Assembly (NCBI RefSeq): GCF_040359615.1 | Contig: NZ_CP132942.1 | Span: 744,001-808,000 of the forward strand | DNA from: Tunturibacter psychrotolerans | GTDB taxonomy: Bacteria; Acidobacteriota; Terriglobia; Terriglobales; Acidobacteriaceae | Reading direction: 5' to 3' | DNA length: 64,000 nt | Shown: positions 1 to 64,000 of the stretch, piece by piece | Position numbering within the stretch: position 1 is the stretch's first letter | Layout of the letters: every line of letters starts with the position of its first letter | The notes under the pieces: model-generated | The model's database searches: none | The model's input: only the letters and a program-made list of their open reading frames with translations | Told to the model about the DNA's origin: nothing | Made by a program: the position numbers and the translations under genes

Positions 1-141
1 ATCGACTTCAAGCCCATCATCGCGGCAGCGGAGAAGTCTGGCCTCCAGCACATCTTCGTCGAGCAGGATCCGCCCATTGTCGGCATGACCTCTCTCGAAG
101 CCGTTCGCATCAGCTACCAGACCCTCCGCCCTCTCGTTTAG
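1..141 (+). CDS. Sugar phosphate isomerase/epimerase family protein, C-terminal end (partial)
   Basis: Only the last 46 codons are in the window, in frame from base 1 to the TAG at 139-141. The peptide reads DFKPIIAAAEKSGLQHIFVE and ends SYQTLRPLV. That resembles the C-terminus of xylose-isomerase-like TIM-barrel proteins common in Acidobacteria, where a conserved E-Q-D segment ends the barrel. The substrate cannot be told from this fragment. The family call rests on pattern recognition of a short tail, so it is moderate only. Confidence 0.6.
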   Translation: MDFKPIIAAAEKSGLQHIFVEQDPPIVGMTSLEAVRISYQTLRPLV

Positions 142-281
142 CCAACGGCAAAGACTAACGACAACGCACGACCAAGCGGGATGAGAGAGAAAAGATCAGT
201 GTCCTTCCCTCATCCCGCAGCCAAACTTTGCATCCTACAAAGTAGAAGGCAACGTAGGAAGGCAGCAGTAAAGGGGTATAT

Positions 282-473
282 ATGGCAACCGAGGAACTGG
301 CAGAAACTCGCGGCTCATCCATGAACAGGTTGATCTTGTTCGCAACGATCGCATCTGGAATCGTAGCCGCCTATCTCATGTACAAACGTGGCGAACCCAT
401 AGGAACCATCGCGAAGAACGCCATCACCAACCCTATCGGTTCCTTGGTGACCGAAGTAAAAAACAAGGTGTGA
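282..473 (+). CDS. Small single-pass membrane protein, function unknown
   Basis: This is a 63-residue ORF with a purine-rich stretch (AAAGGGG) about 7 nt before its ATG. Residues ~16-34 (LILFATIASGIVAAYLMY) form one hydrophobic helix, followed by a basic K-R and a short soluble tail. A short N-terminal head, one TM segment and a polar tail resemble small YtxH-like envelope proteins, but no specific motif is visible. It converges on the rhodanese gene at 479 with only 5 nt between the stops. It could be a chance ORF, but the SD and TM segment favour a real gene. Confidence 0.55.
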   Translation: MATEELAETRGSSMNRLILFATIASGIVAAYLMYKRGEPIGTIAKNAITNPIGSLVTEVKNKV

Positions 474-478
474 GTGTT

Positions 479-922
479 CTACGTTGCCGTATCCAGATGA
501 AAGGCTTCCGTGTACGCCTCCACCGGATATCCCTTTGCCTTCCACGCCGGCAGTCCACCCTTCAACAGGCTCACGCGCGTGAAGTTCAGCGCCCGCGCCT
601 TCCCCAGCACCATCTGGCACGTCTCATCGTCGCCGCCGGTGCAATAGATCACTGAGTTCTGATCACGCGAAAAATTCGCCGTCTGATCCGCGATATCCTT
701 CGGCGCGATCCTCGTCGCTCCCGGGATTATCTCCGGATGCGCCAGAAAATCCAGCGGCTGGCGCACGTCGTACAGCAGAACCTGCTTCGAGTTCACCAGC
801 ATATACAGCGCTTCAGGCTCAATACTCTTTGCCCTCACCTCGCGCTTTGCGAGCAACCGCCGCACAATCCAACCCATCACCAAAACCAAAACTACCGTGC
901 CAACGATCACAATCGCGCTCAT
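479..922 (-). CDS. Membrane-anchored rhodanese-domain protein
   Basis: The protein has 147 residues. An N-terminal hydrophobic helix (residues ~2-20) is followed by a single rhodanese domain (residues ~35-135). The active-site cysteine sits in VIYCTGGDDETC. Rhodaneses carry sulfur as a cysteine persulfide in that loop. The LYDVRQPLDF segment is the usual CH2A-type aspartate region, and LKGGLPAWKAKGYPV is the classic C-terminal signature. The anchor suggests a membrane-tethered sulfurtransferase; its partner is unknown. Only the fold and Cys are visible, so the sulfur donor and acceptor are not assignable. Confidence 0.85.
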   Translation of the reverse strand: MSAIVIVGTVVLVLVMGWIVRRLLAKREVRAKSIEPEALYMLVNSKQVLLYDVRQPLDFLAHPEIIPGATRIAPKDIADQTANFSRDQNSVIYCTGGDDETCQMVLGKARALNFTRVSLLKGGLPAWKAKGYPVEAYTEAFHLDTAT

Positions 923-974
923 CTCAAATTAGATGTACGCCATCAACAGCCAGTTGTCACGCGGCTATCTCCAT

Positions 975-1073
975 CCGACCAACGGGAGGACCAAAGCCGA
1001 TCACCAACCGAGAAAAGGTACACGCGTCACGAAGTGACCGCCCCACGCGCAGTGGGCCCGTCCGGCAGGACAA
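975..1073 (-). repeat. 3'-end intergenic repeat, copy A
   Basis: Read on the minus strand, this starts TCCTGCCGGACGGG 19 nt after the DUF2461 stop and ends CTCCCGTTGGTCGG. It contains the hairpins GTCC-tgcc-GGAC, CCCAC-tgcgc-GTGGG and GTCAC-ttc-GTGAC. Five other copies lie in the window, all in the same relation to an upstream gene. Confidence 0.9.
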
Positions 1074-1092
1074 CGTCTTTTAGAAAAGTCTT

Positions 1093-1785
1093 TCAGAAAA
1101 GAGGTCGTCTAGGCTTCGCAATCAAAGGCGTATTCAAAAGCCTGATCAAAGGAGCCGCAACCTTGAACCGCTCCACCACATCCTTCAGCAACCCCGGCGA
1201 AGTGGCGCGCTCAACAGACAACGTAGCCGACAACCCCCACTGCTTACACATCACCAGATCGATCGCCGGATCATCCGCAGCAAACCCCTTCGGCGGCCGC
1301 GTCAGCGACAGCGTATCAGTCTCCTGCATCAGCGACCGCAGCTTCTTCCCCGCCATGATCTTGCGAAACTCCAGATGATGATCCACCAGGTATCGTCGAA
1401 TCGCCAGCAGCTGCTCCCTCTCCGGCATATAAACCCCGGCCGCAATCAGCACATCCGTCGAACTCACCTGCAGATAAAACCCACCACCCGAGGTCTTCTG
1501 CAGCCCATCCCTCGCCCACCAAGCCGAGACATGGTGCTTGTAAGGCCGCTTGTCCTTGCTGAAGCGAATGTCCCGATAGATCCGCATCAGAATCTTGTTC
1601 GCAGGCCGCAGATGCTCCGGCGAAAACTCTGCCATCGCCTCATTCACCTCACCGATCAGCGCCAGCATCGGCTCCTTCAACTGCTTCTCGTAAACGTCCT
1701 TCCGCTCTCCAAACCACTCACGGTCGTTGTTCTTCTTCAGCCCCCGCAAAAACTTCAAAGCCTCATTCGAAAACTGTGTCGCCAT
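1093..1785 (-). CDS. DUF2461 (TIGR02453) family protein
   Basis: This 230-residue protein opens with FSNEALKFLRGLKKNNDREW, followed by a WF pair and, about 40 residues on, RIYRDIRFSKDKRPYK. This is the hallmark of the widespread DUF2461 family of about 220-230 residues. The family's biochemical role is unknown. The length is normal, and the ATG start matches the usual N-terminus. It is divergent from mnmE across a 350-bp gap, and a 3'-end repeat follows its stop. Confidence 0.88.
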   Translation of the reverse strand: MATQFSNEALKFLRGLKKNNDREWFGERKDVYEKQLKEPMLALIGEVNEAMAEFSPEHLRPANKILMRIYRDIRFSKDKRPYKHHVSAWWARDGLQKTSGGGFYLQVSSTDVLIAAGVYMPEREQLLAIRRYLVDHHLEFRKIMAGKKLRSLMQETDTLSLTRPPKGFAADDPAIDLVMCKQWGLSATLSVERATSPGLLKDVVERFKVAAPLIRLLNTPLIAKPRRPLF

Positions 1786-2135
1786 CCTTCAATCGTACCT
1801 TCGCAATCCGCTCCTCCCAAAGCCGCCCAACTCCTCCGCTCTTCTAGTCCCTTGCGGCCATTTCGACCGAACCCCGACCGGAGTCGAAGGGGAAGCCGAG
1901 ACACTCACCTCTCCCCGAACCCAACGACCCAAAAACACAAAAATAAAGTCAGGAAAGTTGGCGTATTTTTCTCACATCCAAACCACGCTGTTTAAACACC
2001 ACGGTTACCACGCAATTCACCACGATCCCACCAGCAAAACACCACGTTCTGCGCACTGTTTTTCGCAAAAACCCCCGAAAAACACCACAACTCACCACGT
2101 CAACTTTTTTCTCCCGCTAACATGGAAAAATCCAG
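1786..2135. other. Intergenic region with repeated ACCACG motifs
   Basis: This divergent gap between the DUF2461 gene and mnmE must hold both promoters. From 1982 to 2099 the hexamer ACCACG occurs six times (starts 1982, 1998, 2007, 2019, 2041, 2094), mostly as CACCACG. No gene or convincing terminator was seen. Confidence 0.6.
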
Positions 2136-3524
2136 GTGAACGACTCCGACTCCAAATCCGCCCCCATCTTCGAAGACACCATCGTAGCCATCTCCACGCC
2201 CCCCGGCCGCGGCGGAATCGGCATCGTCCGTCTCTCCGGACCCGCGTCCCGCGCCATCGCCGAACCCCTCCTCAAACTCCGCCATCCCCTGGCCCCGGCC
2301 CAGGCCCGCTTCGCCGAAATCCTTGATTCCACAGGCGAAAATCCCACCCAAACCCTCGACGAAGCTGTAGTCACCTACTTCCAATTCCCCCACTCCTACA
2401 CCTCCGAAGACATCGTGGAGATCGCCGCTCACGGCTCCCCCGTCCTCCTTGATCACCTCCTCCGCCAATGCGTCGCCAACGGGGCCCGCCTCGCAGAACC
2501 CGGCGAATTCACCCAACGAGCCTTCCTCTCCGGCCGCCTTGACCTCACCCAGGCCGAAGCAGTCCGAGACCTCATCGAATCCACCACGCTCCATCAGGCC
2601 CGCATCGCCGCTCAGCAACTCGGGGGCTCTCTCTCCCGCCACATAACCCCAATAAAACAACAACTTATAAGCCTTATTGCAGCGCTAGAAGCCGGAATCG
2701 ACTTCGCCGAGGACGACATCGACTTCCTCCCGAACTCCCAAATCAGCACTCAAATCGCAGCGATCCAAGCTCCCCTCATAGCACTCGAGAAGTCTTTTTC
2801 CTACGGCCACATCGTCCGCGACGGCTTCACAATGGCCATAGTAGGCCGCCCCAACGTTGGTAAATCCTCTCTTTTCAATCGTCTCATCCAACGCGACCGC
2901 GCTATCGTCACTGCGACACCCGGCACAACCCGCGACTTGGTCACCGAACGGCTGTCGCTCGAAGGCATCCCCTTTGAACTGATCGACACCGCCGGTCTTC
3001 GCCAAGCGACCGACGAGGCCGAATCAATCGGCATCGCGAAGACCCGTGAAGCCATGTCAGAAGCCGATGTCGTGCTGCTCGTTTTGGACGCCACTGCGCC
3101 ACACCAAGACGACAATGCCACGGTAGCCGCTCTTTCCGGCCGCCCCTTCCTCATTGTTATCAACAAGCAAGACCTCGCCCATCCGGAGTCGCGAAGTTGG
3201 GAGCAGTCTCCTCAAACTGTCAAAACGTCCGCTCTCACTGGATCGGGCATTCTCGAGTTGCGCCGCGCAATTCTGTCATATATCGCCAGGGAGGTTCCAG
3301 ATATGGAATCCGCAGTCTTGACGAACCAACGGCAACAGCGCTCAGTATCGGACGCGACAACAGCTCTCCATCGGGCGCATCAGGCTGCATCCGCGAACAT
3401 CCCCCACGAAATGATTCTTCTTGATCTCTACGAAGGGCTGCGCGCTCTCGACGCTTTCAGCGGCTCCACAACGAGCGATGACATTCTCCACCTCATCTTC
3501 AGCAAGTTCTGCATCGGCAAATAA
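2136..3524 (+). CDS. mnmE: tRNA uridine-5-carboxymethylaminomethyl modification GTPase MnmE
   Basis: MnmE has 462 residues and, with MnmG, installs the cmnm5 group on U34 of certain tRNAs. The N-terminal formyl-THF-binding domain starts DTIVAISTPPGRGGIGIVRL. The G domain shows GRPNVGKSSLFN (G1), GTTRD (G2), DTAGL (G3), NKQD (G4) and SALTG (G5). The C-terminal FCIGK carries the catalytic cysteine loop. The start is GTG, since no in-frame ATG suits the conserved N-terminus. Its partner mnmG lies far away at 46082. The last 18 bases (3507-3524) are the left attachment site of the element that follows, so the reading frame is kept intact after integration. Confidence 0.97.
   Translation: MNDSDSKSAPIFEDTIVAISTPPGRGGIGIVRLSGPASRAIAEPLLKLRHPLAPAQARFAEILDSTGENPTQTLDEAVVTYFQFPHSYTSEDIVEIAAHGSPVLLDHLLRQCVANGARLAEPGEFTQRAFLSGRLDLTQAEAVRDLIESTTLHQARIAAQQLGGSLSRHITPIKQQLISLIAALEAGIDFAEDDIDFLPNSQISTQIAAIQAPLIALEKSFSYGHIVRDGFTMAIVGRPNVGKSSLFNRLIQRDRAIVTATPGTTRDLVTERLSLEGIPFELIDTAGLRQATDEAESIGIAKTREAMSEADVVLLVLDATAPHQDDNATVAALSGRPFLIVINKQDLAHPESRSWEQSPQTVKTSALTGSGILELRRAILSYIAREVPDMESAVLTNQRQQRSVSDATTALHRAHQAASANIPHEMILLDLYEGLRALDAFSGSTTSDDILHLIFSKFCIGK
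3507..3524 (+). repeat. attL: left attachment site in the 3' end of mnmE
   Basis: TTCTGCATCGGCAAATAA encodes FCIGK-stop of mnmE. It is repeated as TTCTGCATCGGCAAGTAG at 32860-32877. The two share an identical 15-bp core (GTTCTGCATCGGCAA, 3506-3520 and 32859-32873) and differ only at two synonymous positions after it. An integrase gene lies directly inside. The 3' end of trmE/thdF (mnmE) is the known site of SGI1-type islands. Confidence 0.9.
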
Positions 3525-3567
3525 AAGTGGTTCTTAGGCGCTCCGAGCAAATCCGTAACATCCGAAT

Positions 3568-3586
3568 TACTGTAATGTATACAGTA
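3568..3586. promoter_or_regulatory. Palindrome upstream of the integrase gene
   Basis: TACTGTA-atgta-TACAGTA is a perfect 7-bp inverted repeat with a 5-bp spacer. It lies 122 bp before the integrase ATG, just inside attL. It could be an operator for the integrase promoter or an Int/Xis arm site. There is no binding evidence beyond the symmetry. Confidence 0.5.
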
Positions 3587-3708
3587 CTTTAGTGACCAAA
3601 CGCGTCCAGGGGAATCCTCAGTGAGCCGTTCTCTAACTTGTCCACGACGCTGTACACTGAGCTCATGTTGCTATCAAAATCGGGTTCCGTGGACAATCTG
3701 AGGCACGG

Positions 3709-4887
3709 ATGCCTCTAACCGAACTCCAAATTAAGGCCCTCAAGCCCCAAGCAATTCGCTATGCCGTAAGCGATGGTAGGGGCCTCGCTCTTGAGGTGAT
3801 GCCGACGGGCGCAGCTTCCTGGCGATACAGATATCAGTTCAAGGGGAAGACTGAGAAGGTTTCGTTGGGCCAATACCCCCTTGTGAGTCTGAAGGCTGCG
3901 CGATCGAAACGCGACGAGCTTGCGAAAGCAGTTCATGAAGGCGTGTCCCCGGCAAAGCAAAAGCAGCTGGAGAAGTTCGCATTAGCTAACTCGACCTCCG
4001 TCTTCGACTTCAGTGAGCGTTATTTCAGAGAGGTGATCGAGAGAGATCGAAAGGACACTAAGCAGCTTCGGCGCTATCTCGAAAAAGAGATTTACCCCGC
4101 GTTCGGCACTTGGGCATTGAGGGACGTCACAGCTCAAGACGTGCAGCGACTCGTATTCAAGAAACGCGATAACGGATTCGAGTCAGCCGCCGCCCAGCTT
4201 CGCAACCTACTCAAGCGCATCTTCGATTACGCAATTGTCTGTGGGATCGTCACCGCCAACCCCACACATGCTACCCCCATGCGCTTCATAACACGAGCTC
4301 GCCCCAGGACGCGCTCGTTGTCTCCGGATGAACTGAAGATCTATCTTCAAGTTCTCTATCGCAGCAACATCCGTCGGCAGTTCAAACTGACGCTCCACAT
4401 CATTCTCCTAACGTTGGTTCGTAAATCTGAGCTACTACAGGCGAGGTGGATCAACGTAAATCTTGAAGCTGGAGAATGGTTGATACCTGAGGCACAGTCG
4501 AAGACAGGCAAACCGCACACTGTATATCTCTCAACTCAAGTCAGCGAGATGTTCAAGGAGTTGCAGCAACTCGCTGGCGACTCCGAGCTGGTCCTCCCTG
4601 GGCGAGGAAGCCTAACCAGACCGTTCGCTGCAAATGCCTTGAATCAAGCGATGGGAGCGATGAGCTTTCCAATTGCTCCTTTTACAATTCACGATTTGAG
4701 GCGCACCGGATCGACAATTCTGCACGAACAGGGATTCTCTTCTGACGTGGTCGAGAAAGCGCTAAATCACACGATTGGCGGGGTGCGCGGCGTGTACAAC
4801 AGGGCCGAGTATGCCGATCAGCGCAAGATGATGCTCCAATCCTGGGCCGATTACATATCGAGCCTCCATGGCCAACTTTACATATGA
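3709..4887 (+). CDS. int: Tyrosine site-specific integrase, P4 type
   Basis: This 392-residue integrase catalyses insertion and excision of the element. The N-terminal DUF4102 arm-binding domain (~1-85) starts MPLTELQIKALKPQ and has the KVSLGQYPLVSLKAAR signature. The catalytic domain (~200-380) shows Arg in LVRKSELLQARW, the HDLRRTG box, His in ALNHTIGGV and the nucleophile Tyr in GVYNRAEY. All expected catalytic residues are present, so it is likely active. It lies 185 bp from attL and reads into the element, as in P4-like and SGI1-like islands. Confidence 0.95.
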   Translation: MPLTELQIKALKPQAIRYAVSDGRGLALEVMPTGAASWRYRYQFKGKTEKVSLGQYPLVSLKAARSKRDELAKAVHEGVSPAKQKQLEKFALANSTSVFDFSERYFREVIERDRKDTKQLRRYLEKEIYPAFGTWALRDVTAQDVQRLVFKKRDNGFESAAAQLRNLLKRIFDYAIVCGIVTANPTHATPMRFITRARPRTRSLSPDELKIYLQVLYRSNIRRQFKLTLHIILLTLVRKSELLQARWINVNLEAGEWLIPEAQSKTGKPHTVYLSTQVSEMFKELQQLAGDSELVLPGRGSLTRPFAANALNQAMGAMSFPIAPFTIHDLRRTGSTILHEQGFSSDVVEKALNHTIGGVRGVYNRAEYADQRKMMLQSWADYISSLHGQLYI

Positions 4888-4900
4888 AAGGTCTCAGCTT

Positions 4901-5791
4901 ATGAGCAATATTGTTACAGAAGCGAGCGAAGCGGAAGACAGCGGAGAATCGTTTTCGCCGTTTGAACACCACGGAATTTACGATCGTATTCACCGATATA
5001 GCTATCTGCCTGATCCGTATCCGATCCTGCCGAATTTTGGAGTTTTATATCTGAGTGTGCCCCGTGCAGCCGCACTTATTGCTAACTATTTGGCCACGAC
5101 ACATCCAAACTCCGAACGTGAAGATAAGGCCGAACTCCGATCAGAGCTAACGGCTCAAGTGCAGGCTCGTATGTTGCAAGAAGTCACCAGTGGTCGCTTG
5201 ACATCCGTCACGACGATCGCAGATGCCGGCAACGTCACCGCCCAAAGAGATGAACAGACGCCGGCCGCAAATATCTATATCTTTTATGGAGATCTGATGA
5301 AATGGCTTGCCCTCATTGGATTCGACAAACGACTACTGTTTGAGAGCAAGGTTTTCGATGACTATGAGGATTTAGAGATCGCTCTCGCGAAACAGATCGA
5401 GCGTCTCATTTTAGAGAGACGTGAACTCGAAGGATACTCAGACAGCGAGTTGAGACCGCTAAAGAGGCAGGAATATCCTTTGTGTTTCTACGACGACGAA
5501 GGGCCCGATTTGGAAAGGGTCCTACTCCCTATAGTCTCTGAAAACCGTGATCTCAAGCGGCGCATCGCGGAAGCCCAGTCGCTACGACAGAAGCGCCTGC
5601 ATGCAAAGGAGGAGGCATCGATTTTAGTCGTTCTCGCCGCACTACTTGAAGAGAGGGGTTATGAGGATTGGAACAATGGGCTAGTTTCCAAAGTTGCGAA
5701 GAAGGCCGAGGGACTGCACGAGACGGTGACTGTAAACACTGTCCGCACGATGCTTGGAAAAGCTATTGAACTCATCAAGAAATCAAGTTGA
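4901..5791 (+). CDS. Element-borne protein of unknown function
   Basis: An ATG at 4901, with AAAGG 9 nt upstream, gives 296 residues. An ATG at 4868 in the same frame would overlap the integrase by 20 nt and lacks a good SD. The protein is soluble and charged. Residues ~210-250 (RDLKRRIAEAQSLRQKRLHA) look like a coiled coil. The C-terminal ~50 residues (TVTVNTVRTMLGKAIELIKK) could be a small helical DNA-binding fold. I recognise no family. Its place between int and the alpA/parA genes suggests a role in element maintenance, but that is inference only. Confidence 0.7.
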   Translation: MSNIVTEASEAEDSGESFSPFEHHGIYDRIHRYSYLPDPYPILPNFGVLYLSVPRAAALIANYLATTHPNSEREDKAELRSELTAQVQARMLQEVTSGRLTSVTTIADAGNVTAQRDEQTPAANIYIFYGDLMKWLALIGFDKRLLFESKVFDDYEDLEIALAKQIERLILERRELEGYSDSELRPLKRQEYPLCFYDDEGPDLERVLLPIVSENRDLKRRIAEAQSLRQKRLHAKEEASILVVLAALLEERGYEDWNNGLVSKVAKKAEGLHETVTVNTVRTMLGKAIELIKKSS

Positions 5792-5810
5792 TCCCGCAAT
5801 CTTAGTCTCA

Positions 5811-5845
5811 CCTACGTCAATTGACATGTTGCCTATGTCAATTGA
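5811..5845 (+). promoter_or_regulatory. Paired direct repeat upstream of the AlpA-like gene
   Basis: CCTACGTCAATTGA (5811-5824) and CCTATGTCAATTGA (5832-5845) are two 14-bp repeats with one mismatch, 21 bp apart (two helical turns). They lie in the 112-bp gap before the AlpA-like regulator, which suits an operator for AlpA, ParA or another element protein. Confidence 0.55.
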
Positions 5846-5903
5846 GAGATGTTTGAACTGATCTGATGCAATGTGGAATTAACACATCCATCGAGGTTCA
5901 CAC

Positions 5904-6110
5904 ATGTCCAACAAAATTCTTAGACTTCCAGCGGTAAAGGCCAAGACTGGCCTTTCCCGTAGCACCATTTATGCGCGCGTTGCACAAGGCACATTTCCGG
6001 CAGCGCTAATTCTTGGTCCCAACACCGTCGGCTGGCTTGAGGCAGATGTTGAAGCTTGGATCGAGAAACAGATAGCGGCTACCCGCCGTTTGCAAGGGCG
6101 GGTAGCATGA
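5904..6110 (+). CDS. AlpA-family excisionase/regulator
   Basis: This 68-residue winged-helix DNA-binding protein opens ILRLPAVKAKTGLSRSTIYA, followed by RVAQGTFPAA. This is the standard AlpA/MerR-like helix-turn-helix seen in P4 and integrative elements, where such proteins act as integrase activators or directionality factors. The length is normal. It overlaps parA by 4 nt (ATGA at 6107-6110), so the two are translationally coupled. Whether it regulates this integrase or the parA operon cannot be told from sequence. Confidence 0.85.
   Translation: MSNKILRLPAVKAKTGLSRSTIYARVAQGTFPAALILGPNTVGWLEADVEAWIEKQIAATRRLQGRVA
6079..6105 (+). promoter_or_regulatory. Hairpin over the parA ribosome binding site
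   Basis: CTACCCGCC (6079-6087) pairs perfectly with GGCGGGTAG (6097-6105) across a 9-nt loop. The right arm holds the only purine-rich SD-like stretch before the parA ATG at 6107. Translation of alpA through this stem would open it, so this looks like a coupling device. Confidence 0.55.
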
Positions 6111-6904
6111 TCCGAATCGTTGTTGCCAATCAGCGTGGCGGTTCAGCCAAATCTACGACGACCGCGACGCTGGCCCGCTGCTTTGCCGACCGAGGGTTGC
6201 GAGTTCTAGTGATCGATGCCGATCCACAAGGGTCCCTTGCCGTGATCCTCGGGCTAAATCCTCCAGCTTTTCTTAATGATCTCCTGATAGAGAAGCTCGC
6301 GATCCGCGAGTGCGTCGTTAGCGCCAGGCCCGGACTCGACATCATCTGCGGCAACCGTTTCACCACGGACGCAGAGACCAAGACGATGGGACTACCGGGA
6401 AGTGAGTTTCTGTTCCGGCATCTCCTTGCCGACTACGAACGCGGTTACGATGCCGTCCTTATCGACGTAGCGCCCTCGATCAGCCTCTTCCAAACGTGTG
6501 CGATGGTCTACACACAGAACGTTTTGGTTCCGGTCGATATGGACATTCTGAGCGTTCAAGGCGCAACATCCACCATTCACGCCTGCGAGACCTTGAACCG
6601 CATGCTGGAACGTGGCCTTAACATTCGACCGCTTGGGATGCTGCCCGTGAAATTGAATCGTAGGCTGGCAGTGACTGAGATGGTGCTTACTACTCTGGCA
6701 TCTATTTCGGAGCGGCGCGACATCCCGATCTATGGACCTATCCGTACTGATCAGTCTGTCGTAAAGGCGGCTGCCGATCGCCAGTTCATCGCTGACTACG
6801 ACCCAAAATCCAAAGCACTGGAAGACTACGAGCAGTTGGCGAGCGAACTCATTTGTCGCTTTGGAAAAACGGAGGCAGTTCCGATCAATGTCAAAACAGC
6901 GTGA
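6107..6904 (+). CDS. parA: ParA-family ATPase
   Basis: The ATG at 6107 overlaps the AlpA stop and gives 265 residues, starting MIRIVVANQRGGSAKSTTTA. This is a deviant Walker A (GGSAKST), with arginine where most ParA/MinD proteins have the signature lysine. Walker A' is RVLVIDADPQGS and Walker B is YDAVLIDVAPSIS. ParA ATPases segregate plasmids and some integrated elements, usually with a ParB partner and a centromere. No ParB-like gene follows; the next ORF carries DNA repeats that could serve as the site. The ParA fold call is firm; the partition role is inferred. Confidence 0.9.
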   Translation: MIRIVVANQRGGSAKSTTTATLARCFADRGLRVLVIDADPQGSLAVILGLNPPAFLNDLLIEKLAIRECVVSARPGLDIICGNRFTTDAETKTMGLPGSEFLFRHLLADYERGYDAVLIDVAPSISLFQTCAMVYTQNVLVPVDMDILSVQGATSTIHACETLNRMLERGLNIRPLGMLPVKLNRRLAVTEMVLTTLASISERRDIPIYGPIRTDQSVVKAAADRQFIADYDPKSKALEDYEQLASELICRFGKTEAVPINVKTA

Positions 6905-8147
6905 ACGAGTCAAAAAGATATTGGATTGGGAGGAGTTGGAAAAAGCCCCAAATACACATGGAGCTTTTTCATTTCTCAAATCTGCGGCCGAGATTGTAAG
7001 TATTCGCAAGAATGATGTTCTCCCCGAAATCGCTGATAGGCAAATCAACGCTTCATCCAACGACAAAACGACCACAGTGGTCCCAGCAACCCCTGTGGCT
7101 GCTCAACCTCTAAAGGTGACGAGAAGTAGGCCTTACAAAGTACATCGCTGCACTCTCGTGCAGCATGGACAGTCACTCGGTGAAACAACGCTCTACCAAG
7201 CTCTTTGGACGCATGGAAAAGTGGAGACAGCCGAGACCAGAGCCATCACAACTGGATGGAGAACTATGAAAAGGCTTTGCGGAATGACGGACAAGAACTG
7301 TAAACGCAATACGGCTTCCCTCATCGCGAAGCTCGCCATCGAAGAGATTGGGAAAGAGAACGTCCATTTTAGGACCGGACGCACCTATCGCGTTTACTCC
7401 TTCACTAAAACGCTAGAGAGGCGTAAGGCAGCGGGTATGGAGTGGGCCGTTTGGGACAAAGGCCGGCGCTTCGTCCAAAGTGATGGGTCACCACTGGAGC
7501 TTAACTTTTACGCCGGTGACAAAACGACCACAGTGGTCGCTCCAATCCCAGTTGAGACGGCCACTGTGGACATATCGACCCCAGGGACTGTGGTCAAAAT
7601 AACCCCAGGGACTGTGGTCAAAACGACCCCAGTATTAGGAAGTACTTTAGGAAGAGAAAAGAAGAATGAATCGTCGTCGTCGACGAGTGACCTTGTCTTG
7701 ATACTCGACGCGCTGGGGGAAGAATCCTATGTGGTCGACGAACAGGCAGCGCTCCAAATTCTTTACTCCTGCCGGAACGTCTGTCCTGATGCGACTGCCA
7801 ACGAAATTGTCAGCATCATTCGCGAGAAGGGTGCAGTCATGCAATCGCGACGTAACGTTCGGAATCCGACCGGTTTCCTTCTGACCAGCGTTCTTTCGGT
7901 TTTCGATGGGGAGGGTATCAAGAGTTTCCGTCGACGTCAGGCTTCGGCTGCCGCTCGCGTAGAACAGCGCAACCAAGAAGAAAGCCGCAAACAGAGGGAG
8001 ATGTACGAGTGGCTTTTATCTGAACGGGATCGGCTGACATTGTTGATCCAGAATCCCGACACGTTGCCGAAGCGACATGATGACGCACGACGAGGATTAG
8101 CAGAGGTGCAGTCGGCATTGAGTTCCTATGCCGAAGATGAAGCTTGA
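6888..8147 (+). CDS. Replication/partition-associated protein with internal DNA repeats, function uncertain
   Basis: An ATG at 6888 (inside the parA end) gives about 419 residues; the frame opens further upstream at 6861. The N-terminal half (~75-190) contains VHRCTLVQHGQSLGETTLYQ and GWRTMKRLCGMTDKNCKRNT. This looks like a winged-helix DNA-binding region of the sort found in plasmid replication initiators. A low-complexity linker repeats KTTTVV and GTVVK motifs. The C-terminal ~120 residues are helical and charged (RRRQASAAARVEQRNQEESR). The linker is encoded by palindromic, iteron-like DNA. I do not recognise the family. A replication initiator or ParB-like role is a guess from position after parA. 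Confidence 0.65.
   Translation: MSKQRERVKKILDWEELEKAPNTHGAFSFLKSAAEIVSIRKNDVLPEIADRQINASSNDKTTTVVPATPVAAQPLKVTRSRPYKVHRCTLVQHGQSLGETTLYQALWTHGKVETAETRAITTGWRTMKRLCGMTDKNCKRNTASLIAKLAIEEIGKENVHFRTGRTYRVYSFTKTLERRKAAGMEWAVWDKGRRFVQSDGSPLELNFYAGDKTTTVVAPIPVETATVDISTPGTVVKITPGTVVKTTPVLGSTLGREKKNESSSSTSDLVLILDALGEESYVVDEQAALQILYSCRNVCPDATANEIVSIIREKGAVMQSRRNVRNPTGFLLTSVLSVFDGEGIKSFRRRQASAAARVEQRNQEESRKQREMYEWLLSERDRLTLLIQNPDTLPKRHDDARRGLAEVQSALSSYAEDEA
7070..7623 (+). repeat. Iteron-like repeats inside the gene after parA
   Basis: The palindrome GACCACAGTGGTC occurs at 7070-7082 and 7526-7538, each preceded by ACAAAAC. A 22-bp direct repeat (start ACCCCAGGGACTGTGGTC) occurs at 7578-7599 and 7602-7623, period 24, and contains the related half-site CTGTGGTC. 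The dense part is 7526-7623. Confidence 0.7.
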
Positions 8148-8171
8148 AACCTTTACTCATTACTAAATGGT

Positions 8172-8303
8172 AACTACCGAACCCGGCTGGAAATGGGCAC
8201 CGTCACATATAACACGTTTAGATTCAGCATGATAGTCCAATTCACTTTTTGCGCACTCTAGTGTTTTCAATGACTTACATTTTTCCAGTCGGGTTCGGTA
8301 GTT
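8172..8303. repeat. 132-bp element with 22-bp terminal inverted repeats
   Basis: The left arm 8172-8193 (AACTACCGAACCC...) and right arm 8282-8303 (...GGGTTCGGTAGTT) are inverted repeats with one mismatch in 22. The 88-bp interior is AT-rich and codes for nothing evident. No clear target duplication flanks it. It could be a MITE-like remnant, a replication origin or part of a transfer origin. Confidence 0.65.
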
Positions 8304-8342
8304 CGGCCCCGCCAAAACAGAAATCAAAAAAGGAGATCTACT

Positions 8343-8579
8343 GTGCGGTGGCCATTTCAAAGTAAAAAAGAAACAGATATACGGATTTTTCGCGATCCCA
8401 AGACCGATGACATTACCTTGCGTCTCGTCGGCCCAGTTTGTCTCCCGAGCTCGGAAAATCCCATCCTCAAGTTAACAGTCACCCTAGACGCGAAGCTCGA
8501 CGCAGATGGGATTAAGCGGCTGTCCGAACAACTCTCCCACTTCACAAACAATCCGAGAGAACTTGAGTCAGCGGAATGA
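8343..8579 (+). CDS. Small protein of unknown function
   Basis: This 78-residue ORF starts with GTG, preceded by a strong AAAGGAG SD 8 nt upstream, so it is probably translated. The N-terminus is basic (MRWPFQSKKETDIRIF). The rest alternates beta-like hydrophobic stretches (DDITLRLVGPVCL, LKLTVTLDAKL) and ends with a helix (GIKRLSEQLSHF). No family is recognised. It lies between the inverted-repeat element and the mobilisation region, in its own short transcription unit. Confidence 0.6.
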   Translation: MRWPFQSKKETDIRIFRDPKTDDITLRLVGPVCLPSSENPILKLTVTLDAKLDADGIKRLSEQLSHFTNNPRELESAE

Positions 8580-8645
8580 CCGCCAAGCTAGGTCACCAAT
8601 CCGCCACCGATCAACCACGCACGAAGTGGGAGCGTGAAGCGATAC

Positions 8646-8921
8646 CTATGAGACGGGGAAAGTTCCAGGAAACCGGACCCGATGCCATGCCTGGTATTCG
8701 ATCTTGGAAGTCCAGCAAGGAACTGAGGTCGAGGTTCCATCGGAATGGTCGGTCACACAGATACCTTCGTGCCATAAATGAGCCTCCTCAAATGGAGGTG
8801 GATCCAGACGATCACGTATCGCGAGATGGAGTTGAGTCAGAAGTTCGATACGCGCTCGCTGTTCTTCTGAATACGACCGCAAGTCGGAAAGAGCCAACGC
8901 AGAGTCGTCATGCTTCGCCAT
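8646..8921 (-). CDS. Small protein of unknown function upstream of the mobilisation genes
   Basis: The ATG at 8921 (minus strand), with SD AAAGGAAG 7 nt upstream, gives 91 residues starting MAKHDDSALALSDLRSYSEE. The N-terminal half is a charged amphipathic helix, and the C-terminal half has conserved-looking W and C residues (HLWHEGICVTDH). The opposite-strand ORF at 8576-8923 has no SD and is compositionally poor, so the minus strand was preferred. The frame extends upstream to 8999 without a better start. Family and function are unknown. Confidence 0.5.
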   Translation of the reverse strand: MAKHDDSALALSDLRSYSEEQRARIELLTQLHLAIRDRLDPPPFEEAHLWHEGICVTDHSDGTSTSVPCWTSKIEYQAWHRVRFPGTFPVS

Positions 8922-9069
8922 GAAATTTCTTCCTTTTTCTCCGCTGAAAGCGGCATGCGGATTTCTGCATACTTCACAGTTTACGGTCCGCCAACTCACG
9001 GCTGGTACGTAAGTTTTGGAGCGCAGCGGATCACTCTAACATCGCCATCGAGAGGCGATTAACACTGTA

Positions 9070-9142
9070 AGCCAGAGCACACGTCCCCGCTTGCGCGGTT
9101 CCGTGATCTGGCTCAGGGGCTAGGGTTTCACCCTCCCCTGAG
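9070..9142 (+). other. Candidate transfer origin (oriT) or leader with nested hairpins
   Basis: AGCCAGA (9070-9076) pairs with TCTGGCT (9107-9113). Overlapping it, CTCAGGGG (9112-9119) pairs with CCCCTGAG (9135-9142), with an inner AGGGT/ACCCT stem (9122-9126, 9130-9134). It lies 27 bp before the mobC-like start, where oriT usually sits in ColE1/MOBP systems. No known nic consensus was matched, so oriT is inferred from position and structure. Confidence 0.5.
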
Positions 9143-9168
9143 AACCCCAACCCGAAAGGCAAAGACCG

Positions 9169-9591
9169 ATGGCGGTGATCCGCAATCGTGGTAAAAATGC
9201 GCGGAATGTCAGCCGGAAGATCTGGCTGAGCCCGGCTGAGGCCGAGCAGATCAGAGACGCCGCCGGCGACGTGCCGGTCGCTACTTGGCTGCGCGATCTT
9301 GCCTTGGGCCAGCCCTCCAAGCCACGCAGATTGCAGCGGCAAGAGACCGCCACGCGTACCCCAAAGTTCGCGGGCGCCATCCAGCCGTTGGCGGTCGCCG
9401 TGGCTCGCGTCGGCAACAACCTAAACCAGATTGCACGCGCAGTGAACCGGGACCTGAAGTCGCGCAAGCCATTGGACGCCGTTCTAATCGCCAATCAGCT
9501 CGCTCATCTCCGTCATGAGATGCGGGACGAACTGCAAACTGTGAGCAGCCAGTTTCTGAGGGAGGTCAATCGTGCTGGCAAGGATATTTAA
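9169..9591 (+). CDS. mobC: MobC/MbeC-like relaxosome accessory protein
   Basis: This 140-residue protein has an N-terminal ribbon-helix-helix-like segment (RKIWLSPAEAEQIRDAAGDV) and the MobC signature ARVGNNLNQIARAVN. These proteins bind near oriT and help the relaxase open the duplex for conjugative mobilisation. The length is slightly above ColE1 MbeC. The gene overlaps the relaxase start by 20 nt (GTG at 9572). The SD is GAAAGG about 9 nt before the ATG. Confidence 0.9.
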   Translation: MAVIRNRGKNARNVSRKIWLSPAEAEQIRDAAGDVPVATWLRDLALGQPSKPRRLQRQETATRTPKFAGAIQPLAVAVARVGNNLNQIARAVNRDLKSRKPLDAVLIANQLAHLRHEMRDELQTVSSQFLREVNRAGKDI

Positions 9592-11161
9592 GCACGGCGC
9601 GGGCTCCGGGTACGGGGCGCTTGCCTACTTGCTGTCGGACAAGGATCACACGGGCGCTCTGCGGGAGAATCCGCCAGAGGTGTTGCGCGGCGATCCCGAG
9701 GCGGCGGCGGAGCTGATCGATTCGCTGGGATTTGCCCAGAGGTACACGTCAGGCGTTTTGAGCTTCACCAAGGACGATGCGGTTAGGCTCGAAGCTCGCC
9801 CGGATGCCCACCGTGAGTTGATCGACAGTTTCGAGCGCGATTTTCTGGTTCCCGGCATAGACCCAGACCGGCTCGCCACGGTTTGGGTCCAACATCGGGA
9901 TCACGGACGAACGGAGCTGCATTTCATCATCGCCAATGTAGACCTTGAGACTCAGAAGCGGTTTCCGGCCTACTTCGACCGGGCCGACCGGACTCGGCTC
10001 GCCACTTGGCAGGACTTCCAGAACCTGAGTCGCGGACTGGACGACCCCCGCGCCCCGGAGCGCCAGAGGGCCGTCAGCCGCGATCTCAAATTGCCGATGG
10101 AGAAAGCAGCGCTCGCAGAGGTTTTGGAAAAACTCATTGCGCAGAAGTGCGTGAGCGGGGAGCTGGAGGACCGCAATGCCATCGTGCAGTTCATTGAGTC
10201 GAAGAACCTAAAGGTTGGACGACAGGGCAAGGACTACATAACCGTCATTTGTGGGGAAGAGAAGAACGACCGGTTTCGCCTGAAAGGGGCCATGTTCCAT
10301 GAAGATTTCCGACCTGACCGCACAGTTACAGCAGGAGTCGAACGAGACAACGGAGGAGATCAAGCGGATCGAGCGCGACGTACTGAGCAGGTTCGAATCC
10401 GACTTGAAACGGCAATGCAGTTCCGCCGCGACTACCTTGAAAAGCGCTTTGAACGTGTCCCGGATCGAGCTGGTGACCGACATCGAGACATACAAGGCCT
10501 CCCTGAAGTACGCGATCTCGGCGGACTCGAAAGAGCTGACGGACCAGTTAGCATCCTTGAAAAAGGACGTAGCGAAGTGGACGCCAAAGCTCACTCTAGC
10601 GGTGAAGCTGGGAATCTTCTTGCCGATCGTTTTGACCCTGGCAGCTTGCAGCCTTATGGTCATCGCGACATGGTTGTGGATGCCAAGGGAGCTCTGGAAC
10701 GTTCGCACCTCACACCAGACAATGCAGAACGGCAAGAGCTATCTGGTGATCGACGATCCAACCTGGAGCAACTGCAATTTGGCGGACGCTCCGAAGAAAG
10801 CCTCAATCGTTCGGCCATGCAAGACCATCGAGACCACCAATCCGAACCAGTAGAGGAGCACAATGAGCAAACCGACGAACGAGCTAGACGCCTTACTCAT
10901 GGGATCCTTGCAGCAGTTGAGCGAGGATTTTCAGCAGCGCGAGATGCGTTTGACAGAGCAGCAGAGGAGCTGCATCGACTCCTTCAACAAACAGTCGGAC
11001 GCGCTCACGCAGCAGCACGAAGCAACCGCGAAGCGATTGGACGAGCTGACGCAGCACTACAAGGACACCCAGACGCTCATGCAGCGAGTCGTGAGGCAGT
11101 TGAACGCTTTGAGCGAAAAGCTCAAGTGACTATTAGCAAGCGACTGGATCGCGGCAGGTGA
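9572..11161 (+). CDS. mobA: Mobilisation relaxase, ColE1 MbeA-like (MOBP/HEN type)
   Basis: A GTG start with SD GGGAGGTC gives 529 residues. The N-terminal ~170 residues form the nicking domain. The metal-binding motif at ~108-117 reads HRDHGRTELHF, equivalent to the H-E-N motif of ColE1 relaxases but with His in place of the usual Asn. The following IIANVDLET is typical. The catalytic Tyr is probably one of YGALAYL (~14-19). The C-terminal 290 residues are charged, disordered and coiled-coil-like. They are overprinted by two other genes in the +1 frame, exactly as in ColE1 mbeA/mbeB/mbeD. No coupling protein or T4SS is present, so mobilisation needs a helper. Confidence 0.9.
   Translation: MLARIFKHGAGSGYGALAYLLSDKDHTGALRENPPEVLRGDPEAAAELIDSLGFAQRYTSGVLSFTKDDAVRLEARPDAHRELIDSFERDFLVPGIDPDRLATVWVQHRDHGRTELHFIIANVDLETQKRFPAYFDRADRTRLATWQDFQNLSRGLDDPRAPERQRAVSRDLKLPMEKAALAEVLEKLIAQKCVSGELEDRNAIVQFIESKNLKVGRQGKDYITVICGEEKNDRFRLKGAMFHEDFRPDRTVTAGVERDNGGDQADRARRTEQVRIRLETAMQFRRDYLEKRFERVPDRAGDRHRDIQGLPEVRDLGGLERADGPVSILEKGRSEVDAKAHSSGEAGNLLADRFDPGSLQPYGHRDMVVDAKGALERSHLTPDNAERQELSGDRRSNLEQLQFGGRSEESLNRSAMQDHRDHQSEPVEEHNEQTDERARRLTHGILAAVERGFSAARDAFDRAAEELHRLLQQTVGRAHAAARSNREAIGRADAALQGHPDAHAASREAVERFERKAQVTISKRLDRGR
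10299..10853 (+). CDS. MbeB-like mobilisation protein nested in the relaxase gene
   Basis: This 184-residue ORF lies wholly inside mobA in the +1 frame, with ATG at 10299 and SD-like AAAGGGG upstream. Residues ~1-95 are charged heptad-rich helix (LTAQLQQESNETTEEIKRIE, LTDQLASLKKDVAKW). Residues ~104-127 form a strong TM helix (LGIFLPIVLTLAACSLMVIA). The tail is polar with four Cys in all. ColE1 MbeB is also encoded out of frame within mbeA and is thought to anchor the relaxosome to the membrane. The TM segment and placement support the same role here. Confidence 0.8.
   Translation: MKISDLTAQLQQESNETTEEIKRIERDVLSRFESDLKRQCSSAATTLKSALNVSRIELVTDIETYKASLKYAISADSKELTDQLASLKKDVAKWTPKLTLAVKLGIFLPIVLTLAACSLMVIATWLWMPRELWNVRTSHQTMQNGKSYLVIDDPTWSNCNLADAPKKASIVRPCKTIETTNPNQ
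10863..11129 (+). CDS. MbeD-like coiled-coil protein nested in the relaxase gene
   Basis: This 88-residue ORF is in the same frame as the nested MbeB-like gene and starts 9 nt after its stop, with a GAGGAG SD (10854-10859). Nearly the whole chain is a glutamine-rich coiled coil (LLMGSLQQLSEDFQQREMRL, LTQHYKDTQTLMQRVVRQLN). ColE1 MbeD occupies the same nested position and is linked to entry exclusion/mobilisation. Assignment rests on gene order and coiled-coil character, with weak residue-level similarity. Confidence 0.75.
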   Translation: MSKPTNELDALLMGSLQQLSEDFQQREMRLTEQQRSCIDSFNKQSDALTQQHEATAKRLDELTQHYKDTQTLMQRVVRQLNALSEKLK

Positions 11162-11527
11162 AGCGGTTGGGGACTGTGACACACTTATAGTCCTTCTATG
11201 CCTTCCCGATCTCGAATGTCTCCCACTAGGGGTCTCATTGCTATGCAGCTTGGCCGGATCTCTTCGGAAGCTCATATGACCGGTGCGTGTACTCTGTGCG
11301 ATTGGGCCGATCATAGTCTCTCCTGACTCTATATGCGCGACTTTTATGAAAGCGTGACTGTGTGAGGTTCACACTCTCAAATAGTGGGCAGCGTCTCGAG
11401 TTCCCGACGTCGGGATTTTGGATTTCTATCGTAGAGCTCGGTTGTCCCGTGGCCGCACGGTGAAGATCGAGGGCGGGAAGTGGCGGCGGCCCGGCGAGGA
11501 CCAATTTCTATCCCCAAATCAACACAG
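11162..11527. other. Non-coding stretch after the mobilisation module
   Basis: No ORF here has an SD and plausible composition. The short frames on both strands are arginine- and serine-rich and look like chance. No repeat, terminator hairpin with T-tract or RNA gene was recognised. Confidence 0.5.
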
Positions 11528-11749
11528 TCATGACTCCAGTAGGCCAAGTTTCCGGGCCCATGCGTTGGGAAACCGGATGGTAAGACGAGCCGGCCCATTC
11601 CCTGACAGCTCAACCGAGCTTGCCGCATCGAAGGAAAAGCCCTCGATCTCGAGATATACGTTCTCCTCATCAAAGACGTCCTGATAAAGATGCACTTGCT
11701 GCCCCGTGGCTTGGTCCCGCTCGTACTTCAAACTTGTTTTTGTGCTCAT
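11528..11749 (-). CDS. Small acidic protein of unknown function
   Basis: This has 73 residues starting MSTKTSLKYERDQATGQQVH, with a clear SD (AGGAAGG) 9 nt before the ATG. The sequence alternates beta-like strands (VYLEIEGFSFDAASSVEL, RLTIRFP) and ends in a short helix (NAWARKLGLLES). This could be a compact beta-rich domain. I know no family. It sits alone between non-coding stretches in the element, and its ordinary composition and good SD favour a real gene. Confidence 0.6.
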   Translation of the reverse strand: MSTKTSLKYERDQATGQQVHLYQDVFDEENVYLEIEGFSFDAASSVELSGNGPARLTIRFPNAWARKLGLLES

Positions 11750-12161
11750 GACAATCTTCCTTCCTCAAACACCGCGCTGGCGATTTCCCTCCGTCGGAAT
11801 TTGGTTTCTTACGCATGATAATGTTCCGTTTTAGTTTGGATGGCTTGCGCGTTCTGGCGGGCTGAGGTGTCCGAATAGGATCTTTGACCTTTGTTATTAC
11901 CTGTACTACAAGTCACAAAGAGACTCTATTGCGACGCTATTTCGCTGGCTCTCGGACGTATGATTGGGCTATACCCCAAAACGACACCCTTTCAACGATA
12001 CTGGCTCCCAAGGACTGTGCTCTTCTTGTCTTGCCGAAGATCATCCTGGTTTCGCAGCTCACTTCTTCTTTTCAGGCGGAGATGACCACTGCCCGATCGG
12101 CTGGACTCGAGCTGGGACACTGTCAGTGCCTTTGTTAGCCCTATCAATGGTTTTCGTTGGC
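11750..12161. other. Non-coding stretch, nothing recognised
   Basis: The frames on the plus strand (for example from 11884) start with weak codons, lack an SD and have unusual Cys/Ser-rich composition. The promoter of the 73-residue gene must lie at the left edge. No repeats or RNA features were seen. Confidence 0.45.
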
Positions 12162-12722
12162 TTAGCGGGCGTTGGCTGGGGCTTCTTGTGCTCGGTCATT
12201 TGTCTCCTCGTTTTCTTCCGGTAACCATACTAACGACATATCAAATTCCTGCTCAACCAAAGCTTGCAGGCGTTGTACTTTCCTCTTCCTTGGCGGAGGT
12301 TCCTTCTTCTGAAGAGAATTCTCGGCCATCCGACATGCGAGGTACTTCTTTTCGAGCTGAGTGGAAAACTGCTGATCATAGGCCATGTCGTCTACGATGC
12401 ACTTCAGATCATGGTTCAGCTCCCGGTAATGAGTTGTAAGCTCTGTATAAAGGGCAATCTGCTTGTCTAATCGAAGAACTGGCTTCAGTAATGCGGCCAG
12501 GCCTGCGCATAAGGTCAAGTAAAACCATGCTTGGCCTTGAAAAGGCTCATTCGAGTGTCGTAGAAAGGCGATCGGCGATGCTGCTCCCGTGAGGGCAACA
12601 ATGACGTCATGGCCTCGTATTGCGAAAGTCCAGTTCCTGAGCGATTCCTCGTAATAAAGGACATTGAGCCGCGAAGTTCGGAGGAGGTTGTACACCTGCA
12701 GTGATCGTTCTCGCTTATTCAC
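12162..12722 (-). CDS. Two-TM protein, SLATT-like architecture
   Basis: A GTG at 12722, preceded by a perfect AGGAGG SD 7 nt upstream, gives 186 residues; the ATG at 12746 lacks one. A basic N-terminal helix is followed by two hydrophobic segments close together (VIVALTGAASPIAFL ~52-66 and FYLTLCAGLAALLKP ~78-92). A long charged helical cytoplasmic region follows (QLEKKYLACRMAENSLQKKE). A paired TM hairpin followed by a long helical tail resembles SLATT effectors of nucleotide-signalling defence systems, but diagnostic residues are not clear. No nucleotide cyclase is adjacent. It lies close to the IetAS pair and may be defence-related; that is inference. Confidence 0.6.
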   Translation of the reverse strand: MNKRERSLQVYNLLRTSRLNVLYYEESLRNWTFAIRGHDVIVALTGAASPIAFLRHSNEPFQGQAWFYLTLCAGLAALLKPVLRLDKQIALYTELTTHYRELNHDLKCIVDDMAYDQQFSTQLEKKYLACRMAENSLQKKEPPPRKRKVQRLQALVEQEFDMSLVWLPEENEETNDRAQEAPANAR

Positions 12723-12787
12723 CTTAGATCCTCCTGCGGGCAACATCCGGGAAAGGGTGACCTACCCTCAACGTTATTCAAATCTTC

Positions 12788-12982
12788 TTACCGCTTCTTG
12801 GCGACTTCCCTGATACCACGAATGCTGGTCTCGCCAGTGGCTTTGCGCATAGTGCCGACGGTCGCTTGAGGCGAGAAATTTGGTATAGGAATGGGCAGGT
12901 TCTTGTTTACGGCATCACTGCGTTTTTGATCTATTCGACCATCCTGGTTCCTATGACGATTGTCAAGGCCTGGCTCTTTCAT
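12788..12982 (-). CDS. Small conserved-looking basic protein next to the protease gene
   Basis: This has 64 residues with SD GGAGGA 8 nt before the ATG. It begins MKEPGLDNRHRNQDGRIDQK and continues with VGTMRKATGETS. From memory this LDNRHR-x-x-DG-x-I opening and T-[ML]-RK segment resemble a widespread small family of unknown function in proteobacteria, but I cannot check. The protein is hydrophilic, without TM or Cys. It lies 54 bp downstream of the IetS-like protease start on the same strand side of the defence pair, within the element. Confidence 0.6.
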   Translation of the reverse strand: MKEPGLDNRHRNQDGRIDQKRSDAVNKNLPIPIPNFSPQATVGTMRKATGETSIRGIREVAKKR

Positions 12983-13036
12983 GGTGGTGTTCCTCCGTAG
13001 AGTTAGAAAGCGTTCGATTGATATGAGCTCAGATCC

Positions 13037-15277
13037 TTAAGCTTTGATTGTCAGTCGGAGCTGAGGGCGGAGAGGAACAAGAATGTTGGCGTACGCACGT
13101 ACTACGCGGTCATACAGATTCTTGACCTGCGGAGCCTTGACGCTAACGATGAAGGCGTATGGAATTGGCTCCGCATTTTCCGCAGCCTGCCCGGATTCAC
13201 GATTGTGATAGTAGATATCGAACCCAGGCTCTTTCAATGACGAACCCAAGCAACGTATGGTATTCCGCAGGCAGGGCTCCCACTTGTGGCCGTTTTCACG
13301 GAACACGTACTCAGGGGCATTGTAAAGATGCGCGGATGAGAAGAAGGTTCGTGTTTTCGGATGAGCTGGTCGTTTTCCGTTTATCGGCTTCCCGTACTTG
13401 TCTACGTGAGGACGGTATGCAACTTCTAACCCGCTTCTTGTGTACGCACCCGGATGCTCCGGATCGACTGTAGGAGCGATGACAAGAGTTCCTGTAATCC
13501 AAACTTTTCCAGGAAGAACGGCGTTTGGGAGAGGAATAGGGGCACGTAAATGTGAGCCGACGGGCAGAAGGCCCTGATAAACGACTAGTGTCTCGTCATC
13601 GTCACAGGTGATCAAACTGTTTGGGTTTTCCTCGAATCGCCCCCATCCGACTTCGGTGCGTTCATGTGCCGCTGGTTGAGCGCGGTGAATCAACAAAGCA
13701 CGTATCGACAGAGGAAGGAGGCTCTCTGCCAATTGTGCTCGCACAGAAACGGCTCCTCGTAAGGCTAAAGGAGCAGCAAAGCTGGTTCCTGTCGTCCTTT
13801 TTGCCTGGAGATCAGCTGTCAAGGCGAGGAATGGAGCTTCCGCGGATCCGCCAAAGGCGACGCCGTCCGGTTTAATAAGTCCTGGCGAGCGCCCAGGCCC
13901 CATGGAACTGTAGTCTGCACGAGACCATTTTGTTGATCTCGATGTCGCGGCTCCTACGGACAGCACGTTGACGGCATCAGCGGGAGGCTGGATGCGATGA
14001 AGCCCAAGATCTTGCTGTAGATTCCCGTCATTGCCGGCCGCAACAGTAGCGACGACGTTGCCATGCGCGAACCGCTGGTCGAGTTCAGCAGTCCACGATG
14101 TCACCTCGTAATCGTCGACTGCAAGACTTGGCCCCAAGCTGAAGTTTATGAACGGATATGTTCTGCCGGATTGATCGAGAACGCTAAGAATGCGGTCTAA
14201 CGCGTCGAGGTAGTCAAGGTCCTGGTTAGCGCCTGTACGCACATCGATCACGCGAACATGATCGACGGTACACATGGGGACAGGAAGTGGCTGCTGAGAT
14301 TCCAATGGACCGAAAAGGAGGGCTGCTGTAACCGCTAGGCCGTGCTCTTCTGCGCTTGGGACTGCGGGGCCAATGCCGGCCGGTTCGATGTAATTTACCC
14401 ATGGCGCCAACGCCGTTCGCGCCGCCAAAGGTAACCCACCATCAAATATGGCAGCGCGAAAGCTGTCATGCAAAGGCCCCTGACTAGGGAGTGGGAAGAT
14501 TTCTCCGCTTGCCATTCGAAGCACGTTTCCGGGGTTCATAGGCCTCATCGTTGGCATTGCTCGCGCCACTCTGAGAAACGTAAATTCTGCTAATTCTCTT
14601 ACGCTTCCAGTTTGAATTCTGACCGGGAGAAACGTTAGGCCCCCGACATCTCGGCGACGCGAAGTCAACACCTCGGCCTCTTGCAAGAGCGCGTACGCCA
14701 GAAATGCCTCCACAACACCCTTTCGATGGCCGTTGTGAAGGACAACCTCCAAAGTGATCATCCTCTGCTCGTCGGGTATGCTCTTGAGCTTACTCACGGG
14801 GTCCAAAGCCGCGAAGTCCTCGATATGTGCAAGAGTTGGTCCCGCAAAGCTCCCGGGTGATTTCGAGAGAATCTGCCGTTCCCAGTTTTGAAACGACTGT
14901 CGCGTTCCAGCTACGAAGATCTCCTCCGTAAGAGCCTTCTGTGGAGGATCTTTGATTCCCCATTTTTCTGGACTGATGAGTCGTGAACGGCTTCCGAGTG
15001 ACTCCAGCCCGACTGCTCTTAGGATGCCTTCTGGGAAATCACTTTTTGAGGTGTAGCGTGGATGCATCGTTACAACCCCGACGACGTTGCCGTTAGGAGT
15101 AGCGGCATCGGGGATCGCGGCGAATGAACGTGCGGCTGTGTTCAGGCGAGTGGAGATGCGGGCGCGAGCGGTTTCGAGCGTATACGGCGGTTCTTTGGGA
15201 CCACCACCTGAGGGTACGTCAACGACTGTAGTAAGCTTTTCGCCTTGACCTAATAGAAAATTCTCTTCACGTGCCAT
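13037..15277 (-). CDS. ietS: Subtilisin-like serine protease, IetS-type defence protein
   Basis: This 746-residue protein has a long N-terminal region (~1-265) without a signal peptide, so it should be cytoplasmic. The S8 peptidase domain shows Asp279 (AAIFDGGLP), His312 (EEHGLAVTAA), oxyanion Asn416 (AAGNDG) and the nucleophile Ser499 (TGTSFAAPLA). A beta-rich C-terminal region (~560-746) ends the chain. The gene follows an AAA-ATPase gene by 15 nt. This ATPase-subtilase pair is the layout of the IetAS anti-phage system reported by Gao et al. 2020. The intact triad suggests activity. The target is unknown; abortive proteolysis after ATPase sensing is a model, not shown here. Confidence 0.9.
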   Translation of the reverse strand: MAREENFLLGQGEKLTTVVDVPSGGGPKEPPYTLETARARISTRLNTAARSFAAIPDAATPNGNVVGVVTMHPRYTSKSDFPEGILRAVGLESLGSRSRLISPEKWGIKDPPQKALTEEIFVAGTRQSFQNWERQILSKSPGSFAGPTLAHIEDFAALDPVSKLKSIPDEQRMITLEVVLHNGHRKGVVEAFLAYALLQEAEVLTSRRRDVGGLTFLPVRIQTGSVRELAEFTFLRVARAMPTMRPMNPGNVLRMASGEIFPLPSQGPLHDSFRAAIFDGGLPLAARTALAPWVNYIEPAGIGPAVPSAEEHGLAVTAALLFGPLESQQPLPVPMCTVDHVRVIDVRTGANQDLDYLDALDRILSVLDQSGRTYPFINFSLGPSLAVDDYEVTSWTAELDQRFAHGNVVATVAAGNDGNLQQDLGLHRIQPPADAVNVLSVGAATSRSTKWSRADYSSMGPGRSPGLIKPDGVAFGGSAEAPFLALTADLQAKRTTGTSFAAPLALRGAVSVRAQLAESLLPLSIRALLIHRAQPAAHERTEVGWGRFEENPNSLITCDDDETLVVYQGLLPVGSHLRAPIPLPNAVLPGKVWITGTLVIAPTVDPEHPGAYTRSGLEVAYRPHVDKYGKPINGKRPAHPKTRTFFSSAHLYNAPEYVFRENGHKWEPCLRNTIRCLGSSLKEPGFDIYYHNRESGQAAENAEPIPYAFIVSVKAPQVKNLYDRVVRAYANILVPLRPQLRLTIKA

Positions 15278-15292
15278 ATCGTCTCCGCCGTG

Positions 15293-16414
15293 CTATTTAG
15301 CTCCAATATCCCTCTTACGAAGTGTGTCCCTCGCCAACCCCGTTGCGGCTGAGATGGCTCTCTGTGAAAACCCCTGATCAGCAAAAGCTCTGGCTAACTC
15401 CAGCTTTTTTGCTTTCGGAACCAGAGACATCGTGTCCTGTGACATCGCTTGCAGCGTCTGGAGCAAGCTTTGATCCGCCAGAACGGCAGTTCTCCTTGCA
15501 AGGTTGACTCTGCGAATTACCTCTGCAAAGGATTCTCCTTGCAGCATAGAAGCCAATACTGGCAATAGTTCGCGAACTTCAGGCGTCGCATCCGACAATT
15601 CCAAATTAGCTGCTAGCAGTTCTGAAACCTCTTCCAGGGTGGGAAGCGGGAACCTAACTACTCGGTCGAATCTTCGCCAAACGGCCGAATCCAGGAGTTC
15701 TGGATGATTTGTCGCGGCTATCAGGAGACCGTCTGCCGGCCAGTCATCTATCTCTTGCAAGAGCACTGTCACCAAACGCTTCAGCTCTCCTATCTCTCCT
15801 GAGTCGTCGCGTCGCTTAGCGATTGCGTCGAACTCGTCGAGAAGCAGAACCGATGGACCCCTGCGTGCGTAGTCGAGCACCACACGAATGTTGCTGCCCG
15901 TTCTTCCCAAATAGCTACTCATCACTGCGGAGAGATCCAACGTCAGTAGTGGCCGTCCCAATTGGAGTGCAATCCATTTCGCAGCCAGGGTTTTTCCAAC
16001 ACCCGGGGGCCCAACGAAAAGCATGGAACGAGTCGGAACAAGTCCTTTCGCTAGCAGCTCGCTTGATCTTCGCCGTTCCTCGAAAATAGGTTCGATCTCG
16101 TTCGCGACCACTGAAGCCCAAATCGGCTTCGTCTTAATCTCTGGACTGACTTCGCGCCGGAGGAGCTCAAGGCGGCTGTCCGTGTCTACTGGGATTGGCT
16201 GTGACGTGAGAGAACGAGTCACCCCGGCCGGAGTAGCATCAAAAATCGGCTTTGCCAACTCGGCAAGGTCCGGTCTGCGTTTCAACACTCTTCGCAATAC
16301 TCGCTTGGAAAAGGCTGCAACATCGGCCGTTTTTTCATCCATCGCCAAACGTGCCAACTGGACGAAATCTTTTTCAACATCAAAAACGTCGTCCATCGTT
16401 TTGCTCTGATTCAT
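15293..16414 (-). CDS. ietA: AAA+ ATPase, IetA-type defence protein
   Basis: This has 373 residues. An N-terminal helical region (~1-110) precedes one AAA+ module with Walker A GPPGVGKT (~135-142), Walker B LLLDEFDAIAK (~191-200), sensor ATNHPELLD (~235) and an arginine-finger region VWRRFDRVV (~245). The C-terminal ~30 residues (GFSQRAISAATGLARDTLRK) look like a helix-turn-helix of the resolvase type. The FtsH/spastin-like AAA core probably remodels or senses a phage component and controls the downstream protease, transcribed in the same unit with a 15-nt gap. The ATPase call is firm; the defence role is from the family pair. Confidence 0.9.
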   Translation of the reverse strand: MNQSKTMDDVFDVEKDFVQLARLAMDEKTADVAAFSKRVLRRVLKRRPDLAELAKPIFDATPAGVTRSLTSQPIPVDTDSRLELLRREVSPEIKTKPIWASVVANEIEPIFEERRRSSELLAKGLVPTRSMLFVGPPGVGKTLAAKWIALQLGRPLLTLDLSAVMSSYLGRTGSNIRVVLDYARRGPSVLLLDEFDAIAKRRDDSGEIGELKRLVTVLLQEIDDWPADGLLIAATNHPELLDSAVWRRFDRVVRFPLPTLEEVSELLAANLELSDATPEVRELLPVLASMLQGESFAEVIRRVNLARRTAVLADQSLLQTLQAMSQDTMSLVPKAKKLELARAFADQGFSQRAISAATGLARDTLRKRDIGAK

Positions 16415-16560
16415 ATGGTAGATATCTCATGAATGGACTAGTTAAGTCAAATGTGCAAAATATCGTCCATTTATTCCCAGGGCTAAGAACTTCTCTGCGG
16501 GTCAGGTGGAACTACGGAGATGCCTTGAGGTGGGTACTGCGTAGAGAATCGATTATGCTA

Positions 16561-16597
16561 CCTGTACTACATCAACGTGTGGTATATGTATTACAGG
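16561..16597. promoter_or_regulatory. Inverted repeat between ietA and the HTH gene
   Basis: CCTGTACTAC (16561-16570) and GTATTACAGG (16588-16597) form a 10-bp inverted repeat with one mismatch and a 17-bp spacer containing GGTATAT. It lies 34 bp before the HTH protein start, in the divergent gap with ietA, so it is a likely operator for the HTH protein. Confidence 0.5.
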
Positions 16598-16630
16598 CAG
16601 TACCCCGATAACATCCAAGGAGAAACTCAA

Positions 16631-16963
16631 ATGGCAAGCAAGGCTCAAATAATCGTAAAAAAAATAACAACACTTCTCGATAGCCTCGTCGCGGAACTCG
16701 AAGTCGACACCCCCACCACCACCGGCGACATTTACCGCATCAGCCCCGGAGGCCCACTTAACGAACGTGGTGTTGCGGAACTCAAAAGGCTCTTCGAGGA
16801 AGGGGTTTCGAGTGCGGAGATTGCATTAAGGATGGACATAAGCCTGTCCGGCGTGGCGAAAAGGCGCAGCCTGTGGGGGCAAGGCAAGCCCTTGAAGGCC
16901 GCGTTCCGATACGGGCAAGCGGATAACGAAGGCCAGAATGAGAAAGGCAAATCGACAGAATGA
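16631..16963 (+). CDS. Small helix-turn-helix protein between the two defence systems
   Basis: An ATG at 16631, with AAGGAG 7 nt upstream, gives 110 residues. After a helical N-terminus (AQIIVKKITTLLDSLVAELE), residues ~48-80 form a clear HTH (LNERGVAELKRLFEEGVSSA, then EIALRMDISLSGVAKRR), similar to resolvase/Hin-type or MerR-like readers. The C-terminus is polar. It is the first gene of a two-gene unit, divergent from ietA and convergent with brxL. It is a plausible local repressor for one or both defence operons. That role is inferred from position. Confidence 0.65.
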   Translation: MASKAQIIVKKITTLLDSLVAELEVDTPTTTGDIYRISPGGPLNERGVAELKRLFEEGVSSAEIALRMDISLSGVAKRRSLWGQGKPLKAAFRYGQADNEGQNEKGKSTE

Positions 16964-17232
16964 AACGCATATGGACCACACCTGAAGGCATCAAGGAGTT
17001 CACGCTGCTCATGGAGGGGGAACGTATCTCTTGGACAAGGAAGACGCCGCAACTCAGGCGGGATATGACAATCTACCCAGAGACGCTGACGCCAGAACAG
17101 CAGCGGAGGCTAAACCAGATCGAACGGGAACTGCTGGATATGGCATACCAAGCGGAAGAGGAAACCAGAACCGAAACTGTCCGTAAAGGGAAAAGATTGA
17201 ATGGACCAACGAGGGCTATGGTGGACGACTAA
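16960..17232 (+). CDS. Small charged protein coupled to the HTH gene
   Basis: This has 90 residues and starts at an ATG that overlaps the previous stop (ATGA). It is rich in charged and Gln residues. The mid-part LTPEQQRRLNQIERELLDMA is an amphipathic helix typical of short adaptor or antitoxin-like proteins, and the C-terminus is basic. No family is recognised. Its stop lies 13 nt from the brxL stop on the opposite strand, so it marks the end of the BREX operon. With the HTH partner it could form a two-gene regulator or toxin/antitoxin-like pair; this is speculative. Confidence 0.55.
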   Translation: MKRIWTTPEGIKEFTLLMEGERISWTRKTPQLRRDMTIYPETLTPEQQRRLNQIERELLDMAYQAEEETRTETVRKGKRLNGPTRAMVDD

Positions 17233-17245
17233 TGTCGGGCACTCT

Positions 17246-19396
17246 TCAGAGCTTGATATAGGTGACCTCAGCACCACGGGTCAAACGTGCTTCTTGAAGC
17301 GCCTGTTCCAAAGAGAATGTGCCACTGTCATACTTCTGAAAGATATCCAACCCACGATCAATGCTGATCTTCCAGCCGGTGTCTGTAGTGATGCTGCGAG
17401 CGTGAAAACTAGGATTGCTGTCCATTTTCCAAGAGAATGACACTGGAGAGCCCGCGAAAGCCAACTTGACCTGATTGAGCAGATCTTCTTGTTTGCTGCT
17501 GTTCTCTCGATCGGCCTGAGTCACAAGACTCACGGAAATCTCGTCTCCCTCGGGAACGAGACGATGTACCATCTCAAGAAACTCCATCAAATTCCGAATC
17601 TGGAAGAAATTTCGAATATAAGGATCACTTATCGTTATGTTCCGCGCCCCTTTTAGCTGTTCTCCGAACAAGCGTTTGTAGCTCCATCCCTTAGTATTCT
17701 CAGCCACGACGATGTGATGTGGTGTTTCAACTTCCTCTGACTGCAACTGCTTCTCTCTGTTCCCCATTGCAATCGGTGCCGCTAGGGACGACGAGAACAG
17801 CGAGCTAGATTCGATCCCGTCCTCACCTCTCACCGTAGCATCTGGCGCTTTCTTTGGTACTCTCGCGAAAGAGGGATACTGAAGCTCCTCTGGAGTGAGA
17901 ACGGTAACTTGCGAACCCGTCGACACAGACCGAAAGGCAAAGTCGTGTTGGGTAAAAGTATCGTCGATACGTAGGATGTGCTCCCGAACTCGCCTCCGTC
18001 CTTCCATTGCAAACGAGAGGAGCTCAGCACACTCGTCGGGTGTCACCTGTCCATCCGGATACAGAATCTTCATTAGTCCAGAGAAAGTCTTTTCAAAGCC
18101 GGTCTGGTCCCGCGTAGAGACCTCGGAGGCCAGTTCAAAGTGCTTCTTGTAAGCCCCCGTGAAATCCTCGGTTCGCAGATGTTTTAGCACTTCGGCGATG
18201 TAGTCAACAACAAATCCATAGCCACCTGTGAAGAGTTCGTGTCGTATCGGCGCAACTTCCCACCCAGGATTGAACGAGTGAATTCGATCAAGAAAGGCCG
18301 AATCGATGTACTTGTCGGGCAACGGATCGAAGAAGTGCGAGTGCTTAAGCATATAGGGCACCGATTTCTGGGTGTTTCCCATGAACACCATTGAAGCCTC
18401 GGCGGTCAGTTGCTCGATCCCCCTAGAGAATGTCCGATTCGCCATGTAATTCTTCATGATATCTACGAGCGTTTTGTCTACCTTCTTGTCTTTACCAGCG
18501 AATTCATCGAAGCACACGCAATCCCAGAAGCCTACCAGCCCTATCTTTCCGCTTGCATTGCTGACGAACAGCTTGGGCGCCGTTACCTCAGAACCGGATA
18601 TAAGCATGCCGTGCGGGGAGAACTCAGCATAGATATGTGACTTCCCTGTTCCTTTTGGTCCAAGCTCAAGGAGATTGTAGTTTCTCTCACAGAACGGGAC
18701 CAAGCGGATTAGCGTAAGGAATTTTGCTCGCCGACTAAACATGTCTGGATTGAAGCCGATGCTTTGCATCAATGCGTCCATCCACTCCTCAGTTGTGAAC
18801 TGAGCACGCGCTTTGAGAAATGCCTCCTGGTCAACATTGGCAACCTGAATTGGCTTCAGTGTGTCGATCTGCCACGGACTGATCTTTTGATCATCCGCGA
18901 TTTCGTAGGTGACGTCCGCGATGCACCAGATGCCTCCGACTAGCAGTTTGGGGAATCTACGGACGAAGTCAGCCGAGACGGGAACAGCCTTAAGGCCAAG
19001 ATTTGTGAAAGCCGCTTCATAAAAACCGCCCTTCTCATTGAGCTCGACGGTCAACTTATCGATGACCTTGTGACTTCCTCGCTCCTTGATTGTCGATTTG
19101 ACCAGTTCGGCTTGATTGCGGTGGACGTAGTGCTTTGCGAGGATTCGCTGCACAGATTCCAAACCGGACTGTATTACATCTTCGTTGTCTGTGGCGCAAT
19201 GCTGGCCTAGCAAATACTCCAGAACATACGTTGGCACAACGGCGTTTTGCTTGAGCCCGTGTGTCAGATCTTTGCGGACAACAAGCCCTGGGAAATGGGC
19301 CAGAATCTTCTTGTCAAGCGCACTTGCTACTCGCGGCTCCGCACCGGCGGGCTTTGCCTCAACTCGAACTTGGGTGTCAGAATTCATCGAAGTCAC
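17246..19396 (-). CDS. brxL: BREX BrxL-type ATPase with a C-terminal MIT_C-like domain
   Basis: This has 716 residues (GTG at 19396, or ATG at 19387; both overlap pglZ). The N-terminal BrxL region opens LDKKILAHFPGLVVRKDLT. The ATPase core has Walker A LGPKGTGKSHIYAEF (~243-257) and Walker-B-like DCVCFDEFAGKDKK. The usual BrxL C-terminus is Lon-protease-like. Here, after a linker (~500-565), the last ~150 residues read SYKRLFGEQLKGARNITISD, then PYIRNFFQIRN and GWKISIDRGLDIFQKY. These match the MIT C-terminal (PLD-fold) domain of MITD1-type proteins. BrxL is a phage-defence ATPase of type 1 BREX. The domain swap is the unusual point. Confidence 0.92.
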   Translation of the reverse strand: MTSMNSDTQVRVEAKPAGAEPRVASALDKKILAHFPGLVVRKDLTHGLKQNAVVPTYVLEYLLGQHCATDNEDVIQSGLESVQRILAKHYVHRNQAELVKSTIKERGSHKVIDKLTVELNEKGGFYEAAFTNLGLKAVPVSADFVRRFPKLLVGGIWCIADVTYEIADDQKISPWQIDTLKPIQVANVDQEAFLKARAQFTTEEWMDALMQSIGFNPDMFSRRAKFLTLIRLVPFCERNYNLLELGPKGTGKSHIYAEFSPHGMLISGSEVTAPKLFVSNASGKIGLVGFWDCVCFDEFAGKDKKVDKTLVDIMKNYMANRTFSRGIEQLTAEASMVFMGNTQKSVPYMLKHSHFFDPLPDKYIDSAFLDRIHSFNPGWEVAPIRHELFTGGYGFVVDYIAEVLKHLRTEDFTGAYKKHFELASEVSTRDQTGFEKTFSGLMKILYPDGQVTPDECAELLSFAMEGRRRVREHILRIDDTFTQHDFAFRSVSTGSQVTVLTPEELQYPSFARVPKKAPDATVRGEDGIESSSLFSSSLAAPIAMGNREKQLQSEEVETPHHIVVAENTKGWSYKRLFGEQLKGARNITISDPYIRNFFQIRNLMEFLEMVHRLVPEGDEISVSLVTQADRENSSKQEDLLNQVKLAFAGSPVSFSWKMDSNPSFHARSITTDTGWKISIDRGLDIFQKYDSGTFSLEQALQEARLTRGAEVTYIKL

Positions 19397-21878
19397 TCGC
19401 GAACGGCTTTTGCAGTTTCAGTTTATGCGATCTGTAACGGACTACCTGATTTGTTCCAAGAACGGTCTCCTCCAGGCGAAGGAAGACATCTTGACCATTG
19501 AACGCGTCAGCTGATCGAGACAGGGTCAGCAAGAACGCCGATTCACGGTTTCTTGCTTCGTCGCTTTGTGAGTCAAACGTATGGGTCTTGATTTCCGAGA
19601 GGATCGTATCGTCCTTCGAGTACAGCCCGATCCTGAGTGTACGTGGCAGAACCTTGTCGACGGCTGGCTGATCCTGAAACAGACCAAGTGAAACCTGGCC
19701 GGTCGTGATCTTCGCGGGTACACGGGTGAACTCAACTTCAACCTTCACCGTGTCGTTGCTTCTCGCCTTATGGATCTTGACGACGGGAACGACGACCTCC
19801 TGAAGGCTGATCCCTCCATGAACATATCGCTTTCCTGAACCCTGAAGTGGCATTCTGCAGAGAGATAGTGGAAACGCAGCAGCCCAATCACCAGCCAACC
19901 CCAAGGCTGCGGCCTCGAGGATCTTCACACTTGGTCCCGGCTGTATTCCTCTTCCGATCGCAAATCGTCGATTCTTGTATGTCCAGATTTCAGCCTGCGG
20001 AAGCGCGGTCATATCGCCCTCGTGCAAGTCATCCTGCTGAAAAAGAAAGCCATGATCGGCGGTCAGAATCATATTGCTGCCATTGATGTTGGCCACCTTC
20101 TTGATGATCTGTTCGAGTTCATTGAACGCCTGCTCAACCGAATCAAAGGTTTTCGCTTCTGTCCTAGGGTCATCTCCTATGTTGTCGATCACGTTGTGGA
20201 AGATGTAGATAGCTTCATGGTCGCGCATTAGCGCTCGTCCATCAGTCTTGCTATTCATCTCCAGAAAGGCTTCAGCCTGCACAGCGACTGCCTTCCCGCT
20301 GCAGGCGGTCTTCAGAATTTCGGATCGATTGGTCGTGCCAGCTGCACTCTTTTCATCTACAGTCGCATTTCCTGTCTCCGGACTGATTCCCCAACGAGAT
20401 CCCGGCAGCAGTGACGCCATGCCGAGCTGCGTATACGAGGGGAGCGAGCCCCACAAGGCGCTCACCTCGGTAGTCCACCGGTTCTCCAATTGGAGGCGAG
20501 CGGCGAAATCAGCCGCGGCCTCGTACCTAAGTGCATCGGAGACTATAACGAATACCTTCTGCCCGCGAATCAAGAAGGGCCTTACGTATTGCTCAAAGAA
20601 CTGCCGCTGAGCAGGCAGGTCACCGCATTCCCATTTACTCAACCTCCCCACTTGATCGCTCCAGCGATCAGACAAGGGCAAGAGGAAGTTGTTCAGGTAC
20701 GAACGTTCGACCCAAGTGCTGATGCCGGCCATCAAATTCGTCTGACCATACTGACGCAGGTTGAACACACAGAGCCTGTAGGCCCGGTCCAACTTCCACC
20801 AACTCGTCGTATAGCGGCTCACACCCGCCTCAATCGAATCGACCATGAGTTCGACACCGGCCAGCAGTTCCCGCAACTCAACCGCATATTCAAGGGCAAG
20901 ATAGCCTGGCTTGTGTTCGGCGTACCAGAAGGAGCTGCGGCGCCGCCTGATGTCCTCGATCAGATCCATGCCTGGTCTGCCCGCTTCGAAGGCCTTACAC
21001 AGGCGGTGCAACGTATACCGTTCGAAGAGTTCAAACGTATCTGAATCGGCGACGGTAGCTGTGTCCTGCAGACCATTGAGCGTCTCTTCGACTTGGAGGT
21101 CTTTCTCCATCAGACCTGACCACGCGCGGTAAGACCCGCCGTGCGCCTGACTATCCTTCCAGTGTTGCAGGAAGACGCGCGAATGCGGGTGCAGTGTGAC
21201 TTGACGGTCCAGTGGATTTGCTCCGCGGAACAGCGTAACCACGAAGTCCCGTAAAGATGGCGTAGCGCCGGCATAGCTGAAGCTGCGGCTCACCTCTCGC
21301 CAGAACGGAACCACTAGATTGGACGCTCCCAAGGTTTGTCCAACCGGGTCAAAGAGCCCAGCAGTTCCACCAGAGGTCAGGAAATGCATGAGTAGCGCGT
21401 CAACATCGGCGGCGACGTTGCTGCCCGCAAGCACAGCCATCATCTTCAGGCGTACTTCGCGCTCCTCGTCGTTTGTATGTAGCAGTTCCTTGAGCGCTGC
21501 TATTCGCTTCTCGCTGAGAAAGAACCGAGCGTGTTCCTGAGCAAGCTCCAGGAATGACTGCGGAAGCCCGACCTCCTGCAGGGCGAGCGATGCCTTATCT
21601 GCCTTGTACTCATATCCCTGCAGCAAAAGATCCAGCAGCCAATTGTCGCCGTCGTCGGGGCGAGGCGACGGAACGTAAACAAGAAACTTCGCACCGGGAT
21701 TTGGGTCTTTCACGATGCGAACCTTGGTGCCAAACTCATTGTTCCGAACTTCTAACTTCGTCACCGCATCACCGGCAAACGTCTGGAACACCTCCGGCCA
21801 GTCGCCGTTGGGGTCGTACCAGAAGACGATGCGGTGCCGGTCGAAGACGCGTTCCAGGCTGTCGTGAATCTGCTTCAT
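19377..21878 (-). CDS. pglZ: BREX alkaline-phosphatase-superfamily protein PglZ
   Basis: This has 833 residues, the normal length for type 1 PglZ. The alkaline-phosphatase/PglZ core shows metal-ligand Asp in VFVIVSDALRYEAA (~448) and the second site in LTADHGFLFQQDD (~605), with a His-bearing YVHGGISLQEVVVPV near ~690. PglZ is essential to BREX defence and modification; its substrate in the cell is unsettled. The gene lies 12 nt after pglX and overlaps brxL by up to 20 nt, so the three are one transcript. No truncation was seen. Confidence 0.96.
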   Translation of the reverse strand: MKQIHDSLERVFDRHRIVFWYDPNGDWPEVFQTFAGDAVTKLEVRNNEFGTKVRIVKDPNPGAKFLVYVPSPRPDDGDNWLLDLLLQGYEYKADKASLALQEVGLPQSFLELAQEHARFFLSEKRIAALKELLHTNDEEREVRLKMMAVLAGSNVAADVDALLMHFLTSGGTAGLFDPVGQTLGASNLVVPFWREVSRSFSYAGATPSLRDFVVTLFRGANPLDRQVTLHPHSRVFLQHWKDSQAHGGSYRAWSGLMEKDLQVEETLNGLQDTATVADSDTFELFERYTLHRLCKAFEAGRPGMDLIEDIRRRRSSFWYAEHKPGYLALEYAVELRELLAGVELMVDSIEAGVSRYTTSWWKLDRAYRLCVFNLRQYGQTNLMAGISTWVERSYLNNFLLPLSDRWSDQVGRLSKWECGDLPAQRQFFEQYVRPFLIRGQKVFVIVSDALRYEAAADFAARLQLENRWTTEVSALWGSLPSYTQLGMASLLPGSRWGISPETGNATVDEKSAAGTTNRSEILKTACSGKAVAVQAEAFLEMNSKTDGRALMRDHEAIYIFHNVIDNIGDDPRTEAKTFDSVEQAFNELEQIIKKVANINGSNMILTADHGFLFQQDDLHEGDMTALPQAEIWTYKNRRFAIGRGIQPGPSVKILEAAALGLAGDWAAAFPLSLCRMPLQGSGKRYVHGGISLQEVVVPVVKIHKARSNDTVKVEVEFTRVPAKITTGQVSLGLFQDQPAVDKVLPRTLRIGLYSKDDTILSEIKTHTFDSQSDEARNRESAFLLTLSRSADAFNGQDVFLRLEETVLGTNQVVRYRSHKLKLQKPFASDFDEF

Positions 21879-21890
21879 TCTCAGGTCTCT

Positions 21891-24800
21891 CTACTCTTCT
21901 GCAGCTTCAAATCCGGGAATCTTGACGAGCGCCTCGCCCAGCTTTTGATAGTTGACCTTGACGCCGTCGTCCAGGTCGAGCTCAATACGGGCTTGGGCCA
22001 ATGGCAAAATCGTCTGCCGCTCCCATTCCTCGCACTCGTGCAGTGTTTTAGTTAGCTTCGCCGCCTCCTTCACTGCGGCGGACTTCTCCCGCACGCTGGC
22101 AGAAGAGCCGGACGACACCTGCTGCAGATGTTCGATCTTGCTGCGCAGCTTCATCTGGAACTCGCGCAGGTGGCGGTTCAGGATCACGTTCATCGTATCG
22201 CGCGTATACCGGTGCAAATAGATCAGTACGCTGAAGCCCTTGCGCGGGCTCTGCACCATCCAGTAGATCGGGCGCTTCTTGTAGGTTTGCAGGTGGTCTT
22301 TGTAGAAGTCGGTCAGATAATAGGCGCGCAGATCGCGACCGAGGGATTCCTCAACAAAGCGGACGTTTTCCCGCAGTGTCCCCTCACCGAATGTCGCCTT
22401 AAGGAACTCCCTCGTCCGCGCTACGATGTCGTCAGCGAACCATTCGCCGTCGAGAACCGGAATGATGCCGTCGCGGTCCGGCGTAAACGTAAGGTTTTCT
22501 GGCGCCCGATCAACCTTAGCGAGATACTCTGACAACGTGTCCCCGACGTTAGCGAGGATCAGCCCGGGGCGATCGACAGAGTAGCGGCCCATTGTGCAGC
22601 CGATGGCGTAGGAGAGGAATGAGGCAACGTCGCGCCTGCGGTCGGCGCGGGCGAGGGTAATCTGCTCCTTGGGGACTTCGGGTATGAGTTCATTCTGGAG
22701 ACCATAGGCGTCGATGAATAGTCGGTTGTTCTCAGTCTCACGCTCTTGCATCCGGTCGACAGCGATATTGCATAGCGTCTGCCACTTGCTCCAACTCGAT
22801 TCTAGGTCCTGCGCCTTCACATTCGAACGAGTTAATGGGTGTTCCTGGAAGTCCCAGGAAGTCTCAAAATTATCCCAGTCGGTTCGAGCTCTTTCTATGC
22901 AAGCCTGAGCCGCATCGTGTAGTTCTTCGCATTTCCCCTCTATCTCCATGAATGGAAGCATCGCAACGACTCCTAGTGGTACATGCAAGGTATCGCCCTG
23001 AATTTCCAACAAAGCTTCGAAGACCTTGGAATTCAACAATGCCAGAAGGTAGAGAAGATCAGTGCCGAACGCCGATGGGGCAGCGTCAACGAAAGCGAGA
23101 GAATCTCCTCGATAGCGAAATGTTTTGGCTATTGTCCCAACCTTGCCCCAGGTCACAGCCTCACGGAAGAAGTACTGCGTATTTTGTGGGCGGGACTTTA
23201 GTGATCCGTCTGGGTTCCGATAATTCCTAATTTCATGTCCGTCATGCTCCCAGTTCATTAGGTAGAGGAGATTCCCATACCATTTCCTCGCCACTCCGGC
23301 CTTATCCGTTTTAACCCACTTTGCGGTTGGACTTTCGGGTGCTCGAATACGTCCCACACTGACTTCCCAAAAACAACGCAAAAAATATTCGTCGTTTCGA
23401 GTTCCGAGCCCTTCTTTAAGGACGAATCGATCGCGGATCGGACTTTCTTGAAACGAAGCCAGCATCTGATAGGAGATCCAGTAAGCAAAGGGACTTCCTA
23501 TGATTCTAGAGAAATCCACTTGTCTTAAATGGTCGAACCTATGCTCGCCGCTAAGCAGCTGTTGCTCTTTAACATCTGCATCGTGGTCGAGTAAGCGAAA
23601 GCAAACAGGATGTTCTTGGTCGCTCGGCTCTTTAACGATCAGCACAAATGCCACAGTTTGCACTACTTTGCTATTCAAACTGGGGAAAGCGCCAACCCCG
23701 TGCTGCGTTAAATTGATGAAAGTAACTCTAGAAAGAAGATCTGTTCGGAAGTCAGCCAGGGTATTAACAAACATCCAGCTCTGCATAGTGACCAAAGAGC
23801 AATAGCCCATTCTTAAGCACAGTCGCTGCGAACGAGAAATAAACGTCGCTGATAAATCGGTGCGCGAGCTAGAGAAATGTTTGTCAATAAAATTGACGAC
23901 GATGCCGTTCATTCCTCCGGTCATATAAGGGGGATTAGCGACCACAACCTGATACCGCTGAGTCAACGCCTCCGCCTGCTCCAACACCCGAAGCACCTTC
24001 TTGTGGGTGTCATTCAGAAATAAGTTACTCCCCAGATCCCGCGCCTCCACGGCCCCTCGCGCGAACGCGATATCAGATTCGCCTACGCAAGGCTGGATCA
24101 GAGACCCGAGGTTCTTTGTCTCCTCAAACTGGTGCATCAACCGCAGGATGGATGGCGTAAACAATCCGCCCAGGCCAAGTGCCTCGCTGTAGCGCGGAAG
24201 CTCTCCTTCGCTGAAGTGCACGTTGCGCAGCTCGATAATATTTGGACGCACGAAGTGCTGCTTCTGAAAGAAGCGACCCGACTTCTCTCGGGCCTTCAGC
24301 GTAAGCGCCAGGGCAGCCAGTTGCGCGGCACGACAATCGATCTCGATCCCAGTGAGGTTGTGTCGCAAGATCAGCGCCGGGATCTCCGATGGTGTGTACC
24401 CCTCTTCCTCATAGATGACGTACAGAAGATCGAACGCGTACGTGAGCATGTGTCCGCTGCCCACGGCTGGATCGCATAGCCGGATATTCTGAGGGCGCTC
24501 GATGCGGAGAAACGCCGTGTCCGGTTCGGAAGACTCGATGTAGTAAGGCATCCACGCCTTGAGCAACGACTCCGGCCGGTTGAGCAGCCATAGCCTCCCC
24601 AGTGAGTTCTCCACCAGGTATCGAACGATCCAGTGCGGCGTGAAGAGTTGGGAAACGGCAGGGATGTCTTCGGCGGGCACGGCCGCCTTGCGAGCCATCA
24701 CCTGGTCTTTCTTCTCAGAAATGTAAAACTGGTAGAGCCAACCCAGCACTTCCACCTGTTCGCAATCCTCGTCGGTGATCTCCGTACGAAAGCCCTGAGC

Positions 24801-25343
24801 GACAGACTGCTCTGTGAGCAGGTCGTCAGGAAGCAGGAGTTCAGTTTCGTCGTCCAGCCTTTCGAAAACGTCTGGCAAGATCTCGTTGTAGAAACGGCAA
24901 GCCGCAAGCACCAACAGCCTGTAGACCTCGCCCTGTGGGTCGGCGGAAGGAATCCGCCCCTGGAGCAGCGCTTCCATTCGCCCACTGTCTATGTAACGCC
25001 GCAGTTCCTCGGGTGCCGCTCCAAGGCGCGCGACAGTAAACAGTTCGGGCAGCGTATCCGTCGCAGTGGCTGCCATGAGCACCTTGACATGAAAGGGATG
25101 CCAGTTTCGAGCATCCAGATATCGGAGCGCTGCGAGCCGGTTGAACCAGGTGTATGCGACCCGCTCAATCAGCCCTTTGCGATCTTCCGTCGCAAGCTCG
25201 CGCAGTGAACGGACCTGGGTGGCGTAGGTGTCTAGATAATCAGGCGTCCTGGCGGTGAGAGCGAAGTCCAACTTGCGCGAGACTGCTTCAATCAACTGCT
25301 TGCGAACGGTGGGGGCGAAGGCCTTGAGGGCTGAAGTGTTCAT
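21891..25343 (-). CDS. pglX: BREX adenine-specific DNA methyltransferase PglX
   Basis: This has 1150 residues. The N-terminal helical region is followed by the methyltransferase core, with SAM motif I RLCDPAVGSGHMLTYAFD (~285-302) and catalytic motif IV VVVANPPYMTGGMN (~463-476). A long target-recognition and coiled-coil half follows, ending with KVNYQKLGEALVKIPGFE. PglX methylates the host at an asymmetric adenine site so that BREX can tell self from phage DNA. All motifs are intact. The start overlaps the upstream PLD-like gene by 4 nt. Target specificity cannot be predicted by eye; it would depend on the C-terminal domain. Confidence 0.97.
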   Translation of the reverse strand: MNTSALKAFAPTVRKQLIEAVSRKLDFALTARTPDYLDTYATQVRSLRELATEDRKGLIERVAYTWFNRLAALRYLDARNWHPFHVKVLMAATATDTLPELFTVARLGAAPEELRRYIDSGRMEALLQGRIPSADPQGEVYRLLVLAACRFYNEILPDVFERLDDETELLLPDDLLTEQSVAQGFRTEITDEDCEQVEVLGWLYQFYISEKKDQVMARKAAVPAEDIPAVSQLFTPHWIVRYLVENSLGRLWLLNRPESLLKAWMPYYIESSEPDTAFLRIERPQNIRLCDPAVGSGHMLTYAFDLLYVIYEEEGYTPSEIPALILRHNLTGIEIDCRAAQLAALALTLKAREKSGRFFQKQHFVRPNIIELRNVHFSEGELPRYSEALGLGGLFTPSILRLMHQFEETKNLGSLIQPCVGESDIAFARGAVEARDLGSNLFLNDTHKKVLRVLEQAEALTQRYQVVVANPPYMTGGMNGIVVNFIDKHFSSSRTDLSATFISRSQRLCLRMGYCSLVTMQSWMFVNTLADFRTDLLSRVTFINLTQHGVGAFPSLNSKVVQTVAFVLIVKEPSDQEHPVCFRLLDHDADVKEQQLLSGEHRFDHLRQVDFSRIIGSPFAYWISYQMLASFQESPIRDRFVLKEGLGTRNDEYFLRCFWEVSVGRIRAPESPTAKWVKTDKAGVARKWYGNLLYLMNWEHDGHEIRNYRNPDGSLKSRPQNTQYFFREAVTWGKVGTIAKTFRYRGDSLAFVDAAPSAFGTDLLYLLALLNSKVFEALLEIQGDTLHVPLGVVAMLPFMEIEGKCEELHDAAQACIERARTDWDNFETSWDFQEHPLTRSNVKAQDLESSWSKWQTLCNIAVDRMQERETENNRLFIDAYGLQNELIPEVPKEQITLARADRRRDVASFLSYAIGCTMGRYSVDRPGLILANVGDTLSEYLAKVDRAPENLTFTPDRDGIIPVLDGEWFADDIVARTREFLKATFGEGTLRENVRFVEESLGRDLRAYYLTDFYKDHLQTYKKRPIYWMVQSPRKGFSVLIYLHRYTRDTMNVILNRHLREFQMKLRSKIEHLQQVSSGSSASVREKSAAVKEAAKLTKTLHECEEWERQTILPLAQARIELDLDDGVKVNYQKLGEALVKIPGFEAAEE

Positions 25344-26620
25344 GCGTGCGTGGGTTCCTCTGCGCGTGATGCGTTGTATTCAAACAATAACTTGGCTGCG
25401 TCGTCTTGACTAAAGTGCTGCTCGATTCGCTCGCGGAACTTGGGATCTTGTGTGATCGTTTCGTAGTGGACGCCCTTGAAGATGCAGGTAATGCTCGGAT
25501 CGAAGCTCTCCTCCACGCTGAGGAAGGCCTCGTCAACTGCGTGCTCCAGACGACTCAGGAGAGCAGCGTCGTCTAGCGTCCCATCCAACGAGTCATCGAG
25601 CCATTTCTTCGGGGGTGCCACTTTGACTCGCTTATGGAGGGACTCTACGAGACCATCCCTCGTCTCCTTGATTTTGGCCGCTATGTTTGCCTTGACCAAG
25701 TCAGCGTAGATGGTCAGGAGGTTTCTCAAGCGTTCTACACCGGCTTCAAACGAAGGCTTGTGCCGCTTTTGAATCAGGCTTCCGTACGTTCCCAGTGACT
25801 TGAGCTTCTTCCGCAACTCTTTGGCTTCCTTAGCGAAATACTCCTCCGTGAGCTTGATCTCGCGGGATGCGTCGTCAGGATCTTCAATCTCGAAGCTGAA
25901 AGGAACGCCGGCTTCAAACACTTTGAAGGTGTTGCGCAGCCGCTCCTGCAGATCCTTCTCTGCAAGCCCGAGAATGTCAGCAGGAAGCGAAACAACTCGC
26001 GAGTTCAAGCGGCAACCGTCGATCGAGAACTCTACGAATTCCAACTTGTAGTTGAACACCCTCTCCAACCGCACCAGATCGAATCGTCGAGGAGGATTCG
26101 CCTCAAGATCGGCTTTCGCGTCAGCGACAGCCTGATCACTTACGTCTCGCAATCCAACTTCCTGAATGAACCCCAGGTCGGACGTTTCCTTTCCACCGCA
26201 GGCGAAGGAAAGCTCCTGCGGGCCTGCTCCAGTAATCCGTATGGCATTCGGCTTCTCCTCGGAGGTCGAGCCGGCTTCAATCAGCTGTGGCGTGGGTGAA
26301 TACACGAGGACATCATCGTCCGCAACGATGAGGCCAATACGCACTCCGGCCTGAGTGTGAAGGGGCCTTTCAAGCGATGCCAGCGCATCCCGAAGCATGT
26401 CGACGGCTTGGATTTCGCCGTATCCTAGCCGGCAAACCTCAGGATCTGTATCCAAGGTGATGGAGAGCTCAGACAGTGGTTTGCCGACTTGCAGCCGCTC
26501 CACCAGCGCAATTGCGACCCCTTTGGAAAGACCCGGAGCGACGATCACGAGGCGTTCTGCCGAGTTTTGAATGAGGTTGATGAGAGCTTCGTCGGAAGCT
26601 ACGGTAAACAGTCGTGCCAT
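25340..26620 (-). CDS. BREX-operon protein with a PLD-like N-terminal fold, function unknown
   Basis: This has 426 residues, inserted between brxC and pglX, overlapping pglX by 4 nt and 9 nt after brxC. The first ~120 residues (DEALINLIQNSAERLVIVAP, then AGVRIGLIVADDDVLVYSPT) have the strand-helix pattern of a phospholipase-D-like half domain, but the HxKxxxxD catalytic motif is absent. A middle alpha/beta region and a long helical, charged C-terminal half (YFAKEAKELRKKLKSLGTYG) follow. It is not one of the six core type 1 proteins. Tight coupling implies it belongs to the system, perhaps as a DNA- or BrxL-binding accessory. That is inference. Confidence 0.8.
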   Translation of the reverse strand: MARLFTVASDEALINLIQNSAERLVIVAPGLSKGVAIALVERLQVGKPLSELSITLDTDPEVCRLGYGEIQAVDMLRDALASLERPLHTQAGVRIGLIVADDDVLVYSPTPQLIEAGSTSEEKPNAIRITGAGPQELSFACGGKETSDLGFIQEVGLRDVSDQAVADAKADLEANPPRRFDLVRLERVFNYKLEFVEFSIDGCRLNSRVVSLPADILGLAEKDLQERLRNTFKVFEAGVPFSFEIEDPDDASREIKLTEEYFAKEAKELRKKLKSLGTYGSLIQKRHKPSFEAGVERLRNLLTIYADLVKANIAAKIKETRDGLVESLHKRVKVAPPKKWLDDSLDGTLDDAALLSRLEHAVDEAFLSVEESFDPSITCIFKGVHYETITQDPKFRERIEQHFSQDDAAKLLFEYNASRAEEPTHA

Positions 26621-26629
26621 GGCCCATCC

Positions 26630-29600
26630 TTACAGAGTGATGATGTTCCCCTTGTTGAGTTCTGCTTCAGCCACGGCTCGCAGCGCTGCGAGCCACTGAT
26701 CCAACTCCGGCACTGAGGAAATGATCGCTAAGGCGCATTTGGGCTGAAGATTCTTTGACGGGATATATTCCACCTGGTGCACAGGTGCAGCTGGTATTAC
26801 CGTTGGCGACCCTGACGGCGCCGGAGCAGGAGAAGGCTTTGGCGCAACGAGGCGGGCAGCAAGCGCGACCTGGGCTGGATACTCTTGATTGACGTAGCGC
26901 TGGACCCGATCCCTGATCCCCGAAGCAAAGCGTGCGGAGAGAATCTCCTTGCGGGCTGCCACAGTGGCCATCATCACCAGTTCGCGACCGCCACTGCTCA
27001 GTGTGGAGAAGTCCGGCACCGTTGCGAGGCGTTCTTCCTGGGCGCAAAGTGTATCGGTCGCTTTCTCGCGTTCAGCTTTCAGGAGTTCCGCAAGCAACGC
27101 CCGGAGCTTGGTGACGGCTAACTTTCCGGCTGGAACGAGCCCGCCGACGTACGGGCGGCTCGAACCGGCCAGACTGCGAAGCGGGGCGACTTCATCGGGT
27201 GGTAATTCGACGAAATTTGCTTCTTCTTCCCTCAGAAACGCAATAGCTTCGTCATAAATCGCGCGCTGCGGGCCGCGCATGAACGCTTTGATGGGAGCCA
27301 CGGTAACCAGCTTGGAATCAAGCAGGTCATTCTGGAAGTCTGCCAGACGGCTCAGCAAATAGCTGTAATCCTTTTTCGCCAACTTTCCTACTTCATTGGC
27401 AACAGGGCGCAACGCTTCAAGGAAGGGGTAACGGCTGACCTGATCCAGAAGCGCTGTTAGTTCAATCGACTCAATGCCAAATCCTTCTACAGTGGCTTGC
27501 CCAACGGAGCGTGCGTCAACACCAGGGTTTTGACGATCGAAGAAATCAGCGTGAAAACTTTTTAGTGCATTGACCATAGAGGCATCAAATTGCTCCTGCA
27601 GCCGCACTCGTACCTGACTCCACTGACGGTTGCTGCGCATGCTCGCCAGAACGCCACGGGCGTCCAGCACGTCAGGTCCGCGAAGCTCGACTTTCCCCAT
27701 CCGAAACAATCGTGCGAGCAAACACAAGACTGCGAGCTGACCCCATCCATAGGGCCTGCGCTCAAAATTCTTGATGATCTCGTCCAGCGAAGTGCGCTCA
27801 CCGTTGTTCTGGTTCATCGTCACGTAAGAGAGGATTTCTTGTTCAGGCTCCGAGGGTGGAAGAACACCACCGGTAAGCAGGTCATCTTGCCCCAGCAGGG
27901 CTTGTGAAAGCAGGGCGTCATCATACGTGCCCTTGAGAATCCGGAGGCTGGGATAGGAGAACGAAATCAACTGTTGGAAGGCTTTGGCAAACCGATTCCG
28001 GGCGTCACCGTCGCCCAAGCCTTCGATCTTCGCTCCGTTGATGTACAACTGCGCTTTGGCGAGGAACTCCTCCGCGACGGATTCCATGTTGGTTCGTCGC
28101 GTGCTGTTCTGCTGTCCACGTTGCGTAACAATGGCCTTTCTGGTTTCATCGACACCACTGCTGTTCTGATCAACATATTTCTTCGTCTGCAGCCACAGTC
28201 TGGTTTGCTCAGCCAACCTGTTATCAGGCGGCAGAATCGCTAGTAGCTCAGGCTTACCCATGTTCTGCATTGCCAAAATGCTGGTCTGCGCATACTGGTC
28301 ATGGTCCATAGTGATCAGGTTCACTTTCACATCGGCATCGCGTTTCCCAATCAGCTGGTCGTCGATCTTTCTTGCAAAGGAATAATCCTGCCCGTTGCCC
28401 TGATAGCGGATTCTTGCGTCGCGCAAGACGTCACCAAACATCACGTCAGCGAGTGTATCGATCACCTGAGAATCATCGATCTCGGTGTTCTTAATCTCGA
28501 CTTCGATATCCTTCTCAGTGTCGGTCAGAAATTCGTAAGCATCCCCATTTCGTTGCAGATACGATTGGGATTCAAGATGCTCCAAGGCCTCCTTAACTTT
28601 CATCTCATGAGCACGAATGTCGACGTCTGCCGCTTCGATCAGCAAGATCGCTACGTTCCTGGGTGTGGCTTTGAAATCCCGAACCCATTTTAGGAGAAAA
28701 AGTGATTTGAGAATTCGGATCTCTAAGCCTTCACTTAGCTGATTCTCAGCCATACTTAGAGTCGTCTGCATGTCACCTCGAATCGAGGCAGAGATGCCGT
28801 CATACATTAGGTCAAACGTCGCAAGACGCCCCACATCTTCATTGCGAATAGCCTTCGCAACCTCTTGAAATACGGCTAACATGGAGCGTTCGCCCACAGA
28901 AAGGTATTTCCCTGTGAAAGCGTTGTGCTTAGATAGTTCCTGAATCGCCCGCTGAAAGAGGTCGAACTGATATGGATGGAACGGATAAAACTTGCAAAAC
29001 TCATCGCTGCCGCGCCAACCGTTGAAGCTCAGTGAATTGTCTCCAAAACGAAAGAGAGTCTTCAGGTTTTCTTTCTCTTGATCGAAGATCGACGTCAGCA
29101 CTTCCGGCTCTGACTCTTTCTTTGCGAGAAGTCTTTCCTGAATCACCTCGCGAACGTCTCCGCTCGCAAGTGTCAATTGAGTCTTAAACCGCGCCGTAAT
29201 TTTCGAGAGATCGTGCGCTTCCGAGCCTCGAAACGTGCCGAGTACCCCTTCGAGATCTGCTTGCGAAGTAACGAATACCCATGCCTTTCCATCACAGATG
29301 GTCGCCAGGGTCTCTGCAAGAGTCTGCAGATTCAGCATCAGCTTTGAATCTTGACCAATGAATTGTCCGACTTCGTCAACAAAGAAGTTGAGACGAAAAT
29401 TCGACACTTGCTTCGAAATGTACTCCTTTACCGAGTGAGCAAAGCTTTCAATCGAAACCCTGTATTCCTGCCTCACTTGTCTCATCACATCGGAGGCTTC
29501 AGATTCCGGCACCTGAAAGTGTGCTGCGTAAGCCTTCCCGAAGGCTGCCCGCTTGATGGTTGCCAGGGCCTCGCGGTCTATTTCCCACGGAGTGCCGTTT

Positions 29601-30148
29601 ACTGCTTCATAAGTTGCCTTGAATGGGACGAAGTCGCCCCTTGAATCCAGATCGCGCTCAAATTTAGCGATGTAGCCTTGTTTGCCGTAATAGCCTTGCA
29701 GCTCGTTCAACACCTTCATGAATACTTCCAAGATTGGAGCTGTATGATCGCCGCCGACGCCATCAAACTTCTGATCAATGTTGAAGAGGATGCTTCGTGC
29801 AGGTATCGAAGCCGAGGTTCGAAGAGCTGCCTGCACAATCTCATCGCTAATCTTGGGCAAAATGATGTCTGCTGGCCGCCTGCCACTCGGTAAGGGCCGT
29901 TCGTCCAGAACCAACGAAAGCATCTTAAGAAGGTGGGACTTTCCGGACCCGAAAAAACCGGATATCCAAACGCCGTTCGCTGTGGTCTCCCTGAGGTAAC
30001 GGTCGGTGAAATTGCCCAGACCTTTGCTTACGTCCCGGGTGACGACGTACTCGTCAAGCTCGGTCTCCTCATGGCGGATGTCATCAGCCTTGATTACGCC
30101 CTCGATCGGACGATCTACTGGCTTTAGAAAGAGTTCGAAAATCTTCAT
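26630..30148 (-). CDS. brxC: BREX P-loop protein BrxC
   Basis: This has 1172 residues and opens MKIFELFLKPVDRPIEGVIK, the standard BrxC N-terminus. Walker A GFFGSGKSHLLKM is at ~63-75 and a Walker-B-like FRLNFFVDEVGQFIGQD at ~250. The C-terminal half is helical and contains the DUF6079-like body. BrxC is a large ATPase thought to work with BrxB and PglZ in phage exclusion. It lies 5 nt from brxB and 9 nt from the next gene. Length and motifs are normal. Confidence 0.96.
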   Translation of the reverse strand: MKIFELFLKPVDRPIEGVIKADDIRHEETELDEYVVTRDVSKGLGNFTDRYLRETTANGVWISGFFGSGKSHLLKMLSLVLDERPLPSGRRPADIILPKISDEIVQAALRTSASIPARSILFNIDQKFDGVGGDHTAPILEVFMKVLNELQGYYGKQGYIAKFERDLDSRGDFVPFKATYEAVNGTPWEIDREALATIKRAAFGKAYAAHFQVPESEASDVMRQVRQEYRVSIESFAHSVKEYISKQVSNFRLNFFVDEVGQFIGQDSKLMLNLQTLAETLATICDGKAWVFVTSQADLEGVLGTFRGSEAHDLSKITARFKTQLTLASGDVREVIQERLLAKKESEPEVLTSIFDQEKENLKTLFRFGDNSLSFNGWRGSDEFCKFYPFHPYQFDLFQRAIQELSKHNAFTGKYLSVGERSMLAVFQEVAKAIRNEDVGRLATFDLMYDGISASIRGDMQTTLSMAENQLSEGLEIRILKSLFLLKWVRDFKATPRNVAILLIEAADVDIRAHEMKVKEALEHLESQSYLQRNGDAYEFLTDTEKDIEVEIKNTEIDDSQVIDTLADVMFGDVLRDARIRYQGNGQDYSFARKIDDQLIGKRDADVKVNLITMDHDQYAQTSILAMQNMGKPELLAILPPDNRLAEQTRLWLQTKKYVDQNSSGVDETRKAIVTQRGQQNSTRRTNMESVAEEFLAKAQLYINGAKIEGLGDGDARNRFAKAFQQLISFSYPSLRILKGTYDDALLSQALLGQDDLLTGGVLPPSEPEQEILSYVTMNQNNGERTSLDEIIKNFERRPYGWGQLAVLCLLARLFRMGKVELRGPDVLDARGVLASMRSNRQWSQVRVRLQEQFDASMVNALKSFHADFFDRQNPGVDARSVGQATVEGFGIESIELTALLDQVSRYPFLEALRPVANEVGKLAKKDYSYLLSRLADFQNDLLDSKLVTVAPIKAFMRGPQRAIYDEAIAFLREEEANFVELPPDEVAPLRSLAGSSRPYVGGLVPAGKLAVTKLRALLAELLKAEREKATDTLCAQEERLATVPDFSTLSSGGRELVMMATVAARKEILSARFASGIRDRVQRYVNQEYPAQVALAARLVAPKPSPAPAPSGSPTVIPAAPVHQVEYIPSKNLQPKCALAIISSVPELDQWLAALRAVAEAELNKGNIITL

Positions 30149-30153
30149 GAATT

Positions 30154-30759
30154 CTAGATCCTGTAATGGTCCATGTTGGAAGCTCGATAGTACGGATTGT
30201 TGATCAACGGGCTTGGAATCGAGCCAAAAAGTTGAAGATGAGAACCGCCAGTGGCATCCTGGTCATATCGTCCAGGAAAGAAAATGATGATAGGGTGACG
30301 GAGCATCGCCGGTTGGACAGATTCAAGAATTGTGTGAGTCCGCAAAAATGGAAAGAGCCGCCCGGAGCCCGTCAGAAACGTTAGGTCGCTTCCTAAATCG
30401 ATCACCTGTTTAAGGCGTGGCACCAAATGTGTTCGTGGATCGGAGCAATTGCGAAGCGTTTCAAGCACCTCTGCTTTCGTAAAGGTTGATTCCTCTTCGA
30501 TCAGACCGGAGAGTAGTTGAGAATCGTCGAGATCATCCAAAACGAGGTCAAAGAAATCCGTCCTGCTTACTGTTTTGCCGTCGCTTCGCAGCCGGGCGGC
30601 TAGACCTTCCACCATGTTTCTTAGATCGTCCTCATGGGCTGTGTCATAAGTCTGAATGAAAAGTGGAACCTCATTCGCCTGCCCCTTCATTGAAAGAAAT
30701 GCTTGGCTGCTGAAAATCGTAAACAGCCGTTCTGATAGGTTCGCAATCTGGGAGATCAT
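30154..30759 (-). CDS. brxB: BREX protein BrxB (DUF1788)
   Basis: This has 201 residues. It begins ISQIANLSERLFTIFSSQAF and holds the family's HPIIIFFPGRYDQD segment and a C-terminal LINNPYYRASNMDHYRI. BrxB is a small core component of type 1 BREX with no known enzymatic activity. The gene overlaps brxA by 4 nt and lies 5 nt before brxC. Family assignment is secure from order and signature. Confidence 0.95.
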   Translation of the reverse strand: MISQIANLSERLFTIFSSQAFLSMKGQANEVPLFIQTYDTAHEDDLRNMVEGLAARLRSDGKTVSRTDFFDLVLDDLDDSQLLSGLIEEESTFTKAEVLETLRNCSDPRTHLVPRLKQVIDLGSDLTFLTGSGRLFPFLRTHTILESVQPAMLRHPIIIFFPGRYDQDATGGSHLQLFGSIPSPLINNPYYRASNMDHYRI

Positions 30760-31496
30760 CTGAGCCCTCCAATCTCGTTGTCAGGAATCAGAAATCCTGC
30801 TAACCAGCAAGGATCATCGTCAACGATCGCGTCGGAAACAGCTCTCGGTAGCAAGCTTCGCCTAATTGTTCCAAGAGCTGGACCTGGCAAGAGCAGATTC
30901 GCTTCCACAAGCATCCGTAGCAATACTTGTCGGAGCTTCGTCGCTGAGGATGCAGTCACCCGAGCGAGCTCAGGGTATGTAAGGGACTTTGCATCAAAAT
31001 ATGTGTCGTAATCGGAGCGGCGCAGAATGGGGTCGTGAGCAGCTAGCTTTGCGCGCAGCACTTCCGATGCAAAATCGAAGACAAATCTAATATGCTTGAT
31101 TGCCGCTAACCAAGCCACTGCAGTTCGGGCGTCGCTGGTCGCGGTCGAGAGTACTGTAAGTTCTTGATCAGTGAGGCACATGAGGCGCTGACGGAGCTCT
31201 CGCTCCAGGCGCACTGCACTCCTCTGACTTCGACATTGCAACGCATTTGAGCTTAGAACGTCTTCTTTGACTGTTTTCCAATCCCCAAACTTCAGATAGC
31301 TGCCTGCGATAACGCGGGCAAGATCCGGGCGAAGAGATGCCGCCGTAAACGCAAGAGAATATATTGGTGAATTGTTCGTTCGCATCGTATGATCCGGTCT
31401 GATTTGTATCCCTACGGCAAAGGGAGCAATCTTGGCGACACTTTGCCGTTGAAACTGCTTACTGCTCATTTCGTGCATGATCACGGCCAATCTCAC
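30756..31496 (-). CDS. brxA: BREX protein BrxA (DUF1819)
   Basis: The frame gives 246 residues from a GTG at 31496, which overlaps the HEPN stop (GTGA). The usual BrxA N-terminus (PIYSLAFTAASLRPDLARVI) begins after the internal ATG at 31385, giving 209 residues, near the family length. The first is supported by coupling, the second by length. The DUF1819 body includes LKFGDWKTVKEDVL and a winged-helix-like C-terminus (LTYPELARVTASSATKLRQV). BrxA proteins bind DNA in structural work. It is part of the BREX operon, overlapping brxB by 4 nt. Confidence 0.93.
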   Translation of the reverse strand: MRLAVIMHEMSSKQFQRQSVAKIAPFAVGIQIRPDHTMRTNNSPIYSLAFTAASLRPDLARVIAGSYLKFGDWKTVKEDVLSSNALQCRSQRSAVRLERELRQRLMCLTDQELTVLSTATSDARTAVAWLAAIKHIRFVFDFASEVLRAKLAAHDPILRRSDYDTYFDAKSLTYPELARVTASSATKLRQVLLRMLVEANLLLPGPALGTIRRSLLPRAVSDAIVDDDPCWLAGFLIPDNEIGGLR

Positions 31497-31945
31497 GAGG
31501 CGACCGCAGGGTGCTTAGCTCGCAACCATTTCTCTACCAAGGTGCGAAACTCATTTGCCTTCTGGACAATCTCATCCGATTCGGTGTCCGTTGCAACCGA
31601 CGAAGTCATATAGTCGATGACGTTGCGTTTCCGTCGACAAGTGTCGAAGTAGTCTGACAAGGCGACCGCTTCTGTCCCTAATGCAACGGCCGCGGCTTCA
31701 AAGGTGACCTTATGATGGCCCGACCGCGCGCTAACCCTGTACCCGGAACAGGCAATCGCAATGATGCCTGTCTGGAGAGCTGCGTTGTAGGCTGTCGCGA
31801 ATCTCCGATCGGCAGACAAGCCACTCATCGCAGCATCTGCGAGATCGCGAGCGATCAGAGCGCGAAGATTATCCACTTCCTGTTTGCTGGTTTGATGTGT
31901 TTTCACATCGCCTTTAGCCAGCCACTGCTGCCAACTCGCCATCAT
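31493..31945 (-). CDS. HEPN-like protein, partner of the MNT protein
   Basis: This is a 150-residue all-helical protein with an ATG at 31945 inside the MNT gene (32-nt overlap). The C-terminal CRRKRNVIDYMTSSVAT matches the HEPN catalytic region RNxxxY, though the usual His of R-x4-6-H is replaced (D-Y follows). The central NAALQTGIIAIACSGYRVSA and HHKVTFEAAAVAL fit the HEPN four-helix bundle seen in MNT-linked proteins. HEPN/MNT pairs act as toxin-antitoxin RNases, with the MNT protein modifying the HEPN. The missing His may mean weak or altered activity. Here it precedes brxA directly. Confidence 0.8.
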   Translation of the reverse strand: MMASWQQWLAKGDVKTHQTSKQEVDNLRALIARDLADAAMSGLSADRRFATAYNAALQTGIIAIACSGYRVSARSGHHKVTFEAAAVALGTEAVALSDYFDTCRRKRNVIDYMTSSVATDTESDEIVQKANEFRTLVEKWLRAKHPAVAS

Positions 31946-32534
31946 TTCCTTTCACAAACTCTTTCGCACCTCGTAGCACGGTGGCTAGGAAATGATCGTG
32001 GTTCTTTGTCTTCGCTTTGAACTCCTTGGAGGAGTACACGGTGGGATTGACTGGCCTTCCAAATCGCTGCTCCGCTCGTCGTAGCGAAGGCACTAAGTCA
32101 GCGAGGCCTACATCCCCCACAATCATAAGGTCCACATCGCTCTCCGACGACTCTTCCGATCGTGCAGTTGAGCCGTAAATAAAGGCGAGTTGGATACGCT
32201 CCCCGAAGGCGTCCACTTCCTGCTTGAGGATGGGGATCAGGCCTACGGTCTTTTCGAGAAGACCTCTGAGGTCTGAGAAGACAGGGGAATTCGTGTCCGC
32301 CTTGAAGTAGACGCGACGGCCATCCTTCGTCTGTTCCAAAAGCCCTGCTTTGCTCAGGGCCTCGACTTCCCTTTGCAAACTTGAGGGCTGAGTTTCGAGA
32401 CGCGATGCCAATTCTGTGAGATACCATCGCTTCTCTGGCTGGAGCAGGAGCACGGCCAGAATCTTCGACCGTATATCCGGGAACAGCGCTTCGAGAATGG
32501 GCGAACTACGCATCCTGCGTAGATAATTACGCAA
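31914..32534 (-). CDS. Winged-helix plus MNT nucleotidyltransferase protein leading the BREX operon
   Basis: The frame starts with TTG at 32534 (206 residues) or ATG at 32513 (199). The N-terminal ~75 residues form an ArsR-like winged helix (KILAVLLLQPEKRWYLTELA, then EVEALSKAGLLEQTKDGRRV). The C-terminal nucleotidyltransferase has IYGSTARSEESSESDVDLMI, the GS-x-D-x-D motif with both Asp. MNT proteins neutralise HEPN toxins by adding nucleotides. The fused DNA-binding domain and two palindromes over its start suggest it also represses its own operon. It is the first gene of a nine-gene BREX transcript. Confidence 0.88.
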   Translation of the reverse strand: MRNYLRRMRSSPILEALFPDIRSKILAVLLLQPEKRWYLTELASRLETQPSSLQREVEALSKAGLLEQTKDGRRVYFKADTNSPVFSDLRGLLEKTVGLIPILKQEVDAFGERIQLAFIYGSTARSEESSESDVDLMIVGDVGLADLVPSLRRAEQRFGRPVNPTVYSSKEFKAKTKNHDHFLATVLRGAKEFVKGNDGELAAVAG

Positions 32535-32543
32535 TCGGCGTAG
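32506..32543. promoter_or_regulatory. Twin operator palindromes at the head of the BREX operon
   Basis: CTACGC-atcct-GCGTAG (32506-32522) and TACGC-aatcg-GCGTA (32528-32542) share the half-site TACGC with a 5-bp spacer. Their centres are 21 bp apart. They cover the candidate start codons of the winged-helix/MNT gene, which is well placed to be the binding protein. Confidence 0.7.
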
Positions 32544-32599
32544 TAAGTCAAGAAGATCTAGCCAGGGTGGACGATGTCATTTACAACCATTGCCACGGA

Positions 32600-32740
32600 A
32601 CTGCGGGCGCTTCTTCGCGATGAAGTTTCCAACCTTCGCCAGAGTCTTTGTTGGAGCGATACCCAACGTAGATCGGGATACCCGTCCCAGCGAAGGACGC
32701 GAACTTCGGGGTCGCCCATCTTGATCCCAAGAGCCTTGGC
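32600..32740 (-). pseudogene. umuC: umuC fragment (Y-family DNA polymerase), decayed
   Basis: On the minus strand one frame reads GAKALGIKMGDPEVRV (~32740-32695), matching the UmuC EAKALGIKMG-[DE]-P motif. A second frame reads LGIAPTKTLAKVGNFIAKK (~32666-32605), matching the UmuC G-x-GPTKTLAK-x-AN motif. In intact UmuC these lie about 85 residues apart; here they are about 25 apart and in different frames. So there has been at least one internal deletion and a frameshift. The start, palm acidic residues and C-terminus are missing. It lies ~120 bp inside attR, a typical spot for debris from earlier insertions. Confidence 0.75.
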
Positions 32741-32859
32741 TCCTAAGATATGTGGAATAGCACCATGTCGTTGTCGTACTTTGACCACCAAGTTGTCCAC
32801 ATCTAGCCACACTAAGTGATAAATCCTTTATTTCATTGCGTTTTTCGAGATTACGTACG

Positions 32860-32877
32860 TTCTGCATCGGCAAGTAG
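32860..32877 (+). repeat. attR: right attachment site of the element
   Basis: TTCTGCATCGGCAAGTAG reproduces the mnmE 3' end with two synonymous changes (AAA to AAG, TAA to TAG). It would also encode FCIGK-stop. It marks the right boundary of the 29.4-kb element. Beyond it lies 294 bp of non-coding flank before the diguanylate cyclase gene. Confidence 0.9.
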
Positions 32878-33171
32878 GCCGTGCCCACGATTGGTGAATC
32901 TCTGTCCTTCAGCCGTCGAAGTGCAGACTTCCGTGGTCGGTTGGGATTGAAGGCTGGAAAGTCATTTTCAGCGTCGGAGCTCGAGGTCGCGCTTACGCAG
33001 GGATATCGGTGAAAACCATTCGCTGGAATCGGCCTGACGAAAAGAGATGAACCCGGAGACGATTCAACGAGCCGTCTTTGAATCTCTGGGCCGAAGCCAA
33101 TGTCTTCAAAAGAATCGCCTCGAAGGATGTTCCTTTTACACTTCAGGTAAGCGGTTCAGATCGAATGCTGG

Positions 33172-34476
33172 TCAGTCAACTCTTGTAAGAGGAATCGCAT
33201 CAGTATTCACAGAGATCCTTAGAGGGTTCTTATACGAAGGTGGCGATTCTTTCCGTCTGCTTGTCGATTCGCCCCAATATACTAAATTGCGACCCAGCTC
33301 TTTTGCTTGATAGAGCGCTTTATCCGCCGCATCCAACAGATCTTCCTTGCATATGGTGTCGTTCGGGTAGCAGGATGCTCCGCCACAGCTCACTGTCGAC
33401 AGGCGTGGATGGCTGCCGGGCTCGGGAAGCGCCGGAGAGCCGGCTACTTCGACGAGTTTGCGAATACGTTCCGCGACTATCATTGCTCCTTCCTGAGTTG
33501 TACCGGGAAGCAGGACCACGAACTCTTCGCCGCCGAATCTGGCCGCGAAATCGTCCTTGCACCGCAAACTCTGCAAGAGCAGAGACGCGACTCGAACTAG
33601 TACACGATCGCCATACAAATGTCCGCGAGTATCGTTTGTCAGCTTGAAGTGGTCGATATCGATCACGATTGCGGATAGACATGATCCGGAATCCGCAGCC
33701 TCGCGCCACAATTTGGCAAACTGCAACTCATATGCGTGCCGATTGGCAAGACCGGTCAGGCTATCGATGCAGGATATTCTCTGGAGTTCTACATTCAGGA
33801 AAGACAGCTCTTTACTCTGTATTTCGCTACGCAGGCTCATCAGGAAACCAAGCCGCTCTTCTCGCCCGATGCTGTAGTTCGCAATTACGGTCATCGAAAT
33901 GGCACAGACAGCTAAAGTAATTCCCAATAGCTTTTCGGATGGGTTCAGAAGGTGATCGTGTTGAATGAATACAAGATCGCTCGCTAACAAAATAACCGAT
34001 GCGCTGAGAGCGTAAACGAACTGGAGTCGCATCACGACATTGACAAAGATGACCGCAACGATGAGGCCTACCTGAGCGTATGCGGAAGAGGCTGCATTTT
34101 TATTGCTCTCGAGATAGAGGTGCGTCACTCCGATAAGGCAGCTTGCCCCGGCAATGCTGGTTTCGCGATAAACCTTGTTGGGACTCCACCGCATGCTGAG
34201 GTTGATCAGCAGCGCAAGAGGCGTAACGATGCAGAGGCGAATTTGTATTGGAAGCCATGAGTTACCTCCTTGAAGATAGTGGTCGACAAGGACATAGACG
34301 TTGAAGAGACCGATCGCTATCAGGCCTTCGAGCCAGAGACGTTCTGATCGTCGAGCGAGCGTGGATTGTTCGAATGCGTTCTCAAGGGGCTTCGGCAATG
34401 CCAGTCGCTGAAATCCCCTTTTCGAAAGCCGTTCGATCTGCTGAATCGCGAGTTCATGAATGGAGGTGCTCGGCAT
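33172..34476 (-). CDS. Membrane diguanylate cyclase (GGDEF)
   Basis: This has 434 residues. Residues ~45-200 contain about six hydrophobic segments (LWLEGLIAIGLFNVYVLV and others) forming a MASE-like membrane sensor. A short coiled coil (SLRSEIQSKELSFLNVELQR) leads to the GGDEF domain (~235-395), with DSLTGLANR, DIDHFKLTND and the active loop ARFGGEEFVVLL. The enzyme makes cyclic di-GMP from GTP. The inhibitory RxxD site appears changed (CKDD in the Arg-x-x-Asp position), so product inhibition may be weak. It sits just outside attR and is chromosomal. Confidence 0.92.
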   Translation of the reverse strand: MPSTSIHELAIQQIERLSKRGFQRLALPKPLENAFEQSTLARRSERLWLEGLIAIGLFNVYVLVDHYLQGGNSWLPIQIRLCIVTPLALLINLSMRWSPNKVYRETSIAGASCLIGVTHLYLESNKNAASSAYAQVGLIVAVIFVNVVMRLQFVYALSASVILLASDLVFIQHDHLLNPSEKLLGITLAVCAISMTVIANYSIGREERLGFLMSLRSEIQSKELSFLNVELQRISCIDSLTGLANRHAYELQFAKLWREAADSGSCLSAIVIDIDHFKLTNDTRGHLYGDRVLVRVASLLLQSLRCKDDFAARFGGEEFVVLLPGTTQEGAMIVAERIRKLVEVAGSPALPEPGSHPRLSTVSCGGASCYPNDTICKEDLLDAADKALYQAKELGRNLVYWGESTSRRKESPPSYKNPLRISVNTDAIPLTRVD

Positions 34477-34685
34477 TTGAAGTCGCCTCTTCCTTGCGGT
34501 CTGCCCTGCATCTTCTGTCGGCGCGGGATCTCCTCACCATCAGTGATAAAGGTACAGATCGTCACCAAAATGACTCAGCCTGATGTTACTAAAGCAGGAC
34601 CGCAATACACGCTCTATTCTTGAGTTTGCATGGTACTTCCGTGTCATGCACGCGGCCTCTGTCGTGCCATGGACGGGTGCCGCTT

Positions 34686-35528
34686 CTAGTTGACGAGAAA
34701 GTTGTCGATCAGACGAGTGCGACCAACATAGGCTGCCACCGCGACCAGCGCGCCTTTCTCCGCATATGCCACGGGGAGGAGGGACCTTGGATCGACTATA
34801 GCCAAGTAATCCACTTGTACGCCTTCGGCGGCGTCCAGAGTGTTCTTTCCAATCTGCAGGAGTGTCGAGCTTAGGCGTTCTCCATCGGCGACGCTGTGCT
34901 CGATCCGTTCAAGCGCTTGATGCAGGACTAATGCCTGTTCACGCTCTGTCGAGCTAAGGTATTGATTCCTGCTGCTCAGAGCGAGACCATCGGCATCTCT
35001 CACGATTGCGCAGCTCACGAGCTCGAGGTCGAAGTTCAAGTCCTGGACCATTTGTCGTAGGACGGCTAGTTGGGCGGCGTCCTTCTGACCGAAGTAGGCG
35101 TGGTGGGGCGCGACGATGTGAAATAGCTTCGCTACGACGGTGGAGACCCCTGTGAAGTGGCCGGGGCGGGAGGCTCCGTCTAGCCGGTCCCCTACGCCGG
35201 GGACGGTGATGGTTGTTACGGCACCTTCGGGGTACATATCCCCTGCTTCAGGGGCGAAGAGAACAGATACCCCTTCGAGCTCGAGTTGTCGGGAGTCTTC
35301 CTCGAAGGTGCGTGGGTATTTGGCGAAGTCTTCGGTTGGACCGAACTGGAGTGGATTGACGAAGATCGATGCCACTACAGTCTCGCACTCAGCGGTTGCG
35401 CGTTGGACGAGCGAGAGATGACCTTTGTGAAGTGCTCCCATGGTTGGGACGAAGCCGAGCACGACACCTTGCGTCCGGAGCTTGCAGGAGATGCTTTGCA
35501 TCTCCGCAACACTCTTTACGATCTGCAT
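34686..35528 (-). CDS. panC: Pantothenate synthetase
   Basis: The ATG at 35528, with SD AAAGGAG upstream, gives 280 residues; the frame is open to 35576 but lacks an SD there. PanC condenses pantoate with beta-alanine using ATP, in the cytoplasm. The HIGH-like motif is PTMGALHKGHLSL, the KMSKS-like one SRNQYLSS, and HAYFGQKDAAQL is conserved. The length is normal. It lies downstream of panB on the same strand, so the two steps of pantothenate synthesis are in one operon. Confidence 0.95.
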   Translation of the reverse strand: MQIVKSVAEMQSISCKLRTQGVVLGFVPTMGALHKGHLSLVQRATAECETVVASIFVNPLQFGPTEDFAKYPRTFEEDSRQLELEGVSVLFAPEAGDMYPEGAVTTITVPGVGDRLDGASRPGHFTGVSTVVAKLFHIVAPHHAYFGQKDAAQLAVLRQMVQDLNFDLELVSCAIVRDADGLALSSRNQYLSSTEREQALVLHQALERIEHSVADGERLSSTLLQIGKNTLDAAEGVQVDYLAIVDPRSLLPVAYAEKGALVAVAAYVGRTRLIDNFLVN

Positions 35529-35652
35529 TTGAGGGACAACTCCTTTTAGCTGCTTTGGCGCTAGTTTTGACTGCATGTTTTTGCGGACGCGAAGCGTGCT
35601 CAGCGCTTACGACGCTGGCACTTGGACTTTGCGTTTGACTCGGGCTGCCGGG

Positions 35653-36567
35653 CTAATCCACCACTTCGACTGGTTCCGTCATCAGCTCCCGGATCTCGCG
35701 GGAGAAGTGGTAGCTCTCGGCGTCGGAGGGGAAGGTGCGAGCATCGACGTCGCGGCGGTACTCTTCGAGGGCGGAGCGCATGACTCCGGCTATGTCGGCG
35801 TATCGCCGGACGAACTTGGCAGGAGGCGAGAAGGTCATGGTCATCATGTCGTGCATAACGAGGATCTGTCCGTCGCAGTCGGGGCCGGCTCCGATTCCGA
35901 TGGTGGGGATGTGGAGTTCGTCGGTGATGATGCGGGCGAGTTCGCGAGGAACGCCTTCGAGGACGATGACGAAGCAGCCTGCCTGTTCGAGGGCGAGGGC
36001 GTCGGTGCGGAGTTCGTCGATCGCTTCCATGGTCTTGCCCTGGACCTTGTAGCCTCCCATGCGGTGGACGCTCTGGGGTGTGAGTCCGATGTGTCCCATG
36101 ACCGGAATCTCGGCGGCGACGATGCGCTGGATTAGGTCTTTGCGTTCGCGTCCGCCTTCGAGCTTGACTGCTTCGGCTCCGGATTCTTTGACGAATCGGA
36201 TGGCGTTGGCGAGTGCTTCGCGGTCGTCGGTGTGGTAGCTGCCGAAGGGCATGTCGGCTACCAGGAGGGCGCGTTTTACCGCTCGGCGTACGCCGCGGGT
36301 GTATAGGAGCATCTCGTCCATGGTGATGGCGAGGGTATTTTCCTGGCCCTGCATGACCATAGCGAGCGAGTCGCCTACGAGGAGGACGTCGAGGCCAGCT
36401 TCGTCGACCAGCCGGGCGGTGGCGTAGTCGTAGGCGGTGACGGCGACGATGGGCTGTCGCAGTAGTTTCTTTTCAAGAAGGGAGGGGACTGTGACTTTAG
36501 CGGGGGAATCGGCCGGTCGCCCGGGATGGGCTCCAGCTCGTTCGGGTGAGAACGTGGTCAAACTCAT
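35653..36567 (-). CDS. panB: 3-methyl-2-oxobutanoate hydroxymethyltransferase (ketopantoate hydroxymethyltransferase)
   Basis: This has 304 residues. PanB transfers a hydroxymethyl group from 5,10-methylene-THF to 2-oxoisovalerate. The TIM-barrel signatures include VAVTAYDYATARLVDEAG, VLLVGDSLAMVMQGQE (metal-ligand Asp), DMPFGSYH, VKLEGG and MGHIGLTPQSVHRMGG. The N-terminal ~25 residues are a variable extension. panC follows 124 nt downstream on the same strand. All conserved residues are present. Confidence 0.96.
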   Translation of the reverse strand: MSLTTFSPERAGAHPGRPADSPAKVTVPSLLEKKLLRQPIVAVTAYDYATARLVDEAGLDVLLVGDSLAMVMQGQENTLAITMDEMLLYTRGVRRAVKRALLVADMPFGSYHTDDREALANAIRFVKESGAEAVKLEGGRERKDLIQRIVAAEIPVMGHIGLTPQSVHRMGGYKVQGKTMEAIDELRTDALALEQAGCFVIVLEGVPRELARIITDELHIPTIGIGAGPDCDGQILVMHDMMTMTFSPPAKFVRRYADIAGVMRSALEEYRRDVDARTFPSDAESYHFSREIRELMTEPVEVVD

Positions 36568-37076
36568 TGCAATCTCCAGTGCAGCTCCGCCGCGTGTCGC
36601 CTTGAGAGACGACTTTGGCTGGATACCACCTGTCCCAGTAAGTACCTGGGTCCGCTGTAAAGCCTACTCGTGTTCTGGCAACAGTGGCAAGAGGATACCC
36701 CGTGCCCTCTAACGGGTGGGGTACCCACCCCCCCGGGTATACTCGCGTAAATTCCTTTTTATGTTGCACTTACGAGAGGGTTCCCCGCGCAAATTCGTCA
36801 TTCAAAGGGGGTTACGGCCAAATTCGTCAAAATAAACGAGTTAAGGAACTTACACACGCTCTCCTGGCGATCTCGTCGCTGTTTACCTCACTGCTTTCAA
36901 TTGTAGCGATATAAGTGGAACTAATGCGCACAGCGTAAGTCTATGATTCAACGTGGTTTGCCCCTAGTTGGGACTTGACAGCCTTTTTTTGACTGATTTT
37001 TGACTGAAAAGATGAAAGCCGAAGACATCCGACAGCTGCAACATGGAGCATATCGCGTAAAACGCATCGAGCACCT
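36568..37076. other. Intergenic region upstream of panB with small repeats
   Basis: This 509-bp stretch is without a convincing gene. It must hold the panB promoter. The palindrome GGTGGG-gta-CCCACC occurs around 36715-36731. A direct repeat CAAATTCGTCA occurs near 36790 and again near 36820. No T-tract terminator or tRNA was seen. Confidence 0.5.
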
Positions 37077-37790
37077 CTACAGCTTTAGGTTTTGCTCAGC
37101 CAATTCAGAGAGGGAGCTGCGTTGTGTGCCGTCGGGGAGGAAGTTGGAGGGATCGAGCCAGCGCTCGAAGATTGCATTGCGGGTGGGCCACTCACTGTCG
37201 AGTATCGAGAACCATGCGGTGTCGCGATTTTTGCCTTTTACGATCATGTGTTGCCGGAAGATGCCTTCGAACTGGAAGCCGTAGCGTAGTGCGGCTCTTC
37301 GCGATGGTTCGTTGAGCGCGTTGCACTTCCACTCGTAACGCCGGTATCGGAGTTCGAAGGCGTGTTTTGCCATGAGGTACATGGCTTCTGTGCCACCCGG
37401 GGTTCGCTGCAGACGGGCAGTGAAGAGGATGTTGCCCACCTCTATTCTCCGGTTGGTGGGTTCGATGGCCAGGTAGGATGCGAGACCGATCGCTTCGTTG
37501 GAGTGGTTGTCGACGATTGCGAAGTCGAGCCGGTCTTTCGCTGCCCTGGAGGCGAGATAGGATTTGAACGATTCGAGCTCGGGTGGAGGCGCGTCCGGCA
37601 GGTAGCGCCAAAGTTGCTCGGACTCTGCGCCTTGTGATCCCTTGAAGAGGGACGCCGCGTGAAGGTTCGGATCGACGGGGGTGAGAGAGACGAATCGTCC
37701 TGTGAGGACGGTGGGTTGAGGTAACTCCGCGGGTGGCCCGCCCACGACCTCATCGAGTTGCCGCTCGTCGAGTTTGTTCGAGAGATTCAT
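37077..37790 (-). CDS. GNAT-family N-acetyltransferase, RimJ/RimL-like
   Basis: This has 237 residues. An N-terminal extension (~1-30) precedes a RimL-like acetyltransferase domain. The region GRFVSLTPVDPNLHAASLFK is the usual opening, RRIEVGNILFTARLQRTPGG leads the CoA-binding stretch, and LNEPSRRAALRYGFQFEGIF is the typical C-terminal helix-loop. The substrate may be a protein alpha-amine or a small molecule; the sequence does not say. It is separated from obgE by 60 bp on the same strand, so it may be co-transcribed. Confidence 0.88.
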   Translation of the reverse strand: MNLSNKLDERQLDEVVGGPPAELPQPTVLTGRFVSLTPVDPNLHAASLFKGSQGAESEQLWRYLPDAPPPELESFKSYLASRAAKDRLDFAIVDNHSNEAIGLASYLAIEPTNRRIEVGNILFTARLQRTPGGTEAMYLMAKHAFELRYRRYEWKCNALNEPSRRAALRYGFQFEGIFRQHMIVKGKNRDTAWFSILDSEWPTRNAIFERWLDPSNFLPDGTQRSSLSELAEQNLKL

Positions 37791-37850
37791 GGCTTGATCG
37801 AGGGACAGAATGAGAACGAGCCTGGATTCAGGCGGCGATTCGGATCGGGC

Positions 37851-38963
37851 TTAGGCGCGGCCGCGGGCGGAGCTTGGTGGTGGCGGGTAGTGGGATTTGA
37901 GCTTGACTGGTTCAACGGTTTCGGGTTCGAGCGCGATCGGGCGATGGGCGGCGACCATCTCGGCGATGGCGAACTTGAGCGGCTCGATGCCTTCGCCGGT
38001 GACGGCGGAGATTTTGAAGAAGGGAAGCTTGCGCCGCTTGGCCATGGCGGTGAGTTTTTTGAGCTTGTCGGGATTGGCCACGTCGATCTTGGCTGCGACG
38101 AGGATGGTGGGTTTTGCGGCTAGTGCAGGGTCGAAGCTTTTCAGCTCTTCGGTGATGACTTTGTAGTCGGCGACGGGGTCGGGACGGGCGGTGCCTTCGG
38201 CGGCGCCGGAGTCGGAGACGTCGACGAGGTGGACGATGACGCTGGTGCGCTCGATGTGTTTGAGGAACTGGATGCCGAGTCCGTGGCCGAGGTGCGCGCC
38301 TTCGATGAGGCCGGGAAGGTCGGCGATGGTGAAGGATTCGGTGTGGGGAAAGTCGCCTACTTCGACGACGCCGAGGTTGGGTTCGAGCGTGGTGAAGGCG
38401 TAGTTGGCGATCTTGGGCTTGGCGGCGGAGAGGCGCGAGATGAGGGTGGATTTGCCGACGTTGGGGTAGCCAACGAGGCCGGCGTCGGCGAGGAGGCGAA
38501 GTTCGAGGCGGTAGGCACGCTCTTCGCCGGCGCGGCCGAGTTCGTGCTCGCGTGGGGCCTGGTGGGTGCTGGTGGCGAAGTGCTGGTTGCCGCGACCGCC
38601 GCGTCCGCCTTTGGCGATGACGATGGTTTCGTTGGGACGGGCGAAATCGTGGATGAGCTCGCCGGTGGCGTCGTCGTAGAGGAGCGTGCCTACGGGGACT
38701 TTGAGTGTGGTGCTGTCGCCAGCGGAGCCGGAGCAGTTGGAGCCGAGGCCGTGGCCGCCGCGCTGGGCTTTGTGCTCGGGGTTGAAGCGGAAGTGGACCA
38801 GAGTGTTGTGGCTGAGGGAGGAGGACATGAGGACGTCGCCTCCGTGGCCGCCGTCGCCGCCCGAGGGACCGCCCTTGGGGACGAACTTTTCGCGGCGGAA
38901 GGCCATACAGCCATTGCCGCCGTCGCCGGCCTTGATACGAATTCTTGCTTCATCAATAAACAT
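37851..38963 (-). CDS. obgE: GTPase ObgE/CgtA
   Basis: This has 370 residues. The Gly-rich Obg domain opens [20 protein letters not shown] and includes [14 protein letters not shown]. The G domain shows [12 protein letters not shown] (G1), the [12 protein letters not shown] switch region and VAAKID in the G4 position. The long Obg-specific C-terminal domain is absent, as in many lineages. It is an essential GTPase in 50S ribosome assembly and stress control. The length is normal for the short form. Confidence 0.96.
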
Positions 38964-39275
38964 TTCGCCAACACTAGTGTACTAGGATGTGCGCCTTGGC
39001 GCTGGTTTTGAGCGTAGAAGAGAGATGCGGAGAGGATTGATCTTTTTTCGTGACGTAATGGCAGAGATGTGTAACTGAGACTGCAACTCTTTCGGTTTAA
39101 CACGGAAGTGGTCTTTCATAATTGCTGCCTGTGCGGCTAATCTCATTAGTGTTCCGCCGTTTTTTGGCGTGGTGTTGCTGCGATGTTGGGCCCGGATAGC
39201 GAAAGGGCACGGCGAGCTTACTTTTCATCTTCCCGTGGTTGCGGCGTAGAGCGGTACAGAATCCGCGGAGAGAGC
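38964..39275. other. Gap between obgE and the TonB receptor gene
   Basis: This divergent intergenic region holds both promoters. The frame of the receptor is open from 39183, but the first start with a signal peptide and SD is 39276. No repeat, RNA or other gene was seen. Confidence 0.5.
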
Positions 39276-42200
39276 ATGTTGTTCGGTGTGGGACGCGCGA
39301 AGAGATGCGCGCGTGTGAGGAACGTTGTGCGGGCCTGGTTGCTGTGGTGTTGTGCCGCTGCGGTGCTGGGCGCGTGCGCGTGGGGCCAGAGCTCGGTGGA
39401 TGGGGCGGTTAGCGGCTTTGTGGTGGACGCGACGGGTGCTGCACTGGTGGGCGCGGTGGTGGAGGTGCAGAACGTCTCGAATGGATTTGTCGCCGTTGCG
39501 AAGACTGTGGGGAAGGGCGAGTTTGTGGTGGGACATTTGCCAGCGGGCGAGTACCGTGTGGTGGTGGACTATGAGCGGTTCGCGAAGCTGACACTGGAGC
39601 CTGTCGTGGTGGACGTTGGGGGCGTGACGTCGGTGGAAGCGCGGCTGAAGGTTGGTGGGGTGGTGAGTTCGGTGGATGTGACAGCGGTGCCTGAGGCTCC
39701 GGTTACGGTGACTGTGGATGAGGCGGCGTCTGTGGCCACGACAAGCGTGATTACGCCTGAGGAGATAGAACGAACGCCCGCGAATGGGCGGCGATGGCAG
39801 ACGTTTGCGCTGTTGACGCCGACGGTGAACGCCGATCCGGATGGAGATGGGCTGCTGAGTTTTCGCGGGGTGGCTTCGACGCAGAATAGCAGCAGGATCG
39901 ATGGTGGGGATGACGATCAGAGCTTTGGCGCGGTGCCGCGAGGGACAGGTGGAGAGAGTGCGGCAGAGATTGAAGATGCGGCGGAGACGGGGTCGTCGCG
40001 GCGCGTGAGTGCGGGGAGTGTGGATGGAGGCGGCGGGTATGGGCGGCATGCGGGGGCGGCTTATACGTTTTCGCAGGAGGCGGTGCGCGAGTTTCGGGTG
40101 AGCGGGCAGAACTACTCGGCGCTGTATGGGCATGCGGCGGGGGGGATTATTACGACGGTGTCGAAGAGCGGCACGAATGCGGTGCATGGGACGGGATTTT
40201 ATCTGGTGCGGTCGAGTGCGTTTGGAGCGACGAATCCGTTTTCGATTCAGACGACGTATGTGGATGGGGTGAGTTCGAGCGTGGCGGTGAAGCCGTATGA
40301 TCTGCGGCAGCAGTTTGGGGGGAGTGTTGGTGGGCCGGTGGTGCGGGACAAGCTGTTTTATTTTTATACGTACGACCAGCAGCGGCGGTCGTTTCCGGCG
40401 ATTTCGACTCCAGAGGATCCGAACTTTTATTCGCTGACGCCGACGCAGAGTGCGTTGTTGGGGAACAGAGGGGTGACGGCGACGAAGGTGAATGCGGCGC
40501 TGACTTATCTCGACAGCCTGACGGGAACGGTTGCGAGGCGGCAGGACCAGACGATTAACTTCGGCAAGATGGATTGGCAGGCGGCGGAGCGGCATCGGCT
40601 GAGTGTGCAGTATGACCGGGCGCGGTCGAGTGCGCCTTCGGGGGTGCGGACGGCACCCGTGGTGGATCTGGGGACGGGGAGCCTGGGGAGCAGCTATGCG
40701 AAGGTGGATTCGCTGCTGGGGCGATGGACGTGGACGGTGTCGCCGCGGGTGAGCCATGAGCTGCGGGTGCAGTATGGGCGGGACTTTCAGTATGAGACGG
40801 CGGGGAAGCCGCTGCCGCAGGAGCCGGCGGTGGGGCCGGATGGATTTGCTCCCGAGATTGCAATCGGGCCGGATGGATTTACGTTTGGGACGTCGAGTTC
40901 GCTGGGGCGGACTGCGTATCCCGATGAGAATAAGTTGCAGCTGGCGGATTTGATGACGGTCGTGCGTGGACGGCATCAGCTGCAGATGGGTGTGGATGTC
41001 AGCTTTGTGCATGACTACATCTCGAGTTTGAGTAATCTGCAGGGTGCGTTTCACTACGACAGCGGGATCACGTCTGGGCATGCGGGCGGGTTGGTGGATT
41101 GGATTACGGACTATACGTTCAATGTGAATGCGTATCCGAACGGTGGTTGTCCGTCGATTACTGCCGCGGTGCATGAGTTTTGCTTTCGGTCGTTTACGCA
41201 GAGCTTTGGGCAACAGGCGGTGACGTTCGATACGCAGGAGTGGGCGGGATTTTTGCAGGATGAGTGGCGGGTGCGGCCGGGGCTGACAATTAGTGCCGGT
41301 TTGCGTTACGAATATGAGCTTTCGCCGCTGCCGCAGACGCCAAATGCGGTGTTGGATGCGGCGTTTGGGCAGACGGGCGCGACGAGCGTGTTTCCGGAGG
41401 ATCGAAATAATTTTGGGCCGCGAACAGGGATTTCGTGGGCGCCGTTTGGGTCGGGGCGGGTGACGGTCCGGGTGGGGTATGGGCTGTTTTATGGGAGGCT
41501 GCCGGGGGCTACGGTGAAGAGCGCGTTGGTGAATACGGCACTGCCGTCTTCGACGACGAGTGTGCAGATCTTACCTACTACGGTTACAGATTGTCCGCAG
41601 GTGGCGAATCAGGGGTTTGGGTATGCTTGCTCGTATGTGACGACGCCTCCGGCTGCGGTGGCGAAGACAACGTCGGCTACGGTGTTCGATCGAAGATTTC
41701 GGCTGCCGATGGTGCAGCAGGGCAGTTTTTCGCTTGAGAGGGAGGTGGGTGCGGGGACGGTTGCAAGTGCGACGTATCTGCTGAATCTCGATCGGCAACT
41801 GCCGAACTCGGTGGATATTAATATTGCTCCTTCAACGGTTACAAAAGAGTTTCAGCTTCAAGGTGGGACGGGCGCCGTTGGAGTTCAGGATGGCGAGACT
41901 TTTTTGGTGCCCTTCTATTCGCAGAGGGTGAATACAAACTTTGGGCCGGTGACCGATCTTGTTTCGAATGCGGATGCGAGTTATAACGCGCTGGTGCTGG
42001 AGGCGCGGCGGCGCAGTCGCGGAGGGTTGGAGTTTCGCGGGAGCTGGACGTGGGCTAAGGCGATTGACTATGGGCAGAGCGGAGGAGCGACGCCGCGGAC
42101 GAACGGGCAGTTCGATCCGTTCGATGTGCGGTATGACAAGGGACTGTCGGCGTTGAATTATCCGCACAAGATTGCGGCGAGCATAGTGTGGGAGCCGCGC

Positions 42201-42695
42201 TTTTCGATTGAGCAGCACTGGTTGAGAAGTACGATGAATGGCTGGGCGGTGGCACCGATCTTTACCGAGACGAGCGGAAAGCCTTATAGCCTGGATATCT
42301 TTGGTGGAACGAGACTGACTGGTGGACACGAGAGTATCAATGGGGCGGGTGGTGCGGTGTATCTGCCGACGGTTGGGAGGAACACGCTTCGGTTGCCGGA
42401 TACGGGGCGCGTCGATCTGCGATTAACCAAGGCGGTGATGGTGAGCGAGGGTGTGAAGGTGCGCGGCGTGGCCGAAGCGTTCAATCTGACGAATCGGGTG
42501 AACTACTCTTCGATCATGCAGCGTGCTTACCTGGTGGGAACAGAGGTGAATGGTGTGACGCCTCTGGTGTTTCAAAATGCAGCGGCGGTCGCTGCGGAGG
42601 GTCTGAATGTGCAGCCTTTTGGGACGTTCACCGCGGCCGCGACGGGACAGTCGCCGGAGCGGCAGGTGCAGTTGGGTTTGAGGGTGGAGTTCTGA
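39276..42695 (+). CDS. TonB-dependent receptor with carboxypeptidase-like regulatory domain (Oar-like)
   Basis: An ATG at 39276, with GGAGAG upstream, gives ~1139 residues and a signal peptide (WLLWCCAAAVLGACAWGQ). The frame is open earlier, but those residues precede the signal. The N-terminal carboxypeptidase-like Ig domain (GAVSGFVVDATGAALVGAVV) precedes a plug region (EEIERTPANGRRWQTFALLT, GGIITTVSKSGTNAVHGTGF). A large beta-barrel follows, ending in aromatic-Phe LGLRVEF. These outer-membrane proteins import large substrates with TonB. Many paralogues occur in acidobacteria. The substrate is unknown. It is followed 15 nt on by a 3'-end repeat. Confidence 0.93.
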   Translation: MLFGVGRAKRCARVRNVVRAWLLWCCAAAVLGACAWGQSSVDGAVSGFVVDATGAALVGAVVEVQNVSNGFVAVAKTVGKGEFVVGHLPAGEYRVVVDYERFAKLTLEPVVVDVGGVTSVEARLKVGGVVSSVDVTAVPEAPVTVTVDEAASVATTSVITPEEIERTPANGRRWQTFALLTPTVNADPDGDGLLSFRGVASTQNSSRIDGGDDDQSFGAVPRGTGGESAAEIEDAAETGSSRRVSAGSVDGGGGYGRHAGAAYTFSQEAVREFRVSGQNYSALYGHAAGGIITTVSKSGTNAVHGTGFYLVRSSAFGATNPFSIQTTYVDGVSSSVAVKPYDLRQQFGGSVGGPVVRDKLFYFYTYDQQRRSFPAISTPEDPNFYSLTPTQSALLGNRGVTATKVNAALTYLDSLTGTVARRQDQTINFGKMDWQAAERHRLSVQYDRARSSAPSGVRTAPVVDLGTGSLGSSYAKVDSLLGRWTWTVSPRVSHELRVQYGRDFQYETAGKPLPQEPAVGPDGFAPEIAIGPDGFTFGTSSSLGRTAYPDENKLQLADLMTVVRGRHQLQMGVDVSFVHDYISSLSNLQGAFHYDSGITSGHAGGLVDWITDYTFNVNAYPNGGCPSITAAVHEFCFRSFTQSFGQQAVTFDTQEWAGFLQDEWRVRPGLTISAGLRYEYELSPLPQTPNAVLDAAFGQTGATSVFPEDRNNFGPRTGISWAPFGSGRVTVRVGYGLFYGRLPGATVKSALVNTALPSSTTSVQILPTTVTDCPQVANQGFGYACSYVTTPPAAVAKTTSATVFDRRFRLPMVQQGSFSLEREVGAGTVASATYLLNLDRQLPNSVDINIAPSTVTKEFQLQGGTGAVGVQDGETFLVPFYSQRVNTNFGPVTDLVSNADASYNALVLEARRRSRGGLEFRGSWTWAKAIDYGQSGGATPRTNGQFDPFDVRYDKGLSALNYPHKIAASIVWEPRFSIEQHWLRSTMNGWAVAPIFTETSGKPYSLDIFGGTRLTGGHESINGAGGAVYLPTVGRNTLRLPDTGRVDLRLTKAVMVSEGVKVRGVAEAFNLTNRVNYSSIMQRAYLVGTEVNGVTPLVFQNAAAVAAEGLNVQPFGTFTAAATGQSPERQVQLGLRVEF

Positions 42696-42710
42696 GGGAA
42701 GATGTTATCG

Positions 42711-42789
42711 TCCTGCCGGACGGGCCCACTGCGCGTGGGGCAGTCACTTCGTGACTTGTGTACCCTTCTCCGGTCCTCCGTTGGTCGGG
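42711..42789 (+). repeat. 3'-end intergenic repeat, copy B
   Basis: This starts TCCTGCCGGACGGG 15 nt after the TonB receptor stop, with CCCAC-tgcgc-GTGGG and GTCAC-ttc-GTGAC hairpins, and ends CTCCGTTGGTCGG. It sits between convergent genes. Confidence 0.9.
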
Positions 42790-42812
42790 GTTGGCATCTC
42801 TGCTCGAGCGAA

Positions 42813-44033
42813 TTAATGACGATCCGGCGCTATAGGCTGCAGGAAGTTCTGATGGTCTGACTGCCCTGGATTGAGGTCGGGCGAGTTATCTGGGCGGGAG
42901 GCGAAGCGAGTGGTGGGGAACGCGTCGGGGTAGTTCTGCTGAATCCACTCGGCCATCTTTTCGCGGACGAGACAGCGGAGGTCGAAGTTTTCGCTGGAGT
43001 TGCGCGAGCTCATGAGGCAACGAATTTCCATGGAGCGGTCTGTGAGGTTGGTGACCTGAAGACCGCAGGTTTTGTTGTTCCAGAGCGGCGAGGGATGGAC
43101 GATGGCTTCGAGTTGCTGGCGGAGGGCCTCGACCGGAATGGAGTAGTCGACGTAGAGGAAGGCGGTGCCCATGATGTCGGAGGACTCGCGGGTCCAGTTC
43201 TGGAAGGAGTTTTCGATGAAGTAGCTCAAAGGGACGATGAGGCGGCGGAGGTCCCAGATGCGGATGACGACGTAGGCTGAGTTGATCTCTTCGATTCGGC
43301 CCCACTCGCCCTGGACTACGACGACGTCGTCGATGCGGATGGGTTCGGTGAGGGCGATCTGAAGGCCGGCGAAGAAGTTTGCGGCGGTGGATTTGGCTGC
43401 GGTGGCGATGATGAGCGAGGCGATGCCGGCGGAGGCGAGGAGGCCGGAGCCGTAGTGCCAGATGCGGGGGTCGTTGAAGGTCCAGAGGAGGGCTCCGATG
43501 TCGATGATGACGACGAAGCTAATGAGCATGCGACGGAAGAGCTGGAATTGGGTATGAACGCGGCGGGCCTGGATGTTGTTTTCGGCGTTGAGGTCGTAGC
43601 GCCGCAGCATGATGGATTGAAGGACGTAGATGCAGCCGACGGCGAACCAGCCGAGAGAGGCGACCATCGCCATGACGAGGCACTGGCGGATGGTGTCTTC
43701 CATCTTGTCGGGCAGGCCGGAGATGATGGGGAGGATGAGGAGAAGACAGGTGAGGAAGAAGATGGCGCGGGCAGGTTTGCCGAGATAACGATGCAGGCCC
43801 CAGCCGAAGGTTTTGTTCTCTTGCTCTTTACGGCGCAGTATGCGGAACAGGATGTAGTGCACCACGTTTGCGAGCACGATGGCCGAACAGAAGAGGAAGA
43901 TGGCCAGGAACCATGTGTGGCGGAAGTGAGGGAATGCGAGCCACAGCAGGGGGGCGTGCGGTGCCGCAACGTAAGCGGGGCTGGGGATGAGGCGATTCAA
44001 GATTGCTCCGTCTCCTTCGTCAATTGGATACAA
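42813..44033 (-). CDS. Mechanosensitive ion channel protein, MscS family
   Basis: This has 406 residues. Four to five TM segments lie in the first ~200 residues (FLAIFLFCSAIVLANVVHYI, then FFLTCLLLILPIISGL). The MscS pore and beta-domain follow, with ASAGIASLIIATAAKSTAAN and FAGLQIALTEPIRIDDVVVV as the signature. The C-terminal cytoplasmic part is alpha/beta (SIPVEALRQQLEAIVHPSPL). MscS proteins release solutes on membrane tension. The length is between short MscS and larger paralogues. It converges on the TonB receptor gene, with the repeat between. Confidence 0.9.
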   Translation of the reverse strand: MYPIDEGDGAILNRLIPSPAYVAAPHAPLLWLAFPHFRHTWFLAIFLFCSAIVLANVVHYILFRILRRKEQENKTFGWGLHRYLGKPARAIFFLTCLLLILPIISGLPDKMEDTIRQCLVMAMVASLGWFAVGCIYVLQSIMLRRYDLNAENNIQARRVHTQFQLFRRMLISFVVIIDIGALLWTFNDPRIWHYGSGLLASAGIASLIIATAAKSTAANFFAGLQIALTEPIRIDDVVVVQGEWGRIEEINSAYVVIRIWDLRRLIVPLSYFIENSFQNWTRESSDIMGTAFLYVDYSIPVEALRQQLEAIVHPSPLWNNKTCGLQVTNLTDRSMEIRCLMSSRNSSENFDLRCLVREKMAEWIQQNYPDAFPTTRFASRPDNSPDLNPGQSDHQNFLQPIAPDRH

Positions 44034-44081
44034 CGAAGCTGAGAGCAGTTTAAATGCTGCGGGCAGAAATAGGTTACAGGG

Positions 44082-44993
44082 CTATTTCTGTTGGAGATGG
44101 TCGAGACCGTCGAGGATTGCCTCTTCGAGGGCGATGCGCTGGTCGGAGTAGGAGTGGTCGGTTGCCAGGTGGATGGTCTTAACCTCTTGATTGCCTGCTT
44201 TGTGGAGGGCTTCGACGAAGGCGTCGTTGGAAGGGGCGAGGCCGTCGTCGGAGGTGATGACGAGGATGGGGCGGGTGGCGAGCTTCGGGGCGAGTGCAGG
44301 GACGTTCCAGGCGGCTGCGTTGGCGGCTACTTCTTTGGCGAGACCTTCGGGAGTGCAGCCGGCGAGGGGAGCCATGCCCTCGGCTGCGAGTCCGGCTGCG
44401 AGGGCAGAGATGGCGGCTTTTTGCTGTTCAGGTTTGATTGACTGCATTTTGTCGACGCCCATATCTGCTGCGGAGATGAGGCCCACGGCTTTTATGGACG
44501 GGTCTTGCGCGGCGACGTAACGGGCGAGGAAGCCGCCCATGCTGTGGCCGAGGAGAACGATGTAGGACGGGTCGGCGCGCAGCTTCTTAGCGTTGGCCGG
44601 GTCACGCAGATAGGCGATGGCGGAGTGGGTGTCCTCGATGGAGTGAGTGAAGGAGAAGTTGCCGGGTGAGCCCCATGAACCGCGATAGTCGAAGTAGACG
44701 ACGGTCCAGCCGGCGCGGCGAATGGCTTGGGCGAGGTCGAGATTTTTCTCGTTGCCAGGGAAGCCGTGGAGGAGCAGAACGACGGGGTGGGGTCCGGGGC
44801 CGGGTGCGATGTAGGCGAGGGCGTTGAGGAGGGCGCCGTGGCTGGGGATCTGGAAGGTTTCGAAGCCCGCGGGGTTGGTTGTGTCGTGCGCGGGGTCGGT
44901 GGTGATGGCTGCGGGAGCCTGGGCTGCGGTGGGCAGAGTTGCGGAGAACGATGCGCCGAGGATGGCTGCTGAGAGGACGAGTCGCAGGGTCAT
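44082..44993 (-). CDS. Secreted alpha/beta hydrolase
   Basis: The ATG at 44993 gives 303 residues with a signal peptide (LVLSAAILGASFSATLPTAA). The frame is open further but would overlap the epimerase gene. The hydrolase fold shows the oxyanion segment VVLLLHGFPGNEK, nucleophile Ser in LLGHSMGGFLAR, Asp in VITSDDGLAPSND and His in LATDHSYSDQR, giving a complete triad. It is probably an esterase or peptidase of the prolyl-oligopeptidase/dienelactone group in the periplasm. The natural substrate is not known. Confidence 0.88.
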   Translation of the reverse strand: MTLRLVLSAAILGASFSATLPTAAQAPAAITTDPAHDTTNPAGFETFQIPSHGALLNALAYIAPGPGPHPVVLLLHGFPGNEKNLDLAQAIRRAGWTVVYFDYRGSWGSPGNFSFTHSIEDTHSAIAYLRDPANAKKLRADPSYIVLLGHSMGGFLARYVAAQDPSIKAVGLISAADMGVDKMQSIKPEQQKAAISALAAGLAAEGMAPLAGCTPEGLAKEVAANAAAWNVPALAPKLATRPILVITSDDGLAPSNDAFVEALHKAGNQEVKTIHLATDHSYSDQRIALEEAILDGLDHLQQK

Positions 44994-45036
44994 GCGGTGA
45001 TTGTATGCGGTGTTTGTGTGAGATCTATGCTGTTTG

Positions 45037-45939
45037 TTAGAGCCATTGGAGACGGCGGGGTTTGAAGTTAAGGAGGTTGCGTGCTTTTTCGTTGGTGGCG
45101 CCTCGGAGTTTTGCGTTGTAGTAAACGGCGTCTTCGCCTGCGACGGCGCGTGCCATTTCTTCTGTGATGTGCGGCGGTTGTGGAGCACCTACCCAGGCTG
45201 CGAACTTTGGTACGCAAAGGTGAACGGGCGTGGGGTCGTTGTCGACGATGTTGTAGATTCCTGGTTCGGCGGTGAGTGCGGCTGCGGTTGCGATGGCCGC
45301 GTCTTCGATGTGAACGAAAGACCAGACGGCGAGGCCTTCCCCGACGATGGGGAGCTGTTGGGCGCGAGCCTGATCGGCGGCGCCTCCGTCGGGGCTGTAC
45401 CAGGTGTTGGGGCCGTAGAAGAAGCCGTAGCGTAGGACGATGCCCTCTATTGGCTGCGGTTTGAGGGTTCGCTCTTCGATTGCGGCGTACATCTGGGCGC
45501 TGGCGGCTACGCCTGGGCTTGCGTCGATGGCGAGACCTACGGATTCGTCAGCGAGACCGGGACCGGCTTTGAGGTAGAAGCCGCTCCCCTGTTGGATGTA
45601 GCGGCGGACTCCGCATGCGAGTGCGGCCTGGTGGAGATTGCCGCCGCCTTCGAGTCGGAGCTTGCGGTCGCGTGCGGAGTAGGCGGGGAGGTCGACGGGA
45701 TTTTTGGGGAGCGAGGTCAGCTCGTCGATTACTACCTCGGGTTGCGATTGTTTTAAAGCTTTTTCGATGGAGGCGCGATCGAAGGCGTCGGCGATGGTGG
45801 CGGAGGCACCCTGTGCGGCGAGTTTTTTTGCGCCTGCGTCGGATTGCGTCATGCCGGTGACGGAGTGGCCGAGGCGAATCAGTTCGGCGATCAAGGGTTG
45901 TCCAATTGCTCCGCTTGCTCCTGCGACGAAGATTCTCAT
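45037..45939 (-). CDS. NAD(P)-dependent epimerase/dehydratase family protein
   Basis: This has 300 residues. A Rossmann motif GASGAIGQ sits at the N-terminus (MRIFVAGASGAIGQPLIAEL), and YGFFYGPNTWYS is the extended-SDR region near the active-site Tyr. VWSFVHIEDAAIATAAAL is typical. It probably oxidises or isomerises a nucleotide sugar or other small molecule; the substrate cannot be told. It lies 43 nt upstream of the hydrolase on the same strand. Confidence 0.88.
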   Translation of the reverse strand: MRIFVAGASGAIGQPLIAELIRLGHSVTGMTQSDAGAKKLAAQGASATIADAFDRASIEKALKQSQPEVVIDELTSLPKNPVDLPAYSARDRKLRLEGGGNLHQAALACGVRRYIQQGSGFYLKAGPGLADESVGLAIDASPGVAASAQMYAAIEERTLKPQPIEGIVLRYGFFYGPNTWYSPDGGAADQARAQQLPIVGEGLAVWSFVHIEDAAIATAAALTAEPGIYNIVDNDPTPVHLCVPKFAAWVGAPQPPHITEEMARAVAGEDAVYYNAKLRGATNEKARNLLNFKPRRLQWL

Positions 45940-46081
45940 AAGAAAGTCTCCCGTTTTAGCGAATTGGATTCTTGTGGGAGGAAAAGGTCGCCTGGTTGTT
46001 CTTGATAGGAAAAGAGGCGCTGTGGCCTAGGAATGGAGCGAGAATCTTCGAAATGGGTGCAAAGGCTTTTAGAATAGGGAG

Positions 46082-48076
46082 GTGAGCTTTTCGGAACAGT
46101 TTGATGTGGTGGTGGTCGGTGCGGGGCACGCTGGTTGCGAGGCGGCGATGGCGTCTGCGCGGATGGGTTTGCGTACGGCGATCTTTACGCTGAATCTGGA
46201 TTTGATTGCGCAGATGAGTTGTAACCCTGCGATTGGCGGGATTGCGAAGGGGCACCTAGTGCGCGAAGTGGATGCGCTGGGCGGGGTGATGGGCGAGGTT
46301 GCGGATGCTACGGGGATTCAGTTTCGTCTGCTGAATACTTCGCGCGGGCCGGCGGTGTGGTCGCCGAGGGCGCAGTGCGATAAAGCGCTGTATCGCGTGA
46401 AGATGCGCGAGGTGTTGGAGGGACAGAAGAATCTGTTTATCAAGCAGGCCGAGGTGGTGGACCTGATTGTGGAGGACAGCGAGTCGGCGAGTCAGCAGGG
46501 CGCCGAGTTTTCGCCAAAGCGAGTGGCGCGTGGGTTGAAGCTGCGGGATGGGCGGGTGATTCATGCGGCGGCTACGATTGTGACGACGGGAACGTTTTTG
46601 AATGGGCTGATTCACTGCGGGGAGCAGCAATATACGGCGGGTAGGAGTGGGGAGCCGGCGAGTGTGTTGCTGGGTGAGAGTTTGAAGCGGTTGGGGCTGC
46701 GTGAGTGCCGTTTGAAGACGGGGACGCCGCCGAGGCTAGATGGGCGCACGATTGATTGGAGTCAGTTTCAGGAACAGCCGGGGGATGAAGATCCGACGCC
46801 TTTCAGCTTTCGGACGAAAGAGATTCCGCTGCGGCAGATCATGTGCCATATTGCGCATACGACGCCGGAGACGTTGCGGCTGATTCGAGAGAATGTGCAC
46901 CGCTCGCCGATGTATACAGGGCAGATAGAGGCGATTGGACCGAGGTATTGTCCGTCGATTGAAGACAAGATCGTGCGGTTTCCGGAGAAGACGCGGCACC
47001 AGTTTTTTCTGGAGCCGGAGGGGCTGAATACGCACGAGGTGTACATCAACGGCATGAGCACGAGCCTGCCGATGGAGATTCAGGCGGCGATGGTGCGGTC
47101 GATTCCGGGGCTTGAGAATGCGGAGATGCTGCGGCCAGGGTATGCGATTGAGTATGACGCGATCGATCCTACGGAGCTGGATCGTACGCTGCGGGTGAAG
47201 TCGTTTGCGGGGCTTTATCTTGCGGGACAGATCAACGGGACGAGCGGGTATGAAGAGGCGGCGTGCCAGGGTTTGATGGCGGGGATCAATGCGGCGCTGG
47301 CGGTGCGGGGTGAGGATGGATTTACGCTCGACCGGACCGAGGCCTATACGGGGATTTTGATTGATGACTTGATCAGCAAAGGGACGAATGAGCCGTACCG
47401 GATGTTTACTTCGCGGGCAGAGTTTCGGCTGCACCTGCGGATCGATAATGCCGACAGCAGGCTGACTCCGCATGGGCGGCGGCTGGGACTGATCGACGAT
47501 GCGTTGTGGGCGGAGTATGAAGCGAAGCAGGCTCGTGCGGCTGCGTTTGAGAAGTTGTTGAACACAGAGCGAGTGAAGACGGGTGAGTTACCGGGTTCGC
47601 TGTTGGAGAAGTTGGATGGTGATGCAGCGGGAGTGAGTGGGCAGACGTTTGCGCAGCTTTTGAAGAGGCCAGAGGTGCCGGTTGAGGAGGTTGCCCTGGT
47701 GCTGCGCGAGCGGCTACGCGGGGGCGATGAAGTGTTGGGTGGCTGGGTGGCGGCGATGGATGCTGCGAATGGGACGAAGCTGCCTGCTTGGGTTCGGAAT
47801 GAGATGAAGACGGTGGAGACTGAGATCAAGTACTCGGGGTATCTCGACCAGCAGCGGCGCTCGATGGAGAAGATGCGTCGGGCGGAAAAGCGGGCCATTC
47901 CTGGGTGGTTTGATTACTCGTCGGTGAGCGGGCTTTCGAGTGAGATGAAGGAGATCCTTGCGAGGGTGCGGCCGGTCACACTGGGCCAGGCTAGCCGGAT
48001 TGCCGGCGTTACACCTGCGGCAGTGAGCTTGATCCATGTGTATATCGAGATTCAGGGCCGGGCTCGGGTGGCTTAG
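46082..48076 (+). CDS. mnmG: tRNA uridine-5-carboxymethylaminomethyl modification enzyme MnmG
   Basis: This has 664 residues. The FAD-binding motif [19 protein letters not shown] is at the N-terminus, followed by [20 protein letters not shown] and the conserved [23 protein letters not shown] and the C-terminal [17 protein letters not shown] are also conserved. MnmG partners MnmE to modify U34 of tRNA; mnmE is at 2136, at the element's attachment site. GTG is the only start near the conserved N-terminus. Copy C of the repeat follows 10 nt after the stop. Confidence 0.96.
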
Positions 48077-48086
48077 GTGCGGTTTG

Positions 48087-48179
48087 TCCTGCCGGACGGG
48101 CTCCCTGCGCGGGAGGCGGTCACTTCGTGACTTGTGGACCTTTTGTGACAGGTTTGGAGCGGTCCTCCCGTTGGTCGGG
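48087..48179 (+). repeat. 3'-end intergenic repeat, copy C
   Basis: This starts TCCTGCCGGACGGG 10 nt after mnmG. The central stem reads CTCCC-tgcgc-GGGAG instead of CCCAC/GTGGG, a paired change. It also carries GTCAC-ttc-GTGAC and ends CTCCCGTTGGTCGG. Confidence 0.9.
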
Positions 48180-48301
48180 TTAGTAGCTTTTTATCTCCTG
48201 CCTCGTTTTGATGAGTAGAACGAATGGGTTGCGAGCGTACTGGGTGGAAATGTAACCGCGGAGAGGGTTTTGGCGTCCAACCTTAAGTCGGGAGAAGAAC
48301 A

Positions 48302-49000
48302 ATGACGTCTGCGGTGAAGACAGGGTTGATTGTGCTGGTGGTTGTTGTTGCGGTTTTTATGCTGTTGGGAAGGGGAAAGCGAATGGTGATGGGGGCTGAG
48401 AGAAAAGAGCCGATCCCGGCTCCGGCGATGGATGAGCCGCAAACGGGAGCAAAGCATGAGACTGCAGTGTTTGCTGGTGGTTGCTTCTGGGGCGTGCAGA
48501 CTGTGTTTCAGCGCGTGAAGGGCGTGACGGATACTACTGCGGGTTATTCGGGCGGAGCGGCGTCGACTGCGACGTATGACCAGGTTTCGTCTGAAGGCAC
48601 GGGGCATGCGGAGTCGGTGAAGGTGGTGTTCGATCCGGCGAAGGTGAGCTATGGCACTTTGCTGAGGATCTTCTTTTCGGTAGTGCACGATCCTACGCAG
48701 TTGAACCGGCAGGGGCCGGATGTGGGGACCTCGTACCGGTCAGTGATTTTTTATACGAGCCCGGAGCAGGAGAAGATCGCTAAGGCCTACATTTCGCAGC
48801 TGGATGCGGCGCACGTGTTTCCGAAGCCGATTGTGACGGATGTGACGCCGTTGAAGGGGTTTTACGACGGGGAGGATTATCACCAGGATTACGCGGAGAA
48901 GAATCCGAATAATCCGTATATCCAGGTGTGCGATGTGCCGAAGATGGCGGCGCTGAAGGTGCAGTTTCCCGATCTGTTTCAGGATTACAAACACAAATAA
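48302..49000 (+). CDS. msrA: Peptide-methionine (S)-S-oxide reductase MsrA, membrane-anchored
   Basis: This has 232 residues. An N-terminal TM/signal segment (GLIVLVVVVAVFMLLG) is followed by a linker and the MsrA domain. The catalytic Cys is in FAGGCFWGVQTVFQRVKG; GYSGG, GTGHAESVKVVFDP and DYHQDYAEKNPNNPY are the family signatures. MsrA reduces methionine-S-sulfoxide in proteins; the anchor places it at the membrane or periplasm. A terminator lies ~50 nt after the stop. Confidence 0.94.
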   Translation: MTSAVKTGLIVLVVVVAVFMLLGRGKRMVMGAERKEPIPAPAMDEPQTGAKHETAVFAGGCFWGVQTVFQRVKGVTDTTAGYSGGAASTATYDQVSSEGTGHAESVKVVFDPAKVSYGTLLRIFFSVVHDPTQLNRQGPDVGTSYRSVIFYTSPEQEKIAKAYISQLDAAHVFPKPIVTDVTPLKGFYDGEDYHQDYAEKNPNNPYIQVCDVPKMAALKVQFPDLFQDYKHK

Positions 49001-49052
49001 TTTTCGGGGCTCTCTGCTTATGGTGAAGGGCCCGTTTTCAAGGGTATTTCAG

Positions 49053-49081
49053 AAAACCACGTCGTCTGGACGTGGTTTTTT
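49053..49081. terminator. Bidirectional terminator hairpin after msrA
   Basis: AAAACCACGTC (49053-49063) pairs perfectly with GACGTGGTTTT (49069-49079) across a 5-nt loop, followed by TT. There is an A-run on the left and a T-run on the right. It lies between the convergent msrA and DUF5076 genes, so it could serve both. Confidence 0.85.
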
Positions 49082-49273
49082 GCGTGGCTGGACGTGGTGG
49101 GATGTGTGGTGGATGTGGTGTTTTAGCACCGTGGGTTTTGGTGGCTAAAAATGTGCCAGGTTTTTGAGATTTATTTTGGCCCGGGTGCTCAGACAAAAGC
49201 AGATCCCCTTCGGGGATGACAGCAAGAACTGCAACTGCAACTGCAATTGGCCCTGCGCCAACGTGACGGGTTG

Positions 49274-49573
49274 TTATTGGGTGACTTCGCCCTCGGGTTC
49301 GTCGGTGGGGTTTTCGATTTCGGCTTCGAAGCCTTCGAGGAGGCGGTTGAGGAAGGCTTCGGGGTCGGTGCCTTCGTTCTGGAGCTGGTGGGCGAGGGCG
49401 ATGTGGCGGGCAAGGTCGGCGAGGACGATGCCCCATGCGAAGGGGTCTTCCCAGGCTCCGCTGCGGATGCTGACGTGTTGGGCCTGGTTGGCGATCCAGA
49501 CGCGAAGGACTTCGAAAGAGGCTTTGTCTTGTTGCGCTTCTTCGGGAATGGTAAGAACTTTTTCGACGCCCAT
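49274..49573 (-). CDS. DUF5076 family protein
   Basis: This has 99 residues. The stretch EVLRVWIANQAQHVSIRSGA followed by WEDPFAWGIVLADLARHIAL is the DUF5076 signature found in proteobacteria and acidobacteria. The C-terminus is acidic (EPEGEVTQ). It is a small soluble alpha/beta protein of unknown function. It converges with msrA across the terminator. Confidence 0.85.
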   Translation of the reverse strand: MGVEKVLTIPEEAQQDKASFEVLRVWIANQAQHVSIRSGAWEDPFAWGIVLADLARHIALAHQLQNEGTDPEAFLNRLLEGFEAEIENPTDEPEGEVTQ

Positions 49574-49705
49574 CTTTGCTCCTGCGCAGGTTAGGTTAGG
49601 TCCTCTTACCAGCGTATAACGATTGGGTTTGAGTGAACCAAGGACGGTACTTATGAACCCTTCGATGATCTACGTGCAGTCGTAAACTAAAGACTCAGAG
49701 TTGGT

Positions 49706-49714
49706 TTATCCACA
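49706..49714 (+). promoter_or_regulatory. Consensus DnaA box upstream of dnaB
   Basis: TTATCCACA is a perfect consensus DnaA box, 79 bp before the dnaB ATG. A single box suggests DnaA control of dnaB expression rather than an origin; no cluster of boxes was seen. Confidence 0.6.
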
Positions 49715-49793
49715 GCTTGCACAGCGCCACCAGCCTTCCACAGGCATGGAGCTTAGGGTAGAGAGACCCGGGTGCAGGTAAGGTTAAAGATTC

Positions 49794-51173
49794 ATGGCTA
49801 CATACCCCCATATTGTCGGAGAGCAGGAGCGACCCACGTCGGTGCATGCCGAGATGACTATTCTCGGCGGAATGCTGGTGGAGCCGGTTGCGATCATCGA
49901 CGCGACGATGCTGCTGAAGACAGATGATTTTGCGCTGGACTCACACCGGAAGATCTACGATGCGATGCTGCATCTGGTTGAGGTCGGGCATGCGGTCGAT
50001 ATTGTCACGGTTGCCGACTACCTGAGTAAGAAGAAGGAACTCGATTCGGTGGGCGGCCTGCCGTATCTCGCTTCGCTGAGCGAGGGGTTACCGCGGAAGC
50101 TGAGTATCGAGAGCTATGTTCGTATCGTTCGCGACAAGAGCCTGATGCGGCAGTTGTTGACGGTTTGCGATATGGGGATGATCGAGGCCTCGGACCAGAG
50201 TCGCGAGGCGATCGATGTGCTGAACCAGGTGTCGAGCCGGTTGACCGAGATTTCGGAACATGCGGTGACCGGTGGGTTCTCGGATATCACGGCCATTGTG
50301 AAGGAGTCGTTTGGGTCGATTGATGCGCTGTATGAGCAGGGGCGCGAGGTCACGGGGCTGGCGACGCACTATCTCGAGTTTGACCGGATGACGAGCGGGT
50401 TGCAGGAGTCGGAGTTGACGATTATTGCGGCTCGGCCTTCGATGGGCAAGACGGCCTGGGCGATCAATATTGCGGAGAATGCGGCGGTGCGCGGAGGGAA
50501 GGTTGTTGCGGTGTTCTCGCTTGAAATGAGTAAGGCGAGTCTGCTGCGCAGAATGCTGGCCTCGCAGGCGCTGGTGAACTCGAAGGCGATTCAGACCGGG
50601 ATGCTGATGCGCGACGACCGTTCGAAGCTGGTCAGCGCGCTGGAGCGGCTGATGGAGTCGAAGATGTTTATCGACGATACGCCGGGAATTACGCTGGCGG
50701 AGATGCGGGCTAAGGCTAGACGGCTGAAGCAGCAGCATGGGTCGCTGGACCTGATTGTGATTGATTATCTGCAGCTAATGACGGGCTCGGCGGGGGGACA
50801 GAAGGGGTTCGAGAATCGCACGCAGGAGGTCTCGGCGATCTCGCGTGGGCTGAAGGCGCTGGCCAAGGAGATGAAGGTGCCGGTGGTGGCGCTGTCGCAG
50901 CTGTCGCGTGCGAGTGAGCAGAGGGGTGGCGACAAGAAGCCGCTGCTGAGCGATCTGCGGGAGTCGGGTTCGATTGAACAGGATGCGGACGTGGTGTGCT
51001 TCATTCATCGCGAGGAGTACTACGATCGCGAGAATGAAGACCTGAAGGGTAAGGCTGAGATCATCATTGCGAAGCAGAGGAATGGGCCTACTGGGAGTAT
51101 TCAGTTGGCGTATTTGGCGGACTATACGCGGTTCGAGAATCTGTCGCATTCCGGGGATTCGGGCGGATATTAA
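49794..51173 (+). CDS. dnaB: Replicative DNA helicase DnaB
   Basis: This has 459 residues. The N-terminal helical domain (EQERPTSVHAEMTILGGMLV) interacts with primase. The RecA-like domain shows Walker A AARPSMGKTAWAINIA, Walker B LDLIVIDYLQLM and the DLRESGSIEQDADVV motif. It is the ring helicase of chromosome replication. There is no intein and the length is normal. A DnaA box lies upstream. Confidence 0.97.
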   Translation: MATYPHIVGEQERPTSVHAEMTILGGMLVEPVAIIDATMLLKTDDFALDSHRKIYDAMLHLVEVGHAVDIVTVADYLSKKKELDSVGGLPYLASLSEGLPRKLSIESYVRIVRDKSLMRQLLTVCDMGMIEASDQSREAIDVLNQVSSRLTEISEHAVTGGFSDITAIVKESFGSIDALYEQGREVTGLATHYLEFDRMTSGLQESELTIIAARPSMGKTAWAINIAENAAVRGGKVVAVFSLEMSKASLLRRMLASQALVNSKAIQTGMLMRDDRSKLVSALERLMESKMFIDDTPGITLAEMRAKARRLKQQHGSLDLIVIDYLQLMTGSAGGQKGFENRTQEVSAISRGLKALAKEMKVPVVALSQLSRASEQRGGDKKPLLSDLRESGSIEQDADVVCFIHREEYYDRENEDLKGKAEIIIAKQRNGPTGSIQLAYLADYTRFENLSHSGDSGGY

Positions 51174-51322
51174 TTCCTTGGGTTGGTGGGTTGTCGTATC
51201 GCTTTCTGTAAGGCGACTTAGCGGAACCTGTTGCTGACTTTGAGTGGAATCGTCGATTTGAATTTTGGATCTTCGTGCTGGCTGACGTGCTATAAACTGC
51301 GCTAGCGATTAGCGCGAATCTT

Positions 51323-52612
51323 ATGGATGCTGCCAACCAGCGGGACCTGCTGTTGCCGGATGCTCTGCCGTCTGTTCTCGGTGAGGCCAAGGTCAGGGGC
51401 GACCGGCCGTGGATCTTCGGTCTGCTTGTCGCGCCGTCGGCTGTGGTTGCCAATGGGATCGTACAGGGTGGTGTGCTGGGATATCTGCTGACGCAGCAGG
51501 GCATGAGGATCGACGTCGCATCCCATTGGCTCTCCATCCTGGCGCTACCTACCTCGCTCTATTTTCTCTACAGTCCGCTGACAGACTTCCTGCTCAAGCG
51601 GCGTACTTGGCTGATGCTTGGTTCGATCGGCGCTGCTGTGCTGATGCTGCTCGCGTTTCACCAACAAAGCATCGCGGCGCCTGCTCCACTGCGGCTTATT
51701 CTGCTTAGCGGATGCCTTACACAGCTTGTGTTTGCGAGTTGTGGAGGCATGATGGGAACGCTTCACTCGGACAAGTCCCGGCACACCGCGTGTGGTTTCT
51801 TTCAGGCTGGCTCTCTGGCTTTCGGCGCGCTTGCAACGTGGTTATTGATTCGCGAAAGCACGCGCATGCCTGCGGCATCGCTTGGCTGGATGGCAGCCGC
51901 CATGATCGGACTTCCGAGCGTCTTGGCTTTTTTCGCACCGCATCAGCCCGTGGTGCGTAGCTCCGGGCTTCTGCAGACGCTCAGGATTCTGGGTCGCGAG
52001 TGCAAGGCCACCTTTCTGCGCTGGGACTCCGTTCCCTATCTGATATACGTGCTTTTGCCGGCAGGCACCGGCGCGGCGATTGGACTACTTCCGAGCATCG
52101 CGCAGTCTTACGGCATTAGTAGTGACCAGATTGCGTGGATGAACGGCTTGATAGGAGCCTTCGCGATTGCCGCAGGCTCGATGGTGACAGCGCTGTTTCC
52201 GACTCGTTGGGGAATCGCACGTCCTGCTCTCGTTGTCTACATTTTGAACGCACTGATTCTTGCCGGAATGGCGTTTGGGCCGATGCGGCCGTGGAACTAT
52301 CTCAGCGCTACGATCCTGTATCTGTTTACGACGGGCTGCTGTTACTCGACCTCAACTGCGATCGCACTTGAGTTCATCGGAGAATCGGGCAAGAGCGGCA
52401 GTGGACGTTTCTCAGTTATCAACGGCCTCATCAACGTTCCGGTGCTGCTGATGATCTCTGTTGATGGATGGGGTGCGGCTCGATGGGGAGCACGTGGGTT
52501 GCCCGCCATCGAGTGCGTGGCAGCTCTGGCGGCGAGTATTCCTATGTTGATTTTCGTCTGCCTGCGGCCACTTCGTCCTACCGTGATCGAGACCACACAA
52601 GTCGAATCGTGA
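51323..52612 (+). CDS. MFS transporter, AmpG-like
   Basis: This has 429 residues with about 12 hydrophobic segments (IFGLLVAPSAVVANGIVQGG, then LAFGALATWLLIRE and ILGRECKATFLRWDSVPYLI). The overall pattern with a central loop after TM6 is that of the major facilitator superfamily. The N-terminal loop structure (LALPTSLYFLYSPLTDF) recalls AmpG-type permeases. Substrate and direction are unknown. It stands alone after dnaB. Confidence 0.85.
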   Translation: MDAANQRDLLLPDALPSVLGEAKVRGDRPWIFGLLVAPSAVVANGIVQGGVLGYLLTQQGMRIDVASHWLSILALPTSLYFLYSPLTDFLLKRRTWLMLGSIGAAVLMLLAFHQQSIAAPAPLRLILLSGCLTQLVFASCGGMMGTLHSDKSRHTACGFFQAGSLAFGALATWLLIRESTRMPAASLGWMAAAMIGLPSVLAFFAPHQPVVRSSGLLQTLRILGRECKATFLRWDSVPYLIYVLLPAGTGAAIGLLPSIAQSYGISSDQIAWMNGLIGAFAIAAGSMVTALFPTRWGIARPALVVYILNALILAGMAFGPMRPWNYLSATILYLFTTGCCYSTSTAIALEFIGESGKSGSGRFSVINGLINVPVLLMISVDGWGAARWGARGLPAIECVAALAASIPMLIFVCLRPLRPTVIETTQVES

Positions 52613-52776
52613 TGTCGTCAGTTGGCGATGGCCGGCTGCGATTGTGTTGAGTTAGGCGATGGTTTCGGATGGGATCTCACCAGTTTCTAAAATCTGATTC
52701 AGAACGGGTATTCGACTGAATTTAAATGTTGGTGTGTCCTGGGCTTAGAATCCGGTATCGCTCAGGAGGTTTCCAA

Positions 52777-53322
52777 ATGAATCTCAAGTGGATCCGGTCG
52801 GCCGCAATCGGTCTTGTTCTTTCGACACTTTTTATGGTGCGATGCGAAGCTGACGCCCAGAGTAAGGCTGACGAAAGTTCTGTGAGAAATGTACCGCGGG
52901 CATTTGCAGCGGCATGGGCCAAGCATGATGGGACGCAGCTTTCAAAGATCATGTCCGAAGATGTTGACTTCGTAAACGTCTCTGGCGAGTGGCTGCGTGG
53001 GAGGTCGGATTTCGCTCTGTTTCATAGCCGGCTTCTGTCTGGGCGCTTCAAGGATTCGACAGTCACGCCTTTGACGACTTCGGTGCGATTCCTGCGGCCA
53101 GACCTGGCGGTGCTTCACTGGAGTTGGAGAATCGACGGCGACAAAAACCTCGACCTGACGTCCCGTAAAACACGTTTTGGCCTGTTCACGATGATTGTTG
53201 AGAAGAAGGATGGGACGTGGTTGGTTACTGCGGCGCAGAATACCAATCACGTTCCTCCTCCGAATCCGGACCCGGAGATGGAAGGGATTAAACTGGGCAT
53301 CCTCTTCCCAACGGAACAGTAA
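52777..53322 (+). CDS. Secreted SnoaL/NTF2-like protein
   Basis: An ATG at 52777, after a strong CAGGAGG SD, gives 181 residues; the frame is open to 52726 but lacks an SD there. It has a signal peptide (SAAIGLVLSTLFMVRCEA). The body has a SnoaL-like (nuclear transport factor 2-like) fold, shown by NVPRAFAAAWAKHDGTQLSK, MSEDVDFVNVSGEWLRGR and KKDGTWLVTAAQNTN. Such SgcJ/EcaC-type proteins bind small molecules, often as isomerases or steroid-like ligand binders. No catalytic residues can be assigned. Confidence 0.82.
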   Translation: MNLKWIRSAAIGLVLSTLFMVRCEADAQSKADESSVRNVPRAFAAAWAKHDGTQLSKIMSEDVDFVNVSGEWLRGRSDFALFHSRLLSGRFKDSTVTPLTTSVRFLRPDLAVLHWSWRIDGDKNLDLTSRKTRFGLFTMIVEKKDGTWLVTAAQNTNHVPPPNPDPEMEGIKLGILFPTEQ

Positions 53323-53367
53323 ATCATTGATTCCCGCTGCACCGCAGTCGGGTCCGGACGGCTGCGG

Positions 53368-54264
53368 TTATGGCTTGGGAGCTGCGCCGATTGAGTTGAG
53401 GTCGGTGATGGTTTCGGCGGGGAGTTGGAGGGATGCGGCTCCCAGGTTTTCGCGGAGATGGGTTAGCGACGAGGTGCCGGGAATGAGAAGGATGTTGGGT
53501 GAGCGATGGAGGAGCCAGGCCTGGGCCACCTGCATCGGGCATGAGTTGAGGGACTCTGCGACGTCGTTGAGCTTCTCGGATTGGAGTGGGGTGAAGCCTC
53601 CGAGGGGGAAGAACGGGACATAGGCGATGCCTTGTTTTGCGAGGTCGTCGATGAAGGCGTCGTCGTGGCGGTGGGCTATGTTGTAGAGGTTCTGGATGCA
53701 GACGATCTTGGCGATCTTCTGTGCTTCGGCGAGCTGGGTGGGCGAGACGTTGCTGAGGCCGAGGTGCTGGATGAGGCCTTGCTGCTGGAGTTCGGCTAGT
53801 ACGGTGAGGGGTTCGGCGATGGAGCCTTCGGTGGGACGCTCGATTCCGCCTACGCGGAGGTTCACTACGTCGAGCTTGTCGAGGCCGAGGTTGCGGAGGT
53901 TGTCGTGAATGCCGTCGATGATCTCCTGCCGGGAGAGCGCGGGGATCCAGGATGCGTCTGCGCCGCGGCGGGCGCCGATTTTGGTGACGATGACGAGGCC
54001 GTCGGGGTAGGGATGGAGCGCTTTTTTGATGATCTGGTTGGTGACGTGGGGGCCGTAGAAGTCGCTGGTGTCGATGTGATTGACGCCTGAGGCGATGGCT
54101 TCGCGAAGGACGTCGAGGGCGGTGTCCATGTCGCGCGGTGGGCCGAAGACGTGGGGGCCGGCGAGTTGCATTGCGCCGTAGCCCATGCGGTTCACGGTCA
54201 TGGTGGTGTTGGGGAGTGTGAAAGGGCCGCCAAGTTTGGCGTTGAGTTCGGTTTGCTGCGTCAT
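53368..54264 (-). CDS. Aldo/keto reductase
   Basis: This has 298 residues. The N-terminus has the substrate-barrel opening MTVNRMGYGAMQLAGPHVFG, the catalytic Tyr in HIDTSDFYGPHVTNQIIKKA and Lys in LVIVTKIGARRG. The C-terminal NADPH part has LIPGTSSLTHLRENLGA. Aldo/keto reductases reduce carbonyls with NADPH. It is divergent from a TetR-type regulator, which probably controls it. Confidence 0.92.
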   Translation of the reverse strand: MTQQTELNAKLGGPFTLPNTTMTVNRMGYGAMQLAGPHVFGPPRDMDTALDVLREAIASGVNHIDTSDFYGPHVTNQIIKKALHPYPDGLVIVTKIGARRGADASWIPALSRQEIIDGIHDNLRNLGLDKLDVVNLRVGGIERPTEGSIAEPLTVLAELQQQGLIQHLGLSNVSPTQLAEAQKIAKIVCIQNLYNIAHRHDDAFIDDLAKQGIAYVPFFPLGGFTPLQSEKLNDVAESLNSCPMQVAQAWLLHRSPNILLIPGTSSLTHLRENLGAASLQLPAETITDLNSIGAAPKP

Positions 54265-54352
54265 TCTGTTGCTCCTCTTATTTGTTCGTGAGTTGCGGTC
54301 GTCGTGGCTACCTGTGGTTAGATGAAGAAAGCCTCAGGTAAGGAGTTCGCAT

Positions 54353-55006
54353 TTGCCTCAACGTTCCCCAATACTGTTAGAGCCTCGTAAACACCCGGTT
54401 CAGGCACGGTCGGCGGCGAGCGTGGACGCGATTCTTGAGGCCACCACTCAGGTTTTGCTGAGTGTCGGGAAGGAACGGCTGACCACGACGAAGGTGGCGT
54501 TGCGGGCGGGTGTGTCGGTTGGGACGTTGTATCAATACTTTCCGAATAAGAGTGCGTTGCTGCAGGCTGCTTTGACGCGTCATCTCGACGAGGTGACGGC
54601 GGCGATGGAACGCGTGTGCCGGGAGCAGAGGGGGAAGACTCTGAAGGAGATGGCTACGGCTTTGATCAATGCGTTTCTTGAAGCGAAGATGCGGGATGCG
54701 AAGACGAGTGTGGCGCTTTATTCGGTGAGCTCGGATGTGGATGGGGTGAAGATTGCGCAGCAGAGGGGATTGCACACGAACAAGGCGGTGGTTGGGATGC
54801 TGGCGACGTCGTGCGAGCCGTTGACAAAAGATCCGCAATTGGTGGCTTCGATGATGCAGAGTGCAATGGCTGGAGTTAGCCGGCGATTGCTGGAATCGGC
54901 TGCTCCTGAGAAGCAGTTTGAAGCTTTGCGGCAGGAGCTGATCTTCTTTGTTTGTGCGTATTTGGACGCCTGCTCGGTGGAGTCGCTGGCTACGGCTCAG
55001 ATTTGA
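54353..55006 (+). CDS. TetR-family transcriptional regulator
   Basis: A TTG start with SD AAGGAG 8 nt upstream gives 217 residues. The N-terminal HTH (LLSVGKERLTTTKVALRAGV, then SVGTLYQYFPNKSALLQAAL) is typical of TetR. The C-terminal helical domain (CEPLTKDPQLVASMMQSAMA) would bind an unknown ligand. It is divergent from the aldo/keto reductase across an 88-bp gap, where its operator should lie. Confidence 0.92.
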   Translation: MPQRSPILLEPRKHPVQARSAASVDAILEATTQVLLSVGKERLTTTKVALRAGVSVGTLYQYFPNKSALLQAALTRHLDEVTAAMERVCREQRGKTLKEMATALINAFLEAKMRDAKTSVALYSVSSDVDGVKIAQQRGLHTNKAVVGMLATSCEPLTKDPQLVASMMQSAMAGVSRRLLESAAPEKQFEALRQELIFFVCAYLDACSVESLATAQI

Positions 55007-55125
55007 ACCAATTGAGTAATCTTTGCTGCTTCTGAGGGTGAAGATCGCTGAAGACTACTGACAGCACGGTGTCAGGAGGGTGTCAGTAAGCTGACTCTGT
55101 GATCGCTACTAACAGAGGAGGCAGT

Positions 55126-55509
55126 ATGAAGGGACAACCGAAGTCTGGCGCGGTGTGGTTTGAGATTCCATGCGCCGATCTGGATCGGGCAGCGCGGTTC
55201 TACGAGACGATTCTCGATCGCAGAATGCATCGTGAAGAGTTTGGTGAGCCGAGGGATTTGATGAGAGTGTTTCCTGCGGCTCCGGGTGGCGTGACCGGGG
55301 CGCTGGTGAAACGGCCGTTTCGCAAGCCTGGTGGCGGCGGGACGATGGTTTACCTGAACTGCGATGGGGAGCTCGACGCTGTGATTGGGAGGGTTCGTGA
55401 CGCGGGAGGTTTGATTTTGATGCCACGGACGCTGATTCCTGGGCATGGTGCCTTTGCCTGCTTGAAGGATTCGGAGGGGAATCATATTGGGTTGCATACT
55501 TCGATTTGA
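55126..55509 (+). CDS. VOC-family (glyoxalase/bleomycin resistance) protein
   Basis: The ATG at 55126, with SD AGAGGAGG, gives 127 residues. It has paired beta-alpha-beta modules: AVWFEIPCADLDRAARFYET in the first half and FACLKDSEGNHIGLHTSI at the end. The pattern suits metal-dependent VOC enzymes or binding proteins; the reaction is not known. Copy D of the repeat follows 2 nt after its stop. Confidence 0.88.
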   Translation: MKGQPKSGAVWFEIPCADLDRAARFYETILDRRMHREEFGEPRDLMRVFPAAPGGVTGALVKRPFRKPGGGGTMVYLNCDGELDAVIGRVRDAGGLILMPRTLIPGHGAFACLKDSEGNHIGLHTSI

Positions 55510-55511
55510 AT

Positions 55512-55630
55512 GCTCAATGCCCGCCGCGCGCTGGCCAATGCCCGCCGCGCGCTGCTCAATGCCCGCTGCGCGCGGGGCGGTCACTTCGTGACGGGTATAC
55601 CCCTTCGGGTGGCGCTCCCGTTGGTCGCGT
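55512..55630 (+). repeat. 3'-end intergenic repeat, copy D, with 21-bp tandem expansion
   Basis: The left part is three tandem 21-bp units beginning CAATGCCCGCC (starts 55515, 55536, 55557; the third reads CAATGCCCGCT). The right part has the family core: CCCGC-tgcgc-GCGGG stem (a third paired variant), GTCAC-ttc-GTGAC and CTCCCGTTGGTCGC. It begins 2 nt after the VOC stop. Confidence 0.85.
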
Positions 55631-55673
55631 GGCGAAGCCGGTGTACACCCCACGAAGTGGGTAGGATGGGTGC

Positions 55674-56399
55674 ATGAGACGGGCCGATAGACTCTTCCGG
55701 ATTGTACGGATCTTGCGCGGTGGCAGATTGCAGACGGCGCGGATGCTGGCGGAGAAGCTGGAGGTGTCGGAGCGGACGATCTATCGGGATGTGCGTGATC
55801 TGCAGATTTCGGGGATGCCGATTGAGGGGGAGGCCGGAGTGGGGTACACGCTGCGGCGTGATATGGACCTGCCTCCGCTGATGTTTACTCGGGATGAGTT
55901 GACGGCTTTGGTGCTGGGTGCTCGGATGGTACAGGCCTGGGGCGGGGCGTCGAGCGTGGCCTCGGCTGACCAGGCGTTGCAGCGGATTGAGGCGGTGCTG
56001 CCTGCGGATCTTCGCGAGCGGGTGGACGCGATTCTGATGTATGCGCCGGGGCACAGGATGGTGCAGCCTTTGAAAGAGCGGCTGGATGTGCTGCATGATG
56101 CTTGTATTGGCCGGCGAGTGCTGGGGTTTGGCTATTCGAAAGAGGATGGGCAGAACAGCGAGCGTGAGGTTAGACCGCTTGCGCTCTATTTTTGGGGTGG
56201 TGCGTGGACGCTGGCGGCGTGGTGCGAGCTGCGGAAGGATTTCAGAGTGTTTCGAATTGACCGGATGCAGGAGGTCCAGGTGTTGCGGCGCGAGTTTGTG
56301 CAGAAGAAGGGGCAGCGACTCGAGGACTTCGTGCGCGAGGCGAAGAAAGGGGCGGCGGTGTATGACGCCGCGATCCAGGCAGTCGCCGTGCAGAGTTAG
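55674..56399 (+). CDS. YafY-type HTH/WYL transcriptional regulator
   Basis: This has 241 residues. The N-terminal DeoR-like HTH opens RRADRLFRIVRILRGGRLQT and includes AEKLEVSERTIYRDVRDLQI. The WYL domain follows, ending in WGGAWTLAAWCELRKDFRVF and RIDRMQEVQVL. WYL proteins bind ligands, often nucleic-acid derivatives. It overlaps the response regulator by 4 nt on the opposite strand at 56396. The target is not shown. Confidence 0.92.
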   Translation: MRRADRLFRIVRILRGGRLQTARMLAEKLEVSERTIYRDVRDLQISGMPIEGEAGVGYTLRRDMDLPPLMFTRDELTALVLGARMVQAWGGASSVASADQALQRIEAVLPADLRERVDAILMYAPGHRMVQPLKERLDVLHDACIGRRVLGFGYSKEDGQNSEREVRPLALYFWGGAWTLAAWCELRKDFRVFRIDRMQEVQVLRREFVQKKGQRLEDFVREAKKGAAVYDAAIQAVAVQS

Positions 56400-56911
56400 T
56401 TCAGGGCGTAGGTTGCCGGCCGGGAAGAGTCGTCTACTGGATAGGACTGCAAGTTTGCCGCGTTCTTTTGAGAGAGACACTCGGAGACTCGCTTGAGCAT
56501 GTCGGTGGGATGGACGGGCTTTGTCAGGGTGGTGAAGGTGTGTCCGGCTTCGCGAGCCTTCTCGAGCAGATCGACGGTCGCGGCTTGTCCGGAGAATAGG
56601 AGGATTCTGCAGGTGGGAACGGACTGTGCGAGGGTGATGGCGAGTTCGACGCCGGTCATTCCGGGCATCATGACGTCGGAGATGACGAGATCGGGTGGGG
56701 TGCTTCGTGCGATCTCGAGGGCTGCGAGGCCGTCGTAGGCGGTCATGGTGGAGAAGCCACTGCGGGAGAGGATCATCGAGAGGGTGTCGGCGATGATGCG
56801 TTCGTCGTCAACGATCAGTATGAGCGGCTTATTTTTATCGGGGAGGGCCACGACGTCTTCGGTGGGAACTTCGGCTACTGGAACGACTTCAAATTTCAGA
56901 TTGTTAGCCAC
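56396..56911 (-). CDS. Response regulator, receiver domain only
   Basis: This has 171 residues with a short N-terminal lead (~1-28). The CheY-like receiver shows acidic pocket VDDERI, phospho-acceptor Asp in VISDVMMPGMTG, Thr/Ser in ILLFSGQA and Lys in TTLTKPVHP. No output domain follows, so it should act by protein contact. Its histidine kinase is not in the window. The C-terminus is variable. Confidence 0.92.
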   Translation of the reverse strand: MANNLKFEVVPVAEVPTEDVVALPDKNKPLILIVDDERIIADTLSMILSRSGFSTMTAYDGLAALEIARSTPPDLVISDVMMPGMTGVELAITLAQSVPTCRILLFSGQAATVDLLEKAREAGHTFTTLTKPVHPTDMLKRVSECLSQKNAANLQSYPVDDSSRPATYALN

Positions 56912-57126
56912 GGTCTTACCTCATGAACAAACCCTAGACTTCTTTTTCTTATATGGGTTAACTCTTTTAAATGTGTAGGTTATGCGGGAGCTTAGGCTCT
57001 GCTAAATAAAGCAACCGATAAATTGAAGGGTACATCTATTTAGTGTTACGTTATTTTTACGTTAGGTTTAGAGAACGATCACCCCCAGGGGGAACCTTGA
57101 CTAGCGACGAAGTGTCTTTGAGGGGA

Positions 57127-57381
57127 ATGAAGTTCGAGTCGGTGCTGCAGGCAAATGTTCCCAAGGGCAGAGATGGGAAGCACAAGGAGATCATCACGCA
57201 GTTGTTGAGCGATATCGCTCAGTTGGCTCCGGGAAGCGCGCTGAAGATTCCGTTGGCGGAGTTGCCGGACTCGAAGGAGAATGTTCGGTCGGCACTGAGC
57301 CGCGCGGCGCGGCAGCACCAGATCGACCTTGCTACTTCGAGCAATGATGAGTTTTTGTTTGTCTGGAAGACGGATAAGTAA
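57127..57381 (+). CDS. Small conserved acidobacterial protein of unknown function
   Basis: An ATG at 57127 gives 84 residues starting MKFESVLQANVPKGRDGKHK. An upstream TTG at 57097 (after GGGGGAACC) is an alternative, and the frame opens at 57043. The core ALKIPLAELPDSKENVRSAL reads like a small DNA- or RNA-binding helical fold (helix, loop, helix) with basic tail (ALSRAARQHQIDLA). Repeat copy E follows 37 nt after the stop. The function is unknown. Confidence 0.7.
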   Translation: MKFESVLQANVPKGRDGKHKEIITQLLSDIAQLAPGSALKIPLAELPDSKENVRSALSRAARQHQIDLATSSNDEFLFVWKTDK

Positions 57382-57418
57382 ATTTCTGCTGTAAACGCGG
57401 ATACTTTTGAATGCTTTG

Positions 57419-57500
57419 TCCTGCCGGACGGGGCCCACTTCGCGTGGGGCGGTCACTTCGTGACAGGTATATCCCTTCGGGTGGCGCTCCCGTTGGTCGC
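57419..57500 (+). repeat. 3'-end intergenic repeat, copy E
   Basis: This starts TCCTGCCGGACGGG 37 nt after the stop of the small gene. The central stem is CCCAC-ttcgc-GTGGG, followed by GTCAC-ttc-GTGAC and CTCCCGTTGGTCGC. It lies between convergent genes. Confidence 0.9.
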
Positions 57501-57507
57501 GAGCTGG

Positions 57508-59466
57508 TTAGTAGGGGTTGGGTTGGTTGCTTAAGATCTCTTTGCCGCCGCTTTGCGCGATGAAATGGATTTTGCCCGGTAAGGTGGGGACGGGTTGGGA
57601 GAGATCCTGCCAAAGGAAGATGCGGCGGGGTTCCAGCCACTTGAGTTTGAGCGAAAGCGCGTCCTCGAAGATGGGTGGGGCGTCGGGAAAGAAAGATCCG
57701 TACCAGAGGTTCGAGCTGCGGCCGTCGAGGATGTGAAGGTCGTTGCGGTGGAGGTAGAAGCCTAGGGTGCTGGCGGCTTCGTACTCGCCGTGGATGACGA
57801 TGAGGTCGTTGGGTTTTAGTTCGGGTTCAATGGCGGCGGCTAGCTGGCGGGAGCTTAGGACGGGCGAGAAGATTTGGAGGCCGATGTGGGCGGCTAGCAG
57901 GAAGGCGAAGGTGGCGGCGGCGAGGCAGAGGTTTGCGGCGTGGGGTTGGTAGTTGCGGCGGAGAAGCCAGCTGGCGAGGGGGCCGGCGAAGAGTGCGATG
58001 GCGGTGAGGATTAGCGGATTGCGGAAGGCTCCCATGGCCTGGGCGTTGAGATCGAGGAAGTGGCCGAAGGAGAGGGCGTAGTCGCCGGGATTTTGTTTGA
58101 GGAGTGAGGCGAGGTCGGTGCCCGGGATGGGAGTGTGGGAGTGGAGGAGAAAGAATCCTGCGGTGAGGGCGGCTAGGGAACCGAGGATTAGCAGGACGGT
58201 TGAGATGCGCTGGCCGGAGCGGACGAGGAGGTTGGGGACGGTGAAGGACTCGGCTTCAGTGGCTTCGTCATTGAGCCATGCGGCGATGAGGAGGATCATG
58301 CCGGGGAGCGCGGGGAGGACGTAGTACTCCTGCCGGGTGGAGAGGGAGAAGAAAAGGACGGGGATGATGGCCCAGAGGCCGAGGAGGAGGCGGGTGCCTT
58401 CTGCGGTTGTGAGGGTGCGGATGGAGACTAGGGGGCGGAAGGCTTTGCGCCAAGGGACGGTGGCGAGGGCGCGGTAGAGGAAGGCGCTCCAGGGCATGAG
58501 CCAGATGAGGATGAGTCCCCAGAAGAGGAGGAGGGGGACGGTGTCGTAGTCGCGGGGGACACGGAGGTTGAGGTAGCGGAGGAGCTGCTCGTTGACGAAG
58601 TAGAACCAGAGCCAGCCGTGGACGTTGCCGTCGGTGGGGAGGGGGACGGACCAGTGGCCGTGGGAGAAGGTGAGAGCGCCTGGATGGCCCTGGGTGGGGT
58701 TGGCTTGGGCTATGAGGATGTGCCAGGGGGCGGCGATGAGGAGGAAGACGATGGTGCTGGAGATGGGGTGGAGTTGGCGGATGCGTTTTATGACGCCGCT
58801 AAGATTGCGGCGGGTGAGGATCAAGTGGGCGACGACGATGAGGATTGGGAAGACGATGCCGATGAGGCCCTTGGTGAGGACGTTAAGGGCGCAGCAGGCG
58901 GCGAAGAGCCAGCAGAGGGTTGGGCCGGGGTGGGCGCGCTGGACGGGGTCTGTTTCGGTGATCCAGTAGAAGAAGAGGGCGAGGGTGAGCCAGAGGCAGA
59001 CGTCTGCGTCAGGTAGGAGGATGCGGGTGAAGATGAAGATGCCGAAGCTGGAGAGGGCGATGAGACCGGCGTAGAGGCCGGCTCGAGTTGAGAAAGCGCG
59101 GCGAGCGAAGGCTTCGAGGATGAGGGCGAGGGAGAGAACGGTGAGTGCGATGGGGAGGCGCGCGGCGGCGGTGTTGACGCCGAAAAGTTTGAAGCTGAGG
59201 GCCATGCTCCAGTAGAGGATGGGGGCCTTTTCGAGGTAGCGGATGCCGTTGGCGTAGAGGGTGACCCAGTCGTTGCGTTGCAGCATCTCGCGGGCGACCT
59301 CGGCGTGGACGGAGTCGGCGTCGTCGAGGAGCGGGGGGACGAAGAGGGTGAGGGTTGCGTAGAAGAGGAGCCAGAGGATGAAGAGGATGAGGCGGTTTTT
59401 TCGGGCATTCGTGCCAGAGGTTCTTATGGAGACCAGGAAGGGTTCATCGGAGGAGGCCGCGCACAT
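57508..59466 (-). CDS. GT39/ArnT-like membrane glycosyltransferase
   Basis: This has 652 residues. An N-terminal acidic catalytic loop follows TM1 (TLFVPPLLDDADSVHAEVAR, with DDAD). About 10-12 hydrophobic segments follow (LLGLWAIIPVLFFSLSTRQE, LILGSLAALTAGFFLLHSHT). A periplasmic C-terminal domain begins ELKPNDLIVIHGEYEAAST. ArnT/PMT-type enzymes transfer sugars from polyprenyl phosphate to lipid A or protein. The acceptor here is unknown. The gene encodes a full-length member; no truncation was seen. Confidence 0.88.
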   Translation of the reverse strand: MCAASSDEPFLVSIRTSGTNARKNRLILFILWLLFYATLTLFVPPLLDDADSVHAEVAREMLQRNDWVTLYANGIRYLEKAPILYWSMALSFKLFGVNTAAARLPIALTVLSLALILEAFARRAFSTRAGLYAGLIALSSFGIFIFTRILLPDADVCLWLTLALFFYWITETDPVQRAHPGPTLCWLFAACCALNVLTKGLIGIVFPILIVVAHLILTRRNLSGVIKRIRQLHPISSTIVFLLIAAPWHILIAQANPTQGHPGALTFSHGHWSVPLPTDGNVHGWLWFYFVNEQLLRYLNLRVPRDYDTVPLLLFWGLILIWLMPWSAFLYRALATVPWRKAFRPLVSIRTLTTAEGTRLLLGLWAIIPVLFFSLSTRQEYYVLPALPGMILLIAAWLNDEATEAESFTVPNLLVRSGQRISTVLLILGSLAALTAGFFLLHSHTPIPGTDLASLLKQNPGDYALSFGHFLDLNAQAMGAFRNPLILTAIALFAGPLASWLLRRNYQPHAANLCLAAATFAFLLAAHIGLQIFSPVLSSRQLAAAIEPELKPNDLIVIHGEYEAASTLGFYLHRNDLHILDGRSSNLWYGSFFPDAPPIFEDALSLKLKWLEPRRIFLWQDLSQPVPTLPGKIHFIAQSGGKEILSNQPNPY

Positions 59467-59500
59467 AGGTTGGCGTTAGTCTACGCGAGCTTGGGATGGC

Positions 59501-59911
59501 TCACCTGTTCTGTTGAGTGGCGGTGAGCTGCCTGTTGCGCAGGAGGTTGCGCTGTTCGCGGCATCGGTCGAGAGCCTGAGTGACCTCGAGATTGAGTGGG
59601 GGACGCTCGTCCCAGGGAGCGCGGGGTGATTGGAGGCGAAAGGCTAGTTCTGTGCAGACAGAGAGGTGTGCGGAGGGTGTATCAAGTTGGGCGAGAGTGC
59701 CGAAGGCGATGAGGTAGCGTTCGCGCGACCAGTTTTGGCGAAGACCTGTCTCGAGGGTGCTGATGGAGCGATCATATTCTGCGAGGAGAGAAGTTGGAGT
59801 GGCGAGTGGTGTGGGTGGATTTGGGGGAGTGGGTTGGTTCTGGGAGTGGGCAATGGGCAGACAAGCAGCGAAGGCGATTGGAAGAAGACGACTTGGCTTC
59901 GTCATAGGCAT
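59501..59911 (-). CDS. Small secreted protein of unknown function
   Basis: This has 136 residues. A signal peptide (LLPIAFAACLPIAHS) precedes a Pro/Thr-rich linker (QNQPTPPNPPTPLATPTSLL). A mostly helical domain follows (EYDRSISTLETGLRQNWSRE, VTQALDRCREQRNLLRNRQL) with two Cys. No family is recognised. It lies 34 nt upstream of the GT39 gene on the same strand, so may be co-transcribed. Confidence 0.65.
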   Translation of the reverse strand: MPMTKPSRLLPIAFAACLPIAHSQNQPTPPNPPTPLATPTSLLAEYDRSISTLETGLRQNWSRERYLIAFGTLAQLDTPSAHLSVCTELAFRLQSPRAPWDERPPLNLEVTQALDRCREQRNLLRNRQLTATQQNR

Positions 59912-60011
59912 AGGAGCTTAGTGTGTGCTTTCCTCTTTGAGACTCTCTATAGTTGAACCTGGATAGTGACCAGTCGATGAAGGTGCCGGTTTATTTTTTG
60001 GAGGTAACGCG

Positions 60012-61115
60012 GTGAGGTCGAGCGAGCCTGTGGAGATCGCGGGGCCGCCGACGGAGCTGATCTTTGGGGATTGGTATCCGGCGCTGCGTGCGGGGGAGCT
60101 GCGAGAGGGCAAGACGGCGAAGGCTCTGCTGCTCGGGGTTCCGCTGCTGCTGGGGAGGAAGACGGGTGGCAGGCTGTTTGCGATGCGGGATCTCTGTCCG
60201 CATCGGGGGATTCCGCTTTCGGCTGGATGGTTCGATGGGGAGACGGTGACGTGCAAGTATCACGGGTGGCGGTTTGAACCTTGCAGCGGACAGTGCAGGG
60301 AGATTCCTTCGCTGACGAGTCACGAGACGCTGGACCCGACGAAGATTTATGCGAGTGCGTTTCCTTGTGAGGAGCGCGATGGGTTTGCGTGGGTGTATCT
60401 GCCTGCGCCGGGGACGGGGCGGGTGGGTGAGGCGCTACCTGCGGTGCCGGAGGTGCCGAAGTTTTCGGCGAAGTTTCGCAGTGCGCACCTGGTGGCGGAG
60501 CTGCCTTGCAATGTCGATCATGGGATTATCGGGTTGATGGATCCGGCGCATGGGCCGTTTGTGCATCAGGCTTGGTGGTGGCGGAGCAAGGCGAGTATTC
60601 ATGAGAAGACGAAGCACTTTGAGCCATTGAACGATGACGAAAATGGCGGGAGGAATGCTGGGTTTCGGATGTCGTCGCATGCTCCTAGTGCGAACTCGGC
60701 GCCTTATAAGTTGCTCGGAGTTTATGGCGAGCCGATTACGACCACGATTGATTTTGTGCTGCCGAATCGGAGGTACGAGACGATACGGGCTGGGGAGAAG
60801 TGGTTTTCGAGTCTGACCACGGTGACGCCGGTTACGCCTTCGACTTGCAGGATTGATGTGATGGCGGCTTGGAATGTTTTTTACCATGTGCCATTTGTAA
60901 CTTCGATTGCTACGTTTTTTGGGGCGCGGTTTGTAAGGCAGGATCAGCAGACGATGGTGGAGCAGGCGGAGGGGTTGCGGTTTCATCCGGGGCTGATGCT
61001 GATCGATGATGCGGATAAGCCGGCGAAGTGGTACTTCGCTTTGAAGCAGGCGCGGCTGAAGGGGACGGGGGAGCATCCGCTGAGTGGTCCGGTTACGCTG
61101 CACTGGCGGAGTTAA
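60012..61115 (+). CDS. Rieske-type aromatic ring-hydroxylating oxygenase, large subunit
   Basis: A GTG start with SD GGAGG gives 367 residues. The N-terminal Rieske [2Fe-2S] domain has CPHRG (CxH) and CKYHGW (CxxH) ligands at ~64 and ~84. The C-terminal catalytic domain begins with NVDHGIIGLMDPAHGPFVHQ, whose His/Asp/His residues bind mononuclear iron. Such enzymes oxidise aromatic or related compounds using a separate reductase. The substrate is unknown. Repeat copy F follows 18 nt after its stop. Confidence 0.9.
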   Translation: MRSSEPVEIAGPPTELIFGDWYPALRAGELREGKTAKALLLGVPLLLGRKTGGRLFAMRDLCPHRGIPLSAGWFDGETVTCKYHGWRFEPCSGQCREIPSLTSHETLDPTKIYASAFPCEERDGFAWVYLPAPGTGRVGEALPAVPEVPKFSAKFRSAHLVAELPCNVDHGIIGLMDPAHGPFVHQAWWWRSKASIHEKTKHFEPLNDDENGGRNAGFRMSSHAPSANSAPYKLLGVYGEPITTTIDFVLPNRRYETIRAGEKWFSSLTTVTPVTPSTCRIDVMAAWNVFYHVPFVTSIATFFGARFVRQDQQTMVEQAEGLRFHPGLMLIDDADKPAKWYFALKQARLKGTGEHPLSGPVTLHWRS

Positions 61116-61133
61116 CTATTTTTTAGGATTGTG

Positions 61134-61229
61134 TCCTGCCGGACGGGCTCCCTGCGCGGGAGGCGGTCACTTCGTGACTTGTGTACCCTTTTTGGGTTGT
61201 TGAACGGCCTTGGGCCTCCCGTTGGTCGG
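61134..61229 (+). repeat. 3'-end intergenic repeat, copy F
   Basis: This starts TCCTGCCGGACGGG 18 nt after the Rieske stop. The central stem is CTCCC-tgcgc-GGGAG, with GTCAC-ttc-GTGAC and a CTCCCGTTGGTCGG end. It lies between convergent genes. Confidence 0.9.
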
Positions 61230-61232
61230 CGG

Positions 61233-61928
61233 TTAGTCCGTGGTTCGCGCTATGGCTGCTCGGAGGGCCGGGATACCACCGTGATTGACGGCCCCGTGGC
61301 CGCAGGCGAAGCGCTCTATGGGGAAGCTTAGAAGCTTGTTGGCGGAGGCTATTGCGGTGGTTTTGCTCCAGGTGCCTACGTTCGGGAAGAACCATGGGGG
61401 ATAGCCGCTGACGGTGACATGGCCGAGGCTTGCGACGGCGTCTCCGGCATAGAGGGTGCCGTCGCGCTGATCGAGGAAGGCTAGATGGCCGGGGATGTGG
61501 CCGGGAGTTTCGATGACGAGGAGCGAGCCGTAGAGTTCGCCTTCGGTGAGGAGGCGTGTGGGGCGCGCGTCGATGCCGGGGAGGCCGCCGCGGATCTCTT
61601 CGGTGGACTCGCCCGGTTGGAGAGATTTGTCGGGTGGTTTTTGCAGCAGAGGGAGAGAGCGGGCGTTGGAGGTGAACTCGACTTGCGTTGTGCCTAGTTT
61701 CGCGAGGAGGGCATCGACGGAGCCGACGTGGTCGACGTGGGCGTGGGTGAGGAGGATGCGGCGGATGGGAGCGCCGAGAGTGCGAGCGGCTGCGAGGATG
61801 TCGTCGGCGGAGTTGGAGAGGTTGGCGTCGATAAGGGTGAAGCCGTCGGTCTCGCGGACGAGATAGCAGTTGACGAGGCCGAAGCGGGTGAGCTGATAAG
61901 CGTTGGCGGTGACCGGGGTAGTCTTCAT
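61233..61928 (-). CDS. Metallo-beta-lactamase fold hydrolase
   Basis: The ATG at 61928 gives 231 residues; the frame is open upstream but shows no good start. The metal-binding motif is LTHAHVDHVGS (HxHxDH), with later His in TPGHIPGHLAF and Asp in LYAGDAVAS. The protein is cytoplasmic. It may be a glyoxalase II-like, quorum-quenching or hydrolytic enzyme; the substrate is unknown. It converges with the Rieske gene, with repeat F between. Confidence 0.9.
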   Translation of the reverse strand: MKTTPVTANAYQLTRFGLVNCYLVRETDGFTLIDANLSNSADDILAAARTLGAPIRRILLTHAHVDHVGSVDALLAKLGTTQVEFTSNARSLPLLQKPPDKSLQPGESTEEIRGGLPGIDARPTRLLTEGELYGSLLVIETPGHIPGHLAFLDQRDGTLYAGDAVASLGHVTVSGYPPWFFPNVGTWSKTTAIASANKLLSFPIERFACGHGAVNHGGIPALRAAIARTTD

Positions 61929-62193
61929 TCGTGGTTGGATGCTCCGATGACAGTTTACGCAGGAACGGCGGGATGGCTGATTCCGCTCAGACGTGGGAGC
62001 GAGCGGCTGAGCATGTAACTTGGATGTTTGATTGATGGGCTTTTCTGACATAGTATGTTCCCGCATCCCCAATAAGGCCCCGATTTCAAAGGGATCGTTG
62101 TCGCAGCGAAGGTCTCCAGCACTTTGTCAGGCTTGTTTGTGCTTTGTCGTTCCGTTGTCTCAATACGAAAGTCCCGTGATCTAAGGAGAACTG

Positions 62194-63378
62194 ATGCGGT
62201 GTATTTTCAGGTCGTGCTCTGCTTTGTGGGTTGTTGTTTTATCTTCCTTGTTCCTAGTCGATGCGGCTGGGCGGTGCGAGACAGCGCAGCAGATGACGCC
62301 GCTGCTGCTCGCGGTGCAAGACGCGCCGGTGCCTTTCAAAGGCTCGGATGGGCTTGTGCATCTGGTGTATGAGTTGTGGCTGACGAACGTTTCGAGCGGC
62401 GAGGCTCGGGTGGAAGAGGTTGAGGTCTCCGGTGATGGAGGGGTGTTGCAGAAGCTTGATTCGAGTGCTGTGTCACATCGTCTGCAGCCGGCTGGGCTTC
62501 GCGAATCCTCGGGAGTGCTTGCGAAGGGGTCGGTGTCAGAACTTTTTCTGAATGTTGTTTTGCCGGCGGGCACTGCAATTCCAAAGCAGCTTTCGCACAA
62601 GATTAAAGCGCATTTCGACGCAGCGCCTCCGGGGAGTCAGGATTTCGCTGAGAGTGGTGGCGTGACGGTGCCGGATCGTCAGCCTGTGGCGCAGATCGGC
62701 GCTCCGCTGCGAGGGGATCGCTACGTCTCGGCTGACTCTTGTTGCGATGCGACGCGTCATACACGGGCGGCGCTGCCGATTAATGGACGCGTGTACGTGG
62801 CCCAGCGGTACGCCGTTGATTGGGAGCAGATGGATGAGAAGGGGCGCATCTATTCGGGGCCTCGCGAGAAGCTGGAGAGCTATACGATCTTCGGCAAACC
62901 GGTGTATTCAGTGGCGAATGGCGTGGTGGCGGTTGTCGTCACAGGACAGCCTGAACAGGTTCCGGGAAAATATCCGACGAATATTTCGATTGAGCAGGCG
63001 GATGGGAACTCGGTGATTGTCGATATTGGACAACATCATTTCGCGCTGTATGCGCATATGCAGTCGGAGAGTATTCGTGTACGTCCGGGCGATAGAGTGA
63101 CGGCTGGGCAGGTGATTGGATTAGTGGGAAATTCAGGCAACTCGGTCGCTCCGCATCTGCACTTTCATGTGATGAGTTCGGAGTTGTCGCTGGCGTCGAA
63201 TGGATTGCCTTATCAGATCGATGAGTTCAAGATCACAGGCGCGACGTTGGGTACGAAGGCCTTCGATGAGGCAGAGGAGAAAGGGGAACCAATTACGGTC
63301 ACCCCTGTTTCGCCTCCGCGTGTGGTGAAGGATTCGCTACCGCTTGATCAGTTGATTATTTCGTTGACGCCCCGGTGA
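62194..63378 (+). CDS. M23-family (LytM) peptidase, secreted
   Basis: This has 394 residues. A signal peptide (ALWVVVLSSLFLVDAAGRCE) is followed by a ~200-residue N-terminal region and a C-terminal LytM domain. In the latter GKPVYSVANGVVAVVVTGQP, HFALYAHMQS, RVTAGQVIGLVGNSGNSVAP and HLHFHVMSSE contain the His ligands. M23 peptidases cut peptidoglycan crosslinks or regulate amidases. The HxH pair is intact. It may be anchored or free in the periplasm. Confidence 0.9.
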   Translation: MRCIFRSCSALWVVVLSSLFLVDAAGRCETAQQMTPLLLAVQDAPVPFKGSDGLVHLVYELWLTNVSSGEARVEEVEVSGDGGVLQKLDSSAVSHRLQPAGLRESSGVLAKGSVSELFLNVVLPAGTAIPKQLSHKIKAHFDAAPPGSQDFAESGGVTVPDRQPVAQIGAPLRGDRYVSADSCCDATRHTRAALPINGRVYVAQRYAVDWEQMDEKGRIYSGPREKLESYTIFGKPVYSVANGVVAVVVTGQPEQVPGKYPTNISIEQADGNSVIVDIGQHHFALYAHMQSESIRVRPGDRVTAGQVIGLVGNSGNSVAPHLHFHVMSSELSLASNGLPYQIDEFKITGATLGTKAFDEAEEKGEPITVTPVSPPRVVKDSLPLDQLIISLTPR

Positions 63379-63381
63379 CGG

Positions 63382-64000
63382 CTAGAAGATGCTGACGCCT
63401 TCTTCGATGACGAGCTGGTCGACTTTGATGTTCATGATCTCGCCTAGTTTTTTGAAGCCGTCTTTCCACTCGTCGGTCCAGTAGTTTGTGTCGCTGCGGC
63501 GGAGGAGATCGTTCCAGATGTTCTGGGCCTGCCAGATGTTTACTTCGAAGGGCATCGTGTGGATGGTCTCGGCGATTTCAAGGGCGGTGGTGAGGGCGTC
63601 GGCGGCGGAGAGGTCGCCTTCGGCGGCGGCTTCGAGGCTAATCATGGCGCGCTTCATGCGTTGACCGGTGGTGTAGCTGAGGAGCGAGGTGTTGAGCTCG
63701 ATCTGGTCGGCTGCGGCTCGGGTGAGAAGACTTTCGATGACTGCGGTGTCGAAGGCGTCTGATTCGATGGCTCGGCGCAGGCTAGCGTTGATAGCGAAGC
63801 GGGCGGCGGTGGCGAGTGCGGGTGGGGCGGTCATGCCGGATTCGGTGAGGAAGTGGAGGAGCGAGGCGTGGTCTTCGTAGATCTTGCGGAGCGAATCCTC
63901 CATCTCGGAGAGGGTCTGGTTGAGGATGCTGTTGAGGATGCGGTGCTGCTCGTCGGCGAAGAGCGAGGTGAGGGAGTAGGCGGTCTCGTCGAAGAAGCGA
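63382..64000 (-). CDS. DUF3536 (GH57-like) protein, C-terminal part (partial)
   Basis: The frame runs on to the right edge of the window, so the N-terminus is missing. The ATG at 63903 is internal: codons upstream of it are open and read FFDETAYSLTSLFADEQHRI. Conserved features are LTSLFADEQ, RIYEDHASLLHFL-like and TDEWKDGFKKLGEIMNIK, as in DUF3536 proteins with a GH57-type alpha-amylase-like N-terminus. The ~205 residues visible are the helical C-terminal half. The enzymatic domain is outside the window. Confidence 0.8.
   Translation of the reverse strand, partial: RFFDETAYSLTSLFADEQHRILNSILNQTLSEMEDSLRKIYEDHASLLHFLTESGMTAPPALATAARFAINASLRRAIESDAFDTAVIESLLTRAAADQIELNTSLLSYTTGQRMKRAMISLEAAAEGDLSAADALTTALEIAETIHTMPFEVNIWQAQNIWNDLLRRSDTNYWTDEWKDGFKKLGEIMNIKVDQLVIEEGVSIF

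Follow-up and report, generated by a model that had tools for sequence, protein, structure and literature searches.

The window analysed here, a 64-kb stretch of the genome of Tunturibacter psychrotolerans, carries the end of mnmE twice, once in the gene itself and again some 29 kb downstream. What is the DNA between the two copies, and could it move? The preliminary description took it to be a 29.4-kb integrative mobilisable element (IME) seated in the 3′ end of mnmE, and this claim stands. We regard it as very probable that the interval is an IME of an acidobacterium that works in the manner proposed below.

Attachment Sites and Integrase

The ends of the element are marked by the following features.

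2136..3524, plus strand: mnmE (trmE/thdF), the host gene, a full-length ORF ending FCIGK-stop whose last 18 bp are the attachment site
3507..3524, plus strand: attL, an FCIGK-stop 18-mer
3638..3645, plus strand: putative arm-type integrase site TTGTCCAC, 131 bp right of the attL start, at the same offset in G002, G102, and G020
3689..3696, minus strand: second putative arm-type site, inverted, 182 bp right of the attL start (181–182 in G002, G102, and G020)
3709..4887, plus strand: P4-type tyrosine integrase (Arm-DNA-bind_3, Phage_int_M, Phage_integrase)
32793..32800, plus strand: putative arm-type integrase site TTGTCCAC, 67 bp left of attR
32860..32877, plus strand: attR, an FCIGK-stop 18-mer

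On sequence, the boundaries and the gene content listed here and below are firm. Both 18-mers lie where the preliminary description had placed them, and the interval that they delimit (3525–32877) is 29,353 bp long. The 15-bp identical core reported earlier is present as GTTCTGCATCGGCAA at 3506–3520 and 32859–32873; both ends encode FCIGK-stop, and the two differences among the last four bases (AATAA / AGTAG) are synonymous only, as had been said. A search of all 5,636,298 bases (2 contigs) of the genome for the exact pattern TTCTGCATCGGCAARTAR gives two matches, one at each element end, and none for the reversed control pattern. When up to 3 mismatches are allowed, the att 18-mer has 3 matches in the window against 0.19 expected from shuffles, the third being on the minus strand at 10087–10104. 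GC content is 53.2% inside the element, compared with 58.5% for the remaining window sequence.

The integrase was described earlier as P4-type, directly inside attL, and equipped with all catalytic residues. R238, K265, H328, R331, H354, and Y363 are indeed present, and they are invariant in an alignment with three homologues. In the 64-kb window the 8-mer TTGTCCAC is found only at 3638, 3689, and 32793, all at the element ends. G102 and G020 have it at matching offsets at either end. In G002 the left-end offsets agree, but there is no exact copy near attR; beyond the ends, one further copy occurs in G102 and two in G020. The integrase would carry out recombination between an 18-bp attP and the 18 bp that end mnmE, its binding probably organised by the TTGTCCAC arm sites at both element ends. 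In this way the element restores the FCIGK-stop end and leaves mnmE whole; the reading frame of the gene (2136–3524) runs uninterrupted to its stop. By analogy with what has been reported for SGI1, attR would be expected to carry the chromosomal version of the site and attL that of the element.

The second FCIGK motif might be a coincidence and the genes ordinary chromosome. No point in favour of this reading was found, and it is contradicted by an att 18-mer that occurs only twice in the genome, by TTGTCCAC at the element ends, and by the empty and differently filled sites in relatives described next; its probability is negligible.

The Same Site in Relatives

The preliminary description had named alignment with relatives as the test that could refute it. 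Relatives are available, and the alignment upholds the boundaries: in one relative the same ends enclose other cargo, and in another the site is empty. mnmE matches were obtained in 41 of 41 genomes, its own included, the weakest probably being other GTPases. Ranked by mnmE identity, G002 is the nearest of the relatives available (91%), and G014 is at 84%. G002 has the same attL and attR 18-mers 22.85 kb apart and shares the first ~1.07 kb (integrase) and the last ~1 kb (the MNT-HEPN pair) of the element; the genes between differ. In G014 there is no insert, and the same GGDEF-panC-panB flank comes ~100 bp after mnmE. In G018, which has no integrase match, mnmE and the GGDEF gene are separated by 7.1 kb of other DNA, and G014 alone is therefore counted as a clean empty site. 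For the stretch to the right of attR (32878–33164), BLAST finds no counterpart in G014 and a match of only ~53 bp in G002.

Other genomes show the site in further states. G102 has three att copies ahead of the same flank as in the window, and in G319 two att copies 19.5 kb apart enclose no match to the window's integrase. Not all copies are active, because the integrase is frameshifted in G002, carries stops in G397, and is partial in G395.

Backbone and the Question of Replication

Four genes follow attL and the integrase.

4868..5791, plus strand: ORF307, a backbone protein 27–40% identical in G102, G020, and L120
5904..6110, plus strand: AlpA-family HTH protein, candidate excisionase/regulator (PF05930, E 1.4e-16)
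6056..6904, plus strand: ParA-type partition ATPase (PF13614, E 6.2e-33)
6861..8147, plus strand: ORF428, a ParA-linked backbone protein conserved with ParA in the elements of G102 and G020

The listed parA ORF begins within alpA, and translation more probably starts at an internal ATG (about 6107). AlpA is a candidate for the excisionase that would assist the integrase. P4-type satellite phages likewise combine an integrase with AlpA, and add capsid-hijacking genes. ParA is 79–88% identical in G020 and G102, and its conserved neighbour ORF428 is possibly a replication or partition partner. The structure model of ORF428 has an alpha/beta domain (94–205), a disordered linker, and a helical C-terminus, and the domain is read, on the model, as winged-helix-like.

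ParA and ORF428 raise the possibility of an integrated plasmid rather than an IME, in which the two proteins form a working replicon/partition system and the circle is self-replicating. Their joint conservation in G102 and G020 would fit, as would a 22-nt inverted repeat after ORF428 (8172–8193/8282–8303), and ColE1-type mob cassettes, one of which follows, are plasmid features. A precomputed match to PF11638, which we take to be the DnaA N-terminal domain, is also present on 1 of 69 ORF428 homologues (P0056). However, ORF428 itself has 0 matches among 72,556 plasmid records, no match in Pfam or NCBIfam, and a best PDB match (E 0.54) that does not convince; on these results its identification as a known Rep was also set aside. 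A self-replicating circle is rather improbable. If the element is an IME, as we prefer, ParA and ORF428 would help its circular form to persist.

The Mobilisation Cassette

The preliminary description recognised a ColE1-like mobilisation module, an assignment that relaxase family and candidate oriT corroborate and that the putative nested frames may support.

9059..9118, plus strand: candidate oriT, ColE1-like, with TAAGCCAG at 9068–9075 and an inverted repeat at 9070–9080/9103–9113
9169..9591, plus strand: mobC, relaxosome accessory protein (PF05713, E 9.6e-8)
9572..11161, plus strand: mobA, MbeA-like MOBP relaxase (NF047848, E 8e-56, 190 bits)
10299..10853, plus strand: mbeB-like frame nested inside mobA (MbeB_N at only E 0.39)
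10863..11129, plus strand: mbeD-like frame nested inside mobA (MbeD_MobD at only E 0.87)

Homology to MbeA extends along MobA, residues 1–458 aligning to 1–429 of the 497 positions of NF047848, with a score of 190 bits that is below the model's naming cut-off of 500. Among plasmid records matching MobA, 3,477 of 3,673 are typed mobilizable; the best plasmid relaxases among the matches listed are 33–37% identical over 57–78% of its length. Motif III of MbeA is composed of H, E, and N, whose spacing was used in the comparison. In MobA the motif is H108-E115-H117, which departs from the H-E-N by which MOBP(HEN) relaxases are defined in the excerpted text of PMC12857230. Alignments of the candidate oriT with three plasmids were equalled by 3, 1, and 3 of 500 shuffles.

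The nested frames have the same position, +1 frame, and order in 4 of 4 ColE1-type plasmids, in which mobA is unannotated and its frame was set by tblastn alignment. Against shuffles, the mbeD-like frame scores z 2.9–6.1 in comparison with the plasmids and the mbeB-like frame z 1.5–4.7, with two of its four comparisons below 2. A nested open frame of such length arises in 4.8% of synonymous shuffles, and the Pfam matches are not significant. The cassette resembles that of ColE1 in gene order, MbeA-like relaxase, a TAAGCCAG-type candidate oriT upstream of mobC, and the +1 frame of the putative nested genes, and differs in its place on an integrated element of an acidobacterium, in motif III (H-E-H rather than H-E-N), and in the weak similarity of the nested proteins. 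Among 399 genomes of the class, five others have MobA relatives (E ≤ 1e-15); none of the five belongs to the window's family, and the mobilisation module is therefore not part of the shared backbone.

Marks of an IME are found together here: an integrase of its own with att sites bounding the element, a relaxase and candidate oriT of its own, and no T4SS by VirB4 (PF03135) search. The PF03135 profile found no VirB4 in the element's own genome; the same search was positive in 1 of 14 control genomes. No resident mobiliser is therefore known, and transfer would need a visiting helper. After excision, MobA and MobC would nick the ColE1-like oriT at about 9059–9118, and the nicked strand would be exported by the T4SS that a visiting conjugative element supplies.

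The lack of a VirB4 match is also what might be expected of a dead defence island, an old insertion that has lost the ability to leave and persists solely on account of its defence genes. Decay does occur at this site, as the frameshifted integrase of G002 and the G319 att pair without a matching integrase attest. In the window, however, the integrase, mobC, mobA, brx, and iet frames are all open, the catalytic residues of the integrase are present, and the att sites and putative arm sites are preserved. An element already stranded is accordingly an unlikely reading, though one with some weight, and we favour an IME that would still be able to excise and transfer.

Predicted Defence Cargo

The remainder of the element is occupied by genes on the minus strand.

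12162..12746, minus strand: 194-aa protein with no Pfam or PADLOC match
13037..15277, minus strand: IetS, subtilisin-like protease of IetAS (PDLC02197, E 2e-41)
15293..16414, minus strand: IetA, AAA+ ATPase of IetAS (PDLC02196, E 2.5e-79)
17246..19396, minus strand: brxL (PDLC02508, E 1.1e-296; TIGR02688 over cut-off)
19377..21878, minus strand: pglZ (brxZ) (PDLC02547, E 4.5e-228)
21891..25343, minus strand: pglX (brxX), adenine methyltransferase (PDLC02521, E 0)
25340..26620, minus strand: ORF426, an unnamed gene in the BREX run, with no family match and the same place in G417
26630..30148, minus strand: brxC (PDLC02479, E 0; BrxC domains)
30154..30759, minus strand: brxB (PF08747, PDLC02463)
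30756..31496, minus strand: brxA (PF08849, PDLC02443)
31493..31945, minus strand: HEPN partner (PDC-M05B; PDLC04374, E 9.6e-65)
31914..32534, minus strand: HTH-nucleotidyltransferase partner (PDC-M05A; PDLC04368, E 1.6e-64)

Type I BREX consists of six genes, brxA, brxB, brxC, pglX, pglZ, and brxL, and the set is complete here in one run. It differs in the extra ORF426 between brxC and pglX and in the MNT-HEPN pair that precedes it. The IetAS system, an AAA+ ATPase adjoining a subtilisin-like protease, shows no notable difference from known examples, and the PADLOC models are matched over most of their length. Neither BREX nor IetAS figured in the preliminary entry. This cargo (IetAS, BREX, and MNT-HEPN) would pay for the element's upkeep by blocking phages and perhaps rival plasmids.

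ORF426 occurs in 6 of 399 genomes of the class, its own included. In one of the five others, G417, it likewise lies between brxC and pglX; in the other four (32–41% identical), tblastn with the window's proteins found neither gene in the 1.5-kb flanks. ORF426 is not claimed as a general BREX component. A PDB profile search with it yielded nothing convincing (best E 0.0062, a helical apolipoprotein).

A HEPN match follows the MNT gene in 28 of 30 loci, that of the window included. The idea that the pair heads defence operons (BREX here, Hma in G020) was set aside, because only 3 of 10 downstream proteins, chosen from the 30 loci, have a PADLOC match. The pair is treated as a free-standing module.

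The Integrase Family and Known Islands

Integrase and site are linked: of 77 integrase homologues retrieved at the protein level, 74 are located immediately after an mnmE-type end, compared with 5 of 848 control spans. Among E. coli matches, 9 of the 60 listed cover only the mnmE half of the query, and all 4 of these loci that were inspected have another gene, with no annotated integrase, between mnmE and tnaC. Four chromosome-like records in the plasmid collection, examined at mnmE, have no such integrase within 2.5 kb. In the integrase tree, Acidobacteriota and Pseudomonadota form separate lineages. The outgroup is a Proteus integrase that is 36% identical to the window's and does not adjoin an mnmE end. 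Identical integrases occur in Pseudomonas and Achromobacter. Cargo elsewhere in the family includes Hma and CBASS, type I R-M, and Druantia-like and DISARM-like genes.

We lean, with only modest confidence, toward the view that a single ancient integrase family, present in at least two phyla, is dedicated to the mnmE 3′ end as its docking port. Its acidobacterial and proteobacterial lineages would have stayed unmixed in the sampled genomes, with moves between families within Pseudomonadota; its cargo would be interchangeable and in good part anti-phage, mobilisation cassettes (here a complete ColE1-type one) being swapped in as cargo too.

The preliminary description also observed that SGI1 uses this gene end, which is right at the level of the site in the excerpts of PMC2297512 and PMC9035990. 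Could the element then belong to the SGI1 family and have spread into Acidobacteria? It is inserted in the last 18 bp of trmE/mnmE, the mark of that family in the excerpt of PMC2297512; it has a tyrosine integrase; and tandem arrays, known for SGI1, are also seen in G102 (PMC2297512, PMC9035990, in the same excerpts). Yet its relaxase is MbeA-like, whereas SGI1 moves with the MpsA/MpsB pair and its own oriT, MpsA being an atypical relaxase related to tyrosine recombinases (PMC6414798, in the part available). Among the element proteins scanned, there is no second tyrosine-recombinase match besides the integrase. The window's integrase groups with Acidobacteriota, in a tree that contains no SGI1 integrase. 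The relaxase places the element outside the relatives of SGI1, and descent from that family is highly improbable. Further differences are its phylum and ColE1-like oriT (SGI1 is found in Gammaproteobacteria), its ParA-ORF428 backbone in place of the rep, sgaC/sgaD, and tra genes described for SGI1, and its defence genes in place of a resistance integron.

IMEs at trmE/mnmE with defence cargo are already known from Gammaproteobacteria. The MGIVchHai6-type islands (trmE, yicC, dusA) share the trmE site, and the excerpted text of PMC7449626 describes R-M and BREX anti-phage cargo on them. There, type 1 BREX is on the yicC-specific group A and type I R-M on most trmE-specific islands, and IncC plasmids mobilise them through MobI and its oriT; an MbeA-type relaxase is not mentioned in that excerpt (PMC7449626).

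Implications

In the open-licence literature searched, no description was found of such elements, or of an MbeA-type relaxase, in Acidobacteriota, a major soil phylum. Finding a ColE1-type mobilisation cassette, known from small plasmids of Gammaproteobacteria, within an integrated element of a different phylum prompts one to ask what helper would move it. If the docking-port reading is true, the DNA downstream of mnmE would offer a simple cross-phylum way to find exact-ended mobile islands, many with defence cargo, and the integrase tree would test how long a site preference can last.

Boundaries of the Element

The two 18-mers encoding FCIGK-stop at the mnmE 3′ end (attL, 3507–3524; attR, 32860–32877) lie where the preliminary description placed them and are the only copies (n = 2) in the 5.64-Mb genome; the 15-bp identical core ascribed to them is also present (3506–3520 = 32859–32873). 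A degenerate FCIGK-stop motif occurs in 213 of 359 class (Terriglobia) genomes, as a single copy in most of the rows listed, and a reversed control pattern gives 16 rows among those listed, by hand count. The motif is mostly an mnmE mark. In one genome a second motif, accompanied by a C-terminal fragment of mnmE, lies 314 kb away from mnmE itself (G023:C1:3692338–3692500).

The preliminary description had called for comparison with relatives whose mnmE site is empty. The mnmE search covered 41 genomes, the organism's own included, and in 19 same-genus relatives the sequence beyond the mnmE 3′ end was inspected (20 stretches of 3.5–20 kb, some ending with the contig). One relative, G014, provides a clean empty site: mnmE is followed by about 100 bp and then directly by the GGDEF, panC and panB genes, which in the window lie to the right of attR. 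In G002, the nearest relative by mnmE (91% identity), the attL and attR 18-mers are the same as those of the window, lie 22.85 kb apart and have the same flank. The empty site and the shared att pair uphold the proposed boundaries as correct.

Positions 15 and 18 are the two bases that differ between the att copies of the window, and the G002 pair comprises the same two versions. For SGI1, PMC2297512 locates the chromosome-specific bases in the right repeat, indicating strand exchange upstream of position 9. By analogy, attL may be the version of the element and attR that of the host; G002 agrees, a fit rather than a test.

Two features of the right flank may be recorded. BLAST finds nothing in G014 that corresponds to the approximately 287 bp from attR to the start of the alignable flank (32878–33164), and in G002 a counterpart of only about 53 bp; an earlier insertion may have left this stretch as a scar. 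Farther right, a repeated sequence (GTCCTGCCGGACGG... and CACTTCGTGACTTGTG...) occurs at 42710, 48086, 57418 and 61133.

Differently Filled Sites

Apart from the stretch around attR, the G002 element matches that of the window only over 1.07 kb at its start (integrase) and 1.0 kb at its end (MNT-HEPN). The G002 integrase carries a frameshift, and the cargo there, read from translations, looks metabolic (TonB-type receptors, nucleoside hydrolases, a sugar kinase). G020 has homologues of the integrase, ORF307, ParA and ORF428, with an att pair 26.7 kb apart. The remaining 16 of the 19 same-genus relatives gave no integrase match at 1e-5; in one, G018, 7.1 kb of other DNA separates mnmE from the GGDEF gene.

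Among 399 class genomes, integrase homologues at E ≤ 1e-60 are found in five (the organism's own, G102, G340, G395 and G397), all directly downstream of mnmE; that of G395 is partial and that of G397 contains stops. G102 has three att copies, at spacings of 22.8 and 10.5 kb, followed by the same GGDEF-panC-panB flank, an arrangement that reads as two tandem inserts, the second with no match to the integrase of the window. A second att copy lies 15.1 kb further on in G397, and in G319 the two copies of an att pair are separated by 19.5 kb with no match to the integrase of the window.

The sequence TTGTCCAC is present three times in the 64-kb window, both strands searched: 131 and 182 bp right of attL and 67 bp left of attR. 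The corresponding positions are +131, +182 and −67 relative to the middle att in G102, with one copy elsewhere, and +131, +181 and −66 in G020, with two copies elsewhere; G002 has +131 and +182 and just an altered copy near attR. The sequence is absent from G397 and from two further integrase loci (L107, L128). Since it is found in only 6 of 74 leaders (0.25 expected from shuffles), it marks the nearest lineage, and it is a putative integrase arm site.

An Integrase Family Linked to mnmE

The family was sought on named genome contigs with protein patterns from an alignment of four integrases (that of the window and three homologues), every one mnmE-located; the site itself was not used. The 77 loci recovered belong to Acidobacteriota and Pseudomonadota, except L145, a weak archaeal match. 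The att motif (at most two mismatches) lies within 700 bp upstream of the integrase in 74; control spans of the same length downstream of it contain a match in 5 of 848 cases. The motif starts 190–213 bp ahead of the integrase match at 66 of the 74 loci, and 71 of the 77 have an mnmE protein match ending within 700 bp upstream or nearby. Motifs are missing from L109, L144 and L145; L144 and L145 are weak partial matches. L109, from an Azoarcus MAG, is the one full-length family integrase with no mnmE motif, and no mnmE match lies upstream.

The integrase tree has 64 rows (62 of the 77 loci, the window and one outgroup, 15 loci being left out for stops or shortness). Acidobacteriota and Pseudomonadota need one change each (support 99/99) in a tree whose root is uncertain, whose outgroup branch is very long and many of whose rows are MAGs. 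Pseudomonas oleovorans and an Achromobacter have identical integrases.

Backbone and Cargo

G102 and G020 share the integrase, ORF307, ParA and ORF428 with the window, in which AlpA lies between ORF307 and ParA. ORF428 has 69 homologues, with no Pfam domain except for one with PF11638; their names are not telling (one is cell wall assembly regulator SMI1), and PDB and plasmid searches gave no convincing relative. The predicted model (mean pLDDT 74, pTM 0.34) has an alpha/beta domain at 94–205, interpretable as winged-helix-like, and a helical C-terminal part. A 22-nt inverted repeat, 95% complementary, lies right after ORF428 (8172–8193/8282–8303) and is possibly a replication, regulatory or transfer site.

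The cargo of the window comprises IetS and IetA, a BREX set (brxA, brxB, brxC, ORF426, pglX, pglZ, brxL) and MNT-HEPN. The last, a PDC-M05 pair of HTH-nucleotidyltransferase and HEPN (31493–32534), overlaps the BREX gene run at its head. Of 399 class genomes, 57 have MNT homologues, a HEPN match stands behind MNT in 28 of 30 loci, and 3 of 10 tested proteins downstream of the pair have a PADLOC match. The unnamed ORF426 (25340–26620; 152 homologues) lies between brxC and pglX, as it does in G417.

G020 carries HmaA, a split HmaB, HmaC, a SoFic-like protein, an MNT-HEPN pair and a CBASS set (E2, split cyclase, SAVED-HNH effector). In G102 (L067 1772–6448), adjacent RNase H-like, nucleotide-kinase-like, adenylosuccinate-synthetase-like and dCTP-deaminase-like genes are possibly a nucleotide-based defence or modification set; three larger proteins scanned in this element had no Pfam match. 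Pseudomonadota cargo was scanned at 21 loci chosen by hand among those with 8–10 kb downstream. Up to 8 kb from the integrase, these loci gave 44 ORFs with 300 codons or more, L096 contributing none. Among the 25 models shared most widely, out of 293, type I methyltransferase models match five ORFs, type I restriction enzyme models four and DruE helicase models four, and the first listed is DrmD-like; the models overlap, and ORF matches are not system calls.

Mobilisation

The proposed ColE1-like module is borne out: MobA matches the ColE1 MbeA model NF047848 along most of the protein at 190 bits, the naming cut-off of that model being 500. MobA scores 23 bits against the Pfam relaxase, slightly under the 24.6-bit cut-off, and MobC matches PF05713. 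A search of 72,556 plasmid records with MobA gave 3,673 matching records, of which 3,477 are classed as mobilizable. Those listed, 15 in number, are small plasmids with 33–37% identity, annotated under the match as MbeB-family or not at all in 14 and as a hypothetical protein in one.

In all four ColE1-type plasmids examined, mbeB and mbeD lie within mobA at the +1 frame, and the window mobA has nested frames of 184 and 88 codons corresponding in place, frame and order. Against plasmid MbeB the B frame gives z of 1.5–4.7 (with two of the four plasmids, 22 and 15 shuffles out of 300 score as high) and a control frame −0.7 to 0.5; the D frame gives 2.9–6.1 against MbeD. Synonymous shuffles of mobA yield an open frame as long in 4.8% and stops as few in 8.3%, and a Pfam search of both frames gave no significant match. 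Sequence support for mbeB/mbeD-like frames is moderate. The segment 9059–9118, upstream of mobC, can be aligned to the oriT region in each of three ColE1-type plasmids, with scores that 3, 1 and 3 of 500 dinucleotide shuffles reach, and is a candidate oriT.

Motif III of MobA is H-E-H, where the ColE1 relaxase has H-E-N (PMC12857230).

MobA relatives at 1e-15 occur in five other class genomes (31–35% identity), all of other families; thus the mob cassette is not backbone. VirB4 (PF03135) had no match in the organism's own genome, in a search whose control was positive for one genome out of 14; on this single-family test the element appears to have no resident helper. The G020 element contains a TrbL/VirB6-like gene (L050 5345–6838), perhaps left over from a conjugative module.

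Place among Known Elements

SGI1 uses MpsA/MpsB (PMC6414798), whereas the present element has an MbeA-like MobA. Among the titles and abstracts listed in searches of the open-licence literature, none gave a prior description of an acidobacterial mnmE element. The element is real, correctly bounded and of a known kind, in an unusual place and with an unusual transfer cassette. Novelty appears to lie in the phylum, in the ColE1-type cassette and the ParA-ORF428 backbone, and in how broad the site-linked integrase family is.
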